From Acidimicrobiia bacterium (lineage in GTDB: Bacteria > Acidobacteriota > Vicinamibacteria > Vicinamibacterales > UBA2999): a stretch of DNA of 43,282 bases. The translations under genes and the position numbers were made by a program. The first letter of the stretch is position 1, and each line of letters starts with the position of its first letter. The stretch covers positions 1 through 43,282 of the forward strand of contig VFYY01000012.1 of NCBI GenBank assembly GCA_016871375.1, in the 5' to 3' direction. The notes below the pieces were generated by a model, which had not been told where the DNA came from, ran no database searches, and was given only the letters and a program-made list of their open reading frames with translations. Positions 1 through 43,282 of the stretch are shown here, one piece after another.

Positions 1-492
1 GATCCGGTGCCCGGAGAGCTGGGCCTGCCGCGCCCGCGCCCGCAGCCCACGCCGCCGCAGCCGCCGCGCCAGCAGGCGGGATCGCTCGGGGAGGCGCTGC
101 GGAATCTCCAGCGCTACATCCAGAACGAGAGCTTCGACAACCCGCAGGGCGGCAACAACCGTCCGGGCGCGACGATTCAGTTCGACACGCGCGGCGTCGA
201 GTTCGGGCCGTGGCTGCGCCGCTTCGTCGCGCAGGTGCGGCGCAACTGGTTCGTGCCGCAGGCGGCGATGATCTTCAGCGGCCGCGTCGTGCTGCAGTTC
301 AACATCCACAGGGACGGCCGCATCACGGACGTGGACGTCGTGCAGCCCGGCCACATCGAGGCGTTCACGCAGGCCGCCTACGGCGCCATCGTCTCGTCGA
401 ATCCGACCGAACCGCTCCCGCCCGAATACCCGCTCGACAAGGCCTTCTTCACCGTCACGTTCTATTACAACGAGCAGCCGCCCGGGCAATAA
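1..492 (+). CDS. TonB family C-terminal domain protein, 5' end outside window
   Basis: The reading frame is open at the first base, so the N-terminus is missing. The visible part starts with a Pro-rich stretch (PRPRPQPTPPQPP), as in the periplasm-spanning segment of TonB-like proteins, followed by about 90 residues matching the TonB C-terminal fold: VRRNWFVPQAA, then GRVVLQFNIHRDGRITDVDVVQP, then a helix and a final strand FFTVTFYYNE. In this family the C-terminal domain contacts the TonB box of outer-membrane receptors and passes on energy from the inner membrane. An Oar-like receptor is encoded at 29387-32308, though nothing links the two directly. The family is clear. Whether this is the energising TonB or a paralogue cannot be decided without the membrane anchor. 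Confidence 0.75.
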   Translation, partial: DPVPGELGLPRPRPQPTPPQPPRQQAGSLGEALRNLQRYIQNESFDNPQGGNNRPGATIQFDTRGVEFGPWLRRFVAQVRRNWFVPQAAMIFSGRVVLQFNIHRDGRITDVDVVQPGHIEAFTQAAYGAIVSSNPTEPLPPEYPLDKAFFTVTFYYNEQPPGQ

Positions 493-515
493 CGCCCAGG
501 AGCCAGCATCAGTAA

Positions 516-596
516 ATGCCGACGCGAGCGCAGCAGCTGGGACTCCTCATCCTGCTCACCGCGCTCGTCGTCTGGGTCCTAGCGCGTGGCGGTTGA
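516..596 (+). CDS. possible 26-residue hydrophobic peptide
   Basis: An ATG at 516 opens a 26-codon frame, MPTRAQQLG followed by a Leu/Ile/Val-rich stretch long enough to span a membrane (LLILLTALVVWVLARGG), and stops with TGA at 594. It follows the TonB-type gene by 23 bases, and GGAG at 499-502 could serve as a weak ribosome site. Its last codons overlap the 3' end of the opposite-strand heme-binding gene. The charge-then-hydrophobic pattern could be a real single-pass peptide, or the stump of a longer membrane gene cut off when the 579-1862 genes arrived. Low certainty. Confidence 0.3.
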   Translation: MPTRAQQLGLLILLTALVVWVLARGG

Positions 597-1076
597 CGAG
601 GCCTGTCCCTTGAAGACCGCGTCGATCGCCGCCTGCGCGCAGCGCTCGCCCTCGGCGCTCGACACGCCCATCGCCCCGATCACCTGGCCGTTGACGAAGA
701 TCGGCAGCGCGCCCGGCTGCGGGAAGTCGTTCATGAAGGTCGGCGCCAGGTTTTCGCCGCTGCGCACGATCTTGTTGGTTTCAGAGGTGGCGCGTCGCCA
801 GCGCAGCGCGGACTTTGCCTTGAGCAACGCCGTGTCGATGGCGTTGGCGGCCGCGCCTTCCATGGCGTGCGACTCGATGAGGTTCCCGCCCCAGTCGAGA
901 ATCGCAATCGCCACCACCTGCGTGTTGCGCTCGGCCCAGGCCGAGCACGCGTCCGCGAGCGCCCGCGCGCCGGCGCTCGAGATCACCTTGATGTCCCTTG
1001 TCAGCGACTGCTGAGCCGATGCCGGGCTGGCGAACGCCAGCAGGGTCACGACGACGACACACGGGAAAGTTCGCAT
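579..1076 (-). CDS. secreted GlcG/HbpS-type heme-binding family protein
   Basis: 165 residues. The first ~23 form a Sec signal peptide (MRTFPC, hydrophobic VVVVTLLAFA, then SPASA-QQ). The mature part matches the GlcG/HbpS (DUF336) fold: SSAGARALADACSAWAERN, VAIAILDWGGNLIESHAMEGA, ALLKAKSALRWRRAT, and the conserved end GALPIFVNGQVIGAMGVSSAEGERCAQAAIDAV. Characterised relatives bind heme or sit in glycolate and other oxidative clusters; the ligand here cannot be read from sequence. The ATG at 1076 is supported by GAGGAGG a few bases upstream and by the signal peptide. It is divergent from the dienelactone hydrolase gene, with a 93-base gap holding both upstream regions. The family is sure, the function is not. 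Confidence 0.8.
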   Translation of the reverse strand: MRTFPCVVVVTLLAFASPASAQQSLTRDIKVISSAGARALADACSAWAERNTQVVAIAILDWGGNLIESHAMEGAAANAIDTALLKAKSALRWRRATSETNKIVRSGENLAPTFMNDFPQPGALPIFVNGQVIGAMGVSSAEGERCAQAAIDAVFKGQASSTATR

Positions 1077-1129
1077 GTGATCCTCCTCGAGCGCGGGCGA
1101 TTGTAACCGCTGGCGGCCGACAGGTCGGG

Positions 1130-1135
1130 TAGAAT
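1130..1135 (+). promoter_or_regulatory. candidate -10 box TAGAAT upstream of dienelactone hydrolase
   Basis: TAGAAT lies 34 bases before the ATG at 1170, in the divergent gap. No good -35 hexamer is present at 16-18 bases. An AGGAG at about 1155 gives the ribosome site. Confidence 0.35.
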
Positions 1136-1169
1136 CGCGCAGTTTTCCTGCGATAGGAGCGATCTGCGA

Positions 1170-1862
1170 ATGGGCGAGACCGTCGATTTCAAGAGCAACG
1201 GATCCATGGCGTCGGCGTACCTGGTGAAGCCGGCCTCCGGATCCGGCCCTGGCGTGCTGGTGATTCAGGAGTGGTGGGGGCTCGACTCGGGCATCAAGGA
1301 AATGACCGATCGGCTTGGCGCCGCCGGGTTCGTGGCGCTGGCGCCGGACCTCTATCACGGCGAGCTGGCGCAGCACACCGAGATGGACAAGGCCGGAAAG
1401 CTGATGCAGAGCCTGCCGCCGGATCGTGCCGCGCGCGACATGAGCGGCGCCATCGACTACCTCGCCGGCAACACGGCGGTCACGAGCAAGACGGTCGGCG
1501 TCGTCGGCTTCTGCATGGGCGGTATGCTCTCGTTCCTGATTGCCGCCAACCGCGGCGACACGGTGAGCGCGCTCGTGCCGTTCTACGGCTTCCCGCAAGG
1601 CCCGATGGAGCCCGACTGGTCGAAGATGACGGCCGCCGTCCGCGGGCACATGGCGGAGAACGACAGCTTCTTCCCGCCGGCCGCCGCGAAGGCGCTCGAG
1701 GCGAAGCTGAAGGGGCTCGGAAAAGACGTCGTCATCACGGTGCATCCCGGCACCGGCCACGCGTTCATGGGGCCGCACAACGCACTGGGGACAAAGGACG
1801 AGAAGCTGGCCGCGCGGATCTGGCCCGGCGTGATCTCGTTCCTGAAAGAGCGCGTCCGCTGA
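1170..1862 (+). CDS. dienelactone hydrolase family protein
   Basis: 230-residue alpha/beta hydrolase of the DLH family. The nucleophile elbow is GFCMGG with Cys115. Asp165 (ENDSF) and His197 (GTGHAF) complete the triad, and Glu34 (IQEWWG) sits where the family has its modulating Glu. These spacings match the ~235-residue bacterial enzymes that hydrolyse dienelactones and related cyclic esters. No aromatic-degradation genes are nearby, so the substrate is unknown; many members are general carboxymethylenebutenolidase-like hydrolases. The ATG is preceded by AGGAG. No signal peptide, so cytoplasmic. miaA follows after 21 bases. Confidence 0.88.
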   Translation: MGETVDFKSNGSMASAYLVKPASGSGPGVLVIQEWWGLDSGIKEMTDRLGAAGFVALAPDLYHGELAQHTEMDKAGKLMQSLPPDRAARDMSGAIDYLAGNTAVTSKTVGVVGFCMGGMLSFLIAANRGDTVSALVPFYGFPQGPMEPDWSKMTAAVRGHMAENDSFFPPAAAKALEAKLKGLGKDVVITVHPGTGHAFMGPHNALGTKDEKLAARIWPGVISFLKERVR

Positions 1863-1883
1863 GCACGCCGGACGCTACGGACG

Positions 1884-2834
1884 TTGCGCCCGATCGTCCT
1901 CGCCGTTCTCGGTCCGACCGCTTCCGGCAAGACCTCGCTTGGCCTGGCGCTGGCGGAGAAATACCGCGGCGAAATCATCAACTGCGACTCCACGGCCGTC
2001 TACCGCGGCTTCGACATCGGCACCGACAAGCCGCCGGTGGAGGAGCGCCGCGGCATCCCGCATCACCTGATTGATATCGCAGACCCGACCGAGGTCTACA
2101 CGGCCGCGCAGTTCGCACAGGACGCGGCCGCGGCGATCCGCGACATCCACGGGCGCGGGAAGCTGCCCATCCTGGTGGGCGGCACGGGGTTCTACTACCG
2201 GGCGCTGACGCGCGGACTTTTCCCCGGTCCCGGCGCCGACGAGGCGCTGCGGGCGCGTCTCGACCGCGTGGCGGACCGCCGCGGCCCGGACACGCTGCAC
2301 CGCATGCTGAAAAACGTGGATCCCGCGTCGGCGGCGCGCATCATGCCGAGGGACCGCAAGCGCCTGGTGCGGGCGCTGGAGGTCTTCTTCACGACCGGCC
2401 GTCCGCTGACATCTCACTTCGGCGACACCGCGTCGCCCATTGCCGACTGCGAGGTGATCGCGATCGTGCTCAAGCTGCCGGCGGCGCTCACCGCCGAGCG
2501 CGTGGCGCGCCGCGTGGATCGGCAGTTCGCCCGCGGCATCGTCGAGGAGGTGAAAGGCCTGCTCGCGCGCGGCGTCCCGCCGTCGGCGCGGCCGTTCGGG
2601 GGGCTCGTGTACCGTCAAGTCATGGAGATGCTGCGAGGTGTGCGCGACGAGCACGCGACGCGTGCGCTCATCACGCAGGAGAACCGTCGCTACGCGCGAC
2701 GGCAGTTGATCTGGTTCCGCAAAGAGCCTAATCTAGTCTGGTTCGACGGCCCCGGCGAACGATCCGAGACGCTCCAGCTCGTCGACGACATGCTCGCCGC
2801 GCGGAGTCGGCTCCCCCCAGGAGACGCGACGTGA
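1884..2834 (+). CDS. miaA: tRNA dimethylallyltransferase MiaA
   Basis: 316 residues. Transfers a dimethylallyl group to N6 of A37 in tRNAs that read UNN codons. P-loop GPTASGKT at residues 10-17, the DSTAVYRGFDIGTDKP block (family DSxQVYrgmdIGTaKP), HHLIDI, and the GGTGFYYRAL motif; the C-terminal part holds RKRLVRALEV and the QENRRYARRQLIWFR segment typical of MiaA ends. The TTG start at 1884 is chosen because the frame begins right at the first beta strand (RPIVLAVLGPT). The TGA shares its last base with the hfq ATG, giving translational coupling. miaA-hfq order is the same as in proteobacteria. Confidence 0.95.
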   Translation: MRPIVLAVLGPTASGKTSLGLALAEKYRGEIINCDSTAVYRGFDIGTDKPPVEERRGIPHHLIDIADPTEVYTAAQFAQDAAAAIRDIHGRGKLPILVGGTGFYYRALTRGLFPGPGADEALRARLDRVADRRGPDTLHRMLKNVDPASAARIMPRDRKRLVRALEVFFTTGRPLTSHFGDTASPIADCEVIAIVLKLPAALTAERVARRVDRQFARGIVEEVKGLLARGVPPSARPFGGLVYRQVMEMLRGVRDEHATRALITQENRRYARRQLIWFRKEPNLVWFDGPGERSETLQLVDDMLAARSRLPPGDAT

Positions 2835-3100
2835 TGGCCCAGGCAACTGAATCCCGCTCCGCTTCGGCCTCGCAGCCGAACATCCAGGACGTCTTCCTCA
2901 ACTACGCGCGCCGCGAGCGCCTGGCGGTCAGCGTCCACCTCATCGACGGACGCCAGTTCGACGCGCGCATCAAGAACTTCGATCGCTTCGCCGTCATCGT
3001 CGAGGTCAACGGCGCCGACCACCTCGTGTTCAAGCACGCGATCGCCACCATCGCCACGCAGCGCTCGGTCCAGAACTACTTCTCCTCGCATCATCCGTAG
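2834..3100 (+). CDS. hfq: RNA chaperone Hfq
   Basis: 88 residues. Sm-like hexameric chaperone that pairs small RNAs with mRNAs. Sm1 runs from NIQDVFLNYARRERLAVSVHLIDG through the KNFDRFAVIVE segment. Sm2 is represented by LVFKHAIATI (KHAI at 67-70, family YKHAIST). A disordered Ser/Ala/Gln-rich N-terminal extension of ~15 residues precedes the core, longer than in E. coli. The ATG at 2834 overlaps the miaA stop by one base; an in-frame GTG at 2831 is the alternative. The C-terminal tail is short (NYFSSHHP). Confidence 0.95.
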   Translation: MAQATESRSASASQPNIQDVFLNYARRERLAVSVHLIDGRQFDARIKNFDRFAVIVEVNGADHLVFKHAIATIATQRSVQNYFSSHHP

Positions 3101-3103
3101 TTT

Positions 3104-4276
3104 TTGTTCACGCGCGTCATCCTCATCATCGTCGACAGCATGGGCATCGGCGAGCTTCCCGATGCCGCCGCCTACGGCGATGAGGGCAGCAATACGCTCG
3201 GACACATCGCCCGGCAGGTCCCGCTCCGGCTCCCGGCCATGCGTTCGCTGGGGCTCGGCCGCGTCGCGTCGATTGGCGCCGGCCCGGCCGCGGTGCGGGG
3301 CGCATACGGGCGGATGGCGGAGGCGTCCCCGGGCAAGGACTCGGTGACGGGACACTGGGAAATGATGGGGATCGTGCTCGACCGCGCGTTCCCGACCTTC
3401 CCGAACGGCTTCGATCCGCAGCTCATCGCGGAGTTCGAGCGCCGCGTCGGCCGCGGCACGATCGGCAACGTGGTCGCCTCGGGCACGGACATCATCGATC
3501 GCCTTGGTCCCGAGCACATGCGGTCGGGCAAGCCCATCGTCTACACGTCGGCCGACAGCGTGTTCCAGATCGCCGCGCACGAGGATGTGATCCCGATCGC
3601 CGAGCAGTACCGGATCTGCCAGATCGCGTTCGACCTCGTGGCGCGCGGGCTCGGCGTCGGCCGCGTGATCGCCCGGCCCTTCGTCGGTATGCCGGGCGCC
3701 TTCACGCGCACCGCGAACCGGCACGACTACGCGCTCGACCCGGCAGGGGAGACGCTGCTCGATCGGCTGTGCGCGCGCGGCGAGAGGGTCCACTCGATCG
3801 GCAAGATCAAGGACCTCTTCGCCGGGCGCGGTATTACGGATGCCGTCCACAGTTCCAGCGACGCGGAAGGCATGGATCATCTCGATCGGGCGCTGGAGCA
3901 GGTCGATCGAGGCCTGATCTTCATCAACCTCGTGGATTCCGACCAGATGTACGGCCATCGCAACGACGTGCGGGGCTACGCGGCCAACCTCGAGCGCTTC
4001 GACGAGCGGCTCGGGGTGCTGCTGGGCAGGCTCCGTGACGGCGACCTGCTGGTCGTGACGGGCGACCACGGCAACGACCCGAGCACGCCGAGCACCGACC
4101 ATTCGCGCGAATACGTGCCGCTGCTCATGACCGGTCCCCGCGTGCGCGCGGGCGCGGACATCGGCACCCGGCCGACGTTCGCGGACCTCGGCCAGACGCT
4201 GGCCGCGAGCTTCGGCGTGGCGCCGCTCGCGCACGGCACGAGCTTCCTGGAGGAGATCGTTGGCGACCATCCGTGA
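3104..4276 (+). CDS. deoB: phosphopentomutase DeoB
   Basis: 390 residues, the usual length for DeoB of the alkaline-phosphatase superfamily. Interconverts (deoxy)ribose 1- and 5-phosphate in nucleoside salvage. Metal-binding Asp in VILIIVDSMGIGELPDA, the GKDSVTGHWEMMG segment that carries the phospho-acceptor Thr in the family, NLVDSDQMYGHRND, and VTGDHGNDPSTPSTDHSREYVPLL with the second metal-site residues. The TTG start at 3104 lies 3 bases after the hfq stop and leaves almost no residue before the first strand. It overlaps dgt by 17 bases. Together with dgt it makes a nucleotide-salvage pair behind miaA-hfq. Confidence 0.95.
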   Translation: MFTRVILIIVDSMGIGELPDAAAYGDEGSNTLGHIARQVPLRLPAMRSLGLGRVASIGAGPAAVRGAYGRMAEASPGKDSVTGHWEMMGIVLDRAFPTFPNGFDPQLIAEFERRVGRGTIGNVVASGTDIIDRLGPEHMRSGKPIVYTSADSVFQIAAHEDVIPIAEQYRICQIAFDLVARGLGVGRVIARPFVGMPGAFTRTANRHDYALDPAGETLLDRLCARGERVHSIGKIKDLFAGRGITDAVHSSSDAEGMDHLDRALEQVDRGLIFINLVDSDQMYGHRNDVRGYAANLERFDERLGVLLGRLRDGDLLVVTGDHGNDPSTPSTDHSREYVPLLMTGPRVRAGADIGTRPTFADLGQTLAASFGVAPLAHGTSFLEEIVGDHP

Positions 4277-5318
4277 GGCGCTCGAGCAGCGCGAGCGCGA
4301 CACGCTGGCGCCGCAGGCGGCCAAGAGCGCCGACACGAAGGGCCGGCTTCACCCCGAGCCCGAAGACGACGTGCGGCCGGCGTTTCAGCACGACCGCGAT
4401 CGCATCATCCACAGCAAGGCGTTCCGCCGGCTGAAACACAAGACGCAGGTCTTCTTCGCGCCCGCCGGCGACCACTACCGCACGCGTCTCACGCACACGC
4501 TCGAGGTCTCGCAGATCGCGCGCACCATCGCCAAGGTCCTGCGGCTGCACGAGGAGCTCACCGAGTCGATCGCGCTCGGCCACGACCTGGGCCACACCCC
4601 GTTCGGCCACGCCGGCGAGCGCGTGCTGCAGGAGCTCATGCCCGGCGGCTTCAACCACTACGAGCAGAGCCTGCGCATCGTCGACGTCCTCGAGAACGAG
4701 GGCCACGGCCTGAACCTCACGTGGGAGGTGCGCGACGGCATCGCGCGTCACTCGAAGGGGAAGCAAGGCTCGCCGGTCGGCGTCGATCCCTCCAGGCGCG
4801 CCTCCACGCTCGAGGGGCAGATCATGCGCGTCGCGGATCTCATCGCCTACGTCAACCACGACATCGACGATGCGGTGAGGGCGGGGATGCTGAAGTCGGC
4901 CGACCTGCCGAAGGGACCGGTGCAGGTGCTGGGCACCACCTCGTCCTCGCGCATCGCGCGCATGGTCAAGGACGTCGTCACCGAGACACAGCACGGCGGG
5001 CTGACCGAAATCAGGATGAGCGAGCCCGTGCTCGAGGCGACGCTCGCGATGCGCAGGTTCCTCTTCGAGGCGGTGTACGAGAACGACATCGCGACGGCCG
5101 AGTTCAAGAAGGCGACCGGCATCCTCGGCGGCCTGTGGGAGCAGGTCCGCGGGCGGCCGGATGAGTTCCTGGATCGTCGCGTCATCGAGGCGGACGGGCT
5201 GGACGTCGCGGCCAAGGATTTCGTGGCCGGCATGACGGACCGGTTCGCCGTCGCCCTCTACGAACGGCTCTTCATCCCCAAGCCGTGGATCGGCCCGATC
5301 TCGTGGAATCAGCTGTAA
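4260..5318 (+). CDS. dgt: dGTPase-like HD phosphohydrolase
   Basis: 352 residues, the length of the shorter deoxyguanosine triphosphate triphosphohydrolase-like proteins. HD-domain metal residues: His79 (RLTHTLEVSQIARTI), His108-Asp109 (ALGHDLGHTPFGHAGE) and Asp193 (RVADLIAYVNHDIDDA). N-terminal DRDRIIHSKAFRRLKHKTQVF is the family signature. Such enzymes hydrolyse dNTPs to nucleoside and triphosphate; which dNTP is not visible. The TTG start at 4260 overlaps the deoB end and has AGGAG 6 bases upstream (4251-4255). A GTG-free, SD-supported start makes this choice reasonable. Confidence 0.92.
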   Translation: MATIREALEQRERDTLAPQAAKSADTKGRLHPEPEDDVRPAFQHDRDRIIHSKAFRRLKHKTQVFFAPAGDHYRTRLTHTLEVSQIARTIAKVLRLHEELTESIALGHDLGHTPFGHAGERVLQELMPGGFNHYEQSLRIVDVLENEGHGLNLTWEVRDGIARHSKGKQGSPVGVDPSRRASTLEGQIMRVADLIAYVNHDIDDAVRAGMLKSADLPKGPVQVLGTTSSSRIARMVKDVVTETQHGGLTEIRMSEPVLEATLAMRRFLFEAVYENDIATAEFKKATGILGGLWEQVRGRPDEFLDRRVIEADGLDVAAKDFVAGMTDRFAVALYERLFIPKPWIGPISWNQL

Positions 5319-5324
5319 ACCGGC

Positions 5325-5330
5325 TATAAT
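5325..5330 (+). promoter_or_regulatory. -10 box of a likely leaderless promoter for yceD
   Basis: Consensus TATAAT is followed by exactly 7 bases and then the TTG start of yceD at 5338. Transcription would begin at or one base before the start codon. There is no Shine-Dalgarno sequence in the 7 bases. The same geometry occurs before leuS (18611-18616). The -35 region is weak. Confidence 0.65.
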
Positions 5331-5337
5331 TGGTGGT

Positions 5338-5859
5338 TTGCAGCTCGACCTCACGCGCTACCGTCAGCCGGTCACGAGCGTTGCCCGTACGTTCCAGCCG
5401 CACGAGGTGGGAGACGAGGGAGAGACCTACCGGATTGCGGCGCCCGTCGAGGTGGCGTTCGACATCCACAAGGACAAGGAGAAGTTCCGCCTTGCCGGGC
5501 GGGTGAAGACGGATCTCGAGCTGCCGTGCAGCCGCTGCCTCGAGCCGTTCCGGTTTCCGGTGGACGCGCCCTTCGACGTGCGCTTCCTGCCGGCGTCGGA
5601 ATTGAACGCCGGGGAGGAGCGCGAGGTCGCGGAAGAGGACCTCGAGACGAGCTTCTACACGGACGACCAGATCGACCTGAACCAGCTCCTGCGGGAGCAG
5701 TTCTACCTGGCGCTGCCGATGAAGCCGCTGTGCACGGAGGGTTGCAGGGGGCTGTGCCCGCAGTGCGGAACGAACCTCAACAGCGGGTCGTGCGACTGCG
5801 CGCCGGCGTGGGAGGATCCGCGGCTGGCGCCACTCAAGGCATTGAAGCGGGAATCATGA
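5338..5859 (+). CDS. yceD: YceD/DUF177 large-subunit rRNA accumulation protein
   Basis: 173 residues. DUF177 proteins are needed for normal 23S rRNA levels and nearly always precede rpmF, as here. The core is LAGRVKTDLELPCSRCLEPFRFPVDAPFDVRFLP, followed by an acidic linker, IDLNQLLREQFYLALPMKPLC, and a Cys-rich tail (CTEGCRGLCPQCGTNLNSGSCDC) likely to bind zinc. The TTG at 5338 is chosen because the N-terminus (MQLDLTRYRQP) fits the family and the -10 box is 7 bases ahead, so translation is probably leaderless. The spacer to rpmF is entirely repeat DNA. Confidence 0.9.
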   Translation: MQLDLTRYRQPVTSVARTFQPHEVGDEGETYRIAAPVEVAFDIHKDKEKFRLAGRVKTDLELPCSRCLEPFRFPVDAPFDVRFLPASELNAGEEREVAEEDLETSFYTDDQIDLNQLLREQFYLALPMKPLCTEGCRGLCPQCGTNLNSGSCDCAPAWEDPRLAPLKALKRES

Positions 5860-5860
5860 C

Positions 5861-5947
5861 GATTTGCGATTTGCGATTTGTGATTTGTGATTTCAAATCA
5901 CAAATCAAAGATCACAAATCACAAATCACAAATCACAAATCACGAAT
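5861..5947 (+). repeat. heptad repeat block with internal dyad, GATTTGT/CAAATCA
   Basis: Four 7-base units GATTTG(C/T) (5861-5888) and a partial one run into seven inverted units of type CAAATCA (5894-5942; one reads AAGATCA). The two halves can pair into a long imperfect hairpin. The block occupies the whole yceD-rpmF spacer and no Shine-Dalgarno sequence is left before the rpmF ATG. Confidence 0.9.
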
Positions 5948-6130
5948 ATGCCGAATCCGAAACGTAGACATTCGAAGACGCGGACCTCGAAGCGCCGCAC
6001 GCACGACGCGCTGCGGCCGGCCACGACCGGCCTCTGCCCGCAGTGCCACGAGCCGAAGGCGCCGCATCGCATCTGCCCGCACTGCGGCTACTACAAGTCG
6101 CGACAGGTCCGTCCCGTCGATGAAGAATGA
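5948..6130 (+). CDS. rpmF: 50S ribosomal protein L32
   Basis: 60 residues. Basic N-terminus MPNPKRRHSKTRTSKRRTHDAL and a four-Cys zinc knuckle (CPQC at 30-33, CPHC at 43-46) define the zinc-binding form of L32. The position between yceD and plsX is the classical bacterial order. The upstream 80 bases are AT-rich heptads with no obvious ribosome site, so initiation must rely on coupling, on low structure, or on a transcript starting inside the block. Confidence 0.97.
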   Translation: MPNPKRRHSKTRTSKRRTHDALRPATTGLCPQCHEPKAPHRICPHCGYYKSRQVRPVDEE

Positions 6131-6132
6131 CA

Positions 6133-6222
6133 TGTGTGATTTGTGATTTGTGAATTGTGATTTGTGATCGGAAATCACAGACAGTGAATCGCAAATCACA
6201 AATCGCAAATCGCAAATCGCAG
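6133..6222 (+). repeat. second heptad block with dyad, between rpmF and plsX
   Basis: Units GATTTGT, GATTTGT, GAATTGT, GATTTGT lead into the inverted set AAATCAC, AAATCGC repeated up to the base before the plsX start codon. Same unit and same tandem-then-inverted design as the block at 5861-5947, but diverged in copy number and in the central part. Confidence 0.88.
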
Positions 6223-7221
6223 ATGGTGACGATCGCCGTCGACGCGATGGGCGGCGATCATGCGCCCGCCGCGGTCGTTGACGGGGCCGTGGCAGCCGCG
6301 CGTCACCTCGCCATCCAGCTTGCGCTCGTCGGCCGCACGGCCGATCTCGAGGCGGCGCTGTCCTCGCATCACGACTGGCGCCAGCTCGGCCTCCGCATCG
6401 TCGACGCGCCGGACGTGATCGGCATGGGGGACTCCGCCGCGTCGGTGCGGAGGCGCAAGGGGGCGTCGGTCCGCGTCGCGGCGGACCTCGTGGCCGCGCG
6501 TGAGGCTGCCGCGTTCGTGAGCGCCGGCCATACCGGCGCGACCGTCATGGCCGCGCATGCCGCGTTCGGGCTCATTCGCGGCGTGGATCGTCCGGCGCTG
6601 GCCACGACCATCCCCACACGCGACACGCCGGCCGTGCTCCTCGACTCGGGCGCCAGCGTCGAGTGCCGCCCGCATCACCTGCTGCAGTTCGCGGTCATGG
6701 GCAGCGTCTACGCGCGCGTGGCGCTCGGCATCGAGCGGCCGCGGGTCGGCCTGCTGTCGATTGGCGAGGAAGAGACGAAGGGCAACGAGCTGACGCGCGA
6801 GGCGCATCAGTTATTCAAAGCGCTTGCCCTCCGCAGCCCTGGCGAAGGAGGGCTCAACTTCATCGGCAACGTCGAGGGGCGCGAGATCTACAGCGGCCGC
6901 GCGGACGTCATCGTGTGCGACGGCTTCACCGGCAACGTCGTGCTCAAGACGAGCGAGGGGCTCGTCGAGCTGTTCGACGCCGCGCTGGGCGAGGACCTCG
7001 ACAAGGCCTTCCGCGCGCGGATCGACTATGCGGAGTACGGCGGCGCGCCGCTGCTCGGCGTCGCGGGCCTGGTCATCGTCGGCCACGGCCGGTCGTCCGC
7101 CAGGGCGGTGCGCAACGCGATCGCGCTCGCCTTCCGCTTCGCTTCCACCGATGTCCTTCAGCGCGTCGAGCAGGAGATCGCCGCCGCCGGCGTGATGACC
7201 GGCCGGGCGCCGCATCAGTGA
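6223..7221 (+). CDS. plsX: phosphate acyltransferase PlsX
   Basis: 332 residues. Makes acyl-phosphate from acyl-ACP for phospholipid synthesis. IAVDAMGGDHAP at the N-terminus, VSAGHTGATVMAA, the IGEEETKGNEL segment, FIGNVEGREIYSG and VIVCDGFTGNVVLKTSEG are all PlsX landmarks. An upstream in-frame ATG at 6157 would translate the heptad repeat, so the ATG at 6223, directly before the first strand, is preferred; GTG at 6226 is also possible. Residues 202-211 (ALRSPGEGG) between the KGNEL helix and FIGNVEG are extra compared with the family and are encoded by a palindrome (6826-6853). The stop overlaps fabD by 4 bases. Confidence 0.95.
   Translation: MVTIAVDAMGGDHAPAAVVDGAVAAARHLAIQLALVGRTADLEAALSSHHDWRQLGLRIVDAPDVIGMGDSAASVRRRKGASVRVAADLVAAREAAAFVSAGHTGATVMAAHAAFGLIRGVDRPALATTIPTRDTPAVLLDSGASVECRPHHLLQFAVMGSVYARVALGIERPRVGLLSIGEEETKGNELTREAHQLFKALALRSPGEGGLNFIGNVEGREIYSGRADVIVCDGFTGNVVLKTSEGLVELFDAALGEDLDKAFRARIDYAEYGGAPLLGVAGLVIVGHGRSSARAVRNAIALAFRFASTDVLQRVEQEIAAAGVMTGRAPHQ
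6826..6853 (+). repeat. palindromic element inside plsX
   Basis: Seven-base perfect arms GCCCTCC and GGAGGGC enclose a 14-base loop (GCAGCCCTGGCGAA). It is read in frame as ALRSPGEGG at a loop where family members go straight from the Lys-Ala end of a helix to NFIGNVEG. Confidence 0.6.
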
Positions 7222-8147
7222 TCGCATTCCTCTTCCCGGGACAGGGTTCGCAGAAGGTCGGGATGGGAAAGGACCTCGTGGAGGCCTTCCCGGAAGCGCG
7301 CCGGACCTTCGAGGAGGCCGACGCCGCGTTCGGCGGCCCGCTGTCGGGGCTGTGCTTCGAGGGGCCCGAGGATCAGCTCATGCTGACCGAGCACACGCAG
7401 CCGGCGATCCTGACCGTGAGTACCGCGGCGGCGCGCGTGCTCGCGTCGAAGGGGATCACCCCCGCGTTGGTGGCCGGGCACAGCCTCGGCGAATACTCGG
7501 CGCACGTGACGGCGGGCACGTTCCCGTTCGAGGAAGCCGTGCGGGTGGTCCGCCGGCGCGGGCGCTACATGCAGGAAGCCGTGCCCGTGGGGCAGGGCGC
7601 CATGGCCGCGATTCTCGGCCTCGACGCCGCGCTCGTGAAGCAGGCGTGCGAGGAAGCCGCCAACGGCGAGGTCGTGAGTCCGGCCAACATCAACAGCGCC
7701 GATCAGGTCGTCATCGCCGGCGCGACCGCCGCCGTGCAGCGGGCCTCCGAGCGCGCGAAGGCGCTGGGCGCCAGGCGCGCGATCCCGCTGCCCGTCAGCG
7801 CCCCCTTCCACTGCGCGATGATGAAGCCGGCCGAGGATCGGCTCGCGCCGGAGCTGCGGGCGCTTGCCGCGCTGACCCCGCGCGTGCCCGTCGTGGCGAA
7901 CGTGGACGCCGAGCCGAAGCGCGACGCCGCGGCGTCCATCGAGGCGCTGGTGAAGCAGGTGTCGGCGCCCGTGCTCTGGGAGCAGGTCGTGCGGCGCCTT
8001 GCGTCGGAAGGCGTCACCACGTATGTTGAAGTGGGCCCCGGACGGGTGCTCAGCGGTCTCGTCAAGAAGATCCACAAGGACGCGCGCGTCTTCAGTTTCG
8101 GGGCGCCGGAGGACCTGGCGCCGCTCGAGGACGCCTTGCATGTTTAG
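7218..8147 (+). CDS. fabD: malonyl-CoA:ACP transacylase FabD
   Basis: 309 residues. Loads malonyl onto ACP. GQGSQKVGMG near the N-terminus, nucleophile Ser89 in GHSLGEYSA, general-base His198 in PVSAPFHCAMM, and the C-terminal YVEVGPGRVLSGLVKK. The GTG start at 7218 overlaps the plsX TGA by 4 bases (GTGA), the usual sign of translational coupling. The 3' end overlaps fabG by 8 bases. Confidence 0.96.
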   Translation: MIAFLFPGQGSQKVGMGKDLVEAFPEARRTFEEADAAFGGPLSGLCFEGPEDQLMLTEHTQPAILTVSTAAARVLASKGITPALVAGHSLGEYSAHVTAGTFPFEEAVRVVRRRGRYMQEAVPVGQGAMAAILGLDAALVKQACEEAANGEVVSPANINSADQVVIAGATAAVQRASERAKALGARRAIPLPVSAPFHCAMMKPAEDRLAPELRALAALTPRVPVVANVDAEPKRDAAASIEALVKQVSAPVLWEQVVRRLASEGVTTYVEVGPGRVLSGLVKKIHKDARVFSFGAPEDLAPLEDALHV

Positions 8148-8880
8148 CCTCAAGGACAAGGTCACCATCGTCACCGGCGCCTCGCGCGGCATCGGCCGGG
8201 AAATCGCCGCGCAGATGGCATCGCGCGGGGCGGTCGTCGTTGCCGCGGCGCGCGGCGACAACGCGGCCGGCACCGTGGCGGCGATTACCCAAGCCGGCGG
8301 CCGCGCCGAGGTCGCCTCCCTCGACGTCACCGACGAGGGTTCCGTCGCCGCGATGGTGAGCGGCACGCTCGAGCGCCACGGCCGCATCGACGTGCTGGTG
8401 AACAACGCCGGCATCGCCCGCGACCAGCTGATGCTGCGCATGAAGCGCGACGACTGGGACCAGGTGCTGGCCACGAATCTGACGTCCGCGTTCACCTGTG
8501 CGCAGGCCGTCCTCAAGCCGATGGTGAAGCAGCGGAGCGGCCGTATCATCAGCATCAGCTCGGTCGTCGGCCAGATGGGGAACGCGGGGCAGGCCAACTA
8601 CGCCGCCTCGAAGGCCGGGCTCATCGGGTTCAGCAAGGCGCTCGCCCGCGAGGTGGCCTCGCGCAGCATCACCGTGAACGTCGTCGCGCCCGGTTTCATC
8701 GAAACGGACATGACGAAGGAGCTGCTGGCGAAGGCGCAGGGCGACTGGGCGTCCCAGATTCCGCTCGGACGGGCCGGCACGACGGCGGATGTCGCCGCCG
8801 CGGTGTGCTTTCTCGCCTCGGATGAGGCGTCGTATATTACAGGGCAGGTACTTGCCGTCAACGGCGGCATGTACATGTGA
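8140..8880 (+). CDS. fabG: 3-oxoacyl-ACP reductase FabG
   Basis: 246 residues, an NADPH-dependent short-chain dehydrogenase. Cofactor motif TGASRGIG at 12-19, NNAG at 88-91, catalytic Ser140, Tyr154 and Lys158 (YAASK) with Asn113. C-terminal [20 protein letters not shown] is typical FabG. The ATG at 8140 lies inside the last codons of fabD; the overlap suggests coupling. The context between fabD and acpP makes the role in fatty acid elongation secure. Confidence 0.96.
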
Positions 8881-8891
8881 ACGGAGGAGAG

Positions 8892-9134
8892 ATGGCGGTT
8901 GCAGACAAGGTGAAGAGCATCATCGTCGAGCAGCTCGGCGTGGATGAAGAGGAAGTGACCCCGGACGCCTCGTTCGTGGACGACCTCGGCGCCGACTCGC
9001 TCGACACGGTGGAGCTCGTCATGGCGTTCGAGGAGGAGTTCGGGATCGAGATTCCGGACGAGGACGCCGAGAAAATCACCCGCGTCAAGGAAGCGATCGA
9101 TTACATCGAGGCGCACGCCAAGGCCAAGAAGTAG
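8892..9134 (+). CDS. acpP: acyl carrier protein
   Basis: 80 residues, acidic. The 4'-phosphopantetheine site is Ser36 in [19 protein letters not shown]. The ATG at 8892 is preceded by a strong GGAGGAG (8883-8889), the best ribosome site in this operon, consistent with the high demand for ACP. An in-frame GTG at 8877 overlapping the fabG stop is less likely. Confidence 0.97.
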
Positions 9135-9143
9135 CGAGGGGAC

Positions 9144-10385
9144 GTGACCAGGCGGGTCGTCATCACCGGCATCGGGCTGGTGTCGTCGCTCGGCATCGGC
9201 ACGGCAGCGAACTGGAACGCGCTGCTGTGCGGGCAGAGCGGCGTCGGGCGGATCACGAAGTTCGATGCCAGCGCCTTCGCCGCGCAGATCGCGGCGGAGG
9301 TCAAGGACTTCGACCCGCTGCAGTTCGTCGACAAGAAGGACGTCAAGAAGATGGACGTCTTCATCCAGTACGCGATTGCGGCGTCGCAGTTCGCGATGGA
9401 TGACAGCAAGCTCCCGATCACGGCCGAGACCGCGCCGCGCGTCGGCGTCTTCATCGCCTCCGGCATCGGCGGGTTCAGCACCATCGAGCGCGAGCATCGC
9501 GCGCTGCTCGAGGGCGGCCCGCGCAAGATCTCGCCCTTCTTCATCCCGTCGGCGATCATCAACCTGGCCGCCGGACAGGTGTCCATCCGCTTCGGCGCGA
9601 AGGGGCCGAACTCGGCGACGTGCACCGCGTGCTCGGCGTCGGCGCATGCCATCGGCGACGCGTGGGAAATCATCCGCCGCGGCGACGCCGACGCGATGAT
9701 TGCCGGCGGCTCCGAGGCGGCGATCACGCCCATGGGCGTCGGCGGCTTCGCGGCGCTGCGCGCGCTCTCGACGCGCAACGACGAGCCGCAGAAGGCGAGC
9801 CGCCCGTTCGACAAGGACCGCGACGGCTTCATCATCGGCGAGGGCGCCGGCATCCTCGTGCTCGAGGAGCTGGAGCAGGCGCAGCGGCGCGGCGCGCCGA
9901 TCTACGCCGAGCTGGTCGGCTACGGGATGTCGTCCGACGCGTATCACATCACCGCGCCGTCGGAAGACGGCGAGGGCGCCGTGCGCGTCATGGGTCTCGC
10001 GCTGAAGAAGGCCGGCGTGAAGCCCGAGCAGGTCGACTACATCAACGCCCACGGGACCTCGACGCCGCACAACGACCGGCTCGAGACGCTGGCCATCAAG
10101 ACGTGCTTCGGCGAGCACGCGCGCACGGTCGCGATCTCCTCGACCAAGTCCATGACCGGGCACCTGCTGGGCGGCGCCGGCGCGCTGGAGGCGGGCATCT
10201 CGGCGCTGGCCGTGCACGAGCAGGTCGTGCCGCCCACGATCAACCTCGACCATCCGGATCCGGAGTGCGACCTCGACTACGTGCCGCACAGGAGCCGGAA
10301 GATGGCGGTCCAGTACGCGCTCTCCAACTCGTTCGGCTTCGGCGGCACGAACGCTGCACTCCTCTTCAAGAAGTTCGAAGGGTGA
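9144..10385 (+). CDS. fabF: beta-ketoacyl-ACP synthase II FabF
   Basis: 413 residues. Condenses acyl-ACP with malonyl-ACP. Catalytic Cys163 in [13 protein letters not shown], His303 in [11 protein letters not shown], Lys335 and His340 in [16 protein letters not shown]-terminal [16 protein letters not shown] and C-terminal [15 protein letters not shown] complete the fold. The GTG start at 9144 has GAGGGG upstream. The stop overlaps etfB (GTGA). It is the only condensing enzyme in the cluster; fabH, which normally stands between plsX and fabD, is absent. Confidence 0.96.
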
Positions 10386-11164
10386 AGATCGCCGTCTGCA
10401 TCAAACAGGTTCCCACCCGCGAGTGGCAGCCCCGGCTCCGCGACGACAAGACCTGGATCCGCGAGGCTGACGTCAGCTACGAGATGAACGAGCCCGACGC
10501 CTATGCCCTCGAGGAGGCGCTGCGCCTCCGCGAGAAGCACGGCGGCGAGGTGGTCGTCTGCTCGGCGGGCCCGGCCCGCGTGCAGCAGGTCATTCGCGAG
10601 GCGCTGGCGCGCGGCGCCGACCGCGCCATTCACGTCGAGGACGACAGCCTGGCCGCGGCGGACGCGTTCGTGTCGGCAGGCGCGCTCGCCTCCGCGATGG
10701 CGGACGAGACGTTCGACCTCGTGCTCACCGGCCTCCAGTCCGACGACCAGGGCCACGGCCAGACGGGCGTCGTGCTGGCGGAGCGTCTCGGCATCCCGCA
10801 CTCCACGATCATCATGGAGGTGCAGATCGACCCTTCGACAAGCTCAGGGCAAGCGGGGAGCCTGCGCGTGAAGCGCGAGCTCGAAGGCGGCTGGTTCCAG
10901 TGGATTGCGATGCCGCTGCCGGCGCTGCTGACGATCCAGAGCGGCATCAACCAGCTGCGCTACGCCACGCTCAAGGGCATCATGGCGGCGAAGAAGAAAG
11001 AGATCAGGAAAGCGTCTCTGCCCGCGGGGCTCCAGCCGTCGCAGCAGATCGTGGCGCTGGCGATGCCGGCGCGCAGCAAGCAGACGCACCTGATCGGCGG
11101 GTCGGCGGGTGAGGCGGCCAAGGAACTGGTCCGCCTGCTGCGTGACGAGGCGCGCGCCCTGTGA
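10382..11164 (+). CDS. etfB: electron transfer flavoprotein beta subunit
   Basis: 260 residues. With EtfA forms the FAD/AMP heterodimer that accepts electrons from acyl-CoA dehydrogenases. [52 protein letters not shown] (nucleotide site) and [27 protein letters not shown] are EtfB landmarks. Residues ~150-159 ([10 protein letters not shown]) in the hairpin before [10 protein letters not shown] are not part of the family pattern and come from a short repeat (10831-10857). The GTG start overlaps the fabF stop by 4 bases, so synthesis and oxidation genes share one transcript. Confidence 0.94.
10831..10857 (+). repeat. TTCGACAAGCTCAGG-type repeat inside etfB
   Basis: CCCTTCGACAAGCTCAGGG with a GCAAGCGGGG tail, an imperfect palindrome with CCCT/AGGG ends. 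From general experience this word recurs across many environmental genomes and gives peptides such as STSSGQA. Here it is read as PSTSSGQAG. Confidence 0.7.
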
Positions 11165-11217
11165 CACGAGCGCGTCAGTCCGAACATCCCGCGCTGGTGT
11201 CACAAGAAGACACTGTT

Positions 11218-11252
11218 AATCACAGCGCGGCTTTTGATTGCGGAGCCCCGCT

Positions 11253-11258
<6 letters not shown>
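11218..11258 (+). repeat. 14-bp inverted repeat covering the etfA start
   Basis: Arms at 11218-11231 (AATCACAGCGCGGC) and 11245-11258 (GCCCCGCTGTGATT) pair with one mismatch around a 13-base loop. One candidate etfA start (TTG 11238) lies in the loop and the other (GTG 11253) in the right arm, so the RNA hairpin could mask initiation. There is no U tract, so it is not a standard terminator. Confidence 0.7.
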
Positions 11259-12215
<957 letters not shown>

Positions 12216-12216
12216 C

Positions 12217-12236
12217 GGGCGACGCATGCGTCGCCC
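12217..12236 (+). repeat. perfect 20-bp palindrome with GACGCATGCGTC core, intergenic copy
   Basis: Begins one base after the etfA stop codon. An identical 20-bp copy lies 129 bases downstream inside the next gene. It has no loop and no U tract. Confidence 0.95.
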
Positions 12237-12245
12237 CTACCACGA

Positions 12246-13910
12246 ATGACTCGCGAGACGCTCGAGGTCGATGTCCTGATTGTTGGCGGCGGGCCGGCGG
12301 GCCTCTCGGCCGCGATTCGTCTCGCGCAATTGAATCAGGGTGCTGGGGCGACGCATGCGTCGCCCGTCTCGGTCGCGGTGCTCGAGAAAGCGCGGGAACC
12401 GGGCGCACACGAGCTCTCCGGCGCCATCCTCGACCCCTCGGCGCTGCGCGATCTGATCCCCGATTTCAGGGAGAAGGGCGCCCCGCTCGAGAGCGACGTG
12501 CACGGCGAGCGCGTGTACTTCCTCACGCAGCAGGGGAAGGTGCCGTTCCCGATCATCCCGCCACCGCTGCGCAACCACGGCAACTACGTCATCTCCATCA
12601 ACAAGTTCGTGCAGTGGCTCGCGCAGCAGGCGGAAGCCGGCGGCGTGGACTTCTTCAGCGGCTTCCCCGGCCAGGACGTACTTATGGAGGGTGTGCGCGT
12701 CATCGGCGTGCGCACCGGCGACAAGGGGATCAGCCGCCACGGCCAACAGAAGCCGACGTTCGAGCCCGGCGTGGACATCGCCGCGAAGGTGACGATTTTC
12801 TGCGACGGCGTTCGCGGCAACCTGACCAAGGAGCTGCTGCGCCGGCTGCAGCTCGGGAAGGACCGGCAGCCGGAACAGTTCGCGCTCGGCATCAAGGAGC
12901 TGTGGGAGCTGCCGAAGGACCGCGTCGCGCCGGGGACCGTGATGCACACGATGGGCTACCCGCTGCGGCACGAGGAGTTCGGCGGGGCCTTCATCTACGG
13001 GCTGCCGGACGGACTGCTCTCGCTCGGCTTCGTTGTCGGGCTGGACTACAAGGACCCGCTCTTCGACCCGCACATGGCGTTCAACCGCTTCAAGCAGCAC
13101 CCCTTCACCCGGGCGCTGCTCGACGGCGGGCAGATGATCCGCTACGGCGCCAAGGCGCTTCCCGAGGGCGGCTGGAACACGATTCCGCGGCCGTACATGG
13201 ACGGCGGCCTCATCGCCGGCGATGCTGGGGGCTTCATGAACTCGGTGCGGCTGAAGGGCATCCACCTCGCCATGCGCACCGGGATGCTGGCCGCCGAAAC
13301 GGCGTACGACGCCGTACGCGCCGGAGATACCTCCGCCGCGGCGCTCAGCCGCTACCAGCTGAAGATCGACGCCGGCGCCGTGCGCGCGGAGCTCTATCCT
13401 GTGCGCGGCGTGCATCAGGCATTCGGCTCCGGGCTGCTTGCCGGTGTCGTCGCCGCGGGCCTCTCCGTGGTGACGCGCGGCCTCGTCCCCGGGGATCTCC
13501 ACGGCGAACCGGGCCACGAGCGGATGCAGACGCTTCGCGACTACTCCGGCGCCGCGCCGGGTACGATGACGACGAGTAACCTGACGACCGCCGATCGCAC
13601 GCTGACGTTCGACAAGGTCACCAACGTGCACTACTCGGGCACCGCGCACGACGAGGATCAGCCCGCGCATCTCCTGGTGCACACCGACGTCTGCAGCTCG
13701 ATCTGCGGCCCCGAGTACGGCCACCCGTGCACGCGCTTCTGTCCGGCGAACGTCTACGAGATCGCGCACGACGCCGACGGGACGCCGCGCCTGCAGATCA
13801 ACGCGTCGAACTGCGTGCACTGCAAGACGTGCGACATCATGGATCCCTACCAGGCGATCACGTGGGTACCGCCTGAAGGGGGCGGCGGTCCTCAGTACAG
13901 CGGAATGTGA
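12246..13910 (+). CDS. electron transfer flavoprotein:ubiquinone oxidoreductase
   Basis: 554 residues, an FAD and 4Fe-4S membrane-associated enzyme that passes electrons from ETF to the quinone pool. N-terminal FAD fold [19 protein letters not shown] (10-28), [17 protein letters not shown], and the C-terminal cluster domain with Cys499 (FCPANVYE) and Cys523, Cys526, Cys529 ([13 protein letters not shown]), ending [12 protein letters not shown] as in mitochondrial ETFDH. Residues 34-40 (GATHASP) lie in the loop between the first helix and second strand and are encoded by a perfect palindrome. Follows etfA by 30 bases, so the three genes form one electron-transfer unit. The start ATG 12246 fits the family. 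Confidence 0.95.
12346..12365 (+). repeat. perfect 20-bp palindrome, copy inside the ETF-QO gene
   Basis: Same 20 bases as 12217-12236. Read in frame as GATHASP, residues 34-40, in a loop of variable length in this family. Confidence 0.95.
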
Positions 13911-13911
13911 C

Positions 13912-13967
13912 GATTTGTGATTTGCGATTTGCGATTTGGGTTTTGGGATTTGGGATTTGGGATTTGT
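13912..13967 (+). repeat. eight tandem heptads GATTTGN
   Basis: GATTTGT, GATTTGC twice, GATTTGG, GTTTTGG, GATTTGG twice, GATTTGT. Unlike the two earlier blocks there is no inverted half. It starts one base after the ETF-QO stop, and its last unit supplies the GTG start of the next gene. Confidence 0.92.
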
Positions 13968-14643
13968 GAGTAGCGACTGGCGCTCGTCCTGGTCGAAGCG
14001 GGCGCAAGTCGGCGCCATCGCCGCGCTGGGTTACCCGCTGATCAACGCCCTCGGCCGGACTCTGCGCTGGCGCGTGGACGGCATGCAGCATCTCGACGCC
14101 ATCCGCGCCGCCGGCCGTCAGCCGGTGATGGCCTTCTGGCACGGCCGCATCCTGCCCGCCACCTTCTACTTCCGCCGGCGCGGCATCGTCGTCATCACCA
14201 GCGAGAACTTCGACGGCGAATGGATCGCGCGCATCATCGAGCGCTTCGGCTACGGCACGGCACGCGGCTCGACGACGCGCGGCGGGCTGAAGGCGATGAA
14301 GCAGCTCGTGCGGGACATGGAGGAGGGGAAGCCCGCGGGGTTCACCGTTGACGGCCCGCGCGGGCCTGCGCGGGCCGCGCAGCCCGGCGCCATCTGGCTG
14401 GCGAAGGCGACCGGGAATCCCGTGCTGCCGTTTCACCTCGAGGCGTCGCGGCACTGGTCGCTGGGCAGCTGGGACCGCACGCAGATCCCGAAGCCGTTCA
14501 GCACGGTGGCGCTGGCGATCGGGGAGCCGATCCCGGTGGCGGCGGATGCCACCGACGAGGAGATCGAGCGCGCGCGGCTCGAGCTGGAGCAGCGGCTCCG
14601 GGCGCTCGAGGAGAAGGCGCGCGCATTGCTCAAAGGCGGGTAA
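13966..14643 (+). CDS. DUF374-family lysophospholipid acyltransferase-like protein
   Basis: 225 residues. Matches DUF374 of the LPLAT superfamily: the acyltransferase His in FWHGRILPATF, ITSENFDGEWIARIIERFGYGTARGSTTRGG (family SrSrDGElia..ler.G...RGSssrgG), and VDGPRGPARAAQPGAIWLAKATGNPVLPF. These proteins lie at the membrane and are predicted to acylate lipid A precursors or phospholipids; the substrate is unproven. The GTG at 13966 falls in the last heptad unit; a start at 13936 would translate repeat DNA (GFGIWDLGF), so it is disfavoured. A short amphipathic N-terminus precedes the domain. Confidence 0.82.
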   Translation: MSSDWRSSWSKRAQVGAIAALGYPLINALGRTLRWRVDGMQHLDAIRAAGRQPVMAFWHGRILPATFYFRRRGIVVITSENFDGEWIARIIERFGYGTARGSTTRGGLKAMKQLVRDMEEGKPAGFTVDGPRGPARAAQPGAIWLAKATGNPVLPFHLEASRHWSLGSWDRTQIPKPFSTVALAIGEPIPVAADATDEEIERARLELEQRLRALEEKARALLKGG

Positions 14644-14709
14644 GGCGTGTGGGGCCGGTGGGGCGTGTTAGCTCACTCGCCTCACCCGCCCTACTCGCCT
14701 CACGTGCCC
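14644..14709 (+). repeat. nonamer repeat block, tandem then inverted
   Basis: Three 9-base units GGCGTGTGG, GGCCGGTGG, GGCGTGTTA are followed by GC and four units of the opposite sense (TCACTCGCC, TCACCCGCC, CTACTCGCC, TCACGTGCC). The block fills the convergent spacer exactly, from the TAA of the acyltransferase gene to the stop codon of the SEC-C gene. Confidence 0.85.
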
Positions 14710-14961
14710 TTACGGGACCTGAACGCCGTTCGCGTCGTGGTAGTGGCCGTGCTCCGACGACCACACGCGCGTGGGGCTGCTCGCGCGCTCACCGCTGAAC
14801 GACGCGATGCCCGCAACGAGCGCGGCCAGCACGGCCCCGCCCACCAGGGCGATCATCGTCCAGTTCTGCACGGTGCCGCCGCGGTCCTTCGATTCGCAGC
14901 ACTTCTTGTACTTACGGCCGCTGCCGCACGGACAGAGATCGTTGCGTCCAACCTTGGCCAT
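14710..14961 (-). CDS. SEC-C zinc-motif protein with one membrane segment
   Basis: 83 residues. The first 25 are a SEC-C motif ([18 protein letters not shown]), the zinc-binding tail known from SecA and many small proteins. Residues ~35-55 ([19 protein letters not shown]) form a single membrane helix and a short tail follows ([19 protein letters not shown]). The His-rich HGHYHD end looks like a metal-binding or conserved lineage motif. The function is unknown; membrane anchoring suggests a partner at the translocon, but that is inference. ATG at 14961. Confidence 0.8.
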
Positions 14962-14986
14962 GGTGGGGTAGTTATCGCAGATCCAA

Positions 14987-15040
14987 GGCGCCCCGTAAAG
15001 GGGCGCCCTACGCGTGTAGGGCGGGCCTTTACGGCCCGCC
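14987..15040 (+). repeat. pair of palindromic elements back to back
   Basis: First hairpin: arms GGCGCCCC / GGGGCGCC (14987-15007) with loop GTAAA. Second: arms GGCGGGCC / GGCCCGCC (15020-15040) with loop TTTAC. They are joined by a third inverted repeat GCCCTAC-GCGT-GTAGGGC (15005-15022). The loop of the second supplies the TAA stop of marR (15031-15029). Confidence 0.93.
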
Positions 15041-15469
15041 TGGCCTCGTCAACCGTTGCAGCAGGTCCGCCGCGCGCGAGAGGAGGTCCAGTTCCTCGGG
15101 CGGGAGCGTCTTCAGCTCGGCGGCCAGCGCGGCGACGCGACGGCGGCGGCCTTCCTTCAGGATCTTCGCGCCCCTGGCCGTCGCCTCCAGCCAGACGACG
15201 CGGCCGTCGCGCTCGTCGCCGCGCCGCTTCAGCAGGCCGTCGCGCTCCATGCCGACGACCAGCCGGGTGATCGTGGGCGTGCTGACCTGTTCCGCCGCCG
15301 CCAGCTGGCCGATCGTCACCGGCCCGCCGAAGACGAGGACCGAGAGCGCCGACGCACGGGCGGGGGAGAGATCCATGGCGGCGTCCTGCCGCCGCAGCCG
15401 GCGCAGCAGGTGAATCGCGGCCGAGTGCAGGCGGTCGGCGATGGACTGGTAGTCGGGGCTTGACGGCAT
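15029..15469 (-). CDS. MarR-family transcriptional regulator
   Basis: 146 residues with the MarR winged-helix layout: an N-terminal dimerisation helix ([20 protein letters not shown]), helix-turn-helix [33 protein letters not shown], and the wing [17 protein letters not shown]. It is divergent from a VOC-fold gene with 41 bases between the start codons, filled by two direct repeats (15472-15512) that are the likely operator, so it probably controls itself and the VOC gene. The C-terminal residues GGP and the stop codon are encoded by the palindromic repeat at 15020-15040, so the native end may have been replaced. Confidence 0.88.
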
Positions 15470-15471
15470 TA

Positions 15472-15512
15472 GTTGCGTAGGCTAAGTATATCGTTAGCGA
15501 GGCTAATTATAT
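15472..15512 (+). promoter_or_regulatory. two 20-bp direct repeats, probable MarR operator and divergent promoter
   Basis: GTTGCGTAGGCTAAGTATAT (15472-15491) and GTTAGCGAGGCTAATTATAT (15493-15512) share 16 of 20 bases and are spaced 21 bp centre to centre, two helical turns. The second contains a TTAGC-GAG-GCTAA inverted repeat (15494-15506). On the minus strand TATACT (15490-15485) is a good -10 box for marR and TATAAT (15511-15506) another. The second repeat ends inside the VOC start codon, so bound repressor would cover both promoters. Confidence 0.7.
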
Positions 15513-15882
15513 GTTGAGCCTGTCGACAATCCAACAGATCGCCGTCGTCGTGCACGACACGCCGAGGGCCGTGGCCTTCTACCGCGACGTCCTCGGCATG
15601 ACGCTGCTGTTCGAGGCGCCGCCGTCGCTGGCCTTCTTCGACTGCGGCGGCGTCCGGCTCATGCTGGGGCCCGCGTCCTCGCCGGAGTTCGACCAGCGGT
15701 CGTTCATCTACTACCACGTGGCCGACATCCAGGCGGCGGCGCAGGAGCTCGAGGCGCGCGGCGTGACCTTCGACGAGACGCCGCACATCGTGGCGAAGCT
15801 GCCGAGCGTGGACGTCTGGCTGGCCATCTTCCGCGATCCGGACCGGAACGTGGTGGGCCTCATGAGCGAGGTTCCGCGCTAA
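15511..15882 (+). CDS. VOC-superfamily (glyoxalase/bleomycin-resistance fold) protein
   Basis: 123 residues with paired beta-alpha-beta-beta-beta modules: IQQIAVVVHDTPRAVAFYRDVLGMTLLFEAPPSLAFFDCGGVRLMLGP, then IYYHVADIQAAAQELEARGVTFDETPHIVAKLPSVDVWLAIFRDPDRNVVGLMSE. Metal-ligand candidates are His (VVHD), Glu/Asp near FDC, His (YYHVAD), and the C-terminal DPDRNVVGL typical of glyoxalase-like dioxygenases and resistance proteins. The activity is not predictable. ATG 15511 (TTG at 15514 possible). Pairs with the divergent MarR gene, which suggests response to a small aromatic or toxic compound. Confidence 0.82.
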   Translation: MLSLSTIQQIAVVVHDTPRAVAFYRDVLGMTLLFEAPPSLAFFDCGGVRLMLGPASSPEFDQRSFIYYHVADIQAAAQELEARGVTFDETPHIVAKLPSVDVWLAIFRDPDRNVVGLMSEVPR

Positions 15883-15891
15883 GATACGCAA

Positions 15892-15921
15892 GGAACGGCG
15901 TCAAGCCGTTCCGGTAGACAG
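15892..15921 (+). repeat. GGAACGGC hairpin element, copy 1
   Basis: Perfect 8-bp arms GGAACGGC / GCCGTTCC around GTCAA, followed by a CGGTAGACAG-like tail. Same design as 17553-17582. The two copies differ by a compensating pair (G-C to C-G) in the stem. Confidence 0.9.
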
Positions 15922-15928
15922 GGCCACT

Positions 15929-17023
15929 ATGCCAGCACTGCTCCTCGCGCTTCTGCTCGTGGCGGCGTCCGCGTCGGCCCAGACGCGGGCGACGCTCGAC
16001 ATCTACGTCGTCGACGTCGAGGGCGGCAACGCCACGCTGTTCGTGGCGCCGTCGGGCGAGTCGCTGCTCATCGACACCGGCAACGGCGGGGCCGGCGCGG
16101 TTCGCGACGCCGAGCGCATCGTGGCTGCGGTCAAGGACGCCGGTCTGCAGCGCATCGACCACCTGATCACCACGCACTACCACGGCGACCACTTCGGCGG
16201 CATGTCGGAGGTCGCGGCACGCGTGCCGATCGGGCACTTCATCGACCACGGCCCGAACGTACAGCCGGCCGCCGCGGCAGACACGTTCCTGCAGAAGGTC
16301 TATCCGGAGCTCTACGCCAAGGGCAGGCACACGGTCGTCAAGCCGGGCGACCGGGTGGCGATGACGGGGCTCGACATCCGCATCGTGTCGTCGGCGGGCG
16401 AGGTGACGCGTACGTCGCTGCCGGGGGCCGGATCGCGGAACCCGTATTGCGCCAACGTGAAGCCGCAGGCGCCGGACCCGACCGAGAATGCGCAGTCGGT
16501 CGGTACCGTCATCAGCTTCGGCCGCTTCCGCGCCGTGCACCTCGGCGACCTGACGTGGAACAAGGAAATGGACCTGATGTGCCCGACCAATCGCCTGGGG
16601 CAGGCGGATCTCTTCGTCGTCACGCATCACGGCCAGCCGGTGTCGAACAACCCCGCGCTCGTGCACGCACTCGCGCCGCGCGTGGCGGTGATGAACAACG
16701 GCACGCGGAAGGGCGGCCAGCCCGACGCCATGAAGGTGCTCTTCTCGTCGCCCGGGCTCGAGGACCTCTGGCAGATCCACTTCTCGCTGCTGAGCGGCCA
16801 GGAGTACACGGTGCCGGGCGCGTTCATCGCGAACCTCGTCGACGAGCAGCCCGAGACGATGCCGATTGCGGCGATGACGCCGCCGCCGGCAGGTCCGAAC
16901 GCGCCGGCTCCGCCCGCGCACAACGGGACGGCGTACTGGATCAAGGTCTCCGCGCGCCAGGACGGCTCGTTCACCGTCACGAACGCGCGCAACGGATTTA
17001 CAAAGACATACTCCGCTCGGTAG
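15929..17023 (+). CDS. secreted metallo-beta-lactamase-fold hydrolase (ComEC C-terminal-like)
   Basis: 364 residues. Signal peptide MPALLLALLLVAASASAQ. The mature protein opens with LDIYVVDVEGGNATLFVAPSGESLLIDTG, the pattern of ComEC/Rec2-like MBL domains, then metal motif TTHYHGDHFGG (His83, His85, Asp87, His88), and VHLGDLTWNKEM and VTHHGQPVSNNP as later metal-site regions. There are no membrane segments, so this is a stand-alone periplasmic hydrolase rather than a DNA-uptake channel; substrate unknown. The C-terminus (AYWIKVSARQDGSFTVTNARNGFTKTY) forms an extra beta module. Its TAG stop is the first codon of a palindromic repeat. Confidence 0.85.
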   Translation: MPALLLALLLVAASASAQTRATLDIYVVDVEGGNATLFVAPSGESLLIDTGNGGAGAVRDAERIVAAVKDAGLQRIDHLITTHYHGDHFGGMSEVAARVPIGHFIDHGPNVQPAAAADTFLQKVYPELYAKGRHTVVKPGDRVAMTGLDIRIVSSAGEVTRTSLPGAGSRNPYCANVKPQAPDPTENAQSVGTVISFGRFRAVHLGDLTWNKEMDLMCPTNRLGQADLFVVTHHGQPVSNNPALVHALAPRVAVMNNGTRKGGQPDAMKVLFSSPGLEDLWQIHFSLLSGQEYTVPGAFIANLVDEQPETMPIAAMTPPPAGPNAPAPPAHNGTAYWIKVSARQDGSFTVTNARNGFTKTYSAR

Positions 17024-17044
17024 GGCGGGTCTTTACGGCCCGCC
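17021..17044 (+). repeat. palindromic element between convergent genes, supplying both stop codons
   Basis: Arms GGCGGGTC / GGCCCGCC (17024-17044) around TTTAC, preceded by TAG. It is a variant of 15020-15040. TAG (17021-17023) ends the upstream gene on the plus strand, and TTA (17033-17035) in the loop is the TAA of the minus-strand gene. Confidence 0.93.
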
Positions 17045-17524
17045 TGACAGGAAAAACGCTGCCGCGAAGATCCCGATCATCAGGAACACCAGGCCGACCT
17101 TGACGGCGGTGCCGACGGCAAAGCCGATCCACGCCGCAAGGCCGGCCCGTCCGGCCTGTTTCCAGTCCTTGTTCAGCGTCAGCTCGCCGATCACCGCGCC
17201 GATGAACGGGCCGACGATGATCCCCGGCAGCCCGAGGAAGAGTCCCAGCAGCGTGCCGAGCCCGGCGCCCACCATCGCGCGCTTGCTCGCCCCAAGCCGC
17301 TGCGCGCCGAGCGCCGCGGCCACGAAGTCCACGCCGTAGCTCGCCGCTCCAATCAGGCCAATCACGATCAGCGTGCCGATGCCGACACGGTTGAAGTCGT
17401 CCGCCCACGCCGCCAGGAGCAGCCCCGCGAAGACGAGCACCGTTCCCGGCAGGGCAGGAACGACGACGCCGGCGAGGCCGATGAGGATGAGGACGACGGC
17501 GAGCGTCCAGAGGAGCGCCTCCAT
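17033..17524 (-). CDS. DUF456 family membrane protein
   Basis: 163 residues, strongly hydrophobic, with about four to five membrane segments and glycine-rich loops. VLILIGLAGVVVPALPGTVLVFAGLLLAAW, the charged LGASKRAMVGAGLGTLLGLFLGLPGIIVGPFIGAVIGEL segment and FAVGTAVKVGLVFLMIGIF match DUF456 (YqgC-like) proteins of unknown function. Start ATG 17524. The last residues SGGP and the stop are encoded by the palindromic repeat at 17024-17044, giving the same GGP end as the unrelated MarR protein. Confidence 0.82.
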   Translation of the reverse strand: MEALLWTLAVVLILIGLAGVVVPALPGTVLVFAGLLLAAWADDFNRVGIGTLIVIGLIGAASYGVDFVAAALGAQRLGASKRAMVGAGLGTLLGLFLGLPGIIVGPFIGAVIGELTLNKDWKQAGRAGLAAWIGFAVGTAVKVGLVFLMIGIFAAAFFLSGGP

Positions 17525-17552
17525 CCCGCAAAGAATGTCACAATCCCACTGA

Positions 17553-17582
17553 GGAACGCCGCCAAGGCGTTCCGGTAGATAG
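17553..17582 (+). repeat. GGAACGCC hairpin element, copy 2
   Basis: Perfect 8-bp arms GGAACGCC / GGCGTTCC around GCCAA with a CGGTAGATAG tail. It lies in the divergent gap of the DUF456 and deacetylase-like genes and ends 1-2 bases before the GTG start at 17584. Confidence 0.9.
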
Positions 17583-17583
17583 C

Positions 17584-18615
17584 GTGGCGCTGACGATCTT
17601 CACCTCCGACCGCTTTGCCGATCACCTGACTCCGCCCGGGCATCCCGAGCGCGTCGAGCGCGCCGAGGTGATGCAGGCGGTGGCGTCGGAGTTCCGCAAG
17701 CGGCGCGGGGCCGTCCTCGAGCCGCGGCCCGCGACCGTTGACGAGCTGGCGCGCGTGCACGACCGCGACTACCTGACGCTGCTCGCCGAGACGGCGGGCC
17801 GCGCGGTGAGGCTGGATCCGGACACCTACACGTCGCCGGAGACGTATGAGGTCGCGCGGCTCGCGGCAGGCGCCGCGGTGACGGCTGTGGACTACGTCCT
17901 CGATCACGATGCCGGCACACGGGCGCTGGCGATGGTGCGGCCGCCCGGCCACCACGCGGAGCGCAACCGCGCGATGGGCTTCTGCCTGTTCAACAACATC
18001 GCGGTCGCCGCGGCGCATGCGCGCGCCCGCGGTGTGCAACGCGTCGCCGTCGTCGATTACGACGTGCATCACGGCAACGGCACGCAGTGGAGCTTCTACG
18101 AGGATCCGGCGGTGCTGTTCGTGTCGTCGCATCAGTACCCGTTCTATCCGGGCACCGGCGCGGCCGGCGACATCGGGAAGGGCGCCGGCGCGGGGTTCAC
18201 CGTGAACTTGCCGATGGAGGCCGGCGCCACCGATGCGGACTTCGAGCGCATCTACACGACCGCCGCAGTTCCGATCCTCGAGCAGTTCCGTCCGCAGCTG
18301 CTGCTCGTCTCTGCCGGCTTCGACGCACATGCCGACGATCCGCTCGGCGGGATGCGCGTGACCACGGGCCAGTTCGGCCGTCTGAATGCGCTGATCGCGG
18401 CAGCCGCCGACGACTGCTGCGACGGGCGCGTGGTGGCCGTCACCGAGGGTGGCTACGACCTGCAGGCGGTGGCGGCCTCGCTGCAGGCGACGATCGACGC
18501 ATTCGAGGGACGCACGACGCTGACCAATACGCCGGCGCCGCAGGGCACCACCGCGCGCGCCGATGCGTGCCTGAGCGCGGTACGTCCGCATCTCGCGAAG
18601 TACTGGCAGCTATAA
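17584..18615 (+). CDS. histone deacetylase-like (class II/AcuC-type) amidohydrolase
   Basis: 343 residues. Zinc ligands Asp160, His162 (DYDVHHGNGT) and Asp247 (SAGFDAHADDPLGG), catalytic His pair 123-124 (RPPGHHAE), MGFCLFNNIAVAAAHA and EGGYDLQAVA follow the arginase/deacetylase family order. Bacterial members deacetylate acetylpolyamines, acetyl-lysines or other acetylated amines; acetoin-utilisation AcuC is one case. The natural substrate here is open. The GTG start at 17584 abuts a hairpin repeat and has no clear SD. The TAA stop overlaps the leuS -10 box. Confidence 0.9.
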   Translation: MALTIFTSDRFADHLTPPGHPERVERAEVMQAVASEFRKRRGAVLEPRPATVDELARVHDRDYLTLLAETAGRAVRLDPDTYTSPETYEVARLAAGAAVTAVDYVLDHDAGTRALAMVRPPGHHAERNRAMGFCLFNNIAVAAAHARARGVQRVAVVDYDVHHGNGTQWSFYEDPAVLFVSSHQYPFYPGTGAAGDIGKGAGAGFTVNLPMEAGATDADFERIYTTAAVPILEQFRPQLLLVSAGFDAHADDPLGGMRVTTGQFGRLNALIAAAADDCCDGRVVAVTEGGYDLQAVAASLQATIDAFEGRTTLTNTPAPQGTTARADACLSAVRPHLAKYWQL

Positions 18616-18616
18616 T
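18611..18616 (+). promoter_or_regulatory. -10 box of a likely leaderless promoter for leuS
   Basis: TATAAT, then exactly 7 bases, then the leuS GTG at 18624. Predicted transcription start coincides with the start codon. Its TAA also ends the upstream gene. Confidence 0.65.
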
Positions 18617-18623
18617 TTTGTAA

Positions 18624-21191
18624 GTGTCTGACTATCGTCCGCAGGACCTCGACAAGAAGTGGCAGCAGCGCTGGAGCGCGTCGAGGGCCTTTGAGGTCAC
18701 CGCCGATCCCGCGCGCCCGAAGTTCTATTGCCTCGAGATGTTCGCGTACCCGTCGGGGCACGCGCACGTCGGACACGTCCGCAACTACATCATCGGCGAC
18801 GTGATGGCGCGCATGAAGCGGATGCGCGGCTACAACGTGCTGCATCCGTTCGGCTGGGACGCCTTCGGCCTGCCTGCGGAGAACGCGGCCATCAAGGGCG
18901 GCATCCATCCCGAGGTCTCCACGCGCAGCAACATCGCGCACATGAAGGGGCAGCTCCAGCGGCTCGGCATCAGCTACGCCTGGGAGCGCGAGCTCGCCAC
19001 CTGCGACCCCGAGTACTACAAGTGGAACCAGTGGCTCTTCATCCGCATGTTCGAGAAGGGCCTCGCCTACCGCAGGCGCTCGTCGGTGAACTGGTGCCCG
19101 AGCTGCCAGACCGTGCTCGCCAACGAGCAGGTCGTTGACGGCGGCTGCTGGCGCTGCGGCACGCCCGTCGAGACGCGCGACCTGGAGCAGTGGTTCTTCC
19201 GCATCACCGCCTACGCCGACGAGCTGCTGGACGCGACCACGCAGCTGACGGCCTGGCCCGAGAAGGTTCTGACGATGCAGCAGAACTGGATCGGCCGGTC
19301 CGAGGGCGCGCGCGTGAAGTTCCCGCTCGAACGCGGAACCGGGAACACGGAACCCGGAACCGACAGCATTGAAGTCTTCACCACGCGCATCGACACGATT
19401 TTCGGCGCCACGTTCGTGCTGCTCGGGCCCGAGCACCCGCTCGTCGCGACGTTCGCGGAGACGTCCTCCGACCCCGCGGGCTTCCGCAGGAAGGCGCAGG
19501 ACTTCCGGCTGCAGGACAAGGCGGCGCGCGTCAGCGGTGAAATCGAGAAGCAGGGATTCGACACCGGCCGCCGCGCGATCAACCCGTTCACGAAGGAACC
19601 GGTCCCGATCTGGGTGGCGAACTTCGTCCTCGGCGACTACGGCACCGGCGCGGTCATGGGCGTCCCCGCGCACGACCAGCGCGACTTCGAGTTCGCCCGC
19701 AAGTTCGGCCTCCCGATCCGCATCGTCGTCACGCCGGACGGGGAGCCGGCGGGCGGCGCCGACGCGATGAAGGAATCGGCGTCCAACTACGGGACGCTGG
19801 TGAACTCGGGCGAGTTCGACGGGCTCACCTCCGAAGACGCGTTGAAGCGGATGACGGCCGTCGCCAAGGAGCGCGGCATCGGCGAGGGCACGGTCCAGTA
19901 CCGGCTGAAGGACTGGGGCATCTCGCGGCAGCGCTACTGGGGCACGCCGATTCCGATGATCTACTGCGAGAAGGACGGCATCGTCCCCGTCCCCGACGAT
20001 CAGCTGCCCGTGGAGCTGCCCAGGATCGCGCAGTTCACCGGCCGCGGCGACTCGCCGCTGGCGCAGGTGCCGGAGTTCGTGAACGTGCGCTGCCCGAAGT
20101 GCGGCGGTCCCGCCCGTCGCGAGACCGACACGATGGACACGTTCGTCGACTCGTCGTGGTACTTCTACCGGTTCGCCGATCCGCGGAACGACAGGATGCC
20201 GTTCGACCCGGCGGCGGTGAAGTACTGGCTGCCGGTGGACTTCTACAGCGGCGGCGTCGAGCACGCGATCCTGCACCTGATCTACTCGCGGTTCTTCGCG
20301 CGCGTCTTCCGCGACCTGGGCCTCGTGGAGCACAGCGAGCCATTCACGCAGCTCCTCACGCAGGGGATGGTGCTGAAGGATGGCAACGTCATGTCGAAGT
20401 CCAAGGGCAACGTCGTCGATCCGGACACGATGCTCCAGAAGTCCGGCGCCGACGCGCTGCGGCTCTACGTGATGTTCGTGGCGCCACCGGAGAAGGAAGT
20501 CGAATGGACCGACGCGGGCCTGGACGGAAGCTTCCGCTTCCTGGCGCGCGTCTGGCGGCTCGTGGACCACTGGGCCGAGACGATCGGCGGCGACGGCATC
20601 GGCAGCCCTGACGACTGTCCCGGCCTCAGCGCCGACGAGCGCGCCGTGCGCCGCAAGACGCACGACACGATCCGCCGCGTCACCGTGGATATCGAGCAGC
20701 GGCAGCAGCTCAACACCGCGGTCTCCGCGATGATGGAGCTCGTCAACGAGCTCTACGCCTTCAGCGAGCAGACGCTGACCGGCGCCCCCGGGCACCGCGA
20801 TGACGACGACCCGGCGCATGCGGGGGAGGCGGAGCGTGCCGAGACGATCTGCGTCATGCGCGAGGCGATCGAGGCGTTGATGCTGATGCTCTCGCCGTTC
20901 GCGCCCCACGCGGCCGAAGAAATGTGGGAGAAGCTGGGACACGAGACCAGCCTCGTCGTCGCGCCGTGGCCGGAGTTCAAGGCCGCCGTCGCCAGGGCGG
21001 AAGAAATCGTCATCCCCGTTCAGGTGAACGGCAAGGTCCGCAGCCGGCTGACCGTACCGGCGGAGACGTCCGAGAGCGAGCTGGAGCGGCTGGCGCGGGC
21101 CGACGCGGCTGTGCAGGCGCACACCGCGGGCAAGACGGTGAAGAAGGTCGTGGTGGCGAAGGGAAGGCTGGTGTCGATTGTCGTTCAGTAA
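18624..21191 (+). CDS. leuS: leucyl-tRNA synthetase
   Basis: 855 residues. HIGH-like HAHVGH (46-51) after YPSG, the zinc-like module [24 protein letters not shown]1 editing domain with [13 protein letters not shown] and [14 protein letters not shown], and the KMSKS loop VMSKSKGN (590-594). The C-terminus ends with [21 protein letters not shown] and [14 protein letters not shown]. The GTG at 18624 gives [17 protein letters not shown], family-like, and follows a -10 box by 7 bases. Residues ~238-247 ([10 protein letters not shown]) at the entry to the editing domain are encoded by four tandem heptads and extend the usual loop. Overlaps lptE by 14 bases. Confidence 0.96.
19335..19362 (+). repeat. 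four tandem heptads GGAACCG inside leuS
   Basis: GGAACCG, GGAACAC, GGAACCC, GGAACCG, each 7 bases. Read in frame as GTGNTEPGT just before SIEVFTTR, at the linker into the editing domain. Confidence 0.85.
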
Positions 21192-21765
21192 ACGCGCCCT
21201 TCGACTCGCGTGGTGTGTCCGCGCTCCCTCAGGGCAGGCCGGGGTCCTCCTCGTGATGGTCCTCGCCCTCGCGAGCAGCGGCTGCGGGTACGCGCTCGCC
21301 GGGCGCGGCTCGTTCCTGCCCGACTACATCCGCACGGTCGGCATTCCGCAGCTCACCAATGCCAGCACGTTCTTCGAGGTGGAGCAGATCCTGACCGAGA
21401 AGATCCGGACGGAGTTCATCGGCCGCGGCCGCTACACGGTCGTCCCCGACGCGGCGGGCGCCGACGCGGTGCTGTCGGCCGCGATCACGTCCATCAGCGT
21501 GCAGCCGGTCGGCTTCACCGAGCAGCAGCTGGCGTCGCGCTATCTCTTCACGCTGACGATGAAGGTGCAGTTCGTGGACGCGATGACCACGCAGATCCTG
21601 TGGTCGAACGACTCGCTGACGTTCCGCGAGGAGTACGAGCTGAGCACGCGCGGCAACCAGGCGCTCGAGGGCGCCGCGTTCCTGAGCCAGGAGCGCGCCT
21701 CGTTCGACCGCATCTCCAACGACGTCGCGCGGACCGTCGCCACGGCCATTCTCGAAGCCTTCTGA
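21178..21765 (+). CDS. lptE: LPS-assembly lipoprotein LptE
   Basis: 195 residues. Outer-membrane lipoprotein partner of LptD. Lipobox ASSGC with Cys36, then [53 protein letters not shown], the LptE/RlpB pattern of a LolB-like fold, and [23 protein letters not shown]. The leuS-lptE-holA order is as in E. coli. TTG 21178 overlaps the leuS end; the signal region is longer than usual because of the segment VRAPSGQAG (about residues 14-22), which may derive from a short repeat. The start is therefore not certain. Confidence 0.87.
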
Positions 21766-21768
21766 GCG

Positions 21769-22701
21769 TTGCCACCACTGACGCCGAGCGCGCTCCGTAA
21801 ACAGATCGCCTCCGGCGAGACGGCGCCGCTCTACATGCTGGTCGGCGACGACGATGCCGAGAAGGCGTCGGTGGCGGCCGAGTTCACGGAGGTGGTCGAG
21901 GAGGGCCTGCGGGCGTTCAACGTGGACCGTCTGTACGGCGGCGACACGAAGGTGGACGACCTGCTCGAGGTCACCGCGACGCTGCCGATGATGGCGCCGC
22001 GCCGCGTGGTGCTCGTTCTCGAGGCGGAGAAGCTCCTCATTCCGAAGAAGGACAGCAAGGCGGCCGAGGCGGAGCAGGAGCGGCTCGAGGAATTCCTGAA
22101 GGATCCGCCGCCGCACGCGACGACGGTGTTCGTGTGCGGGGATCTGGACATGCGGCGCCGCGGGGTGAAGCAGCTGCTCAAGGCGGCGCACGTCGTGGAC
22201 TGCGGCACCATTGGGGACAGCGCGGACGCCGAGCACTGGGTGAAGGTGCGCGCGGCGCGGATCGGCGCCCCGCTGGACGCCGCCGCCGCCCGTGCCCTGG
22301 TCGCGCGCACGGGCCTCGACATCCGCCGCCTGCGCGCCGGGCTGGACCGTCTCGCGCTGTACGCGATGGGTCAGCCCGCAATCACCATCGACGACGTGCG
22401 CGAGGCCGTGCCGCCGGGGCCCGACGTGCAGGAGAACTTCGGCATCGCCAATGCCATCCAGCGCAACGACGCGGCCGAGGCGCTGCACCAGCTCTCGCTG
22501 GCGCTCGACAGCGGGGCCGTGCCGTTCTTCATCATGGGGCAGATCCGTCTCGCGGCCGAGCGGCTGCCGGCGACCCGCGTGCGCGCCGGCATCGAGGCCG
22601 TCTTCCGGACGGACCTCGCCCTGAAATCATCGGGCGGCGATCCGCGTGTGCTGCTGGAGCGGCTGGTGGTGGAGCTCTGTGCTACGCGACGGTCTTCGTG
22701 A
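21769..22701 (+). CDS. holA: DNA polymerase III delta subunit
   Basis: 310 residues. Clamp-loader wrench that opens the beta clamp. The pattern is TAPLYMLVGDDDAEKASVAAEF, FNVDRLYGGDTKVDDLLEVTATLPMMAPRRVVLVLEAEKL, ALVARTGLDIRRLRAGLDRLALYA and ENFGIANAIQRNDAAEALHQLSLALDSGAVPFFIMGQIRLAAERL, all typical of HolA. The TTG start at 21769 is 3 bases after the lptE stop. Its 3' end overlaps the convergent rpsT gene by 20 bases, so the two transcripts are complementary at their ends. Confidence 0.92.
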   Translation: MPPLTPSALRKQIASGETAPLYMLVGDDDAEKASVAAEFTEVVEEGLRAFNVDRLYGGDTKVDDLLEVTATLPMMAPRRVVLVLEAEKLLIPKKDSKAAEAEQERLEEFLKDPPPHATTVFVCGDLDMRRRGVKQLLKAAHVVDCGTIGDSADAEHWVKVRAARIGAPLDAAAARALVARTGLDIRRLRAGLDRLALYAMGQPAITIDDVREAVPPGPDVQENFGIANAIQRNDAAEALHQLSLALDSGAVPFFIMGQIRLAAERLPATRVRAGIEAVFRTDLALKSSGGDPRVLLERLVVELCATRRSS

Positions 22702-22951
22702 GGCGGGCGGAGAGACGCGACTTGTAGCGCCCCGCGGTGTTGCGGTGGATGATCCCCTTGCTCGCCATCTTGTCCACGATCGACACGGTGGCGTTGAGGG
22801 CCGCCTTCGCGCCGCCCAGATCCTTGGCATCGAGTGACGCGCGAATGGACTTGAGGGCGGTGCGGAGCTTCGACCGCATCTGGCGGTTGTGCTCGCGGCG
22901 CTTGATGTTCTGCCGGTTCGCCTTCAGGGCGGACTTGGTACGCTTGGCCAT
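22682..22951 (-). CDS. rpsT: 30S ribosomal protein S20
   Basis: 89 residues. Basic, helical MAKRTKSALKANRQNIKRREHNRQMRSKLRTALK and the C-terminal SKGIIHRNTAGRYKSRLSARL define S20, which binds 16S rRNA. The ATG at 22951 has TAGAAT only 6 bases before it, so the mRNA is probably leaderless or nearly so. The 3' end overlaps holA by 20 bases. S20 encoded next to holA is common in bacteria. Confidence 0.97.
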   Translation of the reverse strand: MAKRTKSALKANRQNIKRREHNRQMRSKLRTALKSIRASLDAKDLGGAKAALNATVSIVDKMASKGIIHRNTAGRYKSRLSARLTKTVA

Positions 22952-22955
22952 CCGG

Positions 22956-23783
22956 CTATTCTACTACGACGTCGAGCGCAACCTTCCAGTCGCCGCTCCG
23001 CCCGCGCGACCACACGCGCGTGTAGAACCCCTTGCCGGTGTGGCCCCACGCATACCCCAGATCGGCTGACCGCGCCGCTTCCGCGAACTCCGTCGTCGCC
23101 GTGGGATGCGGCTTCTGCGTGGCCAGCCACGCGAGCGCCGCAGTCTCGCCGATGAGCGGCATCAGGTTCGACCGGTGGAGGCGTGCGGCCTCCGCCATCC
23201 GGCCGCGGTAGGCGGCCTGCTGGTTCGTGAGCAGCGCGGTGTTGAGCGCGGCGTCGGCGGCCCGCAGGGACTCCGTGGCGCCCGCCGGGTCGCCCGTGTA
23301 ACGGTCGGAGGCCGGCGCACGGGTGAAGCCGGGCGCATACGGGACGAAGTCCGGCGTATCGGTGCCGAGATCCATCACGACCTTGAACGCGTCGCCCTCG
23401 CGCTTCCACACCGAGGAGTAATTCGAGTACCGCGGCGTGTTGCCGCGGGCGGGATTGATCGAGGTGACCGGGCCGGTGAGCCATCCGAGCTCGCCGCTGG
23501 CGGCGATGTCGCCGAACCGCGGCTCCCACAGCAGCTGCGCGTCGCGCGGCGGATCGGGCGCCTTCCTGATCAGAGCCTTCGCGGGCCCTGTCTGCCCGCC
23601 GAAGCCGGTCGCCGCGTCCGAGAAGAACTCGAGGAAGGACTGCTTCCAGCCGACCGCGAGCGCCCGGGCGGCAAAAGCGCGCTCGGTGTCGGCCATCTCG
23701 CGCAGCGCGGGCGGCAGAGGCGCCTGGCGGGCGGACACGCCAAGCGTCCCCAGCGCCACGAGCACGAGGATGCCGGTGCGCAC
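22956..23783 (-). CDS. secreted tandem NTF2-like (DUF4440-type) protein
   Basis: 275 residues. Signal peptide MRTGILVLVALGTLGVSARQ. Two NTF2/SnoaL-like halves can be seen: residues ~25-140 with MADTERAFAARALAVGWKQSFLEFFSD, DIAASGELGWLTGPVTS, YSNYSSVWKREGDAFKVVMDLGTDTP; and ~165-275 with ESLRAADAALNTALL, SADLGYAWGHTGKGFYTRVWSRGRSGDWKVALDVVVE. The paired cone-shaped folds usually bind small ligands; no catalytic residue can be assigned. GTG 23783 is one base past the stop of the lytic transglycosylase gene, so they are co-transcribed. The role is unknown. Confidence 0.72.
   Translation of the reverse strand: MRTGILVLVALGTLGVSARQAPLPPALREMADTERAFAARALAVGWKQSFLEFFSDAATGFGGQTGPAKALIRKAPDPPRDAQLLWEPRFGDIAASGELGWLTGPVTSINPARGNTPRYSNYSSVWKREGDAFKVVMDLGTDTPDFVPYAPGFTRAPASDRYTGDPAGATESLRAADAALNTALLTNQQAAYRGRMAEAARLHRSNLMPLIGETAALAWLATQKPHPTATTEFAEAARSADLGYAWGHTGKGFYTRVWSRGRSGDWKVALDVVVE
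22958..22963 (-). promoter_or_regulatory. -10 box TAGAAT for rpsT, leaderless-type spacing
   Basis: TAGAAT on the minus strand is followed by 6 bases (AGCCGG) and then the rpsT ATG. It lies over the last codons of the upstream gene. Confidence 0.5.
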
Positions 23784-23784
23784 G

Positions 23785-24531
23785 TTACTGCTGGACGATT
23801 TCGAACTGTCCCGACGTCGGACGCTCGGTGGAGAAGCGGAGCACGGGCTGGCCGTTCACGATTTCGATGGTCTTGTAGAAGACCTTCTTGCCGGGGCGCG
23901 CGGGCGCCTCGGTGGGGGCTGTCGCCGACGCCGGCGCGGCGGGGGCGTCCTCGAGCTGGGCGACCGAGCCGACCTTCTTCACGTAGTCGCGGGTCTCGCG
24001 GAACGGCGGCACCTGGCCGCCGTGACGATCCACGGCGCCGGAGCCGGCGTTGTAGGCGGCGAGCGCGAGCTCCTCGTTGCCGTCGTACTTGTCGAGCAGC
24101 TGCCGCAGGTACTTCGTGCCGCCGCGGATGTTCTCCTCGGGGTCGAACGGGAAGCGGACGCCGAGCTCCTGCGCGGTCGCCGGCATCAGCTGCATCAGCC
24201 CCATCGCGCCCTTCGGCGACCGCGCGCGGGGGTTGAAGCCGGACTCGACCTGGATCACCGCGCGCACGAGATCGGGACGGAGGCCGACCTGCGCGGAGTA
24301 GCTCTGGACCAGGGGCTCGAACTGCTCGCGGACTTGCCGTGACGCCACGGGTCGCGTGGCGCGGATCGCCTTCGCCTCGGGCACGGCGTAGGTCTTCGCC
24401 TCCGCGTCGTGCTTCCGGTCCGACAGGACCAGGTTCCCGGCCGCGTCGCGCCAGGCGTAGATCTGGGCGTCGGCCTGGGCGGGCCACAGCAGGGCAAGAC
24501 AGGTGAGGGCGAAGAACGTCCGGGTCAGCAT
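23785..24531 (-). CDS. lytic transglycosylase (SLT domain) with N-terminal DUF4124-like region
   Basis: 248 residues. Signal peptide MLTRTFFALTCLALLWPAQADAQ, then IYAWRDAAGNLVLSDR (DUF4124-like). The SLT domain has catalytic Glu96 in VIQVESGFNPRARSPKGAMGLMQLMP, and GGTKYLRQLL and ELALAAYNAGSGAVDR. Such enzymes cut peptidoglycan with 1,6-anhydro product in the periplasm. A Pro/Ala linker and a C-terminal VFYKTIEIVNGQPVLRFSTERP segment follow. The ATG at 24531 is preferred over a GTG at 24558: it begins the signal peptide and lies 29 bases after a TAGAAT box, while the GTG would lie only 2 bases after it. Confidence 0.9.
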   Translation of the reverse strand: MLTRTFFALTCLALLWPAQADAQIYAWRDAAGNLVLSDRKHDAEAKTYAVPEAKAIRATRPVASRQVREQFEPLVQSYSAQVGLRPDLVRAVIQVESGFNPRARSPKGAMGLMQLMPATAQELGVRFPFDPEENIRGGTKYLRQLLDKYDGNEELALAAYNAGSGAVDRHGGQVPPFRETRDYVKKVGSVAQLEDAPAAPASATAPTEAPARPGKKVFYKTIEIVNGQPVLRFSTERPTSGQFEIVQQ

Positions 24532-24560
24532 TCTCGGAAATAGCTGAGCTGTAGGCACTT

Positions 24561-24566
24561 ATTCTA
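24561..24566 (-). promoter_or_regulatory. -10 box TAGAAT for the lytic transglycosylase operon
   Basis: TAGAAT on the minus strand with a predicted start near 24554 and a leader of about 23 bases. This supports the ATG at 24531. Confidence 0.45.
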
Positions 24567-24625
24567 CAGTCCGAGCTCAGGAGGTGCTATCCGGTTATCG
24601 GCACAAAGGGACGGGGGCGTTAAGG

Positions 24626-24703
24626 AGGGTCAGACCCTTGATACGGCTTGTTCCGGGGTCTGACCCCGGAACGGAGCGACTCAGGGGTCTGACCCCAAAT
24701 TGG
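24626..24703 (+). repeat. three GGGTC-TGACCC palindromes
   Basis: AGGGTCAGACCCT (24626-24638), a longer one with TTCCGGGGTC / GACCCCGGAA arms (24651-24671), and GGGGTCTGACCCC (24684-24696) followed by AAATTGG. The last ends directly at the TAA (24704) of the lipoprotein gene. The remaining 24567-24625 part of this gap shows nothing recognisable. This word is familiar from regions near REP-type transposases, but none is in this window. Confidence 0.85.
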
Positions 24704-25636
24704 TTACTTCAGGGCGTCGGAGACGTCGTACGACGCCACCTTGTTCTCGTTCATGTGGGGGACGACGAGCACGTTGCCGGCCGGGACGAAGGCGTGATCC
24801 GCGGTTCCCGGCATGTACTTCCGCAGCTCGCGGACCTCGCCGGCGGCGCTGACCTGCATCACCTTGCCCGCCAGGTAGTCGGTCACCACGTAGCCGCCAC
24901 GGCCGTCCAGCTCCACACCATCGATGTTGGCGAACGGCTTCGGCGTGATCGGCGTCTTCGCCTTCGTCTTCAGGTCGAGCGCGAACAGGCGTCCGGGCAC
25001 CTTGGTGGTGAAGTCGGCCTCGGGCCGTCCCCAGCCGCCGACGATCAGCCGCCCGTTCTCGACGAGCAGGCCGTTGGGCCATTCGAGCTGCTCGCCCTCG
25101 GCAAAGACCGTCGCCGTCCCGTTCTGAACAGCATAGATACGGTTGCCGATCATGTCCGAGACGTAGACCGTGCCGTCGGGCCCGCACGCGACGTCGTTGG
25201 GGAACTGCGCGTTCGGCAGCGCGACACGCGACGAGATGCGCCCGCTGGCGGTCTCGATCGCGACTACCTCGCCGAGATCCGCCACCCACAGCGTGCCCTG
25301 GCACGAGCGGAGCCCCTTCGGCGCGTTGAGCCCGGTCACCCAGTTCGCCGCGATCACCTTGCCGTCGCCGCCGAGCTTCACGATGCGGCCGTTGCCGTCC
25401 TTGGCGTCAGGGGCGCCATCGATCTGTGAGGAGAAGATGAACCCGGACTCGGTATCGACGTAGACGCTTTCCGGCGCCGCAATCCCGTCGGTGACGGTCC
25501 ATCCGGCGGTGAGCGGCACGGGCGCGGCTGGCGCCGGTGCGGGAGCGGGGGCTTCCTGTGCAGGCTGCTCCGCGGGCCGGTTGCACGCGGCCGCGGCAAG
25601 ACAAACGAACGCGAGTGCGACGAATCGATATGTCAT
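24704..25636 (-). CDS. SMP-30/NHL-type beta-propeller lipoprotein
   Basis: 310 residues. Lipoprotein signal with lipobox AAAC (Cys18), an Ala/Pro-rich linker to residue ~42, then a six-bladed propeller of SMP-30/gluconolactonase/LRE-like repeats: APESVYVDTESGFIFSSQIDG, GLNAPKGLRSCQGTLWVADLGEVVAIE, LPNAQFPNDVACGPDGTVYVSDMIGNRIYAV, EWPNGLLVENGRLIVGGWG, NIDGVELDGRGGYVVTDYLAGKVMQV, DHAFVPAGNVLVVPHMNENKVASYDV. Family members bind Ca or Zn and hydrolyse lactones; relatives may only bind sugars. Likely anchored in the outer membrane facing the periplasm. The substrate is not assignable. Confidence 0.82.
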   Translation of the reverse strand: MTYRFVALAFVCLAAAACNRPAEQPAQEAPAPAPAPAAPVPLTAGWTVTDGIAAPESVYVDTESGFIFSSQIDGAPDAKDGNGRIVKLGGDGKVIAANWVTGLNAPKGLRSCQGTLWVADLGEVVAIETASGRISSRVALPNAQFPNDVACGPDGTVYVSDMIGNRIYAVQNGTATVFAEGEQLEWPNGLLVENGRLIVGGWGRPEADFTTKVPGRLFALDLKTKAKTPITPKPFANIDGVELDGRGGYVVTDYLAGKVMQVSAAGEVRELRKYMPGTADHAFVPAGNVLVVPHMNENKVASYDVSDALK

Positions 25637-25684
25637 GTGAGCATCTTCTCCACGATGGGGGCTTGCCGAGGTCTTACCGAATGC

Positions 25685-28847
<3,163 letters not shown>

Positions 28848-28858
<11 letters not shown>

Positions 28859-29333
28859 CGGCGATGCGGGCCTGCGTGGACCGTTTGCGGAGCGCGGCGG
28901 CGATCTCGGCCGGGTCGAACCCCTGCACGAGCAGGTAGCGGCGGATGCGGCCGGCGGCGGCGCGATCGGCGAGCGACCCGCGGCGCAGCCGCTTGTCGAG
29001 CGCCTGCTCCAGCAGATGCCCCTCGTCGAGATCGGCGAAGACCTCGGTCACCGCCTCGCGGGCGACGCGCGGGGCAATCCCCAGCGACTCGATCTGCCGC
29101 TGAACCCGCAGGCGGCCGCGCTGCTTCACCCGGACTTCGGTGCGCGCGCACGCGAGCGCCGTCCGGCGATCGTCGATGGCGCGCTCGCGCTTCAGGCGCG
29201 CGATCGCCGTGTCGATGTCCTCTTCGCCGTATCCCTTCCGCTCCAGCCGGCTCCGTACCTGCGCCTCCGACAGCTCCCGCCGCGCGAGCATGGTCAGGCC
29301 CGCCGCGTACGCGCGGCTGCTGTCGTCGGCCAC
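28848..29333 (-). CDS. recX: regulatory protein RecX
   Basis: 161 residues, a RecX helical-repeat protein that modulates RecA filaments. AAGLTMLARRELSEAQVRSRLERKGYGEEDIDTAIARLKRERAIDDRRTALACAR, then VQRQIESLGIAPRVAREAV and AGRIRRYLLVQGFDPAEIAAALRK, show the three tandem three-helix modules with their Tyr/Phe-rich ends. RecX is usually next to recA or alaS; here it overlaps the alaS start by 11 bases, so recX-alaS is one unit. The Asp-rich C-terminus is short. Start ATG 29333. Confidence 0.88.
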
Positions 29334-29348
29334 GCTCCCAGTTTAATG

Positions 29349-29376
29349 TAAGGGCCGACCTTCAGGTCGGCCCTTA
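29349..29376 (+). repeat. 28-bp palindrome, GGGCCGACCT arms
   Basis: Perfect 13-bp arms TAAGGGCCGACCT / AGGTCGGCCCTTA with a 2-base loop. It lies between recX and the receptor gene and shares the GGGCCGAC core with the elements inside prmA. Read through in one frame it would give RADLQVGPY. Confidence 0.92.
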
Positions 29377-29386
29377 CGCGCCGCAG

Positions 29387-32308
29387 CTAGAAGCGGACGC
29401 CGAGCGAGAACGAGAACTCGCGCGGGCTCTGATAGTCGCTCGTGCCGGTCGGGCGCATGTACTCGGGACCGAACTCCCAGTGCGCGCCCTGCACGGGCGT
29501 CGTCGTGAACGGGTTGAAGAGCTGATACCGCGCGTCGTTGGTGCGCGTCAGGATCGTCTCGTTGCCGGCAACCTGGGCAGACCGGTTGAGCAGGTTCGTC
29601 ACCACGCCCCTGAAGAAGACTTCCGTGCGGCCGAGGCCGTCGATCGGGAGGCCCCAGACGAGCGACAGGTCGGTCCGCCACACGTCGGCATACCGCTGCG
29701 CGCCGCGCGGCCCGAAATAGTACGCCACCGTGGACGGTGTCGAGATGTAACCGGGGTTCGCAACGAAGTTGCGCGGGTCGATGGTGCCGTCGGCGCTGGA
29801 CGCGTCCGACGAATCCCATCGCTGCATGATCCCGACGTCGAATCCGCCGGCCGCGTCGGGAAGCGGCAGCCGGTACTGGGTCCACGCCCGCACCTTGTGC
29901 CGCTGGTCTCCCGGGTTGTAGCCGGTGGGGAAGTTCCACGACTCCTGCCTGTATTCCGGCTGGTCGCTGCCAAGGAAGCGGATCGGCCCGCTGCCGTCGT
30001 CCTCGCCGGTGAAGTTGCCGTGCTGCCAGGACAGTGTGTAGTTGGCGCTTACCGTCAGGTCGCTGCGAACCCGGTAGGCGGCCTGCGCGTGCACGCCCTT
30101 GTAGGTCCGGTTCGCGAGGTTGGTGTTCCGCACGACGGTCAGGTCGTACACGCGCCCGGTCGGGTCGGTCACCTTGCCGGTGCCTGGATCGCGGAAGTCG
30201 CCATAGAAATCGGCGTAGCTCCGGTACAGGTAGTCCACGCGCGCCATGCCGCGGCCGCCAAGTTGCCGCGCCACGCCTGCCATCCACTCGTTCGAGTTCG
30301 GCGCCTTCAGGCCCGAGTCCACCTTCGTGGTCACGCCGGGGATGCTCGGCGCGTTGCGCGTGGCGCGGTTCGTCCCGCCGCTGGCGAAGAACCAGTCGAA
30401 CAGGATCGGCAGCGCCTGTTCCGCGGTCAGCAGCGGCCCGGCGGCGTTCGTGTTGATGGCGGGGCCCTGATAGAAGTAGCTGAACGTCGCCGTCCGGCCG
30501 CCCGCGGATCCGGCATCGACGAGCGCTGTGTTGACGCCGGTGACGTAGCGGGCAAATCCCAGGTTGGCCACCCAGGCGGCGTCGCGCGTGGCGTTCCATG
30601 TCGCCCCGACGCGCGGGCTCCAGGCCGAATCGCTCACGACGGGCGTGCCCGCCTGGTCCTTCGACCGGTTGGCGTCGTAGCGAACGCCGAGGCTGAAGGT
30701 CAGCGCCGGGTTGAACCGCCACGTGTCGTTGGCGAACACCGAGGTGGTGCGGAGATCGTTCCCGACGCTCCTGCCGACCAGCGGGAGATGCTCGACGAAC
30801 GTCGTGTTGTCGCTCGCGAACACCGGGTAGATGTTGAGCCCCTGGATGATCGTGCGCGTCGCCTGCACGCGGTACTGGCTTCCCGACTGGTAGTTGTCGT
30901 TTCGGCGCGTCTCTTCGTAGACGTCGACGCCGGCCACCACGTTGTGCGATCCGGTCGCGTCGGTCGACAGGAAATAGTTCGCCTTGGCGAACATGTTCTG
31001 GTTGTTCCGGATCTCGAGGCCCGACCCGCAGACGCGGCAGAACGTCGGCGAGTTGAAGCGCGCCTGCCCGCGCGACCGGTCCCAGATGGGGGTACCGTTG
31101 GCGAAGTCGGTGACCGTGGCGCCGGTGCCGATGATCGAGTATTCGCGCTTCGAGTACTGCCCCTCGACGAACCAGCTCGACGTCAGCACGCCGGTGTAGT
31201 TGGCGGAGTAGAGGAGATCCTGGTTGGCGTTGTCGTACAGCGACCGCGCGTCCATGATCGTGCCGAAGTTGTTGTTCGTCGTATCGATCCGGCGCCGCGT
31301 GTACGCGCCCTTGAACGTCTGCCCCTGGGTGAGCGCCCAGGTGACCTTCCCCTCATACCGCTTCTCGTCGTCGGCGCGCGTGTAGTTGAAGCCGGTATAG
31401 TCGGCGGTGCGGCTGTCCTCGTTCTTCTCGAACCGGCCGGCGCCGAAGAACCAGATGCGGTCGCGCAGCACAGGGCCGCCCGCGGTCAGCTCGTAGGTCG
31501 GCACCGTGCGGTCGATGTTCTCGTCGCCCGGGTAGGGCGTGCGCGCGCTCCAGGCATCGTTGATGAACGACACGCGGAGGGAGCCGCTGTACTGGTTGCT
31601 CCCCGACTTCGTGATCATGTTGACGACCCCGCCCTGAAAGCGACCGTATTCGGCCGAGATGCCGCCCGTGGAGATTTTCGTCTCCTGGATGGCGTCTTCG
31701 ATGAACAGGGGCCGGGCCTGCGCGCGCAGGTTCTCGTTCACCACCACGCCGTTGATCAGGAAGAGGTTCTCGTACGACATCGCGCCGGAGACCATGATGT
31801 TGTCGTTCGGGCCGTTGTCGGTGACGCCTGGCGCCAGCAGGACCGCCGCATTCAGGGTGCGGCCGACCGGCAGCAGCTCGAGCGACTCGGACTTGTAGGT
31901 GGTGGCGACGGTCAGGTTCGGCGCAATCTCGGTGGACGCGGTGCCGAGCACCTCCACCGTCTCCTGGACGCCGGACAGCGCCAGTCGAACGTCCACGCGA
32001 AGCGTCTCCGCAATCACCACCGTGAGCCCCGCGCGCCGCTGCGGCTGGAAGCCGCCGATCTCGTAGGCGACCGTATAGGCGCCGGGCGGCAGGAACGGCA
32101 GGATGTAATCGCCGCTCTCGTTGGAGACGGCGGTACGCATCCCTTGCAGCGCGGGCGATTCGGCGGTCACCGTCACGCCGGGCACCGGCAAGCCCTCGGG
32201 GTCGGTCACGCGGCCCTGGATGCCGCCGGTCGGATTGCCTTGGGCGAACGATGGCTGGGACGCCGCGAGCAGGGCGAGCGCCACGGCGAGGAACACGCGC
32301 AGCAGCAT
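29387..32308 (-). CDS. Oar-like TonB-dependent receptor with carboxypeptidase-regulatory domain
   Basis: 973 residues. Signal peptide MLLRVFLAVALALLAASQPSFAQ. Residues ~28-110 are a CarboxypepD_reg beta-sandwich (GGIQGRVTDPEGLPVPGVTVTAESPALQG). The plug domain lies at ~115-245 (ETVEVLGTAS, GAMSYENLFLINGVVVNENLRAQARPLFIEDAIQETKISTGGISAEYGRFQGGVVNMITKSGSNQYSG). The rest is a beta-barrel ending FSLGVRF, an outer-membrane insertion signal with terminal Phe. These Oar/OmpA-like receptors are greatly expanded in Acidobacteriota; the ligand (carbohydrate or peptide) is unknown. Start ATG 32308 with GAGGAGGAG upstream. Transcribed alone or with recX-alaS across a palindrome. Confidence 0.93.
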   Translation of the reverse strand: MLLRVFLAVALALLAASQPSFAQGNPTGGIQGRVTDPEGLPVPGVTVTAESPALQGMRTAVSNESGDYILPFLPPGAYTVAYEIGGFQPQRRAGLTVVIAETLRVDVRLALSGVQETVEVLGTASTEIAPNLTVATTYKSESLELLPVGRTLNAAVLLAPGVTDNGPNDNIMVSGAMSYENLFLINGVVVNENLRAQARPLFIEDAIQETKISTGGISAEYGRFQGGVVNMITKSGSNQYSGSLRVSFINDAWSARTPYPGDENIDRTVPTYELTAGGPVLRDRIWFFGAGRFEKNEDSRTADYTGFNYTRADDEKRYEGKVTWALTQGQTFKGAYTRRRIDTTNNNFGTIMDARSLYDNANQDLLYSANYTGVLTSSWFVEGQYSKREYSIIGTGATVTDFANGTPIWDRSRGQARFNSPTFCRVCGSGLEIRNNQNMFAKANYFLSTDATGSHNVVAGVDVYEETRRNDNYQSGSQYRVQATRTIIQGLNIYPVFASDNTTFVEHLPLVGRSVGNDLRTTSVFANDTWRFNPALTFSLGVRYDANRSKDQAGTPVVSDSAWSPRVGATWNATRDAAWVANLGFARYVTGVNTALVDAGSAGGRTATFSYFYQGPAINTNAAGPLLTAEQALPILFDWFFASGGTNRATRNAPSIPGVTTKVDSGLKAPNSNEWMAGVARQLGGRGMARVDYLYRSYADFYGDFRDPGTGKVTDPTGRVYDLTVVRNTNLANRTYKGVHAQAAYRVRSDLTVSANYTLSWQHGNFTGEDDGSGPIRFLGSDQPEYRQESWNFPTGYNPGDQRHKVRAWTQYRLPLPDAAGGFDVGIMQRWDSSDASSADGTIDPRNFVANPGYISTPSTVAYYFGPRGAQRYADVWRTDLSLVWGLPIDGLGRTEVFFRGVVTNLLNRSAQVAGNETILTRTNDARYQLFNPFTTTPVQGAHWEFGPEYMRPTGTSDYQSPREFSFSLGVRF

Positions 32309-32363
32309 GGTGGCTCCTCCTCGACTCAGGTTGCAGGAGACGGGCGGCCGGAGAGTGGCCTGA

Positions 32364-33524
32364 TTATCCGCCGAAGCGCGTGATCTCGGGCGTCGGCGCC
32401 CGGCCCGCGCTCGCGCCCTTGCGCGCCATCTCGTCGCGTGCCGAATCGGCGGTGGACGAGACGCCCTGCACCTTGAGCTTGAAGTCGTCCACGTTCGACG
32501 CCCAGCGCAGCGCCTCCTCGTAGGAGATGTGCCCCTGCTCGAACAGGCTGAAGATGGACTGATCGAACGTCTGCATCCCGTACTGCGACGTGCCCTGCCC
32601 GATCGCGTTCGGGATCAGGTGCGTCTTTTCCTTGTCCATGATGCAGTCGCGGATGAAGGCGGTGCTGATCAGGACCTCGACGGCCGGCGCGCGCCCCTTG
32701 CCGTCGGCTTTCGGGATGAGCCGCTGGGAGATGACCGCCTTGAGCACGCTGGCGAGCTGGATGCGGACCTGCTTCTGCTGGTGCGGCGGGTACATGGCGA
32801 TGATGCGGTTGATCGTTTCCGTGGCGTCGAGCGTGTGCAGCGTGGAGAAGACGAGGTGGCCCGTCTCGGCCGCGAGCAGGGCGGTGTCAATCGTCTCGAA
32901 GTCGCGCATCTCGCCGACGAGGATGACGTCGGGGTCCTGGCGCAGCGCGCTGCGCAGCGCCTGCGAGAACGAGTTGGTGTCCACGCCGATCTCGCGCTGG
33001 TTGACGATGGAGCGGTTGTCGCGGTGGAGGAACTCGATCGGGTCCTCCACGGTCATGATGTGCGACGTCTTCGTCGAGTTGATCTCGTCGATCATCGCGG
33101 CCAGCGTCGTGCTCTTGCCGCTGCCGGTGGTGCCGGTGACGAGCACGAGCCCGCGCTCCTCCGACGCGATGCGCCTGAGCACGGCCGGGAGCGCCAGCTC
33201 GTCGATGGTGCGGATGCGCATCGGGATGACGCGGAAGATCATCCCGATGGTGCCGCGCTGCTGGAACGCGTTGCAGCGGAAGCGCCCCAGCCCCGCCACG
33301 CTGTAGGCGAGGTCCACTTCCCGGTTGTCCTTGAACTTCTCGCGGTGGCCGGTGGGGAGGACGGCGGCCGCCATGCCCAGCATGTCGTCGTGCTCGAGGC
33401 GGCGGTCCTCGGTGGCCGGGACCAGCGTGCCGCGGACCCGCATCATCGGGTAGCTCCCGACTTTCAGGTGCAGGTCCGAGGCGCCGGACTCGACGGCAAT
33501 CTTCAGCAGATCGTTGACGTGCAT
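32364..33524 (-). CDS. pilT: type IV pilus retraction ATPase PilT
   Basis: 386 residues. Walker A GTTGSGKST, Asp box TVEDPIEFLHRDNRSIVNQREIG, Walker B LRQDPDVILVGEMRDFETI, His box AETGHLVFSTLHT, and the C-terminal VLISTAFIRDCIMDKEKTHLI that is typical of PilT rather than PilB. The start MHVNDLLKIAVESGASDLHLKVGS is the family N-terminus. A GGAG lies 4 bases before the ATG at 33524. It powers pilus retraction at the inner-membrane base. No other pilus gene lies in the window; ilvE is 10 bases upstream in the same direction. Confidence 0.96.
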   Translation of the reverse strand: MHVNDLLKIAVESGASDLHLKVGSYPMMRVRGTLVPATEDRRLEHDDMLGMAAAVLPTGHREKFKDNREVDLAYSVAGLGRFRCNAFQQRGTIGMIFRVIPMRIRTIDELALPAVLRRIASEERGLVLVTGTTGSGKSTTLAAMIDEINSTKTSHIMTVEDPIEFLHRDNRSIVNQREIGVDTNSFSQALRSALRQDPDVILVGEMRDFETIDTALLAAETGHLVFSTLHTLDATETINRIIAMYPPHQQKQVRIQLASVLKAVISQRLIPKADGKGRAPAVEVLISTAFIRDCIMDKEKTHLIPNAIGQGTSQYGMQTFDQSIFSLFEQGHISYEEALRWASNVDDFKLKVQGVSSTADSARDEMARKGASAGRAPTPEITRFGG

Positions 33525-33534
33525 CTACTCCAGA

Positions 33535-34500
33535 TTATCGGCCCTTTCCGGCGCCGGATGCAGCCGCGGCGGGGCTGTGCACGAACTGCAGCCAGCCGTG
33601 CGTATCCGGGGCATCGCCGCGCACGATCTGGAAGAAGCGCTGCTGAATCGCTTCCGTCATCGGGCCGCGGCGGCCGCGGCCCACCTTGATGCGATCGACG
33701 GAGCGGATGGGCGTCACCTCGACCGCGGTGCCGACGAAGAACATCTCGTCGGCCAGGTACAGCGTCTCGCGCGGCAGCACCTGCTCGCGCACCTCGAAGC
33801 CGAGGTCGCGCGCGAGGGTCATCACCGAGTCGCGCGTGATGCCCCACAGCACGGAGGAGCCGATCGGCGGCGTGTAGATGATCCCGTCGCGGACGATGAA
33901 GACGTTCTGGCCGCTGCCCTCGCTGATGTTGCCGCTGGTGTCGAGCGCGATCCCCTCGGCGTAGCCCTCGACCACCGCCTCCATCTTGATGAGCTGCGCG
34001 TTCGCGTAGTTCGCGACGCTCTTCGCCATCGCCGGCGTGGTGTTCGCCGCGTTGCGCGACCACGTGGACACCTTCACGTCGAGCCCTTCCTCGATCGCTT
34101 CCTTCGTGAAGTAGGCGCCCCATTCCCAGACCATGATCGCGACGTCCACCGGACAGTCGCCGTGGTGCACGCCGAGCGAGTGGTAGCCGCGATAAATCAG
34201 CGGGCGGATGTAGCAGGCCTTGAAGCCGTTGACCTGGATGGTCTCGAGGACCGCGTCGGTCAGCTGCTGCTGCGTGAACGGCACGTCCATCCGGTAGATG
34301 CGCGCCGAGTCCATCAGGCGCCGCATGTGCGGATCGAGCCGGAAGCAGGCCGACCCCTGCGTGGTGTCGTAGCACCGGGCGCCCTCGAAGACCGCGCTGC
34401 CGTAGTGCAGCGCGTGCGACGCCACGTGGACCTTGGCGTCGGCCCAGTCCACCATCGTGCCGTTCATCCAGATCTTGCCCGTGCCCGGAAAAGCAGCCAT
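33535..34500 (-). CDS. ilvE: branched-chain amino acid aminotransferase
   Basis: 321 residues, fold-type IV PLP enzyme that transfers amino groups to the keto acids of Leu, Ile and Val. KIWMNGTMVDWADAKVHVASHALHYGSAVFEGARCY, PLP-Lys160 in AMAKSVANYANAQL, EGYAEGIALDTSGNISEGSGQNVFIVRDG and ADEMFFVGTAVEVTPIRSVD are all IlvE features. The ATG at 34500 has AAGGAG 8 bases upstream; an in-frame start 27 bases earlier is less likely. The C-terminus after THGWLQFV is a short Ala-rich tail. Confidence 0.94.
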   Translation of the reverse strand: MAAFPGTGKIWMNGTMVDWADAKVHVASHALHYGSAVFEGARCYDTTQGSACFRLDPHMRRLMDSARIYRMDVPFTQQQLTDAVLETIQVNGFKACYIRPLIYRGYHSLGVHHGDCPVDVAIMVWEWGAYFTKEAIEEGLDVKVSTWSRNAANTTPAMAKSVANYANAQLIKMEAVVEGYAEGIALDTSGNISEGSGQNVFIVRDGIIYTPPIGSSVLWGITRDSVMTLARDLGFEVREQVLPRETLYLADEMFFVGTAVEVTPIRSVDRIKVGRGRRGPMTEAIQQRFFQIVRGDAPDTHGWLQFVHSPAAAASGAGKGR

Positions 34501-34570
34501 GTCCCGCTCCTTTTCCTGATCGTACACGCCCCTTGGTCCGGCGTCGAATGTCAGTGGGACAAATGGACCC

Positions 34571-36529
34571 TCAAGGGGTGGAGGGCGGGCGCAGGACGAT
34601 CACGGTCGCCGAGTACGCTGGAAACGTGTACGTGAAGCGCGATCCCGCGTCACTGATGCTCGCGGACGTGAGATCGGGCGAGCCCGCGCCGGTTCGCGCG
34701 GCATCGTCCTCCTCCTTGCCGTAGGAGTACACGGGGGCGTACGCGTCAGGAGTGAAGCCGTTCAGCGTGATCGTGCTGCGCGCAGGATGCGCGGCATTCT
34801 TGTTGACGGCGAGAAGAGCCACGGAGCCGTCGGCCCGCCGTGCCGCGTAGACCGAGAGCAGCCGGGAGTCGCTCGTCGCCCGGACGATGGCATCGCCCCC
34901 GCGCGCAAAGTGACGGAGGAGCTTCATGACGTAAAACGCCGGGTACTGATCTGAGTGACCTGTCGGATTGGCGAAGTCGATGCTGACGACGCCGTAGTTG
35001 CCGTACTGTCGCCAGCCGTACAGCCATGAGGCATTGTTGTGGATTGTCTCGCGCGCCTGACGCAGATTGTGCCAGATGACGCTGTTGAACTCGGTCTGCA
35101 GCACCTGCCCCATGCTGTCCGCCAGGAACAGGCCGTTGACCAGGCTCGTCGTCTGCTTGCCGGGCCTGGACGACACCGAATTGTGCTCGGTGCTCACCAG
35201 CTCCACGCTGGCACCGGCGGGTCCGAGGTAATCGGTGAGCTGCTGGCGCAGGTCGGCCGCGTCGTTGGCCCATGCCGACGAGGATTGCAGCAGATCAGCG
35301 TCGCTTTCCCTTCCCGGAAACTGGACGTAGCGGTGATACGACACGAAATCAGGCGTCACGCCAAGACTGTTCAGCGTCGCCAGGAGCACCGGCGTCCAGC
35401 CGTTGTGCCGGAGTCCGGTTCGCGGATTGGTCGCGGGACGATCGGTGTAGGTCGCGTAGCTGTCTTCGCCGATTTCGACGACGGCGCCGACTTTGATGGC
35501 CGGATCGACGGCTTTCATCTGCAGGAAGTACTCCCTGAAGCGCGTCGCGTACGTAAACGGGTCGTGGGGCCGATCGTTGCAGTCGGTCTCCCACGCGCCG
35601 TAGTTCTCGTTGCCGACCTCCCAGTACCTGACGTCAAGGCGCTGCGTGAGGTTGGCGTAGCGCACCCACTCGGCGGCTTCGGACGGGGTGCCCGACCCAT
35701 AGTTCACGATGAGGAATACCTGGGCCCCGGTCCGCACGGCGATCCGGGCAAACATGTCGAAGGACGTGCGCTGGGTGATGGCCCCGGTGCAGGCGCCGCG
35801 CGGCACACTGGTGTTGGACTCCCAGTGATAGTCGTTCGCCCCAGAGCCCCCGGGAAAGCGCAGCGCCTGAATCCCCGTGTCCTGCAGCACCGACACGGTG
35901 GCGTCGGAATCGAATATGGGGTCCCACGTCGCCGTGTGCATGCCGAAGTGCCGCGCGTTGGCGGTGCGGAGAATCACCCCGGCATCAACCGAGAGCTGCG
36001 TCATCGCCGGCGGGGGCGCCATCGTCAGGTTGATGTCATCGAGATAAAAGACCGGCAGCGTGGCACCGGTGGTCTCCTGGATCCGGAAGCCGGTCACGTT
36101 CGGCTTGCCCGCCACGCCGAGCGAGGAGAGCGGGAGCGTGACCTGCTGCCAGGTGTTGGCCGCCAACGGGGCAATCGTCACCGGTGGCTGGGAAGTGTTG
36201 TCGAGCGTGGCGATCACGCGCAGGCGCTGGCCGCCCCCCGACCCGCCATGAATCCAGAATGTCAGGCTCGTGTAGATGCTCGCGTCGATCGGGTCGTGTC
36301 GCAGGCTGAGCGACTGGAAGGCGTCGAGACGGACGCTGAGCGAGCTCGTGCCGGATCGAACGGGGGCGGTGGCCTCTGACGTCACATTCGCCAGGCTGAC
36401 ATCTCTCCAGCCGTTGGCCAGTGAATCTCCGTAGACAAGTTGTTCCGCGGTCGTGACGCCGGTCTGGCGAGCCGTAGCCGCGGCGCTCAGGAGCAGGATG
36501 CCGAAAGCGGCTATCAGCGGGCGCCGCAC
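34571..36529 (-). CDS. secreted GH51-like glycoside hydrolase with N-terminal carbohydrate-binding-like domain
   Basis: 652 residues. Signal peptide MRRPLIAAFGILLLSAAATA. Residues ~25-170 form a jelly-roll CBM-like module (LVYGDSLANGWRDVSLANV, LTFWIHGGSGGGQRLRVIATLD, FYLDDINLTM). The catalytic TIM barrel has the proton donor at Glu308 in YWEVGNENYGAWETDC and a candidate nucleophile at Glu448 in ELVSTEHNSV, as in clan GH-A arabinofuranosidase-like enzymes. The C-terminus is a beta-sandwich (VALLAVNKNAAHPARSTITLNGF). Likely acts on plant or microbial polysaccharide outside the inner membrane; linkage unproven. GTG 36529 overlaps the stop of the kinase gene by one base. Confidence 0.82.
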   Translation of the reverse strand: MRRPLIAAFGILLLSAAATARQTGVTTAEQLVYGDSLANGWRDVSLANVTSEATAPVRSGTSSLSVRLDAFQSLSLRHDPIDASIYTSLTFWIHGGSGGGQRLRVIATLDNTSQPPVTIAPLAANTWQQVTLPLSSLGVAGKPNVTGFRIQETTGATLPVFYLDDINLTMAPPPAMTQLSVDAGVILRTANARHFGMHTATWDPIFDSDATVSVLQDTGIQALRFPGGSGANDYHWESNTSVPRGACTGAITQRTSFDMFARIAVRTGAQVFLIVNYGSGTPSEAAEWVRYANLTQRLDVRYWEVGNENYGAWETDCNDRPHDPFTYATRFREYFLQMKAVDPAIKVGAVVEIGEDSYATYTDRPATNPRTGLRHNGWTPVLLATLNSLGVTPDFVSYHRYVQFPGRESDADLLQSSSAWANDAADLRQQLTDYLGPAGASVELVSTEHNSVSSRPGKQTTSLVNGLFLADSMGQVLQTEFNSVIWHNLRQARETIHNNASWLYGWRQYGNYGVVSIDFANPTGHSDQYPAFYVMKLLRHFARGGDAIVRATSDSRLLSVYAARRADGSVALLAVNKNAAHPARSTITLNGFTPDAYAPVYSYGKEEDDAARTGAGSPDLTSASISDAGSRFTYTFPAYSATVIVLRPPSTP

Positions 36530-37506
36530 TACTGCATCTCGCTGCAGAACGGGCAGCGGCCGGCGCGGGCGGGGAGCGGCTTGCGGCAGTGCCAGCAGAA
36601 GCCGGCCTGCGGGGTCTCGCGCGCCTTGAGGCGCGACTGGATGTCGCTCGGCGACTCCTGGCCGCCGGCGGTCGCCGCGGCGACCGCGCGGCCGGCCTTT
36701 TTCGGCGCTGGCTCGCGGGCGGCGAGGATGTCGTTCAGCAGGTCCGACGCGCGCTGGTACCGCGTGGTCAGGTCGGCCTCGAGCGCCTTGAGGACGATGT
36801 CGTTGATGGCTCTCGGGATGCGGCTGTTCTTCAGGCGAGGGGAACTGATCAGCTCACCCCGCATCAGCTTTTCGATGTCGGCCGGCGCGGGGGTGTCGTA
36901 CGGCAGCGTCCCCGTCAGCATCTGGTACATCGTCACGCCGACCGAGTAGACGTCGCTGGCGAAGACCGCCTTCCCGTAGAACTGCTCGGGCGCCATGTAC
37001 GGAGGGCTGCCGATCACGGTGGTGCCGTGGGCGGCCACCTCGAGGAAGCGCGAGGTGCCGAAGTCGGTGACCTTGAGCAGGCCGGTCTCGGAGACCAGCA
37101 TGTTGCCGGGCCGCAGGTCGCGGTGCAGGATGCCCGCGCGATGCGCGTGGTCGATCGCGTTGCACATCTGGCAGGTGAAGTCGAGCGCGCGCGTGACGTC
37201 GAGCGCCCCCTCGCGCATGATGATGTGCTCGAGCGTCTCGCCCGGCACGTACTCCATCACGATGAAGAAGACGTCCTCCTGCTTCTCGGCCGTGAGCACG
37301 GTGACGATGTTCGGGTGGCTCATCGAGGCGAGGAGCCGCGGCTCCTTCAGCATCTCGCTGAAGTCGAGGTTCTGCTTGTGGGGGACCTTGAGCGCGACCT
37401 TCTTGTGGATCCAGGTGTCCTCCGCCAGGAAGACCGTGCCGAAGCCGCCACTGCCGAGAGGTGACAGAATGCGGTACTTTCCGATGGTCTGCCCACGGAA
37501 GAACAT
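36529..37506 (-). CDS. eukaryotic-type Ser/Thr protein kinase with C-terminal zinc ribbon
   Basis: 325 residues. Gly-rich loop LGSGGFGTV (18-25), Lys40 (VALKVPH), Glu56, catalytic loop HRDLRPGN (128-135) with Asp130, DFG at 148-150, and MAPEQF. In place of the usual HRDLKP Lys there is Arg132, a change also seen in some bacterial kinases. The C-terminal CWHC (304-307) and CPFC (318-321) form a four-Cys zinc ribbon; no membrane segment, so cytoplasmic. The ATG at 37506 follows a TATACT box by about 15 bases. Divergent from rsmE, with 25 bases between starts. It overlaps the downstream glycosidase gene by one base, so they are probably co-expressed. Confidence 0.92.
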   Translation of the reverse strand: MFFRGQTIGKYRILSPLGSGGFGTVFLAEDTWIHKKVALKVPHKQNLDFSEMLKEPRLLASMSHPNIVTVLTAEKQEDVFFIVMEYVPGETLEHIIMREGALDVTRALDFTCQMCNAIDHAHRAGILHRDLRPGNMLVSETGLLKVTDFGTSRFLEVAAHGTTVIGSPPYMAPEQFYGKAVFASDVYSVGVTMYQMLTGTLPYDTPAPADIEKLMRGELISSPRLKNSRIPRAINDIVLKALEADLTTRYQRASDLLNDILAAREPAPKKAGRAVAAATAGGQESPSDIQSRLKARETPQAGFCWHCRKPLPARAGRCPFCSEMQ

Positions 37507-37521
37507 GTATGCGGTGGCGAG

Positions 37522-37527
37522 AGTATA
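37522..37527 (-). promoter_or_regulatory. -10 box TATACT for the kinase-glycosidase operon
   Basis: TATACT on the minus strand lies 15 bases before the ATG at 37506, giving a leader of about 9 bases. Similar spacing is seen for marR. Confidence 0.45.
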
Positions 37528-37531
37528 GCAG

Positions 37532-38296
37532 GTGACCGCGCGATTCTTTGCGCCCGGTGCGGAGCGTTCCGGCGAGCGCGTCGCGCTGCCCGGCGAGGAG
37601 GCACAGCATCTCACGCGCGTGCTGCGGCTCGGGGCCGGCGCGTCGATCCGCGTCTTCAACGGCCGCGGCCACGAGTTCGACGCGGTCGTGGAGACAGCGG
37701 CGAAGAGCGGCGTGCAGGTTGTGATCGGTGCCGCGCGCGAGCCGGCCGCGCGCGAGCCCGGCGTCGCCGTGACGCTCGCGCAGGCGGTGCTCAAGGGCGA
37801 CAAGATGGACGACGTCGTCCGCGACGCGGTGATGATGGGCGTCGCGGCGGTGCAGCCGATCGTGACCGCTCGCAGCGACGTGACGCTGGCGTCGGTGCAG
37901 CGGGGCACGCGCGTGGAGCGGTGGGGGCGGATCGCGGTCTCGTCGGCCAAGCAGTGCGGCCGGGCGACGGTGCCCGCGATCCTGGAGCCGCGTGCGCTGG
38001 AGTCGGTGCTTGCCGCGTTGTCGTCGATGACGCTGCCGGCGCCCGGGCTGATGTTCGTCGAGCCCGGAGTCCTTCCGCCGGAAGGCGGAAGCCACAGCGC
38101 GCTCGGTGACCTGGACTCCGCGCCGCCGCGGGAGACGACGGTCATCCTCGGCCCCGAGGGCGGTTGGGAGCCCGGCGAGGTCGAGCGCGCGTCCGCTGCC
38201 TGCCGGCTGGTGACGCTCGCGGCGCCCACGCTGCGCGCCGACGCGATGGCGCTCGTCGCGCTCACCGCGCTCTTCACGCGCTGGGGCGAGCTCTGA
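37532..38296 (+). CDS. rsmE: 16S rRNA (uracil1498-N3)-methyltransferase RsmE
   Basis: 254 residues, SPOUT-class methyltransferase with a PUA-like N-terminus (RFFAPGAERSGERVALPGEEAQHLTRVLRLGAG). VTLAQAVLKGDKMDDVVRDAVMMGVAAVQPIVTARS, SSAKQCGRATVPAI and the SAM knot VILGPEGGWEPGEVERA with TLRADAMALVALTAL are family landmarks. Residues ~179-189 (GVLPPEGGSHS) before the knot are encoded by a hairpin repeat and have no family counterpart. The GTG at 37532 is close to the divergent kinase promoter. The stop is 2 bases from the likely end of a convergent, broken gene. Confidence 0.93.
   Translation: MTARFFAPGAERSGERVALPGEEAQHLTRVLRLGAGASIRVFNGRGHEFDAVVETAAKSGVQVVIGAAREPAAREPGVAVTLAQAVLKGDKMDDVVRDAVMMGVAAVQPIVTARSDVTLASVQRGTRVERWGRIAVSSAKQCGRATVPAILEPRALESVLAALSSMTLPAPGLMFVEPGVLPPEGGSHSALGDLDSAPPRETTVILGPEGGWEPGEVERASAACRLVTLAAPTLRADAMALVALTALFTRWGEL
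38067..38096 (+). repeat. CTTCCGCC hairpin inside rsmE
   Basis: Perfect 8-bp arms CTTCCGCC (38072-38079) and GGCGGAAG (38084-38091) around GGAA, with flanking GGAGTC and CCACAG. Read in frame as GVLPPEGGSHS. Confidence 0.9.
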
Positions 38297-38298
38297 GA

Positions 38299-39165
38299 TT
38301 AGGTCGCCTCGACGTCCGGCGCAGGAGATGGTGCTGGCGTCTTCTTCCTGGGCGTGAACGCCGTCGGCCGGCATCAGGCGATCGAGAATCTTCACGCCGC
38401 TCCACTGCACCGCGCAGCCAACGCCGATCGCTGTCCAGAAGTCATTCACGTTCACGGTGACCGGGAACTGCGAGGCGGCCATCTTCGACAGGAGAATCGT
38501 GCCGGTCGTGCTCAGCAGCAGCGCCCCTGCCGCACCCAGCGCCAGGCCGCCGATGGCTGCCAGCGTGGAACGAGCCGGATGTGTGCGGCCCGACCACCGC
38601 CGTATCTCCCGGATCGCGTAGGCCAGGAGTCCGCCGATCGCGGCGCCGAGCAGCAGGACCGGCACGGGCACGGCAATGGGCATCGTGGCCGTGTGCATGC
38701 TGGTGCCGTAGACGTTGGCGTCCAGCTGATACGCGCCCGTCTGCTCTTCTCGCGTCGCGGTGGTCCAGTACTTGGCCGCGGCGACGACCTCGTAGTCGCC
38801 CGGCCAGAAGAACACGAACTGCAGCTGGGACCACGCCTGTCCCAGAGGGCCGACGTTTGTCTGCGTCCCGGGCGTCCAGAGGGTGGTGTATGTCTGGCCG
38901 GGTCCAATCACGATGACGTTGTCGCGGCGGCTGTTGTTCTTGCTCTCCGTGTGCTCGGTCGGGAAAAACGCCTCGTAACTGAACATCTCCCCGCGCTGGC
39001 CCTCGAGCTCCAGCGGCAGCGACAGCGACAAGTCTGATTCCCGCAGATAGAGGGGACCGTCGGAGACGTTCCGGATGATGCCGACGATGCCCAGCCCGCC
39101 GCCGGCGACGAGGCGCGACGCAGTCGGTCTCAGTTCAATCGAGATCGGGGGGGCCGTGGACCTGG
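38299..39165 (-). pseudogene. broken membrane-protein gene (no start, 3' frameshift)
   Basis: The frame from about 39165 down reads as convincing protein: ISIELRPTASRLVAGGGLGIVGIIRNVSDGPLYLRES, FFWPGDYEVVAAAKYW, then membrane segments MPIAVPVPVLLLGAAIGGLLAYAI, IGGLALGAAGALLLSTTGTILL and VNDFWTAIGVGCAVQWSG. It has no ATG, GTG or TTG before the conserved part, and a run of seven G (39147-39153) sits at the prmA end. At 38365-38378 the frame must shift to reach a natural end, PTAFTPRKKTPAPSPAPDVEAT, whose TAA (38301-38299) lies 2 bases from the rsmE stop; without the shift the frame runs antisense through rsmE. Either a decayed gene or base errors. Function not recognised. Confidence 0.6.
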
Positions 39166-40110
39166 GCCAGAACCGGCCCGTTTGCGCACGATGTCCGCGG
39201 TACTCGTCGCCGTGACGCAGAGCCACTCGTCTTCGGCAGTCCGGCTGCGGACCTCGAAGCCGTCGTACGCGGCGAGCACATCGCGCTCCTCGTGCGTCAT
39301 GAAGCCGCTCAGCACGAGCGTGCCGTCCGGCGCAGTGACCGCCTGCAGCGCGGCGGCAGTCTGCACGAGCAGTCCGCCCGTCAGGTTCGCGATGACGACG
39401 TCGAACCGGCCGAGATTCGCCGCGCGCAGATCGACCGTCTGGAGCCGCACGTGCACGCCCTCGTTGAGCCGGACGTTCTCCGTCGCGGATTCGATCGCAT
39501 CCGGGTCGTCGTCTATGGCGACGACGGCTGCCGCCCCGAGGCGGCTGGCGGCGATGGCAAGGACGCCGGAGCCGGTGCCGACGTCGAGCACTCGCGTGCC
39601 GCGCAGGTCGAGCGCCTGCAGCGCGGCCAGGCACAGGCGCGTGGTCGCATGATGCCCGGTGCCGAAGCCCATCGAGGGCTGGATGATGATGGTGATGGGC
39701 CGACTAAAGTCGGCCCCTACTCTAGGGGCCGACTTTGTTCGGCCCGGGTCCCGATCCGTAGGGGCCGACTTTGTTCGGCTCGGGTCCCGATCCGTAGGGG
39801 CCGACTTTAGTCGGCCCGTCTCCCACGGCGGGGCGACGATGATGTGGCCGACCTGGACGGCGCGCAGGCTGGCCTGCGACCGCGCGGCCCAGTCCTCGTC
39901 GGGGACGTCGAGCGCCGTGAAGGTCAGCTCGGGAAACTGAGAGGGGAGCGCCGCCAGCGCCGCGTCGCGGTCGGCCGCCGCGTGGAAATAGACGCGCCCG
40001 GCGTCTTCGTCCACCGCCGCAACGTCGTAATCGAGAAGTGCCGCGAGAACGAGATCGGAAAGACGAGAAGCCTCGAGAGCGGGTGAAGGACGCGGAGTCT
40101 TGGCTACCAC
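39130..40110 (-). CDS. prmA: ribosomal protein L11 methyltransferase PrmA
   Basis: 326 residues. SAM motif VLDVGTGSGVLAIAASRLGA (174-193), IIIQPSMGFGTGHHATTRLCLAAL before it, VIANLTGGLL as the NPPY-like motif, and a C-terminal end TAEDEWLCVTATS. The N-terminal substrate-recognition domain is shorter than in E. coli. Residues ~98-138 (LKSAPTDRDPSRTKSAPTDRD and on to GADFSRP) are an insertion between IIVAPPWE and ITIIIQPSMGFG, encoded by four GGGCCGAC palindromes in a 36-base tandem array (39697-39820). The GTG start at 40110 lies in the first unit of a CTACCAC heptad block. The end GSGPGPRPPRSRLN is atypical and lies beside a seven-G run. Confidence 0.9.
   Translation of the reverse strand: MVAKTPRPSPALEASRLSDLVLAALLDYDVAAVDEDAGRVYFHAAADRDAALAALPSQFPELTFTALDVPDEDWAARSQASLRAVQVGHIIVAPPWETGRLKSAPTDRDPSRTKSAPTDRDPGRTKSAPRVGADFSRPITIIIQPSMGFGTGHHATTRLCLAALQALDLRGTRVLDVGTGSGVLAIAASRLGAAAVVAIDDDPDAIESATENVRLNEGVHVRLQTVDLRAANLGRFDVVIANLTGGLLVQTAAALQAVTAPDGTLVLSGFMTHEERDVLAAYDGFEVRSRTAEDEWLCVTATSTADIVRKRAGSGPGPRPPRSRLN
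39697..39820 (-). repeat. four palindromes, 36-bp tandem array inside prmA
   Basis: GGGCCGACT-type hairpins at 39697-39716, 39726-39745, 39762-39780 (imperfect) and 39798-39817. Units 39725-39760 and 39761-39796 are near-identical 36-base direct repeats (one or two differences), each a hairpin plus a GGGTCCCGATCCGTA linker; a third begins at 39797. 36 is a multiple of three, so copy number can change without breaking the frame. The encoded peptide unit is SAPTDRDP(S/G)RTK. Confidence 0.93.
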
Positions 40111-40159
40111 CTGCGACCTACCACCTACGACCTACCACCTACCACCTACGACCTACGAC
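40104..40159 (+). repeat. eight tandem heptads CTAC(C/G)AC
   Basis: CTACCAC, CTGCGAC, CTACCAC, CTACGAC, CTACCAC twice, CTACGAC twice. It fills the dnaJ-prmA gap. On the minus strand the next unit's TAG is the dnaJ stop and the last unit's GTG is the prmA start. The GGTGG/TAGGT units are the only possible ribosome site for prmA. Confidence 0.93.
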
Positions 40160-41305
40160 CTAGCCGAAGATGTCTTTGACCCGCCCGAAAATCCCCTTGT
40201 CGTCCTGCGCGGCCTCGGTCGGCTCGAACTTCTCCTTGGGCAGCGACGAGGCGAGCTGCTCGAGCAGCTTCTTCTGCTCCTTCGTCAGCTTCTTCGGCGT
40301 GACCACCTTGACCGTGATGTTGAGATCGCCGTGGCCGCGGCCGGAGACGTCGGGCATGCCGCGGCCGCGCAGGCGGAACGTCGTGCCCGTCTCCGTGCTT
40401 TCCGGCACCGCGAACGGCTCCTCGCCGTCCAGCGTCGGGATGGCAATCGTGCCGCCGAGCGCGAGCGTGGTGAAGTTCACCGGAATCTCGGCGTAGAGGT
40501 CGTTGCCGTCGCGCTGGAAGAACTTGTGCTCCTGGACGTGGATGACCACGTAGAGGTCGCCCGGCGGTCCGCCGCCCGACCCGGATTCGCCTTCGCCGGA
40601 GAGCCGCATCCGCTGTCCGGTCGCGATGCCGGCCGGGATGCGGACCGTCAGCTTCTTTTCCTTCTGGACGCGGCCCGCGCCGCGGCACGTCTGGCAGGGC
40701 TTCGTGATGAGCTGGCCGGTTCCGCGGCAATGGCCGCAGGTCCGCGCCACCGTGAAGAACCCCTGCTGATACCGGAGCTGCCCGCGTCCCTGGCACTGCG
40801 GGCACGTGGTCGGCTTCGACCCGGGCGCCGAGCCGCTGCCGTGGCAGGCCTCGCACGTCTCCTGCCGCGGGATCTGGATCGCCGTCTCGGAGCCCTTCGC
40901 CGACTCCTCGAACGAGATCTCGAGGTCGTAGCGCAGGTCCGCGCCGCGCGCGGGGCCGCCGCGGCGGCGGGCGCCCGCCGCGCCGAGCACGTCGCCGAAG
41001 CCGAAGATGTCGCCGAGGCCGCCGAGGATGTCCTCGAAGCCGGTGAAGACCGTCGGATCGAAGCCGCCGGTCGCGGCGCCGCCCAGGCCGGCGTGGCCGA
41101 AGCGGTCGTACATGTGCCGCTTGTCGGAGTCGGCGAGCACGGAGTACGCCTCCGCCGCCTCCTTGAACTTGTCCTCGGCCTCCTTGCTTCCGGGGTTGCG
41201 GTCGGGATGGAACTTGAGCGCCAGCTTGCGGTACGCGCTCTTGATGTCCTGTTCGCCGGCGTTGCGCGGGACGCCCAGGACCTCGTAGTAGTCGCGCTTA
41301 CTCAC
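40160..41305 (-). CDS. dnaJ: chaperone DnaJ
   Basis: 381 residues, type I Hsp40 that stimulates DnaK. J-domain with HPD ([20 protein letters not shown]), Gly/Phe-rich linker ([14 protein letters not shown]), four CxxCxGxG zinc repeats ([32 protein letters not shown]), and the substrate-binding C-terminal domain ([38 protein letters not shown]). GTG 41305 gives [12 protein letters not shown], the family start; a TTG 9 bases upstream is less likely. It overlaps grpE by 8 bases. The stop codon is the first triplet of a heptad repeat block. dnaK is not in the window. Confidence 0.95.
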
Positions 41306-41825
41306 GCCGGGCAACTTTCACCATCGCCGGACGCAGCAGGCGGTCGCCGAGCATGTAGCCGCGGCGCAGTTCTTCCATCACCTCGCCGTCGCGGTGGTCG
41401 CGGCTGACTTCCTGGACGACGGCCTGGTGAACGTTGGGGTCGAAGTCGGCGCCGACCGTCTCGATCGGCTTCACGCCGCGCTTGCGCAGCAGGTCGGTCG
41501 TCTGCTTGTGAATGAGCTCCACGCCCTTGCGGTGCGCGTCCACGTCCTCGCCGGCGGGCGCCTGCAGCGCGCGATCGAGGTTGTCCATGAGGGGCAGGAG
41601 ATCTTCGAGCGCGTCGGCGACGGCGGCGTCGGCCTGATCGCGGCGCTCGCGGTCGATCCGCTTGCGGTAGTTGTCGAACTCGGCCGCGGTCCGCAGCAGC
41701 CGGTCCTGCAGCGCGTCCTTCTCGCGGCGCAACGCCTCGAGCGCGGCGGTGGCGCCTTGCGCGTCGGGGGACTGCGTCGCGGCAGGGGTCTCCTGCGTGT
41801 CGTTGTCGTCGAACTGATCGGCCAT
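41298..41825 (-). CDS. grpE: nucleotide exchange factor GrpE
   Basis: 175 residues. Acidic disordered N-terminus, long coiled-coil ([34 protein letters not shown]), four-helix dimer region [17 protein letters not shown], and the beta domain [49 protein letters not shown]. It releases ADP from DnaK. ATG 41825 follows hrcA by 9 bases. Part of hrcA-grpE-dnaJ, a standard heat-shock unit. Confidence 0.96.
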
Positions 41826-41834
41826 GGAGAATTC

Positions 41835-42884
41835 TTAATTCGCGTCCCGGAGCACGCGCGAGACGGCCTCGGTCGTGCCGTCCACCAGCGCGATGGCGCG
41901 CGAGTAGTGCATGCGCAGCGGTCCAATCACGCCGACCGTCCGGATCGTGTCGCCGTCGGTCGCCGTGGAGGCAATCAGGCTGAACGGGCGCAGGTCGGGC
42001 GCCGCGTGCTCGGCGCCGATGACGACCGTCAGGCCCGGGCCGTCGATGTACTGGTCCAGCAGGTAGACCATGCGTTCTTTTTCTTCCATCATCTCGAGCA
42101 GCGCGCGAAGCGTTGCCACCGAGATCGCCGGCTGCGCGGCCTCCGCCAGCAGCGACGCGGCGCCTTCGACGTGCAGCGTCGAGTTGGTCGGCAGCGGCTC
42201 CAGCGTGGATTGCGCCAGGCGCAGCGCACGTGTCAGAAGTTGATCGTACAGCGTCCGCTCCTGCTGCAGCCGCGCGGCGACGGCGTCGCGCACCTGGTGC
42301 AGCGGCAGGCCCGCAAACTCGGTGTTGAGGTAGTTGGCGGCCTGCACCAGCTCGTCGGAGCGCACGATCTCGCCGGCATCGACGGCTTTCTGCGTCAGCT
42401 GGTTGCCCCGCGACATCACCACGACGAGCACGCGGGAGCCGCCGAGCGCCACGAACTCGATGCGCTGCAGGACGGCGCCGTGGCTGACGACGAGCGCGAA
42501 GCTCACCTGGCGGGCCGCGCGGGAGACGAGGTGCGATGCGCTGGCCAGGAGGTCGCTGACAAACGGCGAGCGCTCGACCTGGCGGCGGAGCTGGGTTTCA
42601 ACGGTCAGCGGTGGACGGGCGCGCTTGCGTCCTTCGAGCAGCGCGTCCACGAACACGCGATAGCCGCGGTCGGTCGGCACGCGGCCCGCCGAGGTGTGCG
42701 GCTGGTGAACGTAGCCCTGGTCCTCGAGCTGGGCGAGGACGTTGCGGATGGTCGCCGACGACACACCCAGGCCGCTGCGGCGCGCGAGCACCTGCGACGG
42801 CACGGGCTCGCCGGTCTCCACGTACTCGCGAACGAGCGTCGCCAGCAGGCGGCGCGACCGTGCTGAAAGGTCGTAGGAACCCAT
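41835..42884 (-). CDS. hrcA: heat-inducible transcription repressor HrcA
   Basis: 349 residues. N-terminal winged helix (LVREYVETGEPVPSQVLARRSGLGVSSATIRNVLAQLEDQGYVHQPHTSAGRVPTDRGYRVFVD) is the HrcA signature, followed by the GAF-like domain (SHLVSRAARQVSFALVVS, LQRIEFVALGGSRVLVVVMSRG) and the C-terminal IGAEHAAPDLRPFSLIASTATDGDTIRTVGVIGPLRMHYSRAIALVDGTTEAVSRVLRD. HrcA binds CIRCE elements and is activated by GroE. I find no TTAGCACTC / GAGTGCTAA element upstream; its targets may be elsewhere. ATG 42884; TATAAT lies ~29 bases upstream. Confidence 0.95.
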   Translation of the reverse strand: MGSYDLSARSRRLLATLVREYVETGEPVPSQVLARRSGLGVSSATIRNVLAQLEDQGYVHQPHTSAGRVPTDRGYRVFVDALLEGRKRARPPLTVETQLRRQVERSPFVSDLLASASHLVSRAARQVSFALVVSHGAVLQRIEFVALGGSRVLVVVMSRGNQLTQKAVDAGEIVRSDELVQAANYLNTEFAGLPLHQVRDAVAARLQQERTLYDQLLTRALRLAQSTLEPLPTNSTLHVEGAASLLAEAAQPAISVATLRALLEMMEEKERMVYLLDQYIDGPGLTVVIGAEHAAPDLRPFSLIASTATDGDTIRTVGVIGPLRMHYSRAIALVDGTTEAVSRVLRDAN

Positions 42885-42905
42885 TGCGTGTCAGTTGCTT
42901 AGAGG

Positions 42906-43282
42906 CTACTCGATTATAAAGGGCACCTCGTAGAAATACACGCCGCCCGCCGCCGTCAGCGCCGGTGGCCTGTCGAGCCACGAGATGTCGGCCACGTCGC
43001 GGTAGCGCGCCTTGAACGGCTCGCGTTCCGCCTCGTCCAGCACCGCGAACACCGGGCGGCCCTTCGCCCGCAGAAAGCTCAGCGCTTCCGCGTAGACGTC
43101 CGGCGCCAGCCACTCGATGCGCAGCGTGTCACGGTGCGCGTAATAACGCAGGCTGCCGCTGTGCTGGTTCGCCAGGATGACCGCGTTCTCCGGCAGCGCG
43201 GCCGCGAACCGCGCCGCCGCAAGATAGCGGGCTTCCTCCTTCTGGACGGAGAATGCGCCGCGCGCCTGCCAGCCGCCCCACG
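42906..43282 (-). CDS. C-terminal part of a membrane glycosyltransferase-like protein, 5' end outside window
   Basis: The frame is open to the window edge, so no start is visible. The ~124 residues end at TAG 42908-42906 and read WGGWQARGAFSVQKEEARY, FAAALPENAVILANQHSGSLRYYAHRDTL, PDVYAEALSFLRAKGRPVFAVLDEAEREPFKARY, PPALTAAGGVYFYEVPF. The pattern (PENAVILA.QHSGSLRYYA, then a loop and a WL/YFYEV end) is that of the soluble C-terminal domain of multi-spanning GT-C or ArnT/PMT-like glycosyltransferases and related bacterial membrane proteins. The assignment is tentative, because the catalytic membrane part lies outside. hrcA follows after 21 bases. Confidence 0.6.
   Translation of the reverse strand, partial: WGGWQARGAFSVQKEEARYLAAARFAAALPENAVILANQHSGSLRYYAHRDTLRIEWLAPDVYAEALSFLRAKGRPVFAVLDEAEREPFKARYRDVADISWLDRPPALTAAGGVYFYEVPFIIE
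42913..42918 (-). promoter_or_regulatory. -10 box TATAAT upstream of hrcA
   Basis: TATAAT on the minus strand overlaps the last codons of the upstream gene, with a predicted start near 42906 and a leader of about 22 bases before the hrcA ATG. The -35 is weak. Confidence 0.45.

What the first reader, a model, noticed from the sequence alone, without database searches (positions are those of the whole stretch)
5861..40159. A multi-family system of structured repeats embedded in and around housekeeping genes
Within 35 kb there are about a dozen families of short palindromes or 7/9-base tandem units. At least six conserved genes (plsX, etfB, ETF-QO, leuS, rsmE, prmA) carry a copy in frame at loop positions, and spacers are filled from stop codon to start codon. 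In-frame palindromic insertion in housekeeping genes is known for the Rickettsia palindromic elements, and heptanucleotide repeats for cyanobacteria. A genome with many families tolerated inside so many essential genes would be new or under-described. No transposase (for example a REP-associated tyrosine transposase) is in the window, so the mobiliser would act in trans. Strong preference for gene boundaries and loops suggests selection or a targeted mechanism.
Basis: partly seen in the sequence, partly recalled or inferred. Interest (0 to 1): 0.85.

Follow-up and report, generated by a model that had tools for sequence, protein, structure and literature searches.

The report
Mobile palindromes and seven-base hairpin repeats
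This acidobacterium carries two kinds of tiny dispersed DNA repeats, a well-known palindromic kind and a less understood kind built from seven-base units, and both occur between genes and even, in frame, inside conserved genes.

Summary
The window lies in a 4.2 Mb acidobacterial genome (probably Vicinamibacterales) with about a dozen short-repeat families. Alignments show extra residues at the repeat in all six named genes; relatives carry other insertions at the etfB, leuS and prmA sites. Two systems are mixed. (1) GTAG-tagged palindromes are ordinary REPs: the genome has four Y1 transposase genes, one flanked by the commonest REP (402 hits), one by the GGGGTCTGACCCC family seen in the window. 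In-frame REPs are already described. (2) The tandem heptamers ("H7" here) are the newer part. There are several families per genome, each a constant 5-6 base core plus 1-2 free bases at a pitch of seven. In the GATTTG family 120 of 149 variants fall in one column; two-armed copies are hairpins of one polarity (16 against 1), with preferred end phases. Orthologous junctions in relatives carry other heptamers or none. No H7 array lies in 33 transposase loci, so its mobiliser is unknown. Targeting of gene boundaries is not needed; tolerance in a compact genome explains most placement. Known kin are the GGGNATC-type repeats of Xanthomonas and Nostoc. Verdict: real, mostly known in kind, with a new anatomy for the heptamers.

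The parts
5860..5947 (.). H7 hairpin, GATTTGN arm then NCAAATC arm, filling yceD stop (5857-5859) to rpmF start (5948)
   Evidence: folds as a long stem
6132..6221 (.). H7 hairpin, same family, between rpmF stop and plsX start
13911..13966 (+). H7 direct array, GATTTG T/C units then GATTTGG units, from ETF-QO stop to the start of a DUF374 gene
19329..19360 (+). H7 array GAACNCG-type (GGTTCCN family) in frame in leuS, within the editing domain match
40104..40162 (-). H7 array GTAGGTN; its TAG is the stop codon of the minus-strand gene at 40160-41314 (dnaJ-like, named by eye), and it runs into the prmA start region
6822..6854 (+). palindrome CCCTCCGCAGCCCTGGCGAAGGAGGG, 24-nt in-frame insertion in plsX
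10831..10856 (+). CCCTTCGACAAGCTCAGGG element, 24-nt in-frame insertion in etfB; similar residues at the same place in L070, L072, L075, L081
12217..12236 (.). REP-b GGGCGACGCATGCGTCGCCC with CTAC on its 3' side (GTAG on the minus strand), between etfA and ETF-QO
12346..12365 (.). REP-b inside ETF-QO, in frame, no tag
14672..14703 (+). degenerate 9-base tandem CTCACTCGC
14987..15007 (.). tagged palindrome GGCGCCCC..GGGGCGCC
15020..15040 (.). REP-c GTAG GGCGGGCC..GGCCCGCC
17020..17044 (.). REP-c-like copy GTAGGGCGGGTCTTTACGGCCCGCC
   Evidence: seen in the sequence
15892..15912 (.). REP-d palindrome GGAACGGC..GCCGTTCC with GTAG on its 3' side
17553..17573 (.). REP-d palindrome GGAACGCC..GGCGTTCC with GTAG on its 3' side
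24627..24696 (.). REP-e cluster, three GGGTCTGACCC-type palindromes; same family flanks the Y1 transposase gene on contig 139
29348..29377 (.). REP-a palindrome GTAAGGGCCGAC..GTCGGCCCTTAC
38072..38091 (+). palindrome CTTCCGCCGGAAGGCGGAAG inside rsmE, in frame
39697..39817 (.). REP-a cluster inside prmA: three units at frame-keeping 36-nt spacing plus one facing them

Best explanation
Two unrelated systems of small dispersed repeats share one compact genome. First, GTAG-tagged REP palindromes, copied in trans by Y1 (RAYT) transposases encoded elsewhere in the genome. Second, tandem-heptamer elements ('H7'): short polar hairpins whose arms are runs of a 5-6 base core spaced by 1-2 free bases, so that the pitch is always 7; the two arms face each other in one orientation and the outer ends start at a preferred phase of the unit; a good part of the copies have one arm only. 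A genome holds several H7 families, each in tens of places, and the set of cores changes between species. Both kinds land widely; copies survive where they do no harm: between stop and start codons, and in protein loops when the length keeps the frame. Shown: anatomy, dispersal, in-frame insertions, transposase-REP pairing by position for two families, species turnover. Inferred: that the Y1 proteins move the REPs (proposed for such pairs elsewhere, not tested here), and that H7 moves as a hairpin; its mobiliser is not identified. My probability is about 0.9 for the REP part and about 0.6 for H7 being mobile hairpins rather than local satellites.
For: REPs: 402 hits (up to 3 mismatches) of GTAGTGTCCGGCTTTAGCCGGAC, control 0, many as inverted pairs 49 bases apart; Y1 gene on contig 59 flanked by six such or near-identical hairpins on one side and one on the other, that on contig 139 by CCGGGGTCTGACCCCGG on both sides. 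H7 free position: 50 GATTTGN arrays, variants per column 0, 2, 5, 7, 9, 6, 120 of 238-267 (712 kb, part of it picked for arrays). Polarity, clusters of 4 or more words: GATTTG 16 in one order, 1 in the other, 14 one-armed; GTTGG 13 v 1, 5 one-armed, 1 mixed; G014 GGCAGC 10 v 0, 5 one-armed, 1 mixed. End phase: GGCAGCN 9 of 11 the same, GTTGGGN 8 of 12, GATTTGN p = 1.4e-4, n = 44. Exactly three full cores in 15 of 24 GTTGG chains and 10 of 14 GGCAGC chains. Placement: 40 of 44 arrays intergenic in 87.5% coding DNA, 2 in genes, 2 at stretch ends. In-frame insertions; REP units in prmA are 36 nt apart, those beside the contig-59 transposase 37. Turnover: 11 of 121 orthologous junctions in relatives carry a period-7 array, none with a window core by my reading; 53 of 121 gaps are under 25 nt.
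Against: No H7 mobiliser found. Free-base strings are not shared between GATTTG copies beyond shuffles except one pair of 54 nt (null tops 40-47); a second pair (window 5861, L164) shares an unusual unit but its 39-nt match is within the null. With the looser threshold of 3 words, GGCAGC clusters of G000 run the other way (9 v 3, plus 6 mixed; that hexamer is also likely in coding DNA of this composition), against 3 v 0 with 4 words. Phase is not fixed for GTAGGTN (n = 7, p = 0.53), marginal for GGTTCCN at the 5' end (n = 7, p = 0.051) and not significant at the GATTTGN 3' end (p = 0.083). Unit number is not fixed for GATTTG (2-7 cores) or in G014 (2-12). Per-array concentration of variants in one column is modest: 30 of 49 v 21.4 expected here, 66 of 121 v 47.7 elsewhere, single arrays significant in 2 of 13 and 3 of 25. 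Some arrays grow by local duplication, e.g. 21-nt blocks in L298. Over all 245 strong hairpins of 443 kb the GTAG tag is only modestly enriched: 14 and 17 on the two sides v 8-12 for four control words. REP-a, b and c have no proven transposase partner. No close strain was available to see an insertion.
Confidence: 0.62

Rival explanations
1. H7 arrays are ordinary microsatellites born locally by polymerase slippage at a 7-base pitch, kept only outside genes.
For: Heptamer excess in bacteria has been ascribed to polymerase slippage (PMC4692102 section 16, read, citing earlier work). Copy number varies, 2 to 7 cores for GATTTG; block duplication is visible in L298; in GATTTGN arrays the free bases differ between arrays more than chance (53 equal neighbours of 90 v 36.6).
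Against: The same core recurs in tens of places; polarity and end phase; within arrays the free bases are not in runs (26 equal neighbours v 25.6 after within-array shuffling in G014 GGCAGCN; 53 v 50.1 in GATTTGN), where unit duplication would give runs.
Confidence: 0.22
2. H7 arrays are selected functional elements: RNA hairpins, G-quadruplexes or arrays of protein sites, whose cores are conserved by use while the spacer base drifts.
For: Six constant columns beside one free column; strong predicted stems for the two two-armed window copies (-36 to -48 kcal/mol over both strands); similar Xanthomonas repeats form quadruplexes in vitro (PMC4692102 abstract and section 16).
Against: Turnover of sites and cores between relatives; in-frame copies inside leuS and in a relative's prmA; no orientation bias relative to genes; the other two intergenic window arrays hardly fold (-9.1 and 0.0 on the plus strand, -0.7 and -4.7 on the minus strand); GATTTGT and GATTTGC have no G runs; N bases of facing arms are no more complementary than shuffled (8 of 16 v 8.4; another pairing rule gave 9 of 34 v 14.2).
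Confidence: 0.15
3. One Y1-transposase-driven system moves both palindromes and heptamers.
For: Both are dispersed, inverted-pair, stop-adjacent elements; 7 of 46 intergenic H7 clusters have a GTAG hairpin within 40 nt v 3.5 expected.
Against: 0 period-7 arrays in 33 Y1 loci (104 kb; 33 of 65 matches, at most about 1.5 kb each side) where 5-8 would be expected from 0.46-0.75 per 10 kb. The positive control is weak: GTAG hairpins in 6 of 33 loci, 1.72 per 10 kb v 0.49 and 1.61 in background stretches. G031 has 60 GTTGGNN hits (control 0) and no Y1 match, but is 78% complete; G015, 98% complete, has 32 hits against 14 in the control and no Y1 match.
Confidence: 0.1
4. Targeted insertion at stop/start junctions.
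For: Ends abut stops more than random placement in the same gap: 15 of 33 v 10.3 in the unpicked sample, 34 of 75 v 22.8 when stretches picked for arrays are added.
Against: Starts are not enriched, 7 of 29 v 8.9 and 13 of 61 v 16.7; the expectation leaves out overlaps that the observed counts include; several array ends carry TAG themselves and so make the stop.
Confidence: 0.1

Closest known systems
GTAG-tagged REPs and their RAYT transposases (PMC3733652, abstract and section 15 read; REPINs, PMC3116915, listing only)
   Same: GTAG tag beside a short palindrome, hundreds of copies, inverted pairs, transposase gene flanked by the same palindrome, stop codons supplied by the tag, in-frame copies inside genes.
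   Different: Several REP families side by side in one acidobacterial genome; units in prmA keep a 36-nt spacing. Differences of degree.
GGGAATC / GGGGA(C/T)T heptamer repeats of Xanthomonas and Nostoc (PMC4692102, abstract and sections 3, 10, 13, 16 read)
   Same: Seven-base pitch, degenerate positions, four units commonest, convergent inverted pairs, mostly intergenic, overlap with stop codons. A relative (L227) has GGGATTN units inside prmA.
   Different: Here several families per genome, some not G-rich; polarity and end phase measured; other cores at the same junctions in relatives; in-frame copies in conserved genes.
TAACTGA repeats of Beggiatoaceae (PMC4679880, passages) and (GATAGRA)n of Chloroflexus (PMC6749651, passages)
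   Same: Heptamer direct repeats; TAACTGA is intergenic and partly stop-overlapping; GATAGRA again has one degenerate base.
   Different: One family each in the passages seen; for TAACTGA only one indirect repeat is reported.
Rickettsia palindromic elements (recalled, and as mentioned in PMC3733652 section 15)
   Same: Palindromes inserted in frame in conserved genes.
   Different: Other lineage; sequences not compared here.

Membership tests
GTAG REP / RAYT | short dispersed palindrome in high copy | tested here: met
   402 hits v 0 for the commonest family; REP-a 22, REP-b 22 sites, REP-e 9 in 843 kb v 0
GTAG REP / RAYT | GTAG at the foot of the stem | tested here: met
   5 of the 7 window hairpins of the REP-a, b, c type listed have it; REP-d has it on the other side; plsX, etfB, rsmE elements lack it; over all 245 hairpins the excess is modest (14 and 17 v 8-12)
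GTAG REP / RAYT | Y1 transposase gene flanked by the same palindrome | tested here: met
   2 of the 4 genes: contig 59 and contig 139
GTAG REP / RAYT | partner transposase for REP-a, b, c specifically | tested here: inconclusive
   contig 205 flank contains GTAGGGCGGG, close to REP-c; contig 78 none seen
GTAG REP / RAYT | H7 sits beside Y1 genes as REPs do | tested here: inconclusive
   0 H7 arrays in 33 of 65 Y1 loci, 5-8 expected; but GTAG hairpins themselves in only 6 of 33
heptamer repeats of the GGGAATC kind | 7-base pitch, intergenic, about four units, inverted pairs | tested here: met
   the unit number mode holds for GTTGG and GGCAGC in G000, less for GATTTG and GTAGGT
heptamer repeats of the GGGAATC kind | G tracts able to form quadruplexes | tested here: not met
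   by sequence only: GATTTGT/C, and most GGTCAAN and GGTTCCN units, lack GGG tracts; GTTGGGN and GATTTGG units do have them; folding not measured
Rickettsia palindromic elements | sequence relation to RPEs | not tested
   no comparison with RPE sequences was run

The most novel reading that the evidence does not exclude
H7 elements are a separate class of mobile hairpin, made by an unknown activity that lays down the same 5-6 base word every seven bases with 1-2 untemplated or unread bases between, for example by repeated template jumping of a polymerase. That would explain near-perfect cores beside a spacer base that is already diverse, a pitch that is always 7, and different words in different species.
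Probability: 0.13. Interest if true: 0.85.

Novelty: new variant of a known kind. Interest (0 to 1): 0.58.

Why it matters
Heptamer repeats are reported from several phyla without a mechanism. A genome with many parallel families, one polarity, preferred ends and one free base per unit turns a vague 'slippage' story into testable alternatives. The in-frame copies give natural insertion-tolerance data for PrmA, EtfB, LeuS and others, and such residues can pass for ordinary sequence in protein databases.

Tried and rejected
Rfam on the window: no match at gathering scores. Reverse transcriptase as an H7 writer: one RVT_1 gene in the genome, type not determined, no link found. A DGR-like adenine-mutagenesis idea was dropped by reasoning, since several cores contain A on both strands. 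Copying of one hairpin arm from the other: not supported, N bases of facing arms are not complementary beyond shuffles. Core-seeded arrays for the free-column test were set aside because the seed forces four invariant columns; the unseeded test is used. Congener comparison: H7 sparse in those 20 stretches (0-3 each); at one junction four congeners carry GGGGCCG, CTCGGGG, CTCGGGG and another GC-rich sequence, too few to date arrays. The REP-d count used too short a loop limit and was not redone. Structure prediction for EtfB was asked four times and the machine was full; loop position rests on gaps in alignments with solved structures, for EtfB and PlsX only.
Full report
What was checked. The window is contig 12 of a 4,217,311-base genome in 295 contigs, 91.7% complete. 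The best 80 etfB matches kept among named genomes (541 found) are titled Acidobacteria or one of its subgroups except three (two Acidimicrobiia, one Cyanobacteria); L086, L092 and L096 are titled Vicinamibacterales or Vicinamibacteraceae. I take the organism to be a member of Vicinamibacterales, an inference from titles. The whole genome was not available as a file, so statistics use stretches: 443 kb (plus window), 843 kb when one search is added, and about 1.1 Mb when the array-picked set is added.

Period 7 stands out: 44 arrays in 443 kb against 0 after block shuffling, with 0-5 for most other periods, 12 for period 9 and 32 for the harmonic 14; 63 in 843 kb against 0, 10, 8, 27 and 1 for periods 5, 6, 8, 9 and 10. 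Period 9 is a second, weaker peak. The excess is not confined to this clade: 29 period-7 arrays in 451 kb of loci L066-L102 and 24 in 492 kb of L103-L145, titled mostly as other acidobacterial groups, against 8 or fewer for other periods apart from 14. GATTTGN units in threes are hit 277 times in the genome with up to one mismatch and 0 times when read backwards; these hits overlap and are not a count of arrays. The palindrome words of the window recur: 22 hits of GTAGGGGCCGAC, 22 sites of GGCGACGCNNGCGTCGCC, 9 of GGGTCTGACCCC in 843 kb, none in shuffles. The plsX and rsmE words are rare (2 hits each) and the etfB word occurs once in that sample and 5 times in the genome, but in 23 of 57 genomes examined.

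In-frame insertions. The six proteins were aligned with relatives: for PlsX, EtfB and ETF-QO from loci L066-L105, 40 of the 80; for LeuS, RsmE and PrmA from loci; loci without a hit or under 45% identity were dropped, leaving 31, 41, 30, 30, 28 and 21 rows with the window. PlsX has eight residues that none of the other 30 has. EtfB has eight; L066, L067, L070, L072, L075 and L081 have insertions at the same point, several reading PSTGSG or SGQ as the same element would in that frame. ETF-QO has about three; L103 and L105 have a longer, unrelated stretch there. LeuS has several in a loop where L169, L172, L174 and L178 carry other insertions, that of L178 another heptamer. RsmE has four; some relatives have extra residues nearby. 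PrmA has about 33-39 more than relatives without an insertion; in the same loop L227 carries GGGATTN heptamers read as a seven-residue repeat and L228 residues (GADLK) that look like a translated REP. The EtfB and PlsX insertions fall in gaps of alignments with solved homologues. So these are indel-tolerant places hit in more than one lineage, except in PlsX.

The palindromes are REPs. Of seven window hairpins of the REP-a, b, c type, five carry GTAG, the mark of one of the two REP super-families (PMC3733652, abstract and section 15 read); over all 245 strong hairpins in 443 kb the tag is only modestly enriched (14 and 17 on the two sides against 8-12 for control words). The commonest palindrome of this genome, absent from the window, is GTAGTGTCCGGCTTTAGCCGGAC with 402 hits, often in inverted pairs. 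There are four Y1 transposase genes over the Pfam cut-off. One is flanked by that palindrome on both sides; another by CCGGGGTCTGACCCCGG, the family of window 24,627-24,696. A third has GTAGGGCGGG-containing repeats downstream; the fourth shows none. REPs inside genes, including tRNA synthetases and repair genes, and TAG tags acting as stop codons are in that same paper. This half of the finding is known in kind.

The heptamers have a regular anatomy. Pooled over 50 GATTTGN arrays the variants per unit column are 0, 2, 5, 7, 9, 6 and 120. The arrays were found without using the word, but family membership was decided on the six core columns, which favours their constancy, and part of the 712 kb was picked for arrays. 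GTTGG units have two free bases, GGCAGC one; in G014, 28 GGCAGC arrays of up to twelve units carry G 34, C 29, A 28 and T 5 at the free place. Within arrays equal neighbours are no commoner than after within-array shuffling (26 v 25.6; 53 v 50.1), although GATTTG arrays differ from each other in composition (53 v 36.6). Many copies are two facing arms. For GATTTG, GATTTG comes first in 16 clusters and last in 1, with 14 one-armed; for GTTGG the C-rich arm is first in 13 and last in 1; in G014 GGCAGC 10 v 0. With only three words required, GGCAGC in G000 goes the other way, 9 v 3, so its polarity is not settled there. Outer ends begin at a preferred phase: GGCAGCN 9 of 11, GTTGGGN 8 of 12, GATTTGN 18 of 44 at one phase and 11 at the neighbouring one, p = 1.4e-4; GTAGGTN, n = 7, shows none. 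Chains of exactly three full cores make up 15 of 24 for GTTGG and 10 of 14 for GGCAGC, while GATTTG runs from 2 to 7. Core-to-core spans of two-armed elements are 52-71 nt for 13 GTTGG and 59-81 nt for 15 GATTTG elements.

Where they sit. 40 of 44 arrays in the 443-kb sample are intergenic, 2 in genes, 2 at stretch ends, in DNA that my simple gene caller makes 87.5% coding; the caller misses some genes, for example rpmF and alaS. Flanking-gene orientation, 24 co-directional, 7 divergent and 9 convergent, is close to the share of intergenic bases (25.3, 10.4 and 7.5 kb). Array ends lie within 4 nt of a stop in 15 of 33 cases, 10.3 expected for random placement in the same gap, and of a start in 7 of 29, 8.9 expected. 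The stop-to-start filling in the window is mostly what an insertion into a near-zero gap looks like: among 121 orthologous junctions in relatives (loci L066-L105) 53 have gaps under 25 nt and 11 carry a period-7 array, none with a window core by my reading; other periods give 0-3.

What moves H7 is open. No period-7 array lies in 33 Y1 loci totalling 104 kb (33 of 65 matches), against 5-8 expected from background; but GTAG hairpins are in only 6 of these loci, so the test is not strong. Two genomes without a Y1 match hold GTTGGNN repeats, one of them only 78% complete and the other with a high control count. One reverse transcriptase gene exists; nothing links it. Free-base strings are generally not shared between copies. 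A local-slippage origin is disfavoured by polarity, phase and recurrence of one core in many places; a pure selection story by turnover. My best reading is mobile hairpins of unknown mobiliser, later reshaped by local duplication.

Literature. PMC4692102 (abstract and sections 3, 10, 13 and 16 read) describes GGGAATC-type repeats with conserved positions 1-4 and 6, four units commonest, convergent pairs and stop overlap, and says no detailed literature on heptameric repeats was available. PMC4679880 and PMC6749651 were seen as passages. A search for acidobacteria with heptanucleotide gave 0 papers. In the listings for heptamer repeats and for acidobacteria with repetitive extragenic palindromic, and in the texts named above as far as read, I saw nothing that describes the end phase or multi-family heptamers of this clade. 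The library lacks most subscription journals.

Noticed in passing
window 25685-28858 (minus): alaS is uneven in composition: 0.51-0.65 GC in 200-base windows up to 28200, 0.64-0.71 in the N-terminal end; identity to 15 relatives' stretches 67-75% for the first 222 residues and 42-59% for the rest (the N part is usually better conserved anyway). At 1057 aa it seems long. Possibly partial replacement by transfer.
   Followed up: partly
G000 sample, 843 kb: Period-9 arrays form a second excess (27 against 0, 10, 8, 1 for periods 5, 6, 8, 10).
   Followed up: no
L084, etfA to ETF-QO junction: A ten-base unit GGTGCTGAAG repeated several times in tandem and again downstream.
   Followed up: no
G014, e.g. 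L297-L316: A relative with 173 overlapping hits of GGCAGCNGGCAGCNGGCAGC, useful for studying these repeats.
   Followed up: partly
window 39723-39818 against L004 1152-1317: REP units inside prmA are spaced 36 nt (frame kept), those beside the contig-59 transposase 37 nt.
   Followed up: no
L227 prmA (relative G014): About ten GGGATTN-type heptamers in frame, giving a GIRDSGL-like seven-residue repeat; the congeners G027 (L237) and G031 (L239) lack it.
   Followed up: yes

Follow-up and report, generated by a model that had tools for sequence, protein, structure and literature searches.

The closest described systems are the GTAG REPs, small GTAG-tagged palindromes that PMC3733652 and PMC2817692 associate with RAYT transposases. 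Intragenic GTAG REPs, including grouped REPs that code for 43–82 amino acids, are described by Di Nocera et al. (2013, PMC3733652). Rickettsia palindromic elements (RPEs) are likewise small palindromes that lie in frame in housekeeping proteins and form short foreign peptides at tolerant sites. The REPIN/RAYT systems (PMC3116915, PMC2817692) are built on inverted REP pairs. The protein concerned here, PrmA, binds ribosomal protein L11 through its N-terminal domain, and a small three-stranded sheet joins its catalytic domain to the interdomain helix (review, PMC3347575). In E. coli, a prmA mutant shows wild-type growth and no noticeable difference from the wild type (PMC3347575).

The window analyzed here is the whole 43,282-nucleotide stretch of contig VFYY01000012.1 (assembly GCA_016871375.1), which belongs to an Acidobacteriota genome of 4.2 Mb (295 contigs, 91.7% complete, metagenome-type assembly). 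The gene that hosts the repeats is prmA (39130..40110, minus strand), which encodes the ribosomal protein L11 methyltransferase. It is third in the gene order grpE-dnaJ-prmA and forms an intact ORF of 326 codons as predicted. A Pfam profile search identifies its product as PrmA (PF06325, E 4.8e-51), and T. thermophilus PrmA structures are its best relatives in the PDB. The gene is single-copy, with no other strong PrmA match in the host genome. Both halves of the protein are preserved around the repeats. In an alignment with relatives, FGTGHH is invariant and the D-G-TGSG motif is nearly invariant, indicating that the SAM-binding motifs are present. The N-terminal L11-binding domain also aligns with relatives and is mostly confident in the AlphaFold model.

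The REP cluster of prmA (39697..39817, minus strand, 121 bp) contains four palindromes of ~20 bp of the GGGCCGACTTTAGTCGGCCC type (39697–39716, 39726–39745, 39762–39781 and 39798–39817). The first palindrome has the opposite orientation to the other three, which are spaced 36 bp apart as a tandem array. Tandem Repeats Finder (TRF) defines a 36-bp unit in 2.7 copies (39723–39818, 93% matches), whose two full copies differ by one base (97% identity). REP 1 (GTAGGGGCCGACTTTAGTCGGCCC; 39697..39720, minus strand) directs its GTAG end inward. REP 2 (palindrome GGGCCGACTTTGTTCGGCCC; 39722..39745, plus strand) belongs to the first 36-bp unit and carries the degenerate tag CTAG, and REP 3 (GTAGGGGCCGACTTTGTTCGGCTC; 39758..39781, plus strand) belongs to the second unit. 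REP 4 (GTAGGGGCCGACTTTAGTCGGCCC; 39794..39817, plus strand) again has its GTAG end inward and pairs with REP 1 as a 30-bp inverted repeat. A 20-mer search with up to three mismatches returned 6 strand-hits in the window, compared with 0.01 expected from shuffles. On the gene strand, a single frame is open through the array; it is the one that prmA uses, reads TGRLKSAPTDRDPSRTKSAPTDRDPGRTKSAPRVGADFSRP and places ~41 residues in the protein (GRLKSAPTDRDP...VGADFSRP). The first-pass annotation had described an in-frame insertion of a tandem hairpin unit divisible by three, and the sole open frame and the 36-bp period bear this out. Its four hairpins are also present as four palindromes, but they are not four equal units, given the inversion of the first. 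A CRISPR reading of the cluster was dropped on inspection: the palindromes are near-perfect and often inverted, and the repeated spacers are very short.

The palindrome is dispersed throughout the host genome. The pattern GGGCCGACTTNNNTCGGCCC yields 62+69 matches with up to two mismatches, versus 2+1 for the reversed control, and 55+45 matches with one mismatch, versus 0–1 in each of 58 relatives. Because the palindrome can match both strands, summed hits overstate the sites roughly twofold, and the ~100 near-exact strand hits amount to ~50 palindromic sites. The element takes the form GTAG-GGGCCGAC-TTTA-GTCGGCCC, with a stem in the 5–13-bp range of GTAG REPs, a short loop and GTAG at one end. 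When the middle is left free, the GTAG-tagged form occurs 53+43 times in the host genome, 27+18 times in the relative G004 and 22+19 times in the relative G012 (control, 0), and in smaller numbers in nine other relatives. The versions in relatives are mostly a slightly longer palindrome, GTAGGGGCSGACCTTNAGGTCSGCC. The fetched regions of the host genome contain 66 REPs in 32 clusters, about a third of them under an open frame with coding flanks; like other GTAG REPs, the family thus has many dispersed copies that lie mostly outside genes. Opposite-orientation pairs and larger clusters are present (C6, C12, C110 and C191). A lone REP is open in three of its six frames (VGADFSRP, GRLKSAP and GPTKVGPY), and the REP-bearing host genes read these frames or variants of them. 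The prmA array is not special to prmA but one cluster of a genome-wide, GTAG-tagged REP family.

In-frame REPs in other genes of the host genome were called by a codon-usage test on both flanks combined with a reading of the frame, and the protein families were confirmed by family searches. In MnmE, the in-frame REPs separate the NKCD motif of the GTPase from its SAK motif; in MutL they lie in a linker, and in a CT_A_B/CT_C_D carboxyltransferase fusion they occupy the interdomain segment. A class II ribonucleotide reductase has two such in-frame sites, and a Maf protein has a degenerate in-frame copy. DusB and a spermidine-synthase-like membrane protein also contain REPs in frame. The MnmE insertion is a ~50-residue REP pair with repetitive filler (L177:2017–2167; G000 contig C6). 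The hemC gene (hydroxymethylbilane synthase) carries 15 REPs in frame (L196:1983–2517; G000 contig C110:7382–7916), one inverted and 14 direct with a 36-bp period, which encode ~180 residues of (VGADFSRPRGSD)n with a 12-residue period. No other hemC was found in the host genome, and the HemC Pfam profile is split around the array (2–119 and 109–206), resuming where it stopped. The copy number in hemC may be wrong, because the 540-bp array exceeds a short read. At two further loci, the REP supplies the TAG stop of the upstream gene, namely gcvT before gcvH (L185:744–763) and a sigma-factor-like gene (L190:1985–2004). The coding flanks share a frame at both loci, which were rejected as in-frame insertions because the internal stop is the TAG of the upstream gene. 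Another candidate (L179) was dropped because its left flank is not coding-like.

In PrmA, the inserted segment follows ...IIVAPPWE and precedes ITIIIQPSMGFGTGHH, within a surface loop that varies in length in Acidobacteriota (APPW...QPSMGFGTGHH). The corresponding stretch of T. thermophilus PrmA is about 4 residues long (residues 85–88). The loop comprises 10–22 residues in most Acidobacteriota relatives and spans ~6 to 50 residues across ~100 of them, and these relatives tolerate a wide range of lengths at this site. Under a single rule that counts through the following strand, the median length is 16 residues (quartiles 13 and 22; n = 70 PrmA measured), and the host PrmA has 48. An AlphaFold model of the host protein built with 44 sequences has a mean pLDDT of 86.8, with most positions outside the loop above 90, and its top structural matches are T. 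thermophilus PrmA entries; the overall PrmA fold is predicted to be retained despite the loop. The pLDDT values fall to 66, 54 and 55 for residues 101–110, 111–120 and 121–130, respectively, and residues 101–130 are accordingly predicted to be poorly ordered, which bears on the loop disorder that the first-pass annotation had proposed to check by modeling. The strand order suggests that the loop is part of the small three-stranded sheet. A segment of fixed length and conserved sequence in distant PrmA proteins, which the annotation had named as evidence against its proposal, is not what the relatives contain; their loops at the cluster site are short and unrelated. Its proposed effect on L11 recognition is not supported, nor is contact of the loop with L11: published work assigns L11 binding to the N-terminal domain (PMC3347575), whereas the catalytic domain begins at this loop. 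The annotation also missed that the array belongs to a dispersed, mobile-type REP family present in many genes and that the loops of other species hold different repeats.

The PrmA loop is a recurrent landing place for repeats. TRF applied to 80 prmA genes identifies ~13 with an array scoring at least 60, and nine of these arrays lie in the loop, including one (L113) assigned to it by eye. The loop makes up 6.3% of the sequence, and a simple binomial gives 9e-9 for this concentration, a value that serves as a guide only, since it ignores kinship and since the arrays themselves account for part of the loop length. The loop is filled by REPs in the host prmA and in L097, by heptamers in five other genes (ATTCGGG in L094, CCTCCAA in L108, CCCCAAT in L137, TCCCGAA in L145 and CGTCCCA in L113) and by a 9/18-bp unit in L128. 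Because the units differ among prmA genes, different repeats entered the same loop in different lineages. No precise empty prmA site was seen among the relatives; the closest ones with an unoccupied loop belong to other genera, with PrmA identity of ~60%. Heptamers also form tandem arrays elsewhere in the window (5860–5947, 6135–6221, 13912–13966 and 40104–40162; CGATTTG / CAAATCA, TGTGATT / AATCGCA, GATTTGG and CTACCAC), some of which adjoin arrays of the complementary heptamer. The last of these, (CTACCAC)n (40104..40162, no strand, detected by TRF), lies between dnaJ and prmA and abuts or overlaps the predicted GTG start of prmA. It represents a repeat class separate from the REPs and of the kind that occupies the PrmA loop in other species.

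A connection with transposases is observed in the relative G012, in which a Y1 transposase (RAYT) gene (C115:3916–4236) has GTAGGGGCGGACCTTAAGGTCCGCCCCTAC on both sides within ~250 bp (region L217:1275–2011). The same GTAGGGGCGGACCTTAAGGTCCGCCCCTAC, with related copies, also fills the prmA loop of G012 (L066/L097), which reads IVGADLKDSASPIGADLNSPVGADLKVRPYK. In the host genome, a RAYT gene (L004) has another GTAG-hairpin family on both sides, with five tandem hairpins of the GTAGTGTCCGGCTTTAGCCGGAC type ~37 bp apart on one side (L004:1118–1317; G000 contig C59) and an inverted copy on the other (1866–1888). These hairpins constitute a second REP family with its own transposase in the host genome. 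No cognate RAYT lies beside the prmA-type family at the four Y1 transposase genes found in the host genome (within ~1.5 kb), and the partner may be missing from the assembly because the genome is 91.7% complete and divided into 295 contigs. Mobilization of the prmA-type REPs by a RAYT is therefore suggested by their family membership.

The prmA insertion is very probably a tolerated intragenic GTAG-tagged REP cluster with tandem duplication, whose peptide is a passenger without a function of its own. This explanation draws on the dispersed family, the in-frame reading, the insertions in other genes, the loop tolerance in relatives and the sister REP family that flanks a RAYT. A REP, which is a short palindrome that does not move autonomously and belongs to the type mobilized by RAYT (TnpA-REP) Y1 transposases, would have entered prmA in a reading frame that the element leaves open. 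The entry point would be a turn that precedes the strand running into the SAM domain, a position at which changes in length are tolerated. Tandem duplication of the 36-bp unit of REP plus spacer would then have produced the present set of one inverted and three direct REPs. For the peptide, the most likely state is that of a flexible, tolerated passenger, because REPs are spread over unrelated proteins and because the E. coli prmA mutant is not noticeably different from the wild type; for the latter reason, even a partly impaired PrmA could persist. The insertion is accordingly presumed to be neutral. A more constructive role is quite improbable, namely that REPs in this lineage continually supply core proteins with new segments, inserted in frame at tolerant loops and then extended by 36 bp (12 residues) at a time. 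On that view, the PrmA loop would be a preferred landing site, reached independently by two REP families and by heptamer arrays because a change in length is useful there and not just tolerated.

Other explanations assign the array a function or a different origin. As a selected, contingency-type linker, the array would change its number of 36-bp units by slippage or recombination without a frameshift and thereby adjust how active PrmA is or how it handles L11. The unit length is divisible by three, its two full copies are 97% identical, and the same period has reached 14 direct copies in hemC, indicating that such units can multiply; on these grounds, variation in the length of the prmA array within the species is plausible. 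The occurrence of REPs in many unrelated host proteins, however, argues against a PrmA-specific role. The recognition of L11 by the N-terminal domain and the wild-type growth of the E. coli mutant (PMC3347575) also speak against a selected linker. Selection for variable length is thus very unlikely, and the special length-variable methyltransferase of the first-pass annotation is not established. A role at the RNA level is improbable; on this reading, the hairpins, carried by the prmA mRNA or by an antisense transcript, would slow translation, stabilize the message or end transcription. The prmA-strand RNA of the cluster folds strongly (−91.3 kcal/mol, z = −9.85 versus shuffles), with REP 1 pairing with REP 4, and an action on mRNA has been proposed for REPs elsewhere (PMC3733652). 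However, the cluster sits mid-gene in translated sequence, any inverted REP pair would fold likewise, and an Rfam search of the cluster returned no family above threshold, its sub-threshold matches being mostly microRNA hairpins. A local origin through slippage within a low-complexity loop, without a mobile element, would fit the heptamer arrays in the same loop of several other species but is contradicted by the dispersed copies: the exact palindromes recur ~50 more times elsewhere in the host genome, GTAG-tagged and often as inverted pairs. This origin is extremely unlikely. An assembly or binning artifact, which a fragmented metagenome-type assembly of 295 contigs might invite, is extremely unlikely: the 121-bp cluster can be spanned by one read, the ORF is uninterrupted and preserves both halves of the protein, and independent copies of the element abound elsewhere in the host genome.

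The tolerated REP cluster of prmA is worth recording for its breadth across housekeeping genes and for the repeated hits on one PrmA loop. It shows a small mobile-type palindrome absorbed into core proteins without frame breakage, in a phylum outside the published list. The prmA and hemC arrays, with 4 and 15 REPs, provide a natural series for asking how foreign peptide arrays grow, and the PrmA loop, with different repeats per species, provides a natural map of where the enzyme accepts insertions. For automatic annotation, REP-coded peptides (VGADFSRP, GRLKSAPT) should be expected in conserved proteins and should not be taken for domains.

Compared with the known systems, the element most resembles the intragenic GTAG REPs (PMC3733652). 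It shares with them the GTAG end, an 8–10-bp stem, a short loop, dispersed copies, inverted pairs and clusters; in both cases, some copies lie in frame inside genes, including DNA repair genes, and some supply a TAG stop. The hosts named there are Proteobacteria, Cyanobacteria, Chloroflexi and PVC, whereas the present family is in Acidobacteriota, and the hemC array (~180 amino acids) is longer than the 43–82-amino acid clusters; prmA is not named in the main text of that paper. The RPEs differ in their CGTC tag and other sequence, according to the same paper, whereas the present element has GTAG and tandem 36-bp arrays; it lacks a CGTC-tagged end but shares in-frame insertion into protein genes. 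The REPIN/RAYT systems are matched in the inverted REP pairs and in the sister family that flanks the RAYT of a relative on both sides, but not in a cognate RAYT for the exact prmA-type family, none being found in the incomplete host genome. The heptamer arrays of other Acidobacteriota occupy the same PrmA loop as repeats in frame but are non-palindromic, and because their unit is 7 bp, three units are needed to keep the frame. The prmA repeats belong to a known kind, the intragenic GTAG-REP cluster, which here occurs in Acidobacteriota and is unusually widespread in core genes.
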